Positions 1-38,666 of a DNA stretch of 38,666 nucleotides are shown in pieces. The notes under the pieces are model-generated. The model had not been told where the DNA came from. It saw only the letters and a list, made by a program, of their open reading frames with translations, and did no database searches. Position 1 is the stretch's first letter; the number at the start of each line of letters is the position of its first letter. The position numbers and the translations under genes are program-made. This stretch comes from an uncultured Clostridia bacterium. GTDB lineage: Bacteria; Bacillota; Clostridia; Christensenellales; Borkfalkiaceae. The DNA is taken from contig CANQMX010000017.1 of assembly GCA_947625095.1 (NCBI GenBank), forward strand, positions 1 to 38,666, given 5' to 3'.

Positions 1-54
1 CTCAACGATTGCCTCGCCGCCGTCCTCAAACTCACCGCCAAGTATAAATTGTAA
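1..54 (+). CDS. 3' end of an unidentified gene (partial)
   Basis: An open frame enters at the left edge and ends at TAA 52-54. Its last residues are LNDCLAAVLKLTAKYKL, an amphipathic helical tail with codon use like the rest of the window. Too little is present to name a family. It may be a terminal fragment of a housekeeping gene, but that is only a guess. The 130 bases after it hold no gene. Confidence 0.4.
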   Translation, partial: LNDCLAAVLKLTAKYKL

Positions 55-182
55 TTCATTTTAAGCTCCCCGCGCGCATTTTTCCTTCTCTGATGTAATG
101 TTACCACAAAAAAATTCGGAATTTCGCGATGTATGACAACATTTTTTCAAAAAAATCCGAAAATTTTTTCGCCCGCGAATCG

Positions 183-214
183 AAAACCCCGCCGCAGACC
201 GCGGCGGGGTTTTT
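183..214 (-). terminator. Intrinsic terminator of the PRC-barrel gene
   Basis: A GC-rich hairpin (CCCCGCCGC / GCGGCGGGG, short loop) is flanked by A4 on one side and T5 on the other. It can work on either strand. On the minus strand it begins at the stop codon of the PRC-barrel gene, so it is assigned there. Confidence 0.85.
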
Positions 215-927
215 CACAGCACATTCGTGAGGGTGTTCACGGTGAGGGCGAGCAGGCGGTTGCGCCGCCGCGCCGCTTCCAGCATCTCGGGCGTCACGCG
301 CTCGCCGGCAAGGGCAACGGGCGCGCCGTACTCATCGAACACGCTCTTTTTCACCCGCCGCCCCAGCAAATTGTAGCGGTTGAAGCGCGCGGGATGCGCC
401 GCGCTCGCCTGCGGCTCTTCGGATTTTTCGGGCTTGGGATCGGGCGTTTCGGATTTTGGTTCGGGTGTTTCGGATTTGGGCGCGGATATTGCGGGCGATT
501 TTTTCGGCGGGCGAACGGCGCGTTTTTTGCGCTCCTTTTCGAACACGATGATGCTCTCGCCGACGTTCGCGCGCGAAAGGGGAATTTCGCTCGGCGTCTC
601 CTCCTTCGTCACGGTGAAGAGGGGGACTTCCGCAAGGCGCATATCGGTGACGACGCCCAAATATTCCCCCTTTTCCGAAAAGACGGCGCGACCCATCGGC
701 GCGGGCACGCCCGTGGCCGCCGCGCTGCGCGCCTTGCCCGCGATGACGGCGTCCTTCACGGCGAGGATGGCGCGCGCCGGCAGGTAAAATTCCTCCTCCT
801 CGTCGCTCGCGGCAACAAGGCAGGAAAGGGCGGAAAGGTCGCGGGTGAGCCGCGCCTCGGTCACATAGCCGAGTTTTTCTCCCTCGGGGGAGAGAATGAT
901 AGTTCCTACAACGGTTGAAAGATGCAT
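214..927 (-). CDS. PRC-barrel domain protein
   Basis: 237 residues. The N-terminus (MHLSTVVGTIILSPEGEKLGYVTEARL) and a second segment near residues 75-120 (MGRAVFSEKGEYLGVVTDMRL) both follow the short beta-barrel pattern of PRC-barrel domains, in which a glycine-rich turn is followed by G-x-V-x-D. The two repeats suggest a tandem PRC-barrel. Residues 130-185 are a low-complexity K/P/E/S linker with PKSETP repeats, followed by a basic C-terminal segment with an R-rich helix. PRC-barrels occur in RNA-processing (RimM-like) and sporulation (YlmC/YmxH-like) proteins; which role applies here is not clear. ATG 925-927 is preceded by AGAGGT. The gene is monocistronic and ends in its own terminator. 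Confidence 0.75.
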   Translation of the reverse strand: MHLSTVVGTIILSPEGEKLGYVTEARLTRDLSALSCLVAASDEEEEFYLPARAILAVKDAVIAGKARSAAATGVPAPMGRAVFSEKGEYLGVVTDMRLAEVPLFTVTKEETPSEIPLSRANVGESIIVFEKERKKRAVRPPKKSPAISAPKSETPEPKSETPDPKPEKSEEPQASAAHPARFNRYNLLGRRVKKSVFDEYGAPVALAGERVTPEMLEAARRRNRLLALTVNTLTNVL

Positions 928-980
928 ATTTTTACCTCTTGCCCTATCCTACTGAGCGCGGACAAAAAATATATGAGCCG

Positions 981-1010
981 ATTTTGCGCGAAAAGGGGAT
1001 AATTTGTCAA
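981..1010 (-). promoter_or_regulatory. Candidate promoter of the PRC-barrel gene
   Basis: On the minus strand TTGACA (1005-1010) is followed after 18 bases by CAAAAT (981-986). The -35 is perfect but the -10 is weak, and an AT-rich alternative (TATATT) lies closer to the gene, so the exact start is unsure. Confidence 0.35.
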
Positions 1011-1055
1011 ATGCGGGTCGGGGGTCTGCCGCGGGGATAAAATGTGCGGAAATTC

Positions 1056-1084
1056 TTGCAAAATTTCTGTGCGCGTGCTATACT
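1056..1084 (+). promoter_or_regulatory. Sigma-A promoter before the BspA-like gene
   Basis: TTGCAA (1056-1061), 17-base spacer, TATACT (1079-1084). The predicted transcript start, about seven bases after the -10, falls at 1091, exactly the first base of the large hairpin. That coincidence supports the promoter. Confidence 0.75.
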
Positions 1085-1090
1085 AAAACT

Positions 1091-1173
1091 GCCCTACAAT
1101 TCAATACTACCAATAGTAAGATACAACGGCATCGATGTATCCTTTTTCCGCTATTGGTAGGAAATTGTAGGGC
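1091..1173 (+). ncRNA. Three-tier hairpin leader RNA
   Basis: Three nested inverted repeats fill this 83-base interval. The outer arms GCCCTACAATT / AATTGTAGGGC (1091-1101, 1163-1173) are perfect over 11 bp. The middle arms CTACCAATAG / CTATTGGTAG (1107-1116, 1151-1160) are perfect over 10 bp. The inner arms GATACA / TGTATC (1120-1125, 1136-1141) close a 10-base loop. The structure starts at the predicted transcript 5' end and lies 87 bases before the ATG. It could be a stabilising or regulatory 5' leader, a small RNA, or a MITE-like palindrome. No T-run follows, so it is not a terminator. Confidence 0.6.
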
Positions 1174-1260
1174 GAACAATCTCGGGATACTCAATGCGGG
1201 CGTTCCGTGATTGGAGCGTCCTTATTTTTTGCCCGCAAATACCAAAAGGAGAAAGGAATT

Positions 1261-2784
1261 ATGAAACACAAATTTTTGACTGTGTTGCTTGCGGCCGTAT
1301 TTGCGCTTGGCGCGTGCTTCAGCTTGGCGGCCTGCGGCGGCGACGGGCATGAGCACACTTACACCGCGGAAAACAAGTGCTCCGTCTGCGGTGAGGAATG
1401 GGAGCATACCCCCTTTGACGCGTTTGTTTTTACACCCGTGACTCTGGACGGCGTAGAGGGCTATGACGCTTGCTTCGGCTTATCTGAATATCGTGACATT
1501 ACAATCGACCCGCAGACGGGACTACCGGTCGTCGGTGAATTGCAAACTCGCGGCACACTTTTTGAAGGAGAGGAGATCGTATTTCCCTACGGCTACAACG
1601 GGTTGCCCGTCATCAGCATCGGGCGTGCATACACCTGTACCTCGGAAACCGTAAAGAGCATTACCGTTCCCAAGTCCATTCTCTCGTGGGGGATCCAAGG
1701 CCAATCCGAAGGCGACGATGGGCGCTGTGCGTTTCATTGCGAAGCTTTGGAAACGTTGAATTTGCCGGACGGTCTGTTGCTCGAAACGACGCAAATGGTG
1801 GATCGTTATTCGCCGGATGCGATTTCCCATCTTACGCCGAAGAAAGTATTTTATGACAGAATGTTCGGATACGTCGATTGTCCGCTTTGGGATGACCCGG
1901 GGCATCGCGTAAATGGCGCGCTGTATATCGGCAACTATCTGTTTGATCTCGCCTCCGAGGAGACCGTTGAAACATTTACGGTGCGGGACGGGACAAAGGC
2001 GATCCTCAGTTGCCACAATGCGGAGAATGTCATCGTCCCGGACAGCGTGGAGGTGATCGCGGCGGAGGCGTTTACAAACAGCCCCTTGAAAAGTATTACT
2101 CTCGGGAAAGGGTTGAAAGCAATCGGCAATATTGCTTTTAATGGTTGCTATTTACTTACCGATATCACCATTCCCGAAGGCGTGACCGAAATCGGGTATA
2201 TGGCGTTTATGCAGTGTGATGCGCTTACAAGCGTGACCATTCCGAGCAGCATGACCAAGATAGGCGAGATGGCGTTTTTCAGTTGTAGCAACATCAAAGA
2301 GGTGCACATCACCGACCTTGCGGCATGGTGCGGAATTGACTTTTCATATACAGGTTATGAGGGGCCGCTAGGCAATCCTCTGATATGGGGCTATGCCGAA
2401 TTGTTTTTGAACGATACGAAAGTGACGGAACTCGTCATTCCCAACGGAGTAACGGAAATTAAACCGGGCGCTTTTTGGCGCACGAAAAGCATTACGAGTA
2501 TTGTAATCCCCGGCGGCATGACTACGATCGGGAGCGGCGCATTTTACGGTTGCACCGATGTTACGAGCGTTACGATCCCAAAAAGCGTGACCGAGATCGG
2601 AGAGCGTGCGTTCGGTGATTGCAGCTTGACGGATATTCAATATGCGGGGACAGTGGAAGATTGGCAAGCGATACAAAAGGGAAACGGATGGGCGTTAAGT
2701 CTTAGCAACGATAATAACTATATCATCACTTGCACGGACGGGACAGTGGATAAGAGCGGAAATGTGACGTATTTTCATAGTTGA
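1261..2784 (+). CDS. BspA-like leucine-rich repeat lipoprotein
   Basis: 507 residues from ATG 1261, chosen over an upstream in-frame GTG because AAAGGAGAAAGG precedes it and a signal peptide begins there. A lipobox (LAAC, Cys25) predicts a membrane-anchored lipoprotein. Residues about 32-48 carry HEHTYTAENKCSVCGEEW, a short Cys-x2-Cys module often seen at the N-terminus of such proteins. From about residue 230 onward there are LRR_5 (Treponema pallidum/BspA type) repeats: VTIPSSMTKIGEMAFFSC, IVIPGGMTTIGSGAFYGC, VTIPKSVTEIGERAFGDC. Proteins of this type mediate adhesion and surface binding in other gut bacteria. The ligand here is unknown. It sits alone behind the hairpin leader. Confidence 0.85.
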   Translation: MKHKFLTVLLAAVFALGACFSLAACGGDGHEHTYTAENKCSVCGEEWEHTPFDAFVFTPVTLDGVEGYDACFGLSEYRDITIDPQTGLPVVGELQTRGTLFEGEEIVFPYGYNGLPVISIGRAYTCTSETVKSITVPKSILSWGIQGQSEGDDGRCAFHCEALETLNLPDGLLLETTQMVDRYSPDAISHLTPKKVFYDRMFGYVDCPLWDDPGHRVNGALYIGNYLFDLASEETVETFTVRDGTKAILSCHNAENVIVPDSVEVIAAEAFTNSPLKSITLGKGLKAIGNIAFNGCYLLTDITIPEGVTEIGYMAFMQCDALTSVTIPSSMTKIGEMAFFSCSNIKEVHITDLAAWCGIDFSYTGYEGPLGNPLIWGYAELFLNDTKVTELVIPNGVTEIKPGAFWRTKSITSIVIPGGMTTIGSGAFYGCTDVTSVTIPKSVTEIGERAFGDCSLTDIQYAGTVEDWQAIQKGNGWALSLSNDNNYIITCTDGTVDKSGNVTYFHS

Positions 2785-2788
2785 GGTA

Positions 2789-3027
2789 GAGATGTCTCGA
2801 CGACGAAGCCCCGCCGACCGTGTCGGCGGGGCTTCTGCTCGACATGACATTTTTATGGAGGAAGCAAAAAAGGTGGGGTGAGGAAGTGCCCCTCCCCCTG
2901 TGTCCCCCTCCCCGCGGCAAAGCCGCGGGGAGGGGGACACAGGGGAAGATACACTCTCCGGCCGCCCGTCCGCAAAGGCGGATGGGCGGCTGGCTCGGTA
3001 TGAGGAGCAGTAATTATTTTATAGCGG
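2789..3027 (+). repeat. Composite intergenic repeat, copy A
   Basis: Copy A shares three conserved blocks with copy B at 3101-3326: TCTCGACGACG, then TGCTCGA(C/A)ATGACATTTTTATGG at the other side of the first hairpin, then AAGATACACTCTCCG, and finally GGCTCGGTATGAGGAG with TAATTATTTTATAGCGG. Between blocks sit hairpins that differ between copies. In A these are a 13-bp stem (2805-2817 / 2823-2835), a 24-bp perfect stem with an AAA loop (2895-2918 / 2922-2945), and a 13-bp stem with one G-T pair (2961-2973 / 2978-2990). No coding frame is supported. Confidence 0.7.
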
Positions 3028-3050
3028 AGGGGCGAAACGACACCCCTTCC

Positions 3051-3087
3051 GTCACCTACGGTGACACCCACCCCTCCAAGGGGTGGG
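3051..3087. repeat. Paired hairpins between the composite repeats
   Basis: GTCACC / GGTGAC (3051-3056, 3060-3065) and CCCACCCCT / AGGGGTGGG (3067-3075, 3079-3087) form two adjacent perfect stems. The layout resembles short palindromic repeats dispersed between genes in many gut Clostridia. No gene is seen here. Confidence 0.5.
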
Positions 3088-3100
3088 CAAGAATATGGTG

Positions 3101-3326
3101 GAGATTTCTCGACGACGGCGTCCGCGGCAACAGCCGCGGACGCCTGCTCGAAATGACATTTTTATGGGGGAGAGGAATACAAGGGAAGATACACTCTCCG
3201 CCTGCGGCGCGTTACTTCGTCGCTACGCTCCTTGTGCCGCGCTTAGTAGACGAATAGTGCGCGCGGGACGGTATGAGGAATAAAATGCGCGGCTCGGTAT
3301 GAGGAGGGATAATTATTTTATAGCGG
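3101..3326 (+). repeat. Composite intergenic repeat, copy B
   Basis: Same block order as copy A, but the first hairpin has a different stem (GGCGTCCGCGGC / GCCGCGGACGCC, 3117-3128 / 3133-3144) between the same conserved flanks, and the 24-bp stem of copy A is missing. The segment 3201-3290 is unrelated to A and contains a second, partial GGTATGAGGA. The pattern suggests hairpin modules exchanged inside a fixed frame. Confidence 0.65.
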
Positions 3327-3415
3327 CGGGCGGTTCATGCGCCTGGGCTTGATGTAGACGGAGTTGGTGCGACGCTCGGCGGGTCGCTTGCTCCTCGCGC
3401 GCTCCCGCTTGCGGC

Positions 3416-3466
3416 CCTCCGTATTGCGTGAGGCTTCAAAGGGCGAAACCTCACGCAACACGGAGG
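3416..3466. other. 18-bp imperfect stem-loop in gene-free DNA
   Basis: CCTCCGTATTGCGTGAGG (3416-3433) pairs with 3449-3466 at 17 of 18 positions, with a 15-base loop. No T-run follows. The remaining gene-free sequence from 3327 to 3594 shows only GC-rich, low-information DNA with no supported reading frame. Confidence 0.5.
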
Positions 3467-3594
3467 CTATTCCGCTCCGCGGGCGGAGAGCGCAGCAAAA
3501 TGGACGTTGATGATAGAATTTTGCCGTCGGTAGAGTGAAAAAAGGCGCGTGGGGAGAGCAAAAGAACGCGGGGAGAGGGGCATATTTCGCGTAC

Positions 3595-3620
3595 AAAAAA
3601 GCCCTCGGAAAACCGAAGGC
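3595..3620 (-). terminator. Intrinsic terminator of gapdh
   Basis: On the minus strand GCCTTCGG-TTTT-CCGAGGGC forms an 8-bp stem (one G-T pair) followed by T6. It lies 35 bases past the gapdh stop codon. Confidence 0.85.
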
Positions 3621-3655
3621 CTCTTTGGGTTGCAATTTCAGGTTCGTGAACGGGA

Positions 3656-4678
3656 TTACAGCGTCGCGAAATATTTGATGGTGCGAACCATCTGCGAGGT
3701 GTAGCTGTTCTCGTTATCGTACCACGACACGACCTGCACCTGATAGGTATCGTCGTCGATCTTCGTGACCATCGTCTGCGTTGCATCGAACAGCGAACCG
3801 TAGGTGATGCCGATGACATCGGAGGAGACGAGGGGTTCTTCGGTGTAGCCGAAGGACTTGGAAGCCGCCGCCTTCATCGCCGCGTTGATGCTCTCCTTGG
3901 TGACATCCTTCCCCTTGACGACGGCGACGAGAATGGTCGTGGAGCCGGTGGGAACGGGAACACGCTGGGCAGAGCCGATGAGCTTTCCGTTCAGAGCGGG
4001 AATGACAAGGCCGATGGCCTTCGCCGCGCCCGTCGAATTGGGAACGATGTTGACTGCCGCCGCACGCGCCCTTCTCAAATCGCCCTTGCGGTGAGGCCCG
4101 TCGAGCACCATCTGGTCGCCCGTGTAGGCGTGGACGGTGGTCATGATGCCCGAGACGATGGGATATGCCTTGTTGAGGGTGTTCGCCATGGGGGCAAGGC
4201 AGTTGGTCGTGCAGGACGCCGCGGAGATGATGGTATCTTCGGGCTTCAACGTCTTTTCATTGACGCCGAACACGATGGTGGGAAGGTCGTTGCCCGCGGG
4301 AGCGGAGATGACGACTTTCTTTGCGCCCGCATCGATGTGCGCCTGCGCCTTGTCCTTCTTGGTGTAGAAGCCCGTGCACTCGAGCACGACGTCTACGCCG
4401 AGTTCGCCCCAAGGAAGATCCTTCGCATCCTTGATCGCGTAAATTTTGATGGTCGTACCCTTGACGGTGATGGTGCTCTCCTCCTCGTTCGCGGAGACGG
4501 TATCCGCATAGGCGTATCTGCCCTGCGCGCTGTCGTACTTCAACAAATGCGCAAGCATGGTGGGGCTGGTAAGATCGTTGATCGCGACGATCTCATAGCC
4601 CTTCGCCCCGAACATCTGACGGAAAGCGAGACGGCCGATACGGCCGAAGCCGTTGATTGCAACTCTGACGTTTGCCAT
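3656..4678 (-). CDS. gap: Glyceraldehyde-3-phosphate dehydrogenase, type I
   Basis: 340 residues, the usual length for the phosphorylating NAD-type enzyme of glycolysis. It converts glyceraldehyde-3-phosphate, phosphate and NAD to 1,3-bisphosphoglycerate in the cytosol. The N-terminal dinucleotide-binding motif INGFGRIGR and the catalytic motif ASCTTNC (Cys156, codon 4211-4213) are intact, as is the C-terminal SWYDNE segment. ATG 4676-4678 is chosen over longer frames because TGGAGG precedes it and homology starts at [12 protein letters not shown]. The gene is divergent from the aldolase gene, so two glycolytic genes share a 265-base intergenic region with back-to-back strong promoters. Confidence 0.97.
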
Positions 4679-4729
4679 TGGAATTTTCCTCCATTTCATT
4701 TTGGCGCTCTGCGCCCTTTTTCGGCTCTC

Positions 4730-4758
4730 ATTATACCACGCTTTCCATGCGCCGTCAA
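4730..4758 (-). promoter_or_regulatory. Promoter of gap
   Basis: Minus strand: TTGACG (4753-4758), 17-base spacer, TATAAT (4730-4735). It is near-consensus and gives a leader of roughly 45 bases. Confidence 0.9.
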
Positions 4759-4887
4759 CGATTTTTCCGAAATTTTCCTTTTCCGTACACTTTGCACGAA
4801 AACATTGGGCAATTTTTGACAAGGACGCGGTTTTAAGAAAGTTCCGCGGCGGCGCATTTTATTTTTGGCGAATTTTTTGCAATCCTC

Positions 4888-4916
4888 TTGCATTTTGGCT
4901 GCGAAAGCGGTATAAT
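4888..4916 (+). promoter_or_regulatory. Promoter of fba
   Basis: TTGCAT (4888-4893), 17-base spacer, TATAAT (4911-4916). The leader to ATG 4944 is only about 20 bases and contains CGGAGGAA. Confidence 0.88.
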
Positions 4917-4943
4917 CGAGAAAAACCAATCGGAGGAATTATT

Positions 4944-5879
4944 ATGCCGTTAGTCACAACCAAGGAAATGTTTGAAAAGGCGTATAAGGGCGGCTATGCC
5001 GTCGGCGCTTTCAACGTCAACAATATGGAGATGATCCAAGCCATCGTGGAAGCAGCCAACGAGTGCCGCTCCCCCGTCATTTTGCAGGTCTCCGCGGGCG
5101 CGAGAAAGTACGCCAACCCCGTGTATCTGCGTCACCTCGTCGCCGCCGCCGCAGAGACGACGGATATCCCCATCGCCATGCACCTCGACCACGGCGCGGA
5201 CTTTGAAATTTGCAAGGATTGCATCGACGTGGGCTTTACCTCCGTCATGATAGACGCCTCCTCCAAACCGTGGGAGGAGAACATCGCCGTCACAAAGAAA
5301 GTTGTGGAATACGCCCACGCGCACGGCGTTGTGGTGGAGGCGGAACTCGGCAAACTTGCGGGCATCGAGGACGACGTGCACGTCGCCGCCGACGACGCCA
5401 TGTTCACCTCGCCCGACGAAGTGCAGGAGTTTACCTCGCGCACGGGCATCGATTCCCTCGCCATCGCCATCGGAACTTCCCATGGCGCGTATAAATTCAA
5501 ACCGGGGCAGGATCCCAAACTGCGCATCGACATCTTGGAGGAGATCGGCCGCAGGCTTCCCGGCTTCCCCATCGTGCTGCACGGGGCTTCGAGCGTGCCG
5601 CAGGAGCAGGTCGCCATCGTCAACGAGTTCGGCGGCTCTATGCCCAACGCCATCGGCATCCCCGAGACCGAACTGAGAAAGGCCGCGAAGCTTGCCGTCT
5701 GCAAGATCAACATCGACAGCGACCTGCGCGTCGCCTTCACCGCGGCCGTGAGAAAGCACCTCGCCGAGAACCCCTCGCACTTCGACCCGAGGCAGTACCT
5801 CGGCGACGCCCGCGCCAACATGAAGGAGATGGTCAAGCACAAGATCATCGACGTTCTCGGCTCTGCAAATAAGGCGTAA
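4944..5879 (+). CDS. fba: Class II fructose-bisphosphate aldolase
   Basis: 311 residues, typical for the zinc-dependent class II FbaA/GatY group. It cleaves fructose-1,6-bisphosphate into dihydroxyacetone phosphate and glyceraldehyde-3-phosphate. The zinc site HLDHGAD (residues 80-86), EAELGKLAG, LHGASSVP and the phosphate-binding NIDSDLR are present. The start is ATG 4944 because CGGAGGAA lies just upstream and the family begins at MPLVTTKEMF; a long in-frame extension to 4653 overlaps the gap promoter and is rejected. The last codon and stop (GCG TAA) are part of a 61-bp sequence duplicated 325 bases downstream. Confidence 0.96.
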   Translation: MPLVTTKEMFEKAYKGGYAVGAFNVNNMEMIQAIVEAANECRSPVILQVSAGARKYANPVYLRHLVAAAAETTDIPIAMHLDHGADFEICKDCIDVGFTSVMIDASSKPWEENIAVTKKVVEYAHAHGVVVEAELGKLAGIEDDVHVAADDAMFTSPDEVQEFTSRTGIDSLAIAIGTSHGAYKFKPGQDPKLRIDILEEIGRRLPGFPIVLHGASSVPQEQVAIVNEFGGSMPNAIGIPETELRKAAKLAVCKINIDSDLRVAFTAAVRKHLAENPSHFDPRQYLGDARANMKEMVKHKIIDVLGSANKA

Positions 5880-5933
5880 AATTTCAAAACAGGCAAAACG
5901 CTGTGAGAAAAGCGGCCGTAAGCGGTCGCTTTT
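5873..5933 (+). repeat. 61-bp direct repeat, copy 1 (fba end plus terminator)
   Basis: A perfect 61-bp match to 6198-6258. It covers the final codons of fba and a hairpin AAAAGCGGCCG / CGGTCGCTTTT (5908-5918, 5923-5933). The two copies flank the small XRE gene. Confidence 0.9.
5908..5933 (+). terminator. Terminator of fba
   Basis: An 11-bp stem with one G-T pair and a TAAG loop. Only four T follow within the stem end, so termination here may be leaky compared with the downstream copy. Confidence 0.7.
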
Positions 5934-5972
5934 CGGCACTTCAACTTCGGCAGATAGTAACATAATATTGGT

Positions 5973-6176
5973 ATGTATCCCTTTCAAGATATCATCAGAG
6001 AATTGATGCAGTTGAACGGTTTGAGCAGGAAACAGCTTGCCAATGCGATCGGTGTTCATGAGACAACGATCGGGCAGTGGCTGCACGGAAAAAAGAAGCC
6101 GAGTTACGACAGCATCATGGAACTGTACGAAAAGTTCGGCGTAGAGCCCAACCTTCTGTTCGGCATTGAAAGGTAG
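5973..6176 (+). CDS. Small XRE-family transcriptional regulator
   Basis: 67 residues, nearly all one Cro/CI-type helix-turn-helix: LSRKQLANAIGVHETTIGQW is the recognition unit, followed by HGKKKPSYDSIMELYEKFGV. It probably binds DNA as a dimer. No good ribosome site precedes ATG 5973 (the upstream bases are AT-rich), so the start is a choice by homology. The gene has a lower GC content than fba and sits exactly between two copies of the fba terminator, suggesting recent arrival or duplication. It could regulate the nuclease locus downstream or be a relic of a mobile element. Confidence 0.8.
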   Translation: MYPFQDIIRELMQLNGLSRKQLANAIGVHETTIGQWLHGKKKPSYDSIMELYEKFGVEPNLLFGIER

Positions 6177-6197
6177 CCGCCGCGGTTGCGCGATAGG

Positions 6198-6258
6198 GGC
6201 GTAAAATTTCAAAACAGGCAAAACGCTGTGAGAAAAGCGGCCGTAAGCGGTCGCTTTT
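6198..6258 (+). repeat. 61-bp direct repeat, copy 2
   Basis: Identical to 5873-5933, including six bases of fba coding sequence that have no coding context here. The repeat period is 325 bp. Confidence 0.9.
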
Positions 6259-6260
6259 TT
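6233..6260 (+). terminator. Terminator after the XRE gene
   Basis: The duplicated hairpin, here followed by T6 and a second T6 run, so it should be the stronger terminator of the two. Confidence 0.8.
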
Positions 6261-6338
6261 GCTTTTTTGCAGGGGGTGGAGAGGCGTATCTCCGCTCCCT
6301 CGTTTTATCCGATGAAAGTTTGAATTATCGATTTATGA

Positions 6339-6367
6339 TTGCTTTTACGCCGACGCTATGCTATAAT
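6339..6367 (+). promoter_or_regulatory. Promoter of the XRE-remnant/DUF1016 locus
   Basis: TTGCTT (6339-6344), 17-base spacer, TATAAT (6362-6367). It lies inside the longest possible reading frame of the XRE remnant, which argues that frame does not start at 6320. Confidence 0.7.
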
Positions 6368-6382
6368 ACTGCCGACGACGGT

Positions 6383-6559
6383 CGAACAATCGACAGGGAT
6401 AGGAAGAAGGATCTGCGGCTTGCCACGGGTATGACAACGACTGCGATGGCAAAACCCAGAAAGAATGAATCCGTCGATCCCGAGATCCTGTTGAAGATAT
6501 GTAAGGGTTTGAAGTGCGATATCTCCGATATCATGGAAATCGCGAAAACCGAGGAGTGA
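6383..6559 (+). pseudogene. Decayed XRE-family regulator
   Basis: The C-terminal part, DLRLATGMTTTAMAKPRKNE and then DPEILLKICKGLKCDISDI, is typical of about 70-residue Cro/CI regulators that accompany restriction-type nuclease genes. The N-terminal helix normally preceding it is scrambled (RTIDRDRKK) and no start codon with a ribosome site follows the promoter. A proline also replaces the usual residue in the recognition helix (AKPRKNE). I read it as a 5'-damaged gene. It could still be translated from a rare start. It ends 6 bases before the DUF1016 gene, so the two would share a transcript. Confidence 0.6.
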
Positions 6560-6565
6560 GCAAAT

Positions 6566-7555
6566 ATGATGCCCGATAAGAGTTATTCCGAAATCGTAAA
6601 GATCATTCAGTCGGCGCGGGAGCGCGCGTTTTACAGGGTAAACGAGGAACTCATCGGAATGTATTTGCAGGTTGGCAAATATGTATCGGAAAATTCTCGT
6701 GACGCGGCGTACGGCGATGCCTATGTGGAGGGACTTGCGGACTTCTTTGCAAAAAATTATCCCGAATTGAAGGGATTTACCCGCCGCGGACTGTACCGTA
6801 TGCGCCAATTTTACGAACTCTACGGCGAGGATGAAAAAGTGTCACCGCTGGTGACACAATTGAGCTGGACGAACCACCTCATCATAATGTCGGCTTGTAA
6901 AACAGCCGAAGAGCGATATTTCTATATGGCGCTTTGCGCGAAAGAAAGATATTCGAAGCGCGAACTTGCCCGCCAGATAGACAGCGCCTACTATGAGCGC
7001 TATATGCTCTCGCAAAGGCCGACGACCCCCGCCATTGCCGAGGCAAGGCAAAGCACGGCCAATGTGTTTCTTGACACATACACGCTGGAATTTCTCGACG
7101 TTCCCGCAACGGTCGGCGAGAAGGACTTGCAGAAGTCGATCGTCCAAAACTTGAAGAACTTTATTTTGGAGATAGGCAAGGACTTTTCGTTTATCGGTGA
7201 GGAATACCGCCTGCAAGTGGGGGGACACGACTACTATATCGACCTTTTGTTCTATCACCGTGGGCTTTCCTGCCTTGTGGCTTTTGAACTCAAAATCGAC
7301 GAATTCAAGCCCGAATATGTCGGGAAAATGAACCTGTATCTGGAAGCGCTCGACCGCGATGTAAAAAAGCCCAACGAGAACCCGAGCGTCGGCGTGATCC
7401 TGTGCGCCCAAAAGGACGATGAGGTGGTTGAGTATGCTTTGAGCCGCTCGCTTTCGCCGACCATGGTTTCGGAATATAAATTGAAACTTATTGACAGAAA
7501 TTTGCTTCAAAAGAAGTTGAAGGAATACCTCGAACTTGCGAAAAACGAGGAATAA
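6566..7555 (+). CDS. DUF1016 / YhcG-family PDDEXK nuclease
   Basis: 329 residues with the two-part layout of the family. Residues 1-150 are the DUF1016 N-terminal helical domain (YFMALCAKERYSKRELARQI lies at its end). Residues 165-315 are the PDDEXK-like nuclease fold: the DYYIDLLFYHR strand carries the acidic residue and FELKIDEFKPEY carries the E-x-K. Such proteins are found near restriction-modification and other defence genes, but their target is not established. The start is ATG 6566, preceded by GAGGAG. An adjacent ATG at 6569 is equally possible. No modification enzyme is visible nearby, so it is a solitary copy next to a damaged regulator. Confidence 0.85.
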   Translation: MMPDKSYSEIVKIIQSARERAFYRVNEELIGMYLQVGKYVSENSRDAAYGDAYVEGLADFFAKNYPELKGFTRRGLYRMRQFYELYGEDEKVSPLVTQLSWTNHLIIMSACKTAEERYFYMALCAKERYSKRELARQIDSAYYERYMLSQRPTTPAIAEARQSTANVFLDTYTLEFLDVPATVGEKDLQKSIVQNLKNFILEIGKDFSFIGEEYRLQVGGHDYYIDLLFYHRGLSCLVAFELKIDEFKPEYVGKMNLYLEALDRDVKKPNENPSVGVILCAQKDDEVVEYALSRSLSPTMVSEYKLKLIDRNLLQKKLKEYLELAKNEE

Positions 7556-7609
7556 ACCGGCAATGGCGGAGGGACGGGGCTGCCCGCCGCGGAGCGCGGA
7601 GGTGAGGAG

Positions 7610-8443
7610 ATGGAAGAGAGGGAAGAAATGGATAGGATCACGACGGAGATAGGGGCGCGGCAAATGGCGCGCCAGACGCGGTATCGGGACTACGTTGTGC
7701 CCGACGGCGTGACGCGGATCGGAAAGGAGGCGTTCATGGACAGCACGCGCCTCCGTAGGGTATACCTCCCCAAGTCGGTGGCCGTCATCGAGCGGGACGC
7801 CTTCAAGGGGTGCGAAAATGTTGAGATCTACTGCGAGGACGCGCCGCAGGAGGGCTGGGTGTGCGGTTTGCGCAAGGAGATCGTGCAGTATGAGACCGTG
7901 ACGCCGGAGGACGACGCCTTTAACTTCCACCGCTCGGCAGGCTCGTTTACGACGACGATCATCGAGCGGGAGGTGGAGAGTTTTCACAATTGGAACTCCT
8001 CAGGCCGACCCGTGCACACGCACGTTCCGCGGGAGGAGACCGAGGATTGGCTGACGCCCGAGGAAGAGGAGAGGCTGGTGCGCGAAGAGAGGGAGAGGGC
8101 GCAGCGGGAACAGGAGGAGCGCGACAGGCAGAGGGCGCTCCACGACAGGAAGATGCGCATCTTCCACGGGGCCGACCTCGCCTCCGAGTTTGCCCGCAGG
8201 GCTGTGAAGGAACTGCTGCGGGAGAACAAGGCGTTCAAGAAGGTGGATTTCGAGTGGGTCGCGCACGGGTACGCCGACCACTACGAGGCGAACTGCGCCT
8301 ACACCAACCTGCCGAGCGCGTTTTGCGGGTGGGAAAAACTCTACGAAGCCCCCGCCGAGGCGCGCCTTTCCGAGATCAAGGAGGGGCTTGAACAGGCCTT
8401 CCGCAGGGCGCTCGAAGCGCAGGGCAAAGCCCCGCGGGAGTGA
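7610..8443 (+). CDS. Cytosolic LRR_5 / coiled-coil protein
   Basis: 277 residues without a signal peptide. Residues 22-75 hold one and a half LRR_5 repeats (VVPDGVTRIGKEAFMDSTRL, then VYLPKSVAVIERDAF), like the BspA protein at 1261 but intracellular. Residues 140-190 are a strongly charged E/R-rich coiled coil. The C-terminal 80 residues (FARRAVKELLRENKAFKKV and on) form an unrecognised alpha/beta segment with an Ala/Glu-rich end. GGAGGT (7598-7603) sets the start at 7610. The function is unknown; the repeats suggest a binding role. Confidence 0.7.
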   Translation: MEEREEMDRITTEIGARQMARQTRYRDYVVPDGVTRIGKEAFMDSTRLRRVYLPKSVAVIERDAFKGCENVEIYCEDAPQEGWVCGLRKEIVQYETVTPEDDAFNFHRSAGSFTTTIIEREVESFHNWNSSGRPVHTHVPREETEDWLTPEEEERLVREERERAQREQEERDRQRALHDRKMRIFHGADLASEFARRAVKELLRENKAFKKVDFEWVAHGYADHYEANCAYTNLPSAFCGWEKLYEAPAEARLSEIKEGLEQAFRRALEAQGKAPRE

Positions 8444-8610
8444 AGTTGCGTTTTTGCATTTTCGCGGCGGCGGGACGGGCGCGCCGCCCCTATACCGGGG
8501 AATGAAAAAATCAAACGGCGGATGGAAATTGCATCACAAAAAGGGGACGGAAATACGATAGCCGCCCCCTTCTTCTTGCAAAATATTTTCATAAAATTTG
8601 AAAAATCGAC

Positions 8611-8639
8611 TTGACACGGGGGGGGGTGGGTTGTATACT
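8611..8639 (+). promoter_or_regulatory. Promoter with a G9 tract in its spacer
   Basis: TTGACA (8611-8616) and TATACT (8634-8639) are exactly 17 bases apart, and the spacer holds nine consecutive G (8618-8626). Loss or gain of a G would change the spacing. The predicted transcript starts near 8646 and soon meets a terminator-like hairpin, so it may be a short RNA of about 100 bases or an attenuated leader of the operon. The intergenic stretch 8444-8610 before it shows no gene. Confidence 0.7.
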
Positions 8640-8725
8640 GAATTCAATCGAGACCCCTAACCATATACGATATACACGCCCGACAAAATGATGCATTTAT
8701 TCGCCTATTTCTCCTGTTTTTCGAA

Positions 8726-8760
8726 AAATTTTTCGGCGCTACCGAAAATTTTAACGCTTT
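8726..8760 (+). terminator. Terminator-like hairpin before the Hsp70 operon
   Basis: AATTTTTCGG / CCGAAAATTT with a CGCTA loop (about 8727-8750), followed by T-rich DNA. It would end the transcript from the G-tract promoter just before the operon's own promoter. The stem has a bulge and overlaps the regulatory repeat, so the assignment is tentative. Confidence 0.4.
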
Positions 8761-8783
8761 TTTAACGCTTCGCGTGATAGAAT
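8748..8783 (+). promoter_or_regulatory. Tandem 11-bp repeat and -10 box of the Hsp70/GTPase operon
   Basis: Two copies of TTTTAACGCTT stand in tandem with an 11-bp period (8749-8770), followed after seven bases by TAGAAT (8778-8783). No -35 box is present; the repeat takes its place. This is the layout of activator-dependent promoters bound by OmpR/PhoB- or SARP-type winged helices. The same 23 bases (8748-8770) recur before the SPFH genes at identical spacing. The predicted leader is about 90 bases and contains a small hairpin (GCACAC / GTGTGC, 8848-8868). Confidence 0.8.
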
Positions 8784-8880
8784 ACGGGAGAAGGGGGGAA
8801 TATGCCCCGCATTGCGCACAGCGATGCGAAGTAAAATGAAAAAATATGCACACGTCACGGATGTGTGCGATGGAGGATCC

Positions 8881-9927
8881 ATGGAACAGGAACTTGACCC
8901 CGAATTGCAAAAACAGCCCGAAGAAGCGGCCGAAGCGGAAGCCGCCGAGACGGCAGAAGCGGCGGAAGTCCCCGCGGAAGCGACGCCCGCCGAACCCACC
9001 TATCCCGAGATCGCCGCCGCGCTCGGCAAGTATTACGACGATCTGAGCCGCCTTATCCGCATCACCAAGGCGAAGGATGAGACGATCGCGAAGCTCAGCA
9101 AGGAAGTGCAGTCGTACCGCGAGGGATTTGCGATGAAACTCGCAAAGCCGCTTGCGACCGAACTCATTGCGCTCCGCGAAGATTACCGCAAGACGATGCG
9201 CGATGTGGATACCTATGCGAAGTCCGCCGCGGACGTCAAAAAGTACTGCGGGTACATCGTCTCCGACCTCGAAGACCAGCTCGCCAACTGCGGCGTGACG
9301 ATCGAGAACGACGTGTACTGCATCGGCGGCGTATCCATCTGGGAGAAGGAGTGCCGCAAGCAGACCGCCGCCTTTGCCCCCGTGGAGGCAGCCCCCGTTG
9401 CGGAGGCGGAGGAGACGACCCAAGGCGAGCCGACGCTTTCCGCCGTGCTTGCGCGCGTGGAGGCGGGCAATGCGCGCCTCGTCGCCCTGCTCACCGCAAA
9501 CGAACAGGCGGACGCCAACCTCCTCGGCTATGTGAACTATGCCGCCGCCATCGACGATAACTACGCCGACGCATTCCTCCTGCCGCTCTACCGCGCCCTC
9601 GCAACCGTGCAGATCGCAGTCCGCGAATATACCGACGCGCTGGGCGAACAGATCACGGAGGAGAACAAGGCGGAGAAGTATGCGGGCGCGCTGCAGATCG
9701 CGCTCGACGGCATCGACGGCATCCTCACGCAGGCGGGCGTTACCATCGTGACAGATCCCTCCGACAATTACGACCTTGCGACCAACCGCCTTGTGAAGGC
9801 CATCCCCACGGACGACCCCGCGAAGGATAAGAAGGTCGCCTTCCGCTACACCGACTGCTATCTCTACGATGGCAAGGTGCTTTATCCCTGTAAAGTTGAC
9901 GTGTACAGATACACGCCGAAAAATTAA
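8881..9927 (+). CDS. Tandem GrpE-like nucleotide exchange factor
   Basis: 348 residues from ATG 8881, chosen because GGAGG (8872-8876) precedes it; an upstream in-frame ATG at 8812 lacks one. After an A/E-rich acidic tail (1-40), residues 42-150 form a first GrpE-like unit: a long coiled coil, then LATELIALREDYRKTMRDV and an end at LEDQLANCGVTIENDVY. Residues 180-348 form a second, with LPLYRALATVQIAVREY, ALDGIDGILTQAGVTIV and a C-terminal beta hairpin YLYDGKVLYPCKVDV that matches the end of the GrpE beta-domain. GrpE normally works as a homodimer to release ADP from DnaK. A covalent tandem could be a built-in dimer. It opens the operon directly before the Hsp70 genes. Confidence 0.72.
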   Translation: MEQELDPELQKQPEEAAEAEAAETAEAAEVPAEATPAEPTYPEIAAALGKYYDDLSRLIRITKAKDETIAKLSKEVQSYREGFAMKLAKPLATELIALREDYRKTMRDVDTYAKSAADVKKYCGYIVSDLEDQLANCGVTIENDVYCIGGVSIWEKECRKQTAAFAPVEAAPVAEAEETTQGEPTLSAVLARVEAGNARLVALLTANEQADANLLGYVNYAAAIDDNYADAFLLPLYRALATVQIAVREYTDALGEQITEENKAEKYAGALQIALDGIDGILTQAGVTIVTDPSDNYDLATNRLVKAIPTDDPAKDKKVAFRYTDCYLYDGKVLYPCKVDVYRYTPKN

Positions 9928-9952
9928 AATTTTATGAAGGAGATAGAAAAAA

Positions 9953-11632
9953 ATGGCAAAAAAAATCGGTATTGACCTTGGTACGACCTACTCGGTGGTC
10001 AGCTATGTCGACGATACGGGCGTGATCACCAACGTGGAAAGCTCGGAAGGCGAAAAGACGACGCCCTCCATCGTGTACTTCGACCCCAACGGCACGGACG
10101 TTGTCGTCGGCTCGGCTGCCCGCGAGGCGGGCGCACTCGATCCCGATAAGATCATCGAGCGCGTCAAGAACTACATGGGCGACCCCAACTACATGAAGGA
10201 GATCAACGGACAGGAATTCTCCGCCAGCGCGATCTCTTCCATCATCCTCAAAAAACTTGTCTCCGACGCGGAAAAGTGGCTCGGCGGCGAGGAGATCGAG
10301 GGCGCCGTCATCACCTGCCCCGCTTACTTCGGCGACGCCGCACGCGAGGCGACGAGAAAGGCGGGCGAGGCCGTGACCCTCTCCAACGGGCAGCCCCTGA
10401 AAGTGCTCAAGATCATGGATGAGCCTACGGCTGCCGCCATCGCTTACGGCAACTCCCACCCCGAGGATATGCACAAGACGGTGCTCATCTACGACCTCGG
10501 CGGCGGAACGTTCGACTGCACCATCATGCGCCTCGACTTCGAAGGACAGGACCGACAGTACAAAGTCATCACGACGGGCGGCGACCACAAGCTCGGCGGC
10601 AAGGATTGGGATAAGGCGCTCACCGACTATGTGCGCTCCGAGTTCTGCAACCAGACGGGCTGCGACGAGGACGCCATCAAGGCCGACCCCGAGATGATCG
10701 TGTGGTTCAGCGAGGCATCCGAAAAGACCAAGAAGATGCTCACCCAGAAGGACGTCGCCACGATGACCCCCAACTACGACGGGCAGAAGGCGCGTATCGA
10801 AGTGACCCGCGACAAGTTCAACGAACTTACCCGCAGCCTCTTCGGGCAGACCACCATGCTCATCGACCAGATGCTCGAAAAGAAGGGCATGACGATGGCG
10901 GAGATCGACGAGATCATCCTCGTCGGCGGCTCTACCAGAATGAAGCAGGTCGAAGAGGGCCTCACCGACGCTTACAACAAGCCCCTCGTCTCCTTCGACC
11001 CCGATAAGGCGGTCTCCAACGGCGCGGCGCTCGTTGCGAGCGGCATGAACGTTGCCGATAACTTCGGCGGCGAAGGCGCGGCGGAAGGCGCAGGCGCTGC
11101 TTCCTCCGCGGGCGGCGCAACACTGACCCTCGGCGCGCAGACGACCAGCTTCGAAGGCGCGGGCGGCACGAGCAACGAGATCATCGAGCTCTGCACCAAG
11201 TCCTACTGCCTCAGATATAACGACCCCACCAGCGGGATGAAATTCGCCAACCTCATCAAGAAGGATACGCCTAAGCCTGCGCACGGCTCTACGCAGGATG
11301 TTTCGATCCTGCGCGACCATCTCCAACTCGGCGAGAGCGGGCAGATGTACAACTCCGTAGGTCTCTATATTCTCGAAAACGAGGAACTCACCGATGAAGT
11401 CCCCGAAGATAAGTGCGAAGCGCTCTACGAAGAGATGCCCATTCCCTTCGAACCGCCCGTACTCGGCGACGAGCCTGTGGAAGTCACCCTCGACGTGGAT
11501 ATCAACGGCCAGCTTGTTCTGACCCTCGTCGAACTCAAGACGGGCGTCCGCCACGAAGTTCACCCCATAAGAAAGGGCGGCGACGCGGCGAGCAAGGGTC
11601 TCGACCAGGTCTCCGGCTTCACGCTCGGCTGA
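9953..11632 (+). CDS. Hsp70-family ATPase without a lid domain
   Basis: 559 residues against about 600-640 for DnaK. The ATPase domain (1-385) is well kept: IGIDLGTTYS (phosphate 1), a lysine in VKNYMGDP at the place of the catalytic Lys70, CPAYFGDAA, EPTAAAIAYG, DLGGGTFDCT (phosphate 2, about 181) and LVGGSTRMK (adenosine site, about 323). After a G/A-rich linker the substrate part is short (about 165 residues) and divergent; it ends in a beta-domain-like INGQLVLTLVELKTG and has no helical lid. GAAGGAGAT sets the start. This is the most intact Hsp70 of the operon, presumably a specialised chaperone served by the adjacent GrpE-like and J-like proteins, not the general DnaK. Confidence 0.9.
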   Translation: MAKKIGIDLGTTYSVVSYVDDTGVITNVESSEGEKTTPSIVYFDPNGTDVVVGSAAREAGALDPDKIIERVKNYMGDPNYMKEINGQEFSASAISSIILKKLVSDAEKWLGGEEIEGAVITCPAYFGDAAREATRKAGEAVTLSNGQPLKVLKIMDEPTAAAIAYGNSHPEDMHKTVLIYDLGGGTFDCTIMRLDFEGQDRQYKVITTGGDHKLGGKDWDKALTDYVRSEFCNQTGCDEDAIKADPEMIVWFSEASEKTKKMLTQKDVATMTPNYDGQKARIEVTRDKFNELTRSLFGQTTMLIDQMLEKKGMTMAEIDEIILVGGSTRMKQVEEGLTDAYNKPLVSFDPDKAVSNGAALVASGMNVADNFGGEGAAEGAGAASSAGGATLTLGAQTTSFEGAGGTSNEIIELCTKSYCLRYNDPTSGMKFANLIKKDTPKPAHGSTQDVSILRDHLQLGESGQMYNSVGLYILENEELTDEVPEDKCEALYEEMPIPFEPPVLGDEPVEVTLDVDINGQLVLTLVELKTGVRHEVHPIRKGGDAASKGLDQVSGFTLG

Positions 11633-11665
11633 TTATACGGCAATATATATGGTAGTATGCGCCCA

Positions 11666-11685
11666 CCCGCCCCGTTTGGGGCGGG
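11666..11685 (+). other. Intercistronic hairpin between two Hsp70 genes
   Basis: CCCGCCCC-GTTT-GGGGCGGG, an 8-bp perfect stem without a T-run. It may slow decay or reduce read-through between the two Hsp70 genes. Confidence 0.55.
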
Positions 11686-11708
11686 CGGGATCTGCCATTT
11701 AATAGGTT

Positions 11709-13306
11709 ATGGGAAAATATATCGGAATCGATTTCGGCTCGGCCTATTCCTCCGTGAGTTTAAGGACGGGGGGAGGATCATAGGGGTGGAGAATACGGAG
11801 GGCGAAAAATTGACGCCCTCAACGCTGTGCTTTACGGCGGACGGCGTTTTTGCGGGAACGGTAGCCGATGAGTACGCCTCATCGGGATCGTACTTTTCCC
11901 GTTTCAAGCGGTATTTGGGCGACCCCGAATACACTGCGGAGGCGGAGGGCAAGGAGCTTTCGGCAAGCGCCCTCACTGCACTCGTACTCAAAAAACTTGT
12001 AAATGACGCCGAACTTCAGCTCGGCGATACCATAGCGGGCGCGGTCATCGCGTGCCCCGCAAATTTCGGAGACGCCGCCCGCGCCGCGCTCAAAGAGGCG
12101 GGAGAGGCGGTCACACTTTCGGACGGCAAGAAGTTAAAGGTCTTGCAGCTCATCGGCGAGGATGTGGCGGCGGCAAACGCCTATGCCGCGTCTGCGCACG
12201 GCGATATCAATAAGACCATTCTGCTCCTGGATCTCGGCGGCGGGTCATTCCGTTGCAGCGTCGTTAAGTTGCTGGGGGAGAAGTGCGACGTCCTCACTTC
12301 GGCGACCGACCCCGAACTCGGCGGAACGGCGTGGGATGAAAAAGTCCTCGGCCATGTTTGCACGGAGTTCTGCCGCGTGACGGAGACGAACGAGGAGGAA
12401 CTTCGCGCCGCGCCCGAATTTGAAGAGTTCCGCAGGGGGAGCGAAGCCCTCAAAAAGTTCCTCGCCACCAACGCTACGGCGACAAAACTGTTCACCTTCG
12501 GCGGAAAGAGGGCGCGCATCGAGATGACGGCGGCGCAGTTTGAGGAATGTACCTCCGACCTCTTCATGCGCGTGCGCGATTGCATCGACGCAATGTTGAA
12601 GGAAAGCAAACTCAAAGCGAATGACGTCGACGAGGTCGTGCTCACGGGCGGCGGCGCGCGGATGCAATTGGCGCAGGATCAGTTGGGCGCATACGGAAAG
12701 GCGTGCATCGTGTTCGACCCCGATAAGGCGGTCGCAAACGGCGCGGCGATCCTTGCGCAGAAGTACGCGGAGGCCACGCTCGCGCGCGGAGAAGGGGAAG
12801 CGGCGGGAGCCGTCGTCCTCGCTGCGCAGACCGTCCGCGCCACCAAGTCCTATGGATTAAAATGCTGTGATAGCAAGAAGGATTCCAACGGGAATTATTG
12901 CAATATTTTTGGGTGTGCCAACCTCATTTTCAAAGATGACGCACTCCCCGCAAAGGGGCTTTTGTCGGATTACTTCAAGAGGATCGGGCAGGAGTCACGT
13001 GTTATAATTGAAGCGGGGCATAATAGCGTGTGGACCACCATCCTTGAAAACGATTCCCGCGGGGAGAAACTCATACCGTACGAAGAATGTGAGGAACTCT
13101 ATGAAGATGCGGAAATTGAATTCGAGGAGCCGTTTCCTGTCGATACATTTATTGACATCGAGCTTGCGCTGGACGTCTCGGGGTTGCTGACGCTCACCCT
13201 CATTGAGACCGAAACGGGAAAACGCCACCCCATGTACCCCGTGAGAAAGGGCGGCAACGCGGCGAGCAAGGGAATGGAAGAGGTCGCAAACTTCAAGCTC
13301 GGCTGA
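11709..13306 (+). CDS. Degenerate Hsp70 paralogue with a frameshift at G6
   Basis: A diverged copy of the preceding Hsp70. The true N-terminus starts at ATG 11709 (MGKYIGIDFGSAYSSVS) but that frame stops at TAG 11781. The rest, from GGRIIGVENTEGEK, is open in the -1 frame to TGA 13304. The switch lies at six G (11768-11773); one more G would restore a single frame. The long frame can be read from ATG 11657, but its first 37 residues are unrelated to Hsp70. Active-site motifs are altered: DLGTT is DFGSA, GGGTFD is GGGSFR, VGGSTR is TGGGAR, while the lysine in FKRYLGDP remains. This suggests a pseudo-ATPase. A pseudogene, sequencing error, phase variation or programmed frameshift on G-GGG-GGA are all possible; the otherwise clean frame argues against old decay. 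Confidence 0.75.
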
Positions 13307-13339
13307 GCCGAACGTTCAAGGAGCGCGGCCGCTCGCGGC

Positions 13340-13372
13340 GGGGCGCGCGGAGAGATAAGGGGCGCGCGGAGA
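13340..13372 (+). repeat. GC-rich 14-bp direct repeat
   Basis: GGGGCGCGCGGAGA occurs at 13340-13353 and 13359-13372, period 19, in the gap after the second Hsp70 gene. An AT-rich patch with TATAAT-like sequence (about 13376-13390) follows, but no -35 box is visible. Confidence 0.5.
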
Positions 13373-13403
13373 CAAATATAATATATATAAGGTATAGAAA
13401 GGC

Positions 13404-13817
13404 ATGGCACAATTGACGAACTATGCCGAACAAATGAAGAAAATGGTGGGGGGAAGCGACAATTATCTGTATGCGGGTTTCCCCAAACAGACGGCGGATC
13501 GCCTCGCCGTTACCTTCCTTGCGAATTGCTCGGCCGGGCAGATCGTACCCTTCGAAGAATGTGAGGAGATCTTTGCGGAGTAGGGCATCCCCTTTGACGA
13601 CCCCATTCCGGGGGAAACGCGCATCGACTTCGAAGTCGAATTGGACGGCGCGGAGCAACTTATCATCACCCTCATCGAGGTCAAGACGGGCAAACGCCAC
13701 GCTACGCACGCCGTAAGAAAGGGAAACGTGAACACTTCCGAATGGCGCAAATGCGGCATCGGAGCAAAAAATCATCATAGAATAAAAGCGGGCGGCCTGC
13801 GCCGCCGAAAAATATAA
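13404..13817 (+). pseudogene. Orphan Hsp70 substrate-domain fragment with in-frame TAG
   Basis: From ATG 13404 the frame gives 59 residues (to ECEEIFAE), then TAG 13581-13583, then 77 more codons to TAA 13815. The two halves together match the C-terminal substrate domain of both preceding Hsp70 genes: QIVPFEECEEIF, LIITLIEVKTGKRH and AVRKGN align with IPYEECEELY, LTLTLIETETGKRH and PVRKGG. There is no ATPase domain. It is either a third, 5'-truncated copy broken by a nonsense mutation, or a stand-alone substrate domain that needs read-through. TAG is used as an ordinary stop elsewhere in the window. The ribosome site is weak (GAAAGG). Confidence 0.7.
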
Positions 13818-13839
13818 CCGTCAATGCGGAGGAGAACTT

Positions 13840-15945
13840 ATGAAGAATATCAACGTTGGCATCGATTTGGGGACGACTTATTCGGCGGTCGCCGTGTTCG
13901 ACGCGGCAACAGGCAAGGTGAACATCCTCAAAAACGACATCGGCGAGGAGATCACGCCCTCCGTCGTCTACATGGAGGACGGCGAGACGCTCATCGGGCA
14001 GGAGGCAAAGGACCAGCAGGCGGCGGGCAACGTGAACACCTGCGCCTTTTACAAGAGCATGATGGGGGACGAGAACTTTGTCCGCTATCTCGACGGCAAG
14101 CCCTTTGACGCAGAGGGGCTTTCGTGCGTGTTTTTGAATAAACTCAAGGCGGCCGTGGAAAAGCAGAACGGCGTCTCCATCACGGGCGCGGTCATCACCG
14201 TTCCCGCCTACTTCAACGAGGCGCAGCGGCAGGCCACCATCCACGCGGGCGAAAAGGCGGGCTTCAAGGTGTTGAAGATCATCAACGAGCCGACGGCCGC
14301 CATCATCGCCTACGGCCTCACGGGCGGCGGCAAGAAGACCGCCATGGTCTACGACCTCGGCGGCGGCACGTTCGACGTCACCATCGCAAAGATCGACGGC
14401 GCGCAGGTGGACGTCATCGCGACGAACGGCGACCACCAGCTCGGCGGCAGAAACTGGGATAAGGTGCTCGTGGATGAGATCGTCGACCGCTTCGAGCAGG
14501 AGTTCGGGGTGGATATCTCCGCGAATAAGGAGGACTATACCGAACTCGTCGTGCGCTGCGAAAAGGCGAAAAAGCAGCTCACGAGCGTCGCCGCGACCGA
14601 TATCACCGTGCGCAGCGAGGGCTATACGGGCAAATATACGATCACCCGCGAGGAGTTCGAGGATAAGACAAAGCGGCTGATGGCGGAGACCATCATGCTC
14701 ACGGAGAAGTGCTTTGAAGAACTCGGCGGGGGCTTCGGCTGGAATTCCATCGATGAGATCGTGCTCGTCGGCGGTTCTACCCGTATGCCGCAGGTGTTCG
14801 ACACCATCCAAAGGAAGTTCGGCAAAGCGCCCAAGACCATCGGCGGGAAGGTGGATACCATCGTCGCGGCGGGCGCGGCAATGCAGGCGCACCTGTGCGT
14901 GGCGGGCAGCATCACGCTGGCGCCCACGGGCGGCGGAATGAAGGCGGCGCAGTTCGGCGGCGCAGCATCGGGCGGAATGGCAACGCTCACCATCAACAGC
15001 GACAGCATCCGCGACGTCACCTCGCACAGCCTCGGGATGCTTGCCTTCGCGGGCGACGGCGCGAGCATCATCAACAGTATCATCATCAAGAAGAACAGCA
15101 TGGTCGGCAAGCCTTACAGCAAGCGCTACACCTTTGCGGGCGAGCAGCTGGAGGCCTACGTGTTGCAGGGGGAATCCACTTCGCCCTACGACTGCACCCT
15201 GCTCTATAAATATGTCATTTCGGGCATGAAGAAGGGCGTGAAGAACGAGTTTACGATCGACTTCCTGTACGACCAGAACGGCGTCGTGCAGGTGACGGGG
15301 CAGCTCGCCTCGGGTACGCCCCTCAACGTCAGCAAATCCACGGTGAGCGAGAGCGTCTCCGAAGTCATCGACCGCCTCCTCCGCGAGAAGGAAGAGGCGA
15401 AAAAGCGCGCGAAGGTGGATATTACGTTCGCCATCGATACCTCGGGCAGTATGTCCGGTACGCCCATCAGAGAGGCGAAGCGCTCCGTCATTGAATTCGT
15501 CTCCCAGCTCGGCGACGCGGCAGACAAGGTCTCCCTCATCGGCTTTGCAAACAGCAGCACATGGCTCTGCCGCGACGACGCGCCGCGGGCGATCGAGCGG
15601 GCCGTGAATAAACTTGACGCAGACGGCGGCACAAACGCCGACCCGCTGCAATACTACGGGCAGGCCAAAGGCAGCGGCGACGGGCGCGTCCTCATCGTTC
15701 TCACCGACGGCGAATGGTTCAGAAAGGACGACGCCATCCGCAGTTCGGATGTGTTGAAGGGGAACGGCGTCACCATCTACGCCGTAGGCGTGGGCGAAGC
15801 GGACTACAAATTCCTCGAACGCATCGCCTCCCCGGGCGGCGCAAAGAAGATAGATATCCGCCAGCTCGTCGAGACCTTCAAGGAGATCGCGGATACCATC
15901 GCGACCGAGGCCTCCGCCGCAGGCAGTTACTCCACCCTCGGCTGA
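13840..15945 (+). CDS. Hsp70-vWA fusion protein
   Basis: 701 residues. Residues 1-375 are a fully conserved Hsp70 ATPase: VGIDLGTTYSAV, the lysine in FYKSMMGDE, VPAYFNEAQRQAT, NEPTAAIIAYG, DLGGGTFDVT (about 173) and LVGGSTRMP (about 309). Residues 380-510 are a shortened substrate beta-domain (SHSLGMLA, VVQVTGQLASGTPL). Residues 527-690 are a von Willebrand A domain with the metal site DTSGSMSG (about 533), a downstream GGTNADP threonine and VLTDGEW. There is no helical lid; the vWA takes its place. vWA domains bind protein partners through a metal ion. GGAGGAG precedes ATG 13840. The three Hsp70 genes of this operon all end in Leu-Gly. Confidence 0.92.
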   Translation: MKNINVGIDLGTTYSAVAVFDAATGKVNILKNDIGEEITPSVVYMEDGETLIGQEAKDQQAAGNVNTCAFYKSMMGDENFVRYLDGKPFDAEGLSCVFLNKLKAAVEKQNGVSITGAVITVPAYFNEAQRQATIHAGEKAGFKVLKIINEPTAAIIAYGLTGGGKKTAMVYDLGGGTFDVTIAKIDGAQVDVIATNGDHQLGGRNWDKVLVDEIVDRFEQEFGVDISANKEDYTELVVRCEKAKKQLTSVAATDITVRSEGYTGKYTITREEFEDKTKRLMAETIMLTEKCFEELGGGFGWNSIDEIVLVGGSTRMPQVFDTIQRKFGKAPKTIGGKVDTIVAAGAAMQAHLCVAGSITLAPTGGGMKAAQFGGAASGGMATLTINSDSIRDVTSHSLGMLAFAGDGASIINSIIIKKNSMVGKPYSKRYTFAGEQLEAYVLQGESTSPYDCTLLYKYVISGMKKGVKNEFTIDFLYDQNGVVQVTGQLASGTPLNVSKSTVSESVSEVIDRLLREKEEAKKRAKVDITFAIDTSGSMSGTPIREAKRSVIEFVSQLGDAADKVSLIGFANSSTWLCRDDAPRAIERAVNKLDADGGTNADPLQYYGQAKGSGDGRVLIVLTDGEWFRKDDAIRSSDVLKGNGVTIYAVGVGEADYKFLERIASPGGAKKIDIRQLVETFKEIADTIATEASAAGSYSTLG

Positions 15946-15986
15946 TAGCCGCACAGGAAAGAAAAAATCAAGAATAGGATAACGGT

Positions 15987-18900
15987 ATGGCAGAAGTAAG
16001 GACGCAACAAGAACTCTCCTCGGCAAGTTTTAACTACTTCATCGCGTTAAAACTCGGCGCGAAGGAGACGAATACCAAGGTGATCGAAAAGGCGATCGCG
16101 GAGATCAAATCGCTCACCGACGACGACGCATACGGCGAACGGCTCAAAAAACTGACGGCCGATATGACGGAAGTGCTCATCAACGACGCGGTCTTCGACC
16201 CCTCGAGAAACGGCTATGTGCCCAATTCGGGCGCGCGCAAGCGCGAATCGGACGCGGCGGTCAAGTTCAAACTCGCGGAGATGATGGAGCTTGTCAAGAA
16301 CATCTGCCTCAACAACGGCATGATCTTCAAGAGCGAATTGCAGGCTCTGCGCAACAATGCCAACAAAGAGGCGAACTACTATTCCTTCCCCGAACTCGAA
16401 AAGGAGTTTTTGGCGTTCAACGCCTCGGGCGCGGTGAAGTACGTCGACGATATCACGGGCATCAAAATTCCCTTTAAGGATTTCGACCGCATCTCCGAAT
16501 CGCTCACCTCCTCCCTCAAAATGACCACGCTGTACGAATTCCTCGGCGTCTCGCCCACGGCGAGCGAGCAGGAGATCTCCTCCGCCAAGCAGAAGGCGTA
16601 CAACGACTACATGGCAAAGGGCGACCGCAGTTTCCGTACCCTCGGCAAGACGCTGTGCGGCGACGTGGAGACCATCCTCCTCGTGAAGGACGCGAGAAAG
16701 CAATACGACTACTATGTAAAACTGCGCGACAAGGTGTGGAAGCAGTTTGCCCTGCGCAGACAGTTCGGCGCAAAGTCCATCTCTCTCAATGAGTTCTATT
16801 CCTTCGCGCAGATCGTCATGGATACCTTGAAGCTGGGGCTTGACGAGGTGCAGACCATGCTCGGCGCGGGGCTGAAAACGTACGGACTTACCGTGGCGGG
16901 CGGCGACAAGGAGGGCACGGGCGCAAAGGAGCTTGAGATCTGCCCCTACCCCGACTGCGGAAAGATCTACGAAGCGGGGGCAAAGGTCTGCCCGCACTGC
17001 GGAAAGGCGCTCGAAGTGCTGTGCTGGAACTGCAATTCCCGTATGCCCTTCACCATGAAGTCCAAGACCTGCCCCACCTGCGGCGCGAGCTATCAGAACA
17101 AGGATAAATTCACGGTGGCGACGGGCGAGCTGGATAAGCTCCTCGCCCTGCCCGTGCCCGATCTGACGCGGGTGCAGCAGTCGCTCATGGCGCTCAAAAA
17201 TCTCGTGCCCGACTACCGCAAGGCGGCCTCGGGCGTCATTGCGCGCAAGGTGGCGGAGTACGAAAAGGAACTCGAACGCCGCGCGCAGATCGAGCGCACC
17301 AAGGGGGAGGCGTACCGCGAGGAGATGAAGGCGGTGAACGCCCTCGTCGGCGGCAAGAACTACCTGCAAGCAAAGAGCGCCGCCGAACAGGTGCGCAGGA
17401 AATACCCCGACTACAACCTCGCCGAGACCAACAAGACGATCGCGGAACTCGACGCCGTCATCCAGAAGGCGCAGCGCGAACTTGCGACCGCCCGCCAGCT
17501 CATCACGCAGGGCAACGAGGACGGCGCAGTCTCCGCCGTCATGCGCGCCCTCGATATCGTAGCCGACTACAACGAGGCGCGGCAGTTCATTGCAAAATAT
17601 CCGCCCAAGGCGCCCGCCGCCCTGCGCGTGACCGTGGCGGGGCAGAACGCCAAACTCGAATGGCAGATGCCCGCCTCCCGCGCGAACACCACATATTACG
17701 TCATCCGCAAGGTCGGCTCCGCCCCCTCGAACACCGAGGACGGTACGGCGATCGCCCGCGGACTTTCCATCGACTTCTATGAGGATAAGTCGGTCGCCGC
17801 CGCCACGCGCTACTTCTACGGCGTGTACTCCGAGCGCGGCGGGGTGAAGTCCAACCTCACCGTCTGCCCCACACCTGTGCAGTTCTTTACCGATGTCTCC
17901 AACATCCGTCAGGAACTCGTCGAGGATAAGATAAGCGTCAAGTGGGACGCGCCCAACAACGTAAAGACCATCGAAGTCTGGAAGAAGCGCGGCGTCGTTG
18001 CCCCCCAGCAGGCGGGCGAGGGACAGCGCGTTCAGGCCGACCTCAACGGGTTTACCGATACCGACGCGGGGGAGATCAGTTACCTCATCATCTGCCGCTA
18101 CGACGCGGGCGGAACGCTGTACTCCTCCAAGGGCATCCAGCGCACCTTCAAGCGCTACGAAATTCTGAAAAAGCCCGAACAGGTGGAGATCGCGCAGCTC
18201 ACCAACACCGAATTCTCCTTCAAGGCGAAGGCTTCGGGCAAGCCCCGCCTGCTGTTTGCGAACGAAAAACTCGCCTGCCGCACCGACGTCGTGCAGGAGG
18301 CGGCTCTCTACACCGAGGCGGTGAAGGGGGCAAGGGAACTGCGCATCAACTACGCGGGGGAGGAGATGAGTTTCGCCCTGCCCGTGGACGCGGTGGGGTA
18401 CGTCTATCCCGTGTTCTACAACGACCAGCTCTTCATCGTGTCCCCGCCCACGCTCGTCAACACCGTCTGTCCCGTCCGGGATCTCCGCTATGCGGAGCGC
18501 GGCAACGCGGGGATGCTCACGGGCACGTTGCACCCGTCGCTCACCGCCGTCATCGCCAAGATCTCCGAGCGCGGCTTTGTAAAGAGCTTCGATGAGCCGG
18601 CCGATACCATGCGCCTCTCCGCGGAAGAGTTCCGCTCCAAGGGCGGGATGTCTTTGAACTTAAAGCGCAATGTGGAGTACTACATCACCGTATTCGGCGA
18701 GGCGGAACTCGGCGGCAAGAAACTGATGACGAGCGCCGTCTCCCTCGACGAGGCCATCTGCCAGCGCGACAGAGTGCCCCTTCTGTACTGCTTCAAGTAT
18801 ACGGCGTCGCCCACCAAGGACTTCAAGGTGACGATAGAATTCAGCGCCGAGAGCGAGGCGGAAGTGCCCGACCTTCTGCTCATGCGCGGCTATCCCCGCC

Positions 18901-19091
18901 CGCTCGATAAGACCAAGGGCGAACTCGTGGAAAAGATCCCGCGCTTTACGCTCAAAAAGGGGATGTTCTCCAAGAGTTATACATACAAGACGACGATCAC
19001 CGCAAAGGGTATGTCCAATGCCGTCAAGTTCGTGCTGTTCCCCGCCACGGAGGGCAGCTACGTGCAACTGCGCGAAGTCAACAAACTGTAA
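15987..19091 (+). CDS. J-like, zinc-ribbon and FN3-like scaffold protein
   Basis: 1034 residues, no signal peptide. Residues 1-175 are helical and unrecognised. Residues 179-250 resemble a J-domain (LYEFLGVSPTASEQEISSAK and a late ARKQYDYYVKL), but the His-Pro-Asp motif that stimulates Hsp70 is missing. Two zinc ribbons follow: CPYPDCGKIYEAGAKVCPHC (about 318-337) and CWNCNSRMPFTMKSKTCPTC (about 346-365). Residues 370-540 are charged helical repeats, perhaps TPR-like. From about 540 there are at least two FN3-like beta modules (PAALRVTVAGQNAKLEWQMP; KISVKWDAP), then more beta-rich sequence. I infer a scaffold that links Hsp70 to other partners. No ribosome site is strong; AATAGGATAACGGT precedes ATG 15987. 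Confidence 0.75.
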   Translation: MAEVRTQQELSSASFNYFIALKLGAKETNTKVIEKAIAEIKSLTDDDAYGERLKKLTADMTEVLINDAVFDPSRNGYVPNSGARKRESDAAVKFKLAEMMELVKNICLNNGMIFKSELQALRNNANKEANYYSFPELEKEFLAFNASGAVKYVDDITGIKIPFKDFDRISESLTSSLKMTTLYEFLGVSPTASEQEISSAKQKAYNDYMAKGDRSFRTLGKTLCGDVETILLVKDARKQYDYYVKLRDKVWKQFALRRQFGAKSISLNEFYSFAQIVMDTLKLGLDEVQTMLGAGLKTYGLTVAGGDKEGTGAKELEICPYPDCGKIYEAGAKVCPHCGKALEVLCWNCNSRMPFTMKSKTCPTCGASYQNKDKFTVATGELDKLLALPVPDLTRVQQSLMALKNLVPDYRKAASGVIARKVAEYEKELERRAQIERTKGEAYREEMKAVNALVGGKNYLQAKSAAEQVRRKYPDYNLAETNKTIAELDAVIQKAQRELATARQLITQGNEDGAVSAVMRALDIVADYNEARQFIAKYPPKAPAALRVTVAGQNAKLEWQMPASRANTTYYVIRKVGSAPSNTEDGTAIARGLSIDFYEDKSVAAATRYFYGVYSERGGVKSNLTVCPTPVQFFTDVSNIRQELVEDKISVKWDAPNNVKTIEVWKKRGVVAPQQAGEGQRVQADLNGFTDTDAGEISYLIICRYDAGGTLYSSKGIQRTFKRYEILKKPEQVEIAQLTNTEFSFKAKASGKPRLLFANEKLACRTDVVQEAALYTEAVKGARELRINYAGEEMSFALPVDAVGYVYPVFYNDQLFIVSPPTLVNTVCPVRDLRYAERGNAGMLTGTLHPSLTAVIAKISERGFVKSFDEPADTMRLSAEEFRSKGGMSLNLKRNVEYYITVFGEAELGGKKLMTSAVSLDEAICQRDRVPLLYCFKYTASPTKDFKVTIEFSAESEAEVPDLLLMRGYPRPLDKTKGELVEKIPRFTLKKGMFSKSYTYKTTITAKGMSNAVKFVLFPATEGSYVQLREVNKL

Positions 19092-19136
19092 CCCCTAACT
19101 CAAACCAAATAAAAATACAACCAAAGAGGGTCATTT

Positions 19137-20252
19137 ATGGGAAAATTTACCTGTCCTTATTGCTACGGCGATCACACGCTTCTCGACTGCGAGGTCAAGT
19201 GCTCCTACAACATTCCGGGCACGGCGGCAACGTGCAAGCGCGGCGTGCCGAAAAGCCCCGATGGGCTTATCCCCAACAACAAGAAGAGTTCCTGCATGGC
19301 GTGCAAGGACGCGAGCAAGCTCGTGTTCTGCCCCGAATTACATAAGGAGATCCCGCGGGAATTCCTCGACGGGCAGAGCCTGCCCATCGCGCTCATCGGC
19401 GCAAAGGCCTCGGGCAAGTCCAACTACATCGGCGTGCTCATCAACGAGATCCGCCACAAGATGTCCATCCGCTTCAACTGCACGCTTTCCATCAGCTGCA
19501 GCGAGGAATCGCGTTCCTATTACCAGAATTATTACTATCGCCCCATCTTCGAGGAGAGCAACGTGGTCACGGCGACCGACGCCGGCGAGATCCCGCCGCT
19601 CATCTTCCCCGTGCGCTTTTTGGATAATAAGAACCGCATCAAGAACATGGCCACGCTCACCTTTTACGATACCGCGGGCGAGAATTTCGACAGCACGGAG
19701 GAAATGCTCGTCTACAACCGCTATGTTCCCAACTCGCGCGGCATCATCCTGCTTCTCGACCCCCTGCAAGTGGATTCCATCCGCAAACAGCTCACGGGCA
19801 AGATGACCCTTCCCAACAAGAATACCGACGTAAACGAAGTGCTCTCCCGCGTTGTGGATAATATCCGCCGCGTCAAGAACGTGAAGGGGCAGATCAAGAT
19901 CCCGCTCGCCATCGCGTTCACCAAACTCGATGCGCTCGAACAGTTCGATATTCTGCCGCAGGAGAGTTGCCTGAGGGAGGAATCGGAGCACGTCAAGCGC
20001 GGCGTATTCGTCAATTCCGATTTCGAGGCGTGCGACAACGAGATGCGCGCCCTCCTCGAAAACTTCCTCGACGCAGAGCTCATCCAGCTCATGAAAAACT
20101 TTGAAAAGAGCGCGTTCTTCGGCGTTTCCTCGCTCGGCGAAGTTCCGTCGGGCGGTGTAAAACTGACCTCCGATCGGGTAAAACCCCGCCGCGTTCTCGA
20201 TCCCCTGCTGTGGCTTCTTGCCGAAAACAACTACATCAAGAGAGTGAAATAA
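19137..20252 (+). CDS. Zinc-ribbon TRAFAC-like GTPase
   Basis: 371 residues, soluble. A cysteine-rich module (CPYC at 6, further Cys pairs to about 62) precedes the GTPase domain. G-motifs are clear: P-loop GAKASGKSN (88-96), G3 DTAGE (about 178), G4 TKLD (about 262) and G5-like SSLG near 325. The glutamate after DTAG stands where Ras has its catalytic Gln, so hydrolysis may need help from a partner. It resembles, from memory, families called double-GTPase (DO-GTPase) in conflict-system surveys, which pair a soluble and a membrane GTPase; the second is encoded at 23203. AGAGGG precedes the ATG. Confidence 0.82.
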   Translation: MGKFTCPYCYGDHTLLDCEVKCSYNIPGTAATCKRGVPKSPDGLIPNNKKSSCMACKDASKLVFCPELHKEIPREFLDGQSLPIALIGAKASGKSNYIGVLINEIRHKMSIRFNCTLSISCSEESRSYYQNYYYRPIFEESNVVTATDAGEIPPLIFPVRFLDNKNRIKNMATLTFYDTAGENFDSTEEMLVYNRYVPNSRGIILLLDPLQVDSIRKQLTGKMTLPNKNTDVNEVLSRVVDNIRRVKNVKGQIKIPLAIAFTKLDALEQFDILPQESCLREESEHVKRGVFVNSDFEACDNEMRALLENFLDAELIQLMKNFEKSAFFGVSSLGEVPSGGVKLTSDRVKPRRVLDPLLWLLAENNYIKRVK

Positions 20253-20328
20253 CGCCGCGCAACCGCCGCGCGGAAATTTGTCCCACCCCCCAAAAGGGTT
20301 CGAATACAAGGAAATCAAGGAGAAAAGA

Positions 20329-22992
20329 ATGAAGGCAAGCCAATATCTCTATACGTCATGGAAAAATGCGCCCAACCACGGGTTCAGCATCTATTCGACA
20401 AGTCCCGATATCACGCGGGAAGAGAGTATGCACATCGCGCGCGTCATGAAGTACCGTGCGCCCTCCGATCTTCCCTATCAGCCGACGGAGGAGCAGATCG
20501 CCACGCTCTTCCCCCGCAATACCGCGTACTTCCGCCTTCCCACGGGCAGATATTGCATCGCGCAGTCTGCCTATGTCGGGCACGAGTACAAGGGCTTCGA
20601 GGAGGCGGGCAGAATGGGGAACTACCTCACGCACGCCTATATCTTCGATGAACCCGCCGAATTCTATCCCACAACGTTCATCGGCGATCCCATCTTCCGC
20701 AGCGATCTCACGATCGACGAGTGGCGGGCGACCAATCCCGCGCCCCTGCCCGTCGTGGAACTTCCCGCGCGGGGAAAGGCGGCGGCCGACGTCTCCGCCT
20801 TCATCAAGGGCAAGGAAGAGCTCTTGGCAAAGCTCGTGCAGGCCGTTCTGGACGGAGGGGACAAGACCATCTTCGTCAACGATGTGCACGACAATATGAA
20901 ACTGTGGTATGCCGCCCTCGGGCTGTGCCTGCCCAAGCGCTACAACGCGAAATTCACCTTTAATACATTCTCTTTCGAGGATATCAACGCCAACTTCAAT
21001 GTGCCCGTGGATTGCCGCCTCACCGTCGTCAACCTCTCGGCGGGCGGTTTCACGCCCGTGAATTGGCAGCAGAAGATGACGGCGGGCGCGATCGTCTTTG
21101 ACTTCAAGACGCAGACCTTCTCGCCCATCACGCCCAAGAGATATGCCGAGAACATCGCGGTGGCGCTCACGCGCGACGCAAGCCGCACCGCGGGCGTCGT
21201 TGCGGAGATGGAGCGCATCGCGACGGCTACGGGGACAGACCTCGATACCGCCTTCGATGTCCTCGCGGCGGAGTCGTTCGACTTTGACGCCTTCCCGACC
21301 ATCGATGCGCTCGCAAAGGCGTACGATCTCGCCCTCCGCGATCCCACCTTCCGCAAGGAGAAGTTCGCCGAGGCCGCGCTTCCCCGCCTCATCGGGGATT
21401 GCTTCGCGCCCGCGGCAAACGCCCTCTTAAAGTCGTTCTATCCCATTTTATCCGAGGCGAGCCGCAACCGCGTCGTCGCGGAGGTCTCCCAAAAATATCT
21501 CGCCCAGCCCGCGCGGGATGTCGCGAGCTACCTTGCAGGCATCACGCAGAGCGCGCCCTTCCCGTGGCGCGATTTCGCCCTGTACCACTACGCGCAGGAG
21601 GAGGGCATGGCGTACTTCCGCAATTACAGCGCCGACTTCGCCAAGGCAAACCTGCTCATCGACGCCGCCGTCAAAGCGGAGGCCGACCTCGAGCGCGTCT
21701 ATGGGAAGGACACCGTAAAGAAGTACTTTGCAAAGCTCGTGGAGTACTACGCCGTGCACGGCGAAAACGACAAGGTCAGAACGCTGCTCACGCGGGCGAC
21801 GTCGTTCTCCAACTACATCGCGCTCGTGCAGGAGGCGGTGGAAGTCGCCGCGCAGGGGAGCATCGACCTCGATTGGTACTTCGAACTCGTCGTGATGCAG
21901 ACCGCAAACCCCGCCACCGTCGAAAAGAACCTCAAATTCCTCATTCAGAACTATCCCAATCGGGACGGTCTCATCCGCAAATACGACCGTCTCGCCGCGG
22001 GCGCTCTCTTTGCCGCGGACGCGGCGCTCCGCCGCGATCCCACGATCACCGACTTCTTCGTGGATCTCGATAAACTCCGCCTCACCAGCAAGGATATGGG
22101 CATCCCCGAACTTGCCAAGTTCTATGTGGATTTCTATCTCGGCGGGCAGGATAAGAACGGCACAATGCTCACGCAGATGGACAAGTACTTCGGGCGCACC
22201 CCCGAGGCGGATCGCCCCGCCGCAGCCATCTCGCTCTACAAGGCGCTCGCGCGCGCGCAGACGCCGCAGGGCGACGTGCTCGGCCGCATTTACCGCTATG
22301 CCTTCGCGAATGTGAAACTCGGCCGCACGGAGGAACTGCTCGCGGATCGGGCGATCGGCGCGGACTATGTAAAACTTGCCGAGGCCATGGCGGCGGCAAA
22401 TTATGATACGGTAAACTTCACCGTGGCGCGTCTCGGCGCACAGTTCGCGGAACAGAACTTCCCCAAACTCGTGCAGGAGGCCAAGCGCGGCGAACTGTAT
22501 GCGTCGCTGTTCGGCGGCAAGGATACGCAGCGGCTGGTGGATTGTTTCAGCGCGGCATATTTCAAGCGCGTCGCCGCCCTCGCGGCATTTGCCGAGAAAA
22601 AGGCGGCAGACAGGCGCGCCGCAGCCGATGAAAAGATGGTGCCCGAGGAGATCTTCGGCAAGATCTTATATCCGCTCGTCAACGCGGTAAACTATGCAAA
22701 ATTCTTTGCGGAGGGGCTTCTCTCCCTCAAAAAGCAGGAGGAATTGCAGGGTACGGTTGCATATATAATATACTATGTCGCGACGCAGAAAGACCCCAAC
22801 AAGCAGGTTTACGACGCGGCGCTCAAAGGATATTTCGATGCGCTCGGCAAGGGCGACAGAAAGAAACTGTTTGATTATGCCAAAAAATTCAGCGGACAGG
22901 GCGGGGACGCGGTGACGCGCTATCTCGACGCCTATATCGCCGCCCAAACGACGGGAGGGCTGTTCTCCCGCCTCTTCGGAAAGAAAAAATAA
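20329..22992 (+). CDS. GTPase-associated protein, GAP1-like
   Basis: 887 residues from ATG 20329 (AAGGAG upstream; a longer TTG start at 20278 is less likely). The first 130 residues, SQYLYTSWKNAPNHGFSIYS and later YCIAQSAYVGHEYKGFEEAG with NYLTHAYIFD, recall the N-terminal domain type 2 of GTPase-associated protein 1. The remaining 700 residues are helical, without catalytic motifs I recognise, and end in a basic FSRLFGKKK tail. In related loci these proteins accompany a GTPase pair and are thought to modulate them. Its place between the two GTPase genes fits that role. The identification is from memory of the family and needs a profile search. Confidence 0.68.
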   Translation: MKASQYLYTSWKNAPNHGFSIYSTSPDITREESMHIARVMKYRAPSDLPYQPTEEQIATLFPRNTAYFRLPTGRYCIAQSAYVGHEYKGFEEAGRMGNYLTHAYIFDEPAEFYPTTFIGDPIFRSDLTIDEWRATNPAPLPVVELPARGKAAADVSAFIKGKEELLAKLVQAVLDGGDKTIFVNDVHDNMKLWYAALGLCLPKRYNAKFTFNTFSFEDINANFNVPVDCRLTVVNLSAGGFTPVNWQQKMTAGAIVFDFKTQTFSPITPKRYAENIAVALTRDASRTAGVVAEMERIATATGTDLDTAFDVLAAESFDFDAFPTIDALAKAYDLALRDPTFRKEKFAEAALPRLIGDCFAPAANALLKSFYPILSEASRNRVVAEVSQKYLAQPARDVASYLAGITQSAPFPWRDFALYHYAQEEGMAYFRNYSADFAKANLLIDAAVKAEADLERVYGKDTVKKYFAKLVEYYAVHGENDKVRTLLTRATSFSNYIALVQEAVEVAAQGSIDLDWYFELVVMQTANPATVEKNLKFLIQNYPNRDGLIRKYDRLAAGALFAADAALRRDPTITDFFVDLDKLRLTSKDMGIPELAKFYVDFYLGGQDKNGTMLTQMDKYFGRTPEADRPAAAISLYKALARAQTPQGDVLGRIYRYAFANVKLGRTEELLADRAIGADYVKLAEAMAAANYDTVNFTVARLGAQFAEQNFPKLVQEAKRGELYASLFGGKDTQRLVDCFSAAYFKRVAALAAFAEKKAADRRAAADEKMVPEEIFGKILYPLVNAVNYAKFFAEGLLSLKKQEELQGTVAYIIYYVATQKDPNKQVYDAALKGYFDALGKGDRKKLFDYAKKFSGQGGDAVTRYLDAYIAAQTTGGLFSRLFGKKK

Positions 22993-23010
22993 TTGTGAGT
23001 CAACTCACAA
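22993..23010. promoter_or_regulatory. 18-bp palindrome resembling a LacI-type operator
   Basis: TTGTGAGT-CA-ACTCACAA is a perfect dyad with 8-bp arms and is preceded by AA. It looks much like a symmetrical lac-type operator. The two-base loop is too tight for a good RNA hairpin and no T-run follows, so DNA binding is more likely than termination. No LacI-family gene is in the window. Confidence 0.45.
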
Positions 23011-23032
23011 GGGATAAAAGGAGAATTCTTAT

Positions 23033-23200
23033 ATGATTCGAAAACTACTCTGGTTCCTTTGGTGTGTGACCAACTTCACGCTTTATATGGTGTTGATGGC
23101 CATATCCCTCGCGCTCGGGCTCGTAGGCGGCGCCTTCGTGAGCATCTTCCTGAGTTTCAAGCACTATTTCAGTGCGCTGCATGAAGAAATCGGAGGATAA
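23033..23200 (+). CDS. 55-residue single-span membrane protein
   Basis: A short gene between the GAP1-like and membrane GTPase genes: ATG 23033 follows AAAAGGAGAATTCTT, and TAA ends at 23200. The product starts MIRKLLWFLWCVTNF, has a hydrophobic stretch at about residues 5-40 and a short acidic-aromatic tail (HYFSALHEEIGG). Its stop codon overlaps the ribosome site of the next gene (CGGAGGATAACC), so both are likely translated in step. Function unknown; by context it may partner the membrane GTPase. Confidence 0.75.
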   Translation: MIRKLLWFLWCVTNFTLYMVLMAISLALGLVGGAFVSIFLSFKHYFSALHEEIGG

Positions 23201-23202
23201 CC

Positions 23203-24624
23203 ATGGAAAAACAACCCGCAAAGGTAAATTACTTTTTCGGCCAATGTTACAGAGACCTCGGAAACACCATCAGGACGACGTTTGCCAACCTCGGTGATTC
23301 CATCGTCAATTGCGCCGAACACATCGCGGACGTCTGGTCGGATGGGGGGTATTCAAAGCCGCTCGGCATCATTCAGATCGGCTTTTTCATCGGCCTTCTC
23401 ATCTGCTCCTCCATCATCTCCACCATATTCTGCGTCGTATTCTCCATCATTCACGTCCTGTTTACGGTGCTCGTCATGGCGTTCATCTACCTGTGGTTCA
23501 CCTTCCTGTTCCTTCTGGACTCCCTCATGCGGCACATACACAAGATCGTGTCCTCCTGTCCGAACGATCAGAGAAAGTTCGCTCTGCCGCACTACCGTTG
23601 CCCCACCTGCGGCAAGATCCACACCAAACTCCGCCCCTCCAAGTACGGTATTCTGAAGCGCGAATGTACCTGCGGTACCCGCCTTCCCACCACCTTCTTC
23701 AACGGGCGTCAGCGGCTTGAAGCCATCTGCCCCTATTGCGGCTATTCGCTCACCAACGGCGGCTTCCACGTCAACATCAGCGTGCCCGTCATCGGCGGAC
23801 CCAGCTCGGGCAAGACGTGCTTCATCAACCAGGCCATCGGCGAACTCGAACGCATCGCCGAGCCCGAACTCGGCTATGAGTACGAATACATAGCAGGCAG
23901 CGACAGTCTGCCCGAAAACCTCCAACTTCTGAGCCAGGGACAGCTTCCGCAGAAGACGAGCGAAATGCGCCTCGTGTACTACGAATTCTATTTCACGCCC
24001 AAGAAGAAAAAGGTCAAAAACGAGATCTCCCTCTGCGACGTCGGCGGCGAAGTCTATATGGATAGTTCGCTCCTCTCCGAGCAGATCGGTTACAGCCTCG
24101 CAAACGGATATCTCATGGTCATCGACCCGCTCTCCATCGCGGCATACCGCAAGGAAGTGGAACAAAAGATCTCCACAAGCGGCTACACGGGGAGCGTTAC
24201 GCCCATCGACGAAGTGCTCTCGGTGCTCATCAAGACCATCGAGAATATGCGCAACTACGACGCGCGCAAGAAGGTGGAAGAGAACCTCGCCATCGTGTTC
24301 TCCAAGTGCGATATCCCCGGCCTCGACGAGAAGATAGGGGATAAGGCGGTGGATGAATACATCGCCAATTCGGCGGATAAGAAGATCACGCGTATGCAGG
24401 CGAGGAACAAGATCTGCGAGCAGTTCCTCATCGACTACGACGAGGCAGACTTTGTCAACGCAGTCCGCTCCAAGTTCACCAACGTGCAGTTCTTCACGAG
24501 CAGCGCGCTCGGGCACAACGTGGATGGCACGGCGTTCCAGCCTTCGGGCGTCGCCGATCCCATCCTGTGGGTCATCGATAAGAAGAGCCCCACCATCGAC
24601 TTCAAGAAGCGTTGGGCGCAGTGA
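23203..24624 (+). CDS. Membrane-anchored zinc-ribbon GTPase
   Basis: 473 residues. Residues about 52-112 hold two hydrophobic spans (IIQIGFFIGLLICSSIISTI and VLFTVLVMAFIYLWFTFLFL), so the GTPase is held at the membrane. Zinc-ribbon Cys pairs (CPTC, CTCG, CPYCG; about 132-177) precede the G-domain: P-loop GGPSSGKTC (198-206), G3 DVGGE (about 281), G4 SKCD (about 367), G5 SSAL (about 433). The domain order and the shared C-terminal DPILWVIDKK / DPLLWLLAEN show that it is a paralogue of the soluble GTPase at 19137. I infer a heterodimeric or sequential GTPase pair, one cytosolic and one membrane-bound. Confidence 0.83.
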   Translation: MEKQPAKVNYFFGQCYRDLGNTIRTTFANLGDSIVNCAEHIADVWSDGGYSKPLGIIQIGFFIGLLICSSIISTIFCVVFSIIHVLFTVLVMAFIYLWFTFLFLLDSLMRHIHKIVSSCPNDQRKFALPHYRCPTCGKIHTKLRPSKYGILKRECTCGTRLPTTFFNGRQRLEAICPYCGYSLTNGGFHVNISVPVIGGPSSGKTCFINQAIGELERIAEPELGYEYEYIAGSDSLPENLQLLSQGQLPQKTSEMRLVYYEFYFTPKKKKVKNEISLCDVGGEVYMDSSLLSEQIGYSLANGYLMVIDPLSIAAYRKEVEQKISTSGYTGSVTPIDEVLSVLIKTIENMRNYDARKKVEENLAIVFSKCDIPGLDEKIGDKAVDEYIANSADKKITRMQARNKICEQFLIDYDEADFVNAVRSKFTNVQFFTSSALGHNVDGTAFQPSGVADPILWVIDKKSPTIDFKKRWAQ

Positions 24625-25829
24625 TGGCAGAAGAATATTGGCGCGGCAGGCTGGGCGCGGCGGAACAACAGGCCTATGACGAAATGAAGGCGGCGCTTCA
24701 ATGCGGGCAGACGGATGTCCCTCTGCCCGGCGGCGTGCGCGATTTTATGGGCTGTTTCGAAGCCGTCACCTTCGACCACCCCGAATTCTATTGGGTGGGA
24801 AGTCAGTGCGGCGTCTCGCGCGGAAGGGGCGGGATGGTGGCGCAGTTCCAGCGCATCTATTCCGCCTTTGAAACCAACAAGCTGGATATCAAGATAGATG
24901 TCGCCAGGGATACGGTGAAGAGCCGCGCGCAGGGCATTTCCGATGAGCGCGAGCTCTGCCGCGTCGTCGCGGGGTATCTCCTCGAAAACGTCACCTATCA
25001 GATAGACGTGCGCATGAACCAAAACGCGGCGGCGGCGCTGTGCTTCTACAAGGCGCAGTGCACGGGCATTTCCCTTGCCGCAAAGTTGCTTTTGGATTCC
25101 CTCGGCGTGTGGTGTATCGCCGTCAACGGCGAGGTCTCGTCGGGCGGCAGGGGCGGGCCGCATTGTTGGAACATCGTGCGGATCGGCGGAAATTACTACC
25201 ACTTCGACGTCACCTCCATGCTCGGCGCAAACGGCGGCGCGGGCGGCGCTCCCGCCAAGAAGCCGTACACCTATCTCTATTTGAGTTACAGCGACGCCAA
25301 GATCTCGTCGACGCACCGCTGGAACAAGCAACTCCCGCCCTGCACCGATACGCGCTATGACGAGGCGGACGGCTTCTCCTCCGCCCCCGCACAGCCCGCG
25401 CAACAGCCCGCATATCAACCGCAACAGCCCGCGCAGCAGCCCCAACAGCCTGCGCAGCCGCAGTCGCGGTTCGGCTTTCGCTGGCCGTTCTCGCGCATGG
25501 GCGGGGCAAAACAGCAGCAACAACAGCCGCAGCAGCAGAATTACGGCAGGCCGCAACAACAGCAGCAGACCGCGCCCGCTCGGCAAGGCGCGCCCGCGGG
25601 CATGAAGTCGGTGAGTTCGCAATACGAGATCAAGCAACTCTTCCCCGCGCAGCCTTCGGGGTCGTTCAAGACGACGTTCTACTATGCGACGGAGGCAACA
25701 TCGGAAAAACAGGCAAAACTCGTCGAGGAGGCGATCCGCAGTTATTATACGGCGCACAACGTCGGCGGGACGTTCCACTACTCCTACACGGGCAACGTGT
25801 GGACGATAGAATTACAGTTCGAGGTATGA
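24624..25829 (+). CDS. Transglutaminase-like cysteine protease-fold protein
   Basis: 401 residues from ATG 24624, whose A overlaps the upstream stop (TGATG), so translation is coupled. The transglutaminase-like triad is visible: Cys146 in AQCTGIS, His180 in PHCWNI, Asp195 in YHFDVTS, with the usual order and spacing. Residues about 255-330 are a Pro/Gln-rich low-complexity linker (AQQPAYQPQQ, KQQQQQPQQQ). The last 75 residues form a small alpha/beta module ending WTIELQFEV. Members of the fold act as proteases, peptide crosslinkers or peptidases. Here it could be the effector or a maturation protease of the system. No signal peptide, so it acts in the cytosol. Confidence 0.85.
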   Translation: MAEEYWRGRLGAAEQQAYDEMKAALQCGQTDVPLPGGVRDFMGCFEAVTFDHPEFYWVGSQCGVSRGRGGMVAQFQRIYSAFETNKLDIKIDVARDTVKSRAQGISDERELCRVVAGYLLENVTYQIDVRMNQNAAAALCFYKAQCTGISLAAKLLLDSLGVWCIAVNGEVSSGGRGGPHCWNIVRIGGNYYHFDVTSMLGANGGAGGAPAKKPYTYLYLSYSDAKISSTHRWNKQLPPCTDTRYDEADGFSSAPAQPAQQPAYQPQQPAQQPQQPAQPQSRFGFRWPFSRMGGAKQQQQQPQQQNYGRPQQQQQTAPARQGAPAGMKSVSSQYEIKQLFPAQPSGSFKTTFYYATEATSEKQAKLVEEAIRSYYTAHNVGGTFHYSYTGNVWTIELQFEV

Positions 25830-25830
25830 T

Positions 25831-26181
25831 ATGGGTGCGGCAAAAAACAAGGTGATCGCCGGCGATTACAGCGGCTGGGATGTCGTTGCGGGGCACGGCA
25901 AACTGCACTTCATGCACAGGCTCAAGAGGGTCGTATTGGATAGAACGACGGTCACGCACTATGAGGCGGTGGATGCGCGCAGCGGCAATTCCTTTTGGGG
26001 GAGTTTTCTGCGCGGCTATGTGGGCAATGCCGTTCTCGGGCCTGCGGGGCTGTTCGCCGCAACGTCATCGGCGGCGGGCAAGCGCGCCGTGCTCCTCTCG
26101 GTGGAATTTGCAAGCGGCGAACGCTCGCTCATCGAGGTGGACGATGGCGTCTACCGCAAATTTTTGCAAGTTCTGTTCTGA
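25831..26181 (+). CDS. Small PH-like / glycine-zipper protein
   Basis: 116 residues. An N-terminal beta-rich half (VIAGDYSGWDVV, KLHFM, VVLDRTTVTHYEAVD) is followed by a glycine-rich hydrophobic helix (GYVGNAVLGPAGLFAATS) and two more strands ending SLIEVDDGVYRKFLQVLF. This matches a widespread type of small protein with a PH-like or bPH-like fold interrupted by a glycine zipper, which may touch membranes. The start is 2 bases after the upstream stop. Function unknown. Confidence 0.6.
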   Translation: MGAAKNKVIAGDYSGWDVVAGHGKLHFMHRLKRVVLDRTTVTHYEAVDARSGNSFWGSFLRGYVGNAVLGPAGLFAATSSAAGKRAVLLSVEFASGERSLIEVDDGVYRKFLQVLF

Positions 26182-26202
26182 ATTTGTAAAGGACTACACA
26201 CG

Positions 26203-26225
26203 CGGCGGTGAAATAGAGACCGCCG
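26203..26225 (+). other. Intercistronic hairpin
   Basis: CGGCGGT-GAAATAGAG-ACCGCCG, a perfect 7-bp stem in the 63-base gap before the last gene of the operon. There is no T-run; it may tune expression or mRNA stability of the final cistron. Confidence 0.5.
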
Positions 26226-26244
26226 GAACATAAAAGGAGGTCGT

Positions 26245-27165
26245 ATGTTCGGCAGCAGAAAAGTTGTCATCTACCAGCGGCCGAGCGCGGGGGAAGTGTT
26301 CGGCACGATCCTCGTCGTTCTCATCGTGGGGGCGCTCGTCATCGGGGTCGCCGCGTGGATAAGTTGGTGGATCCTCGTTGCCTTTCTCGGCGTCGGCGTA
26401 CTCATCGGGCTTGTATATGCGCTCTTCGTGTATATCCGCGCCTTCATTCACTCCGTGGGCAACCTCGGGGGGTATGCTCCGCGCAGCACGGGCGCGGTGA
26501 TGTGCGTCATTGAAAAACTCTTTGCGCTCAACGCAATGACCGCCGTCGAGGCGTTCAACACCAATCTCTACAATGCGAGCGGTGCGCTCGCGCGGGGGCA
26601 GGCGTACCGTTTCCTCTCCTTCCGCAAGTGGATGTGGTATGTCGCTGCGCTCTCCATGGTCGTGCTCGGCGTCGTGCTGATCGCCGCGATCATCATTTTG
26701 CAATTCGCCCTCTTTCTCGGGCTTGTTGCGGCGCTTGTCGGCGTCATTGTCGCCATCTGCTTCCTCTACTTCGCCGCCTCTCTCTTCTACGGCTTGGGCT
26801 ATGCAACGGCATATTTCTTCGGCGCTTGCCGCAGCGAATTGGATTTTTCGGGCTACACGTTCACGAAATATGTCACCTTCCACGATGTCGGCTTTTGCCT
26901 CGGAACGGCGTTCACGTCGCTGGGGCGGATGCTCTCGGAATTTTGGCGCAACACGCTGGATCGCGCCCGCGACAACTTCAACGACGGTCTTTCCCGCCCG
27001 TTGAAATCGCTGTACCGCTGGCTGGAACTCGTCTCGCCCGTCGCGCTCGTTCTTTGGGCGGCGGTATGGACGGTGCTCGGCTGCATCTTCCTGCCCATCG
27101 TGCTCTTCCTCATGTGGCTGGGGCTTCTGCTCTTCACCTGCGTCATCAAGATCTTCGTTCACTGA
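26245..27165 (+). CDS. Polytopic membrane protein, last gene of the operon
   Basis: 306 residues with a strong ribosome site (AAAGGAGGTCGT). Hydrophobic spans are seen at about 19-45 and 48-68 (FGTILVVLIVGALVIGVAA; ILVAFLGVGVLIGLVYALF), 130-155, 157-192, and two near the C-terminus (260-302), giving about six. The central part (residues 75-130 and 200-255) is soluble. No transporter or enzyme motif is recognised. By position it is the likely membrane component of the system, perhaps working with the 55-residue protein and the membrane GTPase. Confidence 0.72.
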   Translation: MFGSRKVVIYQRPSAGEVFGTILVVLIVGALVIGVAAWISWWILVAFLGVGVLIGLVYALFVYIRAFIHSVGNLGGYAPRSTGAVMCVIEKLFALNAMTAVEAFNTNLYNASGALARGQAYRFLSFRKWMWYVAALSMVVLGVVLIAAIIILQFALFLGLVAALVGVIVAICFLYFAASLFYGLGYATAYFFGACRSELDFSGYTFTKYVTFHDVGFCLGTAFTSLGRMLSEFWRNTLDRARDNFNDGLSRPLKSLYRWLELVSPVALVLWAAVWTVLGCIFLPIVLFLMWLGLLLFTCVIKIFVH

Positions 27166-27178
27166 ACGGGCGATCTGC

Positions 27179-27205
27179 GGCTCCGCTTCGGCGGAGTCTT
27201 TTTTT
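27179..27205 (+). terminator. Terminator of the Hsp70/GTPase operon
   Basis: GGCTCCGC-TTCG-GCGGAGTC with one G-T pair, a stable UUCG loop and T7. It sits 13 bases after the last stop, marking the operon end. Confidence 0.92.
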
Positions 27206-27248
27206 GTAAAACCGCGCGGGCACACGCGCAGGCACACCCGCGGGCACA

Positions 27249-27281
27249 TAAAAAAACCGGGCATATATTGCTCGGCTTTTT
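27249..27281 (-). terminator. Terminator of the SPFH operon (bidirectional)
   Basis: On the minus strand GCCGAGCA-ATATA-TGCCCGGT pairs with one mismatch and is followed by T7. The other strand also has a T5 run, so it may back up the operon terminator. Three loose GGCACA repeats lie beside it (27210-27250). Confidence 0.65.
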
Positions 27282-27332
27282 CTCGCTTGAAAGCGCGGCT
27301 ACATTGTCTTTGTTCCGCTCGGAAGGGGGCGC

Positions 27333-27995
27333 TTAAATTTCGATCTTGGTTCTGATCCCAAGCTTGAGCATTTTATCCTGCAGGAACGCAAACAGGATGG
27401 GGTCTGTCTTGGCGCGTGCCTCCTGGCTCGCCTGCAGTGTTTCCATGTGGCTCAAAACTTCGTCGAACGAACGGCCGCTGCCGGTGGGGATATAATAGGC
27501 GTGAGGGGCTTGGTCGAGGATGGTTTTCATGGCGTCCTTGATGGCGTCGCCGAGGATGTTGGAAACGACCGCGACCGAAACGACGGGCTTTTCCGCGGTG
27601 GGCTTGTATTTGATGCCTTTGAGCACGGCGGCAAACTTCTTGGTGTCAAAGCCCAGGCAGTTTATCTTGAGGGTGAAATCGTAGGTCGCTCTTTTCCCCT
27701 TTTTGGTAGTGATGGTGTCATTGAACCGCAGTTTTACCGTGCAGCAGTCGAGGAAATACCCCGTAACATTTTTTGCCGTCGAGGAAAGTACCCCCCGCTT
27801 CAATTTGGGGAAATGTTTTTTATCGAGTTTTACCGAGGTGGCGGACTTTGTGGAATATGTCCCCGCCACCGAATAGCCCTGCATGATGCAGACTTCCTGG
27901 TTGGCGGCCAGGGCTACCGTCGTATCACGGGGGCAATCCTGCGCCTTGCTTCCCGCCACGAGCGAATACTTATCAACGCTTGCTGTAATGGTCAT
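27333..27995 (-). CDS. SPFH-like protein, second of a pair
   Basis: 220 residues. It is a distant paralogue of the protein at 28025-28645: both begin with a short N-terminal segment, then a beta-rich part (ATYDFTLKINCLGFDTKKF here, TYDYYIEYHCHGFKASDF in the partner), then helices (NILGDAIKDAMKTILDQAP) and a final segment ending LGIRTKIEI. This is the layout of SPFH/band-7 domains of the virion-core-like (YdjI) type. No membrane span is visible. AAGGAGGAAAAAAT precedes ATG 27993-27995. It is the downstream gene of an operon whose promoter matches that of the Hsp70 operon. Such proteins form oligomeric assemblies; the role here is unknown. Confidence 0.55.
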   Translation of the reverse strand: MTITASVDKYSLVAGSKAQDCPRDTTVALAANQEVCIMQGYSVAGTYSTKSATSVKLDKKHFPKLKRGVLSSTAKNVTGYFLDCCTVKLRFNDTITTKKGKRATYDFTLKINCLGFDTKKFAAVLKGIKYKPTAEKPVVSVAVVSNILGDAIKDAMKTILDQAPHAYYIPTGSGRSFDEVLSHMETLQASQEARAKTDPILFAFLQDKMLKLGIRTKIEI

Positions 27996-28024
27996 ATTTT
28001 TTCCTCCTTATATTTCATGCCCTG

Positions 28025-28645
28025 TTAAGGCATACTTCTGATTTTGTTCGTGAACTTGAACCCGATCGAGGAGACGCAATCGTCGAGATAGGTCGAAAGC
28101 CCCAGCGACTTGGAACCGTCATAGTGATGATTGGGAAGATCGTCAAGGAGCGTTTTCATGTAGTCGTTTGTGCGCTCTTTCACGAGTTCCTGCACAAGTT
28201 CCTCCGAGACGATCAGTTTATTCACGTCGGTCGCGACCTTGGTTTTTCTGAAGAAATCGATGAAATCGGAGGCTTTGAACCCGTGGCAATGGTACTCGAT
28301 GTAGTAGTCATATGTGCCCGCATATCCCCTTGCGGTGGTCACGCGGCCGGTGATATGCGCCACGTTGGTACATTCGTGCAGCCAATACAGGGTGACGTCG
28401 AGGTATTCCTTCCCGAACAGTTTTTTCTTCAGCCCGGAGAACTGCTTTTTCTTCAAAGGCTTCCTGAAGCCCCTTTTGTGCGCGAGCGCATGGCCTGTAT
28501 AACGCCCGTTCTGATACACGATGAGGGTACAATGAGGGCCGACTTTCACGATCGACTTTTTGGGATAGGCCTGCGTCTTGGTCGCGACAAGGATGGGGTG
28601 CTCATTGAGCTGATTGACAGGCTCTGTGACATAATTTGTTTTCAT
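28025..28645 (-). CDS. SPFH-like protein, first of a pair
   Basis: 206 residues. The sequence SIVKVGPHCTLIVYQNGRYT, then VTTARGYAGTYDYYIEYHC, then FIDFFRKT and helices LVQELVKERTNDYMKTLLDD, and finally STYLDDCVSSIGFKFTNKI follows the pattern of bacterial SPFH-domain proteins (a G-T-Y-x-Y strand, a helical pair and a last GI/GF strand). A basic stretch KRGFRKPLKKKQFSGLKKK is unusual for the family. GGGAGAAATCATT precedes ATG 28643-28645. The two SPFH genes are convergent to the Hsp70 operon and share its control element, so they are probably part of the same system. Confidence 0.58.
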   Translation of the reverse strand: MKTNYVTEPVNQLNEHPILVATKTQAYPKKSIVKVGPHCTLIVYQNGRYTGHALAHKRGFRKPLKKKQFSGLKKKLFGKEYLDVTLYWLHECTNVAHITGRVTTARGYAGTYDYYIEYHCHGFKASDFIDFFRKTKVATDVNKLIVSEELVQELVKERTNDYMKTLLDDLPNHHYDGSKSLGLSTYLDDCVSSIGFKFTNKIRSMP

Positions 28646-28731
28646 AATGATTTCTCCCTTTTTGCCGAAAGAGGTGTTTTTCGGATAGGCAAAAGCGCGC
28701 CGCCCCGCGGCTTTTTCGGCTTCTTTCCTAC

Positions 28732-28767
28732 ATTTTATTACATAAAGCGTTAAAAAAGCGTTAAAAT
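28732..28767 (-). promoter_or_regulatory. Tandem 11-bp repeat and -10 box of the SPFH operon
   Basis: On the minus strand the same 23 bases found at 8748-8770 (two TTTTAACGCTT in tandem) occupy 28745-28767, followed after seven bases by TAAAAT (28732-28737). Sequence and spacing are identical to the Hsp70 operon's promoter, and no -35 box is present. The neighbouring response regulator is the obvious candidate activator. Confidence 0.8.
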
Positions 28768-28789
28768 AGAGACGGCGTGCAAAAAAAAC

Positions 28790-28818
28790 TTGAAAAAAAT
28801 CATAAAATATTGTAAAAT
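28790..28818 (+). promoter_or_regulatory. Promoter of the two-component genes
   Basis: TTGAAA (28790-28795), 17-base spacer, TAAAAT (28813-28818). The predicted start is at or within a base or two of A28825, the first base of the kinase ATG, so the message may be leaderless. Confidence 0.72.
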
Positions 28819-28824
28819 GGGCGC

Positions 28825-30198
28825 ATGAAGATGAAGAGAAAGGCGTTGATTTTTACGATCGCGTGCCTCGCGGCCGCCATAGCGATCGGAACGGTGCTGC
28901 CCCTCGCGCTTTCGGGCGTGGCGGGGGAGTTTACGCCCAACGCCACGGTGGGCGCCGCGTATATGACGACGATCGGCCTTCTCTTTCTCATCCTCATCGT
29001 CGAGATCGTCTCGGTGTTCAAGATCGATGATTCCACCTTCCACACCGCGCTGCTTGCGGGGTGTCTCTTCGCGATGTACGCGTGTTCGGCGGATACGTAC
29101 ATCTTTTTCTTCTGTTACGGGCTGCGCATCCCCGATGCCGTGCTCGGCGTGACAAGCGAACTCGCGTTCGTGTTCTCCGAACTCAGTTGCGTCTGGTATA
29201 TGTGCTATCTCTACAAGATCCGCGTCGATAGCCGCACGGCCTCCGCGGTCGCCGTGCCCGTCGTCGTGGCGGTGCTGGGGTATGCCACCGCGTTCATCTA
29301 CAATTACGCCTACATCGCGCACTTTATCCTCGCCCTCATTCTGTCCACGGCGTTCTGTCAGGTCATTGTGCTTGCGGAAAAGCGGGGCAATTTCGGGCCT
29401 TCCTCATACGGCGTCATCGCAATTTACGCGCTGGCGATGGGGGCGCAGAGCGCCAACGCGCTCCTGTACAGCGGGCCTGCCGAGGCCATTCCGGGGCTTA
29501 CGCTGGGCTTTGCCATTCTCACGTTCGCCATGTTCATCTTCGTCTATCTCGCCTTCTCCATCCGCACCGATGTGCGCGCCGTGCGTTCGGATGCGTATAA
29601 GCAGCAGGCGGCCACGTTTGAGACCCGCGCCCTCACGTTGCAGATCAAGCCGCACTTCATCTTCAACTCGCTCGAAGCCCTCCGTGCTCTCTACCACAAA
29701 GATCTCGCCCTCGGGGACGAGGGGCTATCCCGCCTTTCGGACTTTCTCCGCGGAAGCATCGGCTCGTTCGACAGCGACCTCATTCCCTTCGAGACGGAGA
29801 TCGATAACATCTACAACTACACCGAATTTGAAAATCTCAAAAGGGACGAGGGGATAGAAGTCATCTTCGATATCGACTATACCGATTTCGTAGTGCCGCC
29901 CTTCTCCATCCAGCCCTTTGTGGAGAACGCCTTTAAGTACAGCGGCGTGGAAAAGACGGGCGGCAGGGTCGTCATCTCCTCTTACAGGGAGGAAAACCGC
30001 GTCATCGTGGGCGTCTCGGATAACGGCAAGGGCTTTGATCCAAGCGCCATCTCCGAACGCTCCCACGGCATCCGCAACGCGTGCGAAAGGTTCGCCCTCG
30101 CCCTCGATGCAAGGCCGGAGATCAAGAGCGAACCCGGCAAGGGAACGACCGTCAAGATCGTGATAGATATCGCAAGGCGGGGGGGGGTAGACGAATGA
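28825..30198 (+). CDS. LytS/YehU-type sensor histidine kinase
   Basis: 457 residues. The N-terminal half holds about seven or eight membrane spans (from LIFTIACLAAAIAIG onward to FAILTFAMFIFVYLAF near 240), with no extracellular ligand domain, so it probably senses something in the membrane. A linker leads to the His_kinase domain: QIKPHFIFNSLEALRAL with phospho-His277, and an ATP-binding domain with FVENAFKYS (N-box), SDNGKGFDP (G1) and EPGKGTTVKIVI (G2). There is no ribosome site; the message seems leaderless, and ATG 28831 is an alternative. It ends VDE after nine G (30179-30187) and overlaps the response regulator by ATGA. LytS-type kinases usually pair with LytTR regulators; this one does not. 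Confidence 0.9.
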   Translation: MKMKRKALIFTIACLAAAIAIGTVLPLALSGVAGEFTPNATVGAAYMTTIGLLFLILIVEIVSVFKIDDSTFHTALLAGCLFAMYACSADTYIFFFCYGLRIPDAVLGVTSELAFVFSELSCVWYMCYLYKIRVDSRTASAVAVPVVVAVLGYATAFIYNYAYIAHFILALILSTAFCQVIVLAEKRGNFGPSSYGVIAIYALAMGAQSANALLYSGPAEAIPGLTLGFAILTFAMFIFVYLAFSIRTDVRAVRSDAYKQQAATFETRALTLQIKPHFIFNSLEALRALYHKDLALGDEGLSRLSDFLRGSIGSFDSDLIPFETEIDNIYNYTEFENLKRDEGIEVIFDIDYTDFVVPPFSIQPFVENAFKYSGVEKTGGRVVISSYREENRVIVGVSDNGKGFDPSAISERSHGIRNACERFALALDARPEIKSEPGKGTTVKIVIDIARRGGVDE

Positions 30199-30977
30199 AA
30201 GTCGTTGTTGTAGACGATGAAATGTATGCGTTGCAATCCTTTTTGAGCGAGATCGTCGGGCGGGACGTGGAGTGTAAATTTTTCCGCGACGACGAAGCCT
30301 CCATCCTCAACTATCTTCGCCAGAACAAGGTGGATGCGCTCTTCACCGATATCGGTATGCCGAACGTCGACGGGGTAAAACTCGCCGAAGAGGTCGTCGC
30401 GCTCTTCACCGAGATGCCCGTCGTATTCATCACGGGGATGACCGTCACTTCCGCCGACCTTCCCGAAGCGCTCCGCCGCAACACGCTGGGGTTTTTGTAT
30501 AAGCCGTACAACGCCGATAAACTCGCGGAACTTCTCAACCTCATCGCCCAGCGCACGCCCACGCTGTATGTGCGCACCTTCGATTCCTTCGATTGCTTTG
30601 TCGATGGAAAACTTCTCATGTTCTCGTCGGCGAAGGCGAAGGAACTCTTCGCGCTCCTCATCGCATACAACGGAAATTCCCTCACCATGGCGGATGCCAT
30701 CGCCCATCTCTGGCAGAACGCCAATGTGGATAAGGCAAAGGTGCTCTACCGCAACGCCGTGTTCCGCCTGCGCAAGACGCTGAACGAGGTGGGCGTCGAC
30801 TGCGTGGGGTTCGGCCGCGCCGTTCTTACGCTGGATAAGACGCACGTCCGCTGCGATTATTGGGACTATCTCCGCCTCGGCGAGGGCGCATATCGCGGCG
30901 AATTTTTGAAGAACTACGATTGGAGCATCGTCTATCTCCCCGAACTCGACGCCATCCCCAAGAAAACAGAGCGATGA
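30195..30977 (+). CDS. Response regulator with OmpR/SARP-like winged helix
   Basis: 260 residues. Residues 1-120 form a receiver domain: acidic pair VVVDDE, phospho-acceptor Asp52 in LFTDIGMPNVDG, conserved threonine in ITGMT and lysine in YKPYN. Residues 130-225 form a winged-helix domain of the OmpR/SARP type (FSSAKAKELFALLIAYNGNS, then NAVFRLRKTLNEVGV). Such domains bind direct repeats with an 11-bp period, which is the spacing of the repeats before the Hsp70 and SPFH operons. ATG 30195 overlaps the kinase stop. I infer that it activates both operons; this is not shown by the sequence itself. Confidence 0.9.
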   Translation: MKVVVVDDEMYALQSFLSEIVGRDVECKFFRDDEASILNYLRQNKVDALFTDIGMPNVDGVKLAEEVVALFTEMPVVFITGMTVTSADLPEALRRNTLGFLYKPYNADKLAELLNLIAQRTPTLYVRTFDSFDCFVDGKLLMFSSAKAKELFALLIAYNGNSLTMADAIAHLWQNANVDKAKVLYRNAVFRLRKTLNEVGVDCVGFGRAVLTLDKTHVRCDYWDYLRLGEGAYRGEFLKNYDWSIVYLPELDAIPKKTER

Positions 30978-30990
30978 CCTTATTCAACAA

Positions 30991-31021
30991 ATCCCCGCGT
31001 TCCGTGCGGGGATCATTTTTT
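30991..31021 (+). terminator. Terminator of the two-component operon
   Basis: ATCCCCGC-GTTCCGT-GCGGGGAT, an 8-bp perfect stem, then T6. It lies 14 bases after the response regulator stop. Confidence 0.9.
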
Positions 31022-31066
31022 GCCTTCGGGCTGGCGTCGCCCCATCCTCGGGCTGCGCGCATATTC

Positions 31067-31095
31067 TTGCAATTATTTGAAATATATGCTATAAT
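31067..31095 (+). promoter_or_regulatory. Promoter of the DUF6485 gene
   Basis: TTGCAA (31067-31072), 17-base spacer, TATAAT (31090-31095). Confidence 0.85.
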
Positions 31096-31142
31096 TAAAA
31101 AAATTTCATACCGTAGGATAAAAAAATCAGGAGGAAACACAT

Positions 31143-31334
31143 ATGAACGTTTGCGATAACAAGAGACCCTGCCCGTGCACCTACGACTGCCCGCGCCACG
31201 GAAAGTGCTGCGCCTGCGTGGCGCACCACCGCGACCACGACGAGGGCGTTCCGGGGTGCTTCTTTTCCAAGGAGGCGGAGGCGACCTACGACAGGAGCAT
31301 CGAAAACCTCGCAAGGGACAAGGGACTTCTGTAA
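31143..31334 (+). CDS. Small cysteine-rich protein, DUF6485 type
   Basis: 63 residues with seven or more Cys and His in metal-binding spacing: CPCTYDCPRHGKCCACVAHH, followed by GCFFSKEAEATYDRSIENL. This matches a conserved small family of Clostridia known as DUF6485, probably a zinc or iron-sulfur protein of unknown function. AGGAGGAAACACAT precedes the ATG. The gene stands alone with its own promoter and is not obviously tied to the two-component system. Confidence 0.85.
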   Translation: MNVCDNKRPCPCTYDCPRHGKCCACVAHHRDHDEGVPGCFFSKEAEATYDRSIENLARDKGLL

Positions 31335-31344
31335 TTTTCGAGAA

Positions 31345-31407
31345 GAGGGGCGGTCGTCGTAGGCAAGACCCCATGCGGTACTTTGTCTACGGCTTTTGCC
31401 GCCCCTC
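31345..31407 (+). other. Two-tier stem-loop after the DUF6485 gene
   Basis: Outer arms GAGGGGCGG / CCGCCCCTC (31345-31353, 31399-31407) enclose an inner stem CGTAGGCAA / TTGTCTACG with one G-T pair. Only a weak T-rich tail (ATTCTTGT) follows. It may act as terminator of the DUF6485 gene or be a structured leader element. Confidence 0.5.
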
Positions 31408-31455
31408 ATTCTTGTAAAGAATTGTTAAGATTATTTTTGATGCGGGATTTCCCGC

Positions 31456-31484
31456 TTCCCATGAGGACGAAAATGTGTTACAAT
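31456..31484 (+). promoter_or_regulatory. Extended -10 promoter of the ABC importer
   Basis: TTCCCA (31456-31461), 17-base spacer, TACAAT (31479-31484) with TG one base before it (31476-31477). The weak -35 is compensated by the extended -10. A small GCGGG / CCCGC hairpin overlaps the -35 region. Confidence 0.6.
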
Positions 31485-31537
31485 AACAATGGAAGAGTGT
31501 TCGGAAAATCTGTCGTATTTGCGGAGGTCGGATCAGA

Positions 31538-34500
31538 ATGATAAGAGGACGAAAGAGGGAGGCCTCGAGCGGGTTTGTCATGACGAAGAGCGGGCGAAAG
31601 AGGAGGCTTCTCATTGCCCTGTTCTTATCGGCGCTTATTTGCCTCATGGGGGTCTGTATGCTCCTTGCAAGCTGTGGCGGGGGAAAGGATGAGGCGATCA
31701 CCGATATCCGCCAGCTGGATGGGCAGGCCATCGGCGTGATGACGGGTTCCAGCTTCGATGTACATACCGACAATCTCATCAAGGACGCCGATAAAAAGTA
31801 TTACGACCGGGTCCCCGATCTCGCTCTTGCCGTGGAGCAAGGGAAGATCGCCGCCTTTTTGATGGATGAACCCATCGCCCGCCTCTTATGCATGGAAAAT
31901 ACGAAGGTGACCTACCTCCCCAAAGTTTTGGTGGAGGAGAGCTACGCGGCCGCCTTCTCCAAGACCGACCGCGGCGCGAAATTGCGGGATGAGTACAACG
32001 AATTTTTGGCGCAGATCAAGGCGGACGGCACGCTGGAGGAGATCGACAGTATATGGATCGGCACGGACGAGAGCAAACAGGTGGTGGAGGATTGGACGGC
32101 TTTCCCGACCGATAAAGACGTGATCCGATTGGCGGTAAAGACCGACCTTGCGCCCTTCTGCTATATCAAGGACAACAAGATCGTCGGATACGATATCGAT
32201 ATCATGGCGCGCTTCTGCAAGGCAAACGGCTACGGGCTGGAGGTAACAAGCACCGAAGTCTCATCCATTTTCATGGGTCTCGGCAACGGGAGGTACGATG
32301 TATCGGCCACCGGCCTGACCGTGACGGAGGAGCGGAAGCAGAGCGTGAATTTCGCCGAGCCGAATTACACGGGCGGCGTGGTGGCGGTCGTTGCCAATCA
32401 CGGGCAGTTTGAGGCGCGCTTCAAAACGTTGCAGGATTTTGCGGGTACGACCGTGGGTGTCATGTCGGGCAGCATTCACGATACGATTATGAGCTCCGTC
32501 GTCAGCGGCTGCGAATTTAAGTATTTCGATGATGCATCCACGATGCTTCTTGCGTTACAGACGGGCACGATAGACGCCATGGTGCATGATATGCCCGTCG
32601 CCCAACTTTCGGTCGCGCGCCAGCCCGATCTTGCGATTTTCCCCGGAACGCTTGCGCCCGATACCTATGGTTTTGGTTTGAAAAAGAACAGTCCGCTGAC
32701 GGATGATATCAGCGATATCATTCGGGAATACCGGGAGGACGGCACGCTTGACGCCCTGCGGGAAAAATGGTTGGGCGCCGACGACAGCAAAAAGACCATC
32801 GATGTGGGGGAGTATGAAGCGACGAACGGCACCCTGCGGTATGCCCACGATTCCACGCTGGAACCCATGAGTTATGTGGGCGGAAACGGGCAGTCCCTCG
32901 GCTATGAGGTGGAGCTCGTCTCCCTCATCGCCAAAGAGTTGGGGATGAAGTTGGAGATCACGCAGACCCGCTTCAATGTGCTCATCAATATGCTGACCAG
33001 CAATAAGGCGGATATCGTTTCGGGCGCGATCAGCATCACCGACGAGCGGAAGGAGAGCATCGATTTCCCCATCTCCCATTATGTGGGTGGTTCGACGCTC
33101 GTTGTCCGCGGCGAAGATATGGGCATGGGCACGGCCTCCTCAGAGACCGAAGATGTGGGCTTTTGGACGAGGCTCGGGAACAGTTTTTATAAGAATTTCG
33201 TTCAGGAAAACCGCTGGGAAATGATCCTTTCGGGTCTCGGCGTCACCTTCCTCATCTCCATCTGTTCGGCGGTCTTGGGCACGGTGCTGGGCTTCTGCCT
33301 TTGCATGGTGCGCCGCAGCCGCAACAAAGTCGTCTCAAAAATCGCGGCGGCATTTATCAGAATTATTCAGGGCGTCCCCGTTTTGGTGCTCTTGATGGTG
33401 CTCTTCTATGTCGTATTTGCGGGCGCGCGGCTGGATGGCATCATCGTTGCCATCTTCGGTTTCTCCATCAACTTCGGCGTGTATGTCTCGGAAATGATCC
33501 GCACCGGTCTCAATGCGGTGGATACAGGCCAGTGGGAGGCCGCTTCTGCCATGGGCTTCGGGCGGGTCAAGACCTTCACAAAGATCATCGCCCCGCAGGC
33601 GGCGCGGCACATTCTGCCCGTATATAAGGGCGAATTTATCTCCATGGTAAAAATGACCTCCGTGGTGGGGTATATCGCGGTGCAGGATCTTACAAAGGCC
33701 ACCGACCTCATCCGCAGCCGCACCTTTGAGGCGTTCTTCCCGCTGATCCTGACCGCGGTACTTTATTTCCTGCTGGCATGGGGGCTGACCCTTCTCATGG
33801 GGCTTATAGAGATGAAGATAGACCCGCACCGCCGCCGCAGAGAGCCGCGGGGCGTTGATAGGAACATCTCCCTTGCGGAGACCGCGGAAGAGGCAAAGCC
33901 CGCGCAGGACAGCGCGCCCGTCATCACCATCTCCCATTTGAAGAAGGTATTTCCCAACGCAACGCCGTTGAAGGACGTCAACGCAGTCATAAACAGAGGG
34001 GATGTCATCTCCATCATCGGGCCTTCGGGTACGGGCAAGAGCACCTTCCTGCGCTGTATCAACCGTCTGGAAACGCCCACGGAGGGGCAGATAGAGGTGC
34101 TCGGCCAGCCTGTGACGGGCGTGAAGTCGTCGCAACTCGGCGCCGTGCGCCGCCGCATGGGTATGGTTTTCCAGAGTTTTAACCTCTTCAATCATCTCAC
34201 GGTCATCGAAAATATCATGCTCGGGCAGGTGGAATTGCTCGGCTGCACGCGGCAGCAGGCATATGAACGGGGTATGCGCTTGCTGGCGGGCGTGGGGCTT
34301 GCGGAAAAGGAACTCAACTATCCCGATGAGCTATCCGGCGGTCAAAAACAGCGCGTTGCCATTGCGCGTACTTTGGGCATGATGCCCGAGATCGTGCTCT
34401 TCGATGAGCCGACCAGCGCGCTCGATCCCACCATGGTGGGGGAGGTTTTGGCAGTCATCCGCAGCCTTGCCGAACAGGGGCTGACCATGCTCGTCGTGAC

Positions 34501-35005
34501 GCACGAGATGAAGTTCGCACGCGACGTCTCCACGCGGGTATTCTACATGGATGAAGGCGTCATCTACGAGGAGGGCACGCCGAAGGAGGTATTCGATTCC
34601 CCCAAGACCGAGCGTTGCCGCGCATTTGTCCACCGTTTGAAGACCCTCCACATCGATATCGCCACCAAGAAGTTCGATTTTATCGGCGCGGTGGAGGAGA
34701 TCGACCGCTTCGCCCACAAGCAACTGCTCAGTGCGCGGCAACTTGTCAAGTACCAGCAGATCTTTGAAGAACTGTGCGTGACAAACATCCTGCCGACCCT
34801 GCCGGATGAAGGGTGCTCCCTGAGCTTCGACGCCCTTTGCAGCGAGGACGGAAGCGAATGTGAAGTCGTCATCCGTTGGAACGGGGAAGAATTCGACCCG
34901 CTGACGCAGGGCGATGTGTTGAGCGCCTCGCTCGCCGTCAGCCGAACCAAGAGCAGCGCCCACGCCTATGCCGACGGCGTCAACACGGTGACCATCGTAT
35001 TTTAA
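31538..35005 (+). CDS. Single-polypeptide amino-acid ABC importer (SBP-permease-ATPase)
   Basis: 1155 residues. A signal peptide with lipobox LASC (Cys46) leads into extracellular polar-amino-acid binding modules: a second-half module (56-180, [12 protein letters not shown] to IWIGTDES), a full module (195-415) and a first-half module (431-527, [15 protein letters not shown] to [11 protein letters not shown]). Then come a permease (about 555-760, with the EAA loop [12 protein letters not shown]) and an ATPase (795-1035) with Walker [10 protein letters not shown], signature LSGGQKQR and Walker [14 protein letters not shown]. Residues 1041-1155 are a GHKL-like domain ([22 protein letters not shown]) seen on some related ATPases. 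The related GlnP of lactococci fuses binding domains and permease, but its ATPase is separate. GGAGGT sets the start at 31538. Confidence 0.92.
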
Positions 35006-35028
35006 GTCTTTCTTTGAGGAGAAAAAGA

Positions 35029-36711
35029 ATGGGAGTCGGGACAAACAAGAAAAAACTGTCGTGCCTTTTGGCCGTCATCTTTGCGGCGGTGTTACTCTTC
35101 GGCGGGTGCGGCGCAAAGGATGCGGCAAAGGCGGATGACATCGTCATTCTGTATACCAACGATGTGCACTGCGCCATCGATGAGGATATCGGCTACGCCG
35201 GGCTTGTGGCATACAGGCGGTGGTGCGAGAAAAGCACCCCCTATGTCACGCTGGTGGACTGCGGGGATGCCCTGCAGGGGGATGTCATCGGCACGGTCTC
35301 CAAGGGGGAATATCCCGCGGAACTCATGAAGCGCGCGGGGTATGACTTCGCCGTGCTCGGAAACCACGAGTTTGGCTACGGAATGGAGCGGCTCGATCGG
35401 CTCATGGAGGTGTGCGGCGCGCAGTATCTCGGCTGCAACATCCGCTATACGGGCACGGGCAGCGCGGCGTTTCTCTCCCGCCTCTTGCCGTATAAGGTCG
35501 TCTCCTACGGCGAGGTGAAGGTCGCCTTTGTCGGGGTGTCTACGCCCGAGAGCATCGTAAAATCCGTTCCCGCGTACTTTTGCGATGAGGACGGAAACTA
35601 TGTGTACGATTTCTACGGCGGAAGCGGAGAGGAACTGTACAGGCGCGTGCAGGAGAACGTGGACGCCTGCCTGCGGGAGGGCGCGGATCATGTCGTGGTG
35701 CTTGCCCATCTCGGGACGGACGATGCCTCCTCGCCCTTTACATCCCGCGAACTCATCGCAAACACAAGGGGGATCGACGCCGTGCTGGACGGTCATTCCC
35801 ACAGCGAAATTTCCTGCGACGTCATAAAAAATGCGGATGGGGAGAACGTGCTCCTCTCCTCCACGGGCACGGGGCTTTGCAATATCGGCCACCTCACCAT
35901 CACCGCAAGCGGAAATATCCGCGCGGGGCTTGTCGAGACCTATCCCGAACAGGACAGCGAGATGGCGGGCTATATCGCGAGCATGGAGGAACAATTTGAA
36001 GCCGAACTCGCTCGGCGCGTCGGCGTATCCGAGGTAGCGCTTACGACCGTATCCGATGCAGGTATCCGCCTCGTCCGCAGCAGGGAGACCAACTTGGGCG
36101 ATTTCTGTGCGGATGCGTACCGTGCCGTGTCGGGGGCGGATATCGCGCTTGTGAACGGCGGCGGCATCCGCGCGGATCTTCCCGCGGGCGAGATCACCTA
36201 CGGGGATATTTTGGGCGTGCATCCCTACGGAAATTCCCTGTGCGTGGTAAAGGCCACGGGGCAGGAGATCTTGGATGCGTTGGAGATGGCAAGCCGCTTC
36301 TGCCTTTCAAGCCCGAACGACGGGGAAAACGCGGTGGGGGAATGCGGAGGCTTTTTGCAGGTATCGGGGCTGAAATATGTCATCGACACCTCCGTGGATT
36401 CCACGGTGGAGACGGATGAGCAGGGGAATTTCCTCTCCTGTGGGGATGCCCGCAGGGTAAAGGAGGTCATGGTTCTCGGGGCGGACGGCAACTATACCCC
36501 GCTCTTGCCCGATGGGGTCTATACGGTGGCGTCTCACAACTACCTCATCAAGGAAGGCGGCGACGGGCTGAATATGTTTACGGATAACGCGCTGACGATC
36601 GACGAGGGAATGTTGGACTATGAAATCATTATGACGTATCTTGCCGATGACCTCAACGGAACGGTGGGCGACGAGTACGCTCTCCCGCAGGGACGGATAG
36701 AAGTCCGCTAA
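35029..36711 (+). CDS. 5'-nucleotidase / UshA-like lipoprotein
   Basis: 560 residues. ATG 35029 follows GAGGAGAAAAAG, and a lipobox (LFGGC, Cys27) predicts a surface lipoprotein. The metallophosphatase core is intact: TNDVHCAID, LVDCGDALQGD, LGNHEFGYGM, LAHLGTD and DGHSHSE. The C-terminal substrate domain has NGGGIRADLPAGEITYGD and ILGVHPYGNSL. Such enzymes release phosphate and nucleosides from external nucleotides or cyclic nucleotides. It lies 23 bases after the ABC importer and is probably cotranscribed, suggesting joint nutrient scavenging. A strong terminator follows. Confidence 0.92.
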   Translation: MGVGTNKKKLSCLLAVIFAAVLLFGGCGAKDAAKADDIVILYTNDVHCAIDEDIGYAGLVAYRRWCEKSTPYVTLVDCGDALQGDVIGTVSKGEYPAELMKRAGYDFAVLGNHEFGYGMERLDRLMEVCGAQYLGCNIRYTGTGSAAFLSRLLPYKVVSYGEVKVAFVGVSTPESIVKSVPAYFCDEDGNYVYDFYGGSGEELYRRVQENVDACLREGADHVVVLAHLGTDDASSPFTSRELIANTRGIDAVLDGHSHSEISCDVIKNADGENVLLSSTGTGLCNIGHLTITASGNIRAGLVETYPEQDSEMAGYIASMEEQFEAELARRVGVSEVALTTVSDAGIRLVRSRETNLGDFCADAYRAVSGADIALVNGGGIRADLPAGEITYGDILGVHPYGNSLCVVKATGQEILDALEMASRFCLSSPNDGENAVGECGGFLQVSGLKYVIDTSVDSTVETDEQGNFLSCGDARRVKEVMVLGADGNYTPLLPDGVYTVASHNYLIKEGGDGLNMFTDNALTIDEGMLDYEIIMTYLADDLNGTVGDEYALPQGRIEVR

Positions 36712-36760
36712 CGCAGCGATAGACGCGCAGATTTTGTTCGATAAATCACAATGACATCCA

Positions 36761-36795
36761 AAAAGCCCCCTCGTCTATTGACGAGGGGGCTTTTT
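36761..36795 (+). terminator. Terminator after the 5'-nucleotidase gene
   Basis: AAAGCCCCCTCGTC-TATT-GACGAGGGGGCTTT, a 14-bp perfect stem with T5. It may work in both directions and lies immediately beside the tRNA fragment. Confidence 0.92.
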
Positions 36796-36801
36796 GGGCT
36801 T

Positions 36802-36846
36802 TGGCTGGGGCGAAGTGATTTGAACACCCGAATGACGGAGTCAGAG
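36802..36846 (-). other. 3' fragment of tRNA-Gln(CUG): integration site
   Basis: Read on the minus strand, these 45 bases are the 3' half of a glutamine tRNA: anticodon loop CTCTGAC and 3' anticodon stem TCCGT, T-loop TTCAAAT, acceptor strand CGCCCCA and GCCA. The matching 5' half (acceptor TGGGGCG, D-arm, 5' anticodon stem) is absent: the sequence diverges exactly at the anticodon loop. Such fragments are left at the far end of elements that integrate into tRNA genes. With a tyrosine recombinase 780 bases away, this is taken as an att site. The orientation predicts that the element extends to the right and that the intact tRNA lies beyond the window. Confidence 0.7.
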
Positions 36847-37628
36847 GACATCGGCTGCTTCGCGAAACCTTCAAAAAATGCCGTTTTTATGGCAAAAACA
36901 GCACAAAAATGCAGGATTTTTTATCGTTACCCCCTTGTTAAAAACGATTATCCCCCAATCCCCCCGTTGTGTCCTTAGGCCTAAGAGATACATAACGGCA
37001 ACTTTATTTTTCGACGTCATTCGCTATCGATGAGACCGGTGAGGTATAGTAATCACGGCTTTGTGCGTGTGAATCTGACAAGTGCAATAAAAAACACATA
37101 AGGCATTTGCTTCGGGTATTTCATTTATAATCTGACTATGATGAGCGGTGTTTTTATTTGTAATGTTTTGTCTGCCGATGCGCCGAACGGCTTTACACGC
37201 GCAACCTAAGCAGAAATGCCATGTACGAATAGCCATCGCCCTATTACGAACAAACCATATCTCATATTTTTTTTTCGGATTCTGGAAAAAAATCCCATCA
37301 TCATCAAGTGCGAAGATGATTTTCATCAATTTAACAAACGTCCATCCTCTTTTGGAACGAAATCTTTTTTCTCTCATTCAGGCATGTTGGTCGCCCGAAA
37401 AATTACTTTTACGACATTCGGGATTTCATTATCGAGATTGGGACGTCACATTTTAGTAACTTCACTTTTGAAAAGCCGTGGCACGTCATGCTCAACGAAT
37501 ACGGCGATTACTATTGGAAATACGTCTCCAATTTCAAAAAGACCTATCCCGATTCAACTGGGCAGGATAATATTTGACAAGGAAACCACCGTCCCTTTTT
37601 ATACTTGTTGCCTTGTTTGCAAGCAGAA
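36847..37628. other. AT-rich stretch of the putative element, no intact gene
   Basis: Base composition falls sharply after the tRNA fragment. An imperfect palindrome GCCGTTTTT / AAAAACAGC lies at 36880-36902. Several overlapping frames exist on both strands, but none has a ribosome site, consistent codon use or a recognisable family, except the remnant at 37443-37577. Confidence 0.5.
37443..37577 (+). pseudogene. Possible remnant of a GT8-type glycosyltransferase
   Basis: This frame reads SHFSNFTFEKPWHVMLNEYG then DYYWKYVSNFKKTYP and stops at TGA 37575. The pattern His-Phe, Lys-Pro-Trp and a downstream Tyr-Trp-x-Tyr resembles the C-terminus of family 8 glycosyltransferases. Nothing upstream in the same frame continues the family, so it would be a truncated relic. 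The match is short and could be chance. Confidence 0.3.
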
Positions 37629-38525
37629 TTATAAGGTATTTCTGTAATTGAACTTCTTGAGGACCTTTATCTTCCGTGTTGTAGTCACTTCCGTATAGCG
37701 CTCTGTGATGGAAATATTGGAGTGCCCTAGGATCTCCTGCACTGCTCTGAGATCGGCACCGTTTGCCAAAAGATTTGTAGCAAAGGTGTGGCGCAGATAG
37801 TGGGGCGTGGCGTTCGGATTGATTTTTGCAAGGTTGCGATATTTGTAGAAAATGTCTTCGATGGCGTGGATCGAGATTGGGGACTTGTTTCGGTTGACAA
37901 AAAGATAATCATGGTCGATGTCGAGAGTTTTTCGGAAGTTGATCCACGCTTTTAGGTTGTCAACGGTTTCCGTGCAGGAGAGATAGATCAACCGCTCTTT
38001 TTTGCCCTTTCCATGAATCAATATGATCCGCGTGCGCAGGTCGATGTCCATGAGACGGATTGCCGCGGCTTCGCCAATCCGTATGCCCGTGGAGCAAAGG
38101 AGATCCAATAGGGCGATGTTCCGAAGCGTTTGAAAAGTTTGAAAGGGGGAGAGGGGATCGTCGCGTTTCTTCTCTGCCGCATCCAAGAGCTTTTTGACAC
38201 TATGAACGGGAATTGTGCGCGGCAGCGTTTTCTCCGTTTTCAACTTAAACTCAAATTGAAGCAGCGGATTTTCCAATCTGTTGTTTCGGTACACATACTT
38301 GAAGAACTGTTTGATGCTCGCCAGATGCCGCTTGATCGTTAAGGTTTTGTGATTCGCCGATAAAGCGGAGATGTAATCCATGATGCTACTCTCCGAATGG
38401 GCTGCCGCATATTTGGCATACAATTCCAAATCGGATCGATATGCAGTGAGAGTTTTTTCTCCGAGGTTCTTGCTGAACTTGCAAAAGTTCAAAAATCCGG
38501 CTACTTGACTAAAAATTTCTTCCAT
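37629..38525 (-). CDS. Tyrosine recombinase / phage-type integrase
   Basis: 298 residues, the length of XerC/XerD-like recombinases. Residues 1-85 are the SAM-like N-terminal DNA-binding domain (LGEKTLTAYRSDLELYAKYA). The catalytic domain has the Arg of CSTGIRIGEAAAIRLMDID, the Lys strand HGKGKKERLI, H-x-x-R in TPHYLRHTFATNLL, LGHSNISITERYTEV with the nucleophilic Tyr. All catalytic residues are present. A Shine-Dalgarno AAGGAG lies about 12 bases before the ATG. It may be a dedicated XerCD-like resolvase or the integrase of the element whose tRNA-Gln att site lies 780 bases away. Confidence 0.9.
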   Translation of the reverse strand: MEEIFSQVAGFLNFCKFSKNLGEKTLTAYRSDLELYAKYAAAHSESSIMDYISALSANHKTLTIKRHLASIKQFFKYVYRNNRLENPLLQFEFKLKTEKTLPRTIPVHSVKKLLDAAEKKRDDPLSPFQTFQTLRNIALLDLLCSTGIRIGEAAAIRLMDIDLRTRIILIHGKGKKERLIYLSCTETVDNLKAWINFRKTLDIDHDYLFVNRNKSPISIHAIEDIFYKYRNLAKINPNATPHYLRHTFATNLLANGADLRAVQEILGHSNISITERYTEVTTTRKIKVLKKFNYRNTL

Positions 38526-38552
38526 TTTTTTGTATTTCTCCTTGTTTTGCTA

Positions 38553-38581
38553 TTGAAAATTATAGCGAAATATGGTAAAAT
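38553..38581 (+). promoter_or_regulatory. Promoter of the right-edge gene
   Basis: TTGAAA (38553-38558), 17-base spacer, TAAAAT (38576-38581). On the minus strand TATAAT (38559-38564) gives a probable -10 for the integrase, so the two divergent promoters overlap. Confidence 0.65.
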
Positions 38582-38620
38582 ATGGAAGAAATAACTATTG
38601 ATTATTGGGAGAGAAATTTG

Positions 38621-38666
38621 ATGTCGATTAGCATAATTGTACTGTTTCACAACAATAACAAATTTT
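38621..38666 (+). CDS. Start of a family 2 glycosyltransferase (partial)
   Basis: ATG 38621 follows GGGAGAGAAATTTG. The 15 visible residues, MSISIIVLFHNNNKF, are the typical first strand of GT2 glycosyltransferases (S-I-I-x-x-x-x-N-N). The gene runs off the right edge. With the remnant at 37443 it hints at surface polysaccharide genes in the element. Confidence 0.55.
   Translation, partial: MSISIIVLFHNNNKF

What the first reader, a model, noticed from the sequence alone, without database searches (positions are those of the whole stretch)
8881..27165. Candidate undescribed system: dedicated Hsp70 cycle fused to a double-GTPase module
Seen: one operon carries a GrpE-like protein, an intact Hsp70, a degenerate Hsp70, an Hsp70-vWA fusion, a J-like scaffold, a soluble and a membrane GTPase, a GAP1-like protein, a transglutaminase-like protein, a small and a large membrane protein, and ends in one terminator. 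Known: vWA, paired GTPases and GAP1-like proteins are grouped as NTP-dependent conflict systems in comparative surveys. Inference: the chaperone cycle remodels or arms a GTPase-controlled membrane effector, perhaps with the transglutaminase fold as output. The exact gene set with three Hsp70-derived genes is, to my knowledge, not characterised.
Basis: partly seen in the sequence, partly recalled or inferred. Interest (0 to 1): 0.95.

Follow-up and report, generated by a model that had tools for sequence, protein, structure and literature searches.

The report
Hsp70-driven double-GTPase membrane system
A gut bacterium carries a block of eleven genes that combines its own set of Hsp70-type chaperones (one fused to a vWA domain) with paired GTPases and a protease-like protein; the block sits at different chromosomal sites in scattered gut bacteria and likely works as a membrane-side alarm against invaders, a kind of system that was catalogued by computer in 2020 and for which our literature searches found no experimental test.

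Summary
The gene set is real: eleven co-directional genes (8881-27165) between a promoter-like site and a terminator-like hairpin, plus an upstream LRR gene that travels with them (7610-8443). Its core (GrpE-like, lidless Hsp70, Hsp70-vWA, J/zinc-ribbon/FN3 hub, soluble DO-GTPase, GAP1, membrane DO-GTPase) recurs in 22 loci found through the soluble GTPase. Of 201 family genomes, 6 have GAP1, and the GrpE-like gene occurs in those 6 only. It is not undescribed: Kaur et al. 2020 (PMC7159879) defined this Hsp70 theme of GAP1-N2 systems. Added here: a vWA domain stands where the Hsp70 lid would be (DxSxS motif in 20 of 22 sequences); HPD is missing in 24 of 24 hub proteins; the Hsp70 substrate domain diverges faster than its ATPase domain, and extra, partly decayed Hsp70 copies recur (the window's third Hsp70 is one); add-on genes differ between loci: a transglutaminase/cysteine-protease fold (C-H-D in 12 of 12), a TraD-like ATPase, or nuclease-toxin plus SUKH genes. 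Most likely mechanism (inferred, 0.42): a chaperone-gated GTPase switch that arms exchangeable effectors at the membrane. The flanks do not look like defence islands; function is untested. New variant of a known kind.

The parts
7610..8443 (+). g0: 277-aa protein with short LRR_5 (BspA-type) region; 437 bp before g1, travels with the unit
   Evidence: Pfam LRR_5 1.8e-7; 85% identical upstream of the operon in G055, homology starts at 7640
8611..8639 (+). promoter-like site before g1
   Evidence: 11 of 12 consensus bases; 8559-8646 conserved in G055 at 77%
8881..9927 (+). g1: GrpE-like nucleotide-exchange factor
   Evidence: GrpE 6.6e-5, below cut-off; the ORF at this place in L038 is GrpE 1.2e-6, above cut-off
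9953..11632 (+). g2: lidless Hsp70 (intact ATPase motifs + beta substrate domain)
   Evidence: HSP70 2.9e-85; C-terminus vs DnaK substrate domain, hhalign 95.9%, ends at column 116 of 245
11657..13306 (+). g3: degenerate, fast-diverging copy of g2; ATP-loop segment out of frame
   Evidence: HSP70 1.2e-53 from profile position 96
13404..13780 (+). relic of another Hsp70 C-terminal domain, with an internal stop
   Evidence: 48% identical to g3 over 73 aa
13840..15945 (+). g4: Hsp70-vWA fusion, vWA where the lid would be
   Evidence: HSP70 8.9e-101, VWA 3.7e-18; middle part vs DnaK substrate domain 95.0%
15987..19091 (+). g5: scaffold with J domain (no HPD), double zinc ribbon, helices and FN3 array
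19137..20252 (+). g6: soluble zinc-ribbon DO-GTPase
   Evidence: DO-GTPase2 5.2e-7; alignment A1
20278..22992 (+). g7: GAP1 (GAP1-N2 + GAP1-M); likely start 20329
   Evidence: 1.6e-21 and 3.9e-8; start
23203..24624 (+). g8: membrane DO-GTPase
   Evidence: DO-GTPase2 3.6e-9; hydrophobic block 53-109
24612..25829 (+). g9: transglutaminase/cysteine-protease-like protein with C-H-D; likely start 24624
   Evidence: 9crn 5.3e-22; C150, H184, D199 invariant in 12 of 12
25831..26181 (+). g10: 116-aa protein, no known family
   Evidence: found in 7 loci, window included
26245..27165 (+). g11: helical membrane protein of a small family
   Evidence: 19 proteins found, its own included; model pLDDT 82.7, no PDB match at E <= 0.001
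27179..27198 (+). terminator-like hairpin; homology with G055 ends at 27204

Best explanation
This operon is a GAP1-N2 double-GTPase system of the Hsp70 kind, in which two lidless Hsp70s, a GrpE-like factor and a J/FN3 hub are predicted to sense abnormal or foreign protein and to switch a soluble-plus-membrane GTPase pair, which would then arm interchangeable effectors at the membrane. Shown: the gene content, the recurring seven-gene core, the ATPase, GTPase, vWA DxSxS and C-H-D motifs, the missing lid and HPD, the faster divergence of the Hsp70 substrate domain and of GAP1-C than of the rest of the same proteins, the different add-on genes, and the different chromosomal sites. Inferred, step by step: (1) g2 holds a client through its lidless beta domain and is reset by g1; (2) g4 reports the loaded state by docking its vWA metal site on the g5 hub, the J domain serving as a docking module because it lacks the HPD that stimulates Hsp70 ATPase; (3) GAP1 couples the hub to g6, which pairs with membrane-bound g8; (4) the GTP-bound pair releases or activates the local effector: here the g9 protease fold with g10 and g11, elsewhere perhaps a nuclease toxin otherwise held by its SUKH partner.
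For: Core recurs in 22 loci (g6 was the search anchor, so its own presence is by construction). Co-occurrence in 6 of 201 family genomes. Published precedent for the core and its placing among conflict systems. Different flanks in the window, G055 and G009. Contrast inside proteins: g2 ATPase domain 97% vs C-terminus 72% identical between window and G055 (dN 0.02 vs 0.20), against 97% and 88% in the housekeeping DnaK; GAP1-N 93% vs GAP1-C 76%. Extra g2-type copies in the window, L028, G110 and L036. Effector-like add-ons: C-H-D in 12 of 12; SUKH + Tox-GHH after the membrane GTPase in L031, and SUKH-2 + Tox-HNH-HHH between g2 and g4 in G110. Precedent for chaperone-mediated phage sensing: bNACHT25 needs DnaJ (PMC12169576, abstract and outline seen).
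Against: No sign of a defence island: of 57 flank and add-on ORFs, PADLOC matched five models, each in one or two ORFs (best 1.1e-14; not followed up), and the 25 of 43 Pfam families shown were mostly metabolic or housekeeping. In the operon's own proteins (10 of 11 scanned) the best PADLOC match is LmuB at 9.5e-5 over part of g5, with LmuA at 0.029 in g6. TGase is in 12 of 20 loci with that region in view, and L030/G922, L106 and L110 show no recognisable effector. Toxin genes were seen in 2 of 22 loci. No dN/dS above 0.27 in ten unit genes, and the control GAPDH is just as divergent (82% identical, dN 0.147, dN/dS 0.27), so the unit as a whole does not evolve unusually fast. Synonymous distances (0.37-0.69) overlap GAPDH (0.55) and lie only mildly below DnaK (0.77), so transfer between window and G055 rests on the different sites. 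No experiment.
Confidence: 0.42

Rival explanations
1. A dedicated assembly or export machine for surface or secreted proteins: the lidless Hsp70s and the hub would deliver clients to a membrane GTPase gate, and toxins, repeat-bearing membrane proteins and the TGase would be cargo or processing factors used in competition between gut bacteria.
For: Membrane GTPase in 20 of 20 loci with that region in view; multi-helix membrane proteins with large polar parts in L025, L029 and L036; TraD/VirD4-like ATPase in L025 (TrwB_AAD_bind 1.7e-39), two further TrwB_AAD_bind matches among the 57 ORFs scanned (ORFs not named) and ORFs of the same size and place in L024 and L031; SUKH-toxin pairs.
Against: No pore, pilus or secretion channel was recognised in the ORFs scanned; TGase has no signal peptide by eye; loci L106 and L110 carry no recognised cargo gene.
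Confidence: 0.25
2. An envelope-stress or proteostasis response: a client-occupied Hsp70 switches the GTPase pair to protect the membrane, without any role against invaders.
For: Complete NEF/Hsp70/J-like set; a published passage links DO-GTPases to membrane-related stress in Psp operons (PMC11237479, one passage read); ordinary genomic flanks.
Against: Patchy presence (6 of 201), different chromosomal sites, toxin-immunity genes in two related operons, and hub proteins without HPD (24 of 24) fit a housekeeping stress role poorly.
Confidence: 0.2
3. A contact-dependent or polymorphic toxin locus in which the chaperones only hold the toxin inactive.
For: Tox-HNH-HHH + SUKH-2 inside the G110 operon, Tox-GHH + SUKH-1 at the end of the L031 operon, SUKH-1 alone in L027.
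Against: No toxin or immunity family was found in the window's operon; such genes were confirmed in 3 of 22 loci; the two toxin ORFs are short (207 and 184 aa) with only the toxin domain recognised.
Confidence: 0.08
4. Chance neighbourhood of unrelated chaperone and GTPase genes.
For: TGase-like genes do occur elsewhere in the family (44 of 201 genomes at E <= 0.001), and one solo J-type gene exists.
Against: The core recurs in 22 loci, including loci recorded as Bacillota, Spirochaetota and Fibrobacterota.
Confidence: 0.01

Closest known systems
[quoted passage not shown] outline, passages, sections 27 and 29 read)
   Same: DO-GTPase pair (one with zinc ribbons, one membrane), GAP1-N2, FNIII protein fused to a J domain, Hsp70 and GrpE, extra Hsp70 copies; firmicutes among the hosts.
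   Different: The parts read do not mention an Hsp70-vWA fusion, the missing lid and HPD, a TGase gene in this theme, or SUKH-toxin and TraD-like add-ons; Figure 6B and the source data were not available to us.
GAP1-N2 tubulin theme (same paper)
   Same: DO-GTPase, GAP1, vWA and FNIII parts; three genomes of family f34 carry loci of this look (L104, L107, L108).
   Different: Tubulin-like proteins in place of the Hsp70 cycle; the tubulin reading of these three loci rests on recalled motifs, not on a family search.
DnaK-DnaJ-GrpE chaperone cycle
   Same: Same three families; ATPase motifs kept.
   Different: Lid absent, J domain without HPD, a glycine/serine-rich stretch in g2 where DnaK has DVLLLD; the host has a separate housekeeping DnaK.
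CoCoNuT type IV restriction systems with Hsp70-like and VWA parts (PMC11090510, passages read)
   Same: Hsp70-like and VWA proteins in predicted conflict operons.
   Different: McrB GTPase, nucleases and coiled coils; the passages read name no GAP1 or DO-GTPase.

Membership tests
GAP1-N2 DO-GTPase system, Hsp70 theme | TRAFAC DO-GTPase with conserved Glu in Walker B | tested here: met
   PF19993 above cut-off in g6 and g8; the G-E of DTAGE (g6) and DVGGE (g8) is kept in 20 of 21 g6 rows and 24 of 25 g8 rows in view
GAP1-N2 DO-GTPase system, Hsp70 theme | GAP1-N2 protein next to the DO-GTPase | tested here: met
   GAP1-N2 1.6e-21, directly after g6; GAP1 recognised in 19 of 21 loci in view, weak in L039, not in L038
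GAP1-N2 DO-GTPase system, Hsp70 theme | FNIII-repeat protein fused to a J domain | tested here: met
   profile match to J domains and FN3, predicted fold with FN3 array
GAP1-N2 DO-GTPase system, Hsp70 theme | HSP70 with GrpE | tested here: met
   HSP70 2.9e-85; GrpE below cut-off in the window but above it in L038; the g1 alignment found no GrpE structure
GAP1-N2 DO-GTPase system, Hsp70 theme | second HSP70 without peptide-binding domain (subset) | tested here: inconclusive
   g3 is degenerate and keeps a C-terminus; ATPase-only copies occur in G110 and L028
GAP1-N2 DO-GTPase system, Hsp70 theme | membrane GTPase with four N-terminal and one C-terminal TM | tested here: inconclusive
   one long hydrophobic block 53-109 by simple hydropathy, no C-terminal one
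GAP1-N2 DO-GTPase system, Hsp70 theme | role in biological conflict | not testable with these tools
   prediction in the paper; no experiment found in six literature searches
Canonical Hsp70-J-NEF chaperone | HPD motif in the J domain | tested here: not met
   no HPD in the first 330-400 residues of 24 of 24 g5-type proteins
Canonical Hsp70-J-NEF chaperone | helical lid on the substrate domain | tested here: not met
   alignments of 11 g2 and 12 g4 sequences match DnaK only up to columns 116 and 107 of 245
Known anti-phage system (PADLOC-DB 2.0.0) | clear model match or defence-gene neighbourhood | tested here: not met
   best own match LmuB 9.5e-5 over part of g5; neighbourhood
Polymorphic toxin locus | toxin with immunity gene | tested here: not met
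   none found in the window's operon; present in G110 and L031
Papain-like transglutaminase/cysteine-protease fold | C-H-D triad in the right order | tested here: met
   invariant in 12 of 12 and within the region aligned to 9crn; no Pfam match

The most novel reading that the evidence does not exclude
A bacterial immune receptor built from Hsp70: the lidless, fast-diverging substrate domain is the sensor of invader proteins and is renewed by tandem copies that decay next to it, an Hsp70 whose lid became a metal-dependent vWA docking domain passes the signal on, and a GTPase pair at the membrane fires whichever effector the local operon carries, protease or nuclease.
Probability: 0.15. Interest if true: 0.88.

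Novelty: new variant of a known kind. Interest (0 to 1): 0.56.

Why it matters
It would show that the Hsp70 cycle, normally a general folding machine, can be rebuilt into a client-gated switch for a GTPase pair: no lid, no HPD, and a vWA domain in the lid's place. The seven-gene core, the differing add-on genes and the minimal loci found here make the 2020 prediction directly testable with single-gene removals. The part is not rare: one protein search found 254 relatives of the g4 C-terminal part, and the best 120, the ones listed, all carry both HSP70 and VWA domains.

Tried and rejected
Defence island: PADLOC and Pfam scans of 57 flank and add-on ORFs gave five scattered PADLOC models and mostly housekeeping Pfam families among the 25 of 43 shown. 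Virus or plasmid carriage: no relative of g6 in the phage records or IMG/VR contigs searched; two Rhodococcus plasmids at 25.5% identity. Regulatory RNA: no Rfam match at gathering score in 7000-28000. g11 fold search: no PDB match at E <= 0.001. Third Hsp70 as a core part: rejected, since G055 lacks it. Locus L040 was dropped from all counts: a 111-base stretch of g6 inside a cobalamin gene, likely an assembly chimera. A clean empty site was not found; the GAPDH neighbourhoods fetched from relatives show only that the unit is absent there. Solved-structure search with the GrpE-like alignment found nothing, and with the g6 alignment only two antibody chains, taken as chance.

Limits: L021-L039, L106 and L110 were found through g6, so the survey favours its close relatives and cannot show g6-less loci. 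Counts are of loci in view; L022, L024, L026, L028, L032, L033, L036 and L039 are cut by contig or fetch ends. The records are titled MAG, so the Treponema (L035) and Fibrimonas (L032, 7.5-kb contig) assignments could be binning errors. For the SUKH-like ORF of L029 there is similarity by eye only, no Pfam run. Not every add-on ORF was identified.

Full report
What is there. Eleven genes run on the + strand from 8881 to 27165. Gaps are 1-63 bp, except 533 bp between g3 and g4 and 210 bp between g7 and g8; g8 and g9 overlap. A promoter-like site lies at 8611-8639 and a terminator-like hairpin at 27179-27198 (simple consensus scans, with 10 promoter-like sites found against 6.9 in shuffles and 31 terminator-like against 24.2). 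Pfam names HSP70 (g2, g3, g4), VWA (g4), double zinc ribbon (g5), DO-GTPase2 (g6, g8), GAP1-N2 and GAP1-M (g7) above cut-off, and GrpE (g1) below cut-off. g9 matches a transglutaminase-related NCBIfam model far below its cut-off, but its 12-sequence alignment matches PDB 9crn at 5.3e-22, with C150, H184 and D199 invariant. g9, g10 and g11 match no Pfam family. The host genome (1.78 Mb, 37 contigs) has a separate housekeeping DnaK.

Extent of the unit. DNA similarity to the nearest relative, G055, spans 7640-27204 in pieces of 77-93% identity and stops six bases past the terminator; it is interrupted at g3 and the relic. The unit thus includes gene 7610-8443, an LRR_5 protein that is 85% identical in G055. 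Beyond the ends the neighbours differ: GAPDH, a YhcG nuclease and a histidine kinase in the window; glycyl-radical-enzyme-like and ABC-transporter genes in G055; FeoB-like and TsaD genes in G009 (some of these names are read from the sequence by eye). Synonymous distances of ten unit genes between window and G055 are 0.37-0.69, against 0.55 for GAPDH and 0.77 for DnaK. That does not prove transfer; the different sites are the stronger evidence.

One system. In 201 genomes of the family GAP1 is found in 6. The GrpE-like gene is found in the same 6 and no other. Full-length J/FN3 is found in the same 6 (744 bits or more); of the 62 genomes that one search counts, one more (G040, 190 bits) has a solo J-type gene between genes that look like housekeeping ones, and the remaining 55 have matches of at most 34 bits, nearly all to the zinc ribbon. 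TGase is a broader family: 44 of 201 genomes at E <= 0.001, the six system genomes on top (125 bits or more, next 71). In 396 genomes of the order 6 have the soluble GTPase at E <= 1e-20; in 398 of the phylum 10 have a match at E <= 0.001, of which three that I looked at (G576, G222, G305) have a tubulin-type locus and one (G472) an Hsp70-type locus.

Anatomy of 22 loci. The set is the window, L021-L039, L106 (G472) and L110 (G950), all but the window found through g6; L040 was dropped. Counting only loci with the place in view: g1 17 of 17 (L038 by Pfam), g2 19 of 19, g4 21 of 22 (absent between g2 and g5 in L032), g5 22 of 22 (weak, 54-124 bits, in L038, L039, L106 and L110), g6 22 of 22 by construction, GAP1 recognised in 19 of 21 (L039 weak, L038 not), g8 20 of 20, TGase 12 of 20 (L036 is cut at its 3' end), g11 in 8 and g10 in 7. 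The order g1-g2-g4-g5-g6-g7-g8 holds in the loci in view except L032 (no g4), L035 (g8 before g7), L038 (an extra GTPase gene before g5), and L106 and L110 (g8 first); some loci have doubled g2, g4, short J-type or g8 genes. In L110 the seven core genes are followed directly by genes that look like housekeeping ones. Record titles name rabbit, sheep, goat, deer and buffalo samples, and, beside Clostridia, a Treponema, a Spirochaetaceae, a Fibrimonas and an Oscillospiraceae ('Lapin' read as rabbit).

How the chaperones differ from DnaK. The C-terminal part of g2 (11 sequences) and the middle of g4 (12 sequences) match the DnaK beta substrate domain (hhalign 95.9% and 95.0%) but stop at columns 116 and 107 of 245, before the lid; in g4 the vWA domain follows. 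The DxSxS motif of the vWA metal site is present in 20 of 22 g4 sequences; both L039 copies lost it (in L022 and L033, cut at the start, it is seen in the alignment, while the scan missed it). The ATPase motifs of g2 and g4 are kept in nearly all sequences in view; exceptions are the degenerate copies, and in g4 of L106 and L110 my pattern for the adenosine motif found nothing. The J domain of the family is supported by a profile match to solved J domains (1.3e-5), and g5 gives a confident model (pLDDT 86.7, pTM 0.39), yet none of 24 g5-type proteins has HPD in its first 330-400 residues. The FN3 array is supported by Foldseek (fibronectin fragments at about 3e-9, low TM-scores).

What evolves fast. 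Between window and G055, g6 is 98%, g5 and g4 95%, g2 88%, GAP1 78% and TGase 81% identical. The control GAPDH is 82% identical with dN 0.147, higher than any unit gene, so the unit as a whole is not unusually fast; DnaK has dN 0.054. The contrast lies inside proteins: in g2 the ATPase domain is 97% and the C-terminus 72% identical (dN 0.02 against 0.20), in DnaK the same halves are 97% and 88%. In 15 of 15 pairs of the six genomes the drop from ATPase domain to C-terminus is larger in g2 than in DnaK, by 3 to 20 points; the pairs are not independent, and g2 is the faster protein overall. Extra g2-type copies occur in the window (g3), L036, L028 and G110; the tree places them among g2 sequences, three of the four on long branches (the base of the g2 group is poorly resolved). 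I read this as repeated duplication and decay; that it renews a sensor is inference.

Add-on genes. Between g2 and g4: g3 and a relic in the window; a SUKH-1 protein in L027 (3.3e-12); SUKH-2 (1.9e-12), a Tox-HNH-HHH nuclease domain (3.5e-43) and an ATPase-only Hsp70 in G110. Between g5 and g6: a TraD/TrwB-like ATPase with a partner in L025 (1.7e-39) and ORFs of the same sizes and place in L024 and L031; one search counts two TrwB_AAD_bind members in a set that contains the L024 and L031 ORFs but does not name them. Around g8: extra GTPases, small membrane proteins, and multi-helix proteins with a polar part in L025, L029 and L036. At the 3' end: TGase with or without g10 and g11, or SUKH-1 (8.9e-14) + Tox-GHH (2.5e-17) in L031, or nothing recognisable (L030, L110).

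Comparison with print. Kaur et al. 2020 state that a second theme, about 14% of GAP1-N2 neighbourhoods, mainly in actinobacteria and firmicutes, has HSP70 and GrpE, in a subset a second HSP70 without peptide-binding domain, and an FNIII protein fused to DnaJ or TPR. The window belongs there. The parts read do not name an Hsp70-vWA fusion, the missing HPD and lid, or a TGase in this theme; the figure and source data were not held. Searches by the family names and by Hsp70, vWA and phage-defence terms listed no paper that I recognised as an experimental study of this system.

Mechanism and verdict. I commit to a chaperone-gated GTPase switch that arms exchangeable effectors (0.42), with export machine (0.25) and stress response (0.20) as main rivals. 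Against my reading stand the ordinary flanks, loci without any recognisable effector, the GAPDH control and the lack of any experiment. It is a new variant of a known, untested kind.

Noticed in passing
L020:5849-7011 (G110) and L031:16425-17491: Nuclease toxin domains (Tox-HNH-HHH, Tox-GHH) next to SUKH immunity-type genes inside or at the end of the operon, immunity gene first.
   Followed up: partly
L024:5887-9940, L025:5888-9978, L031:7391-9937: TraD/VirD4-like ATPase (Pfam match shown for L025) with a partner of about 400 aa between the J/FN3 and GTPase genes, with two further unknown ORFs in L024 and L025.
   Followed up: partly
L036:18390-21139, L025:15685-17130, L029:17260-19323: Membrane proteins with several helices followed by a polar part, some with 'GNGHT'-like repeats; no Pfam family in those tested except a weak COX1 match in L029.
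   Followed up: partly
window 15987-19091 and 19137-20252: Weak PADLOC matches to Lamassu models (LmuB 9.5e-5 in g5, LmuA 0.029 in g6); not pursued.
   Followed up: no
window 6566-7555: YhcG/DUF1016 PD-(D/E)XK nuclease gene just outside the unit; no match to it in the G055 stretches compared.
   Followed up: no
window 31538-35005: One 1155-aa ORF with three solute-binding stretches, a permease domain and an ABC ATPase, a whole importer in one chain.
   Followed up: no
window 27333-27995 and 28025-28645: Two neighbouring minus-strand genes of similar length without any Pfam match, just past the terminator.
   Followed up: no
window 37629-38525: Tyrosine recombinase gene about 10 kb downstream of the unit.
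   Followed up: no
L109:8470-9504 (G040): Solo J-type gene (N-terminal third of g5) in a genome without GAP1: a remnant or an independent user.
   Followed up: partly
L040:10001-10111: 111 bases of the g6 start inside a cobalamin-synthesis gene of a Lachnospiraceae bin; likely an assembly chimera.
   Followed up: yes
window 11660-11695: GC-rich inverted repeat without a T run between g2 and the degenerate g3.
   Followed up: no
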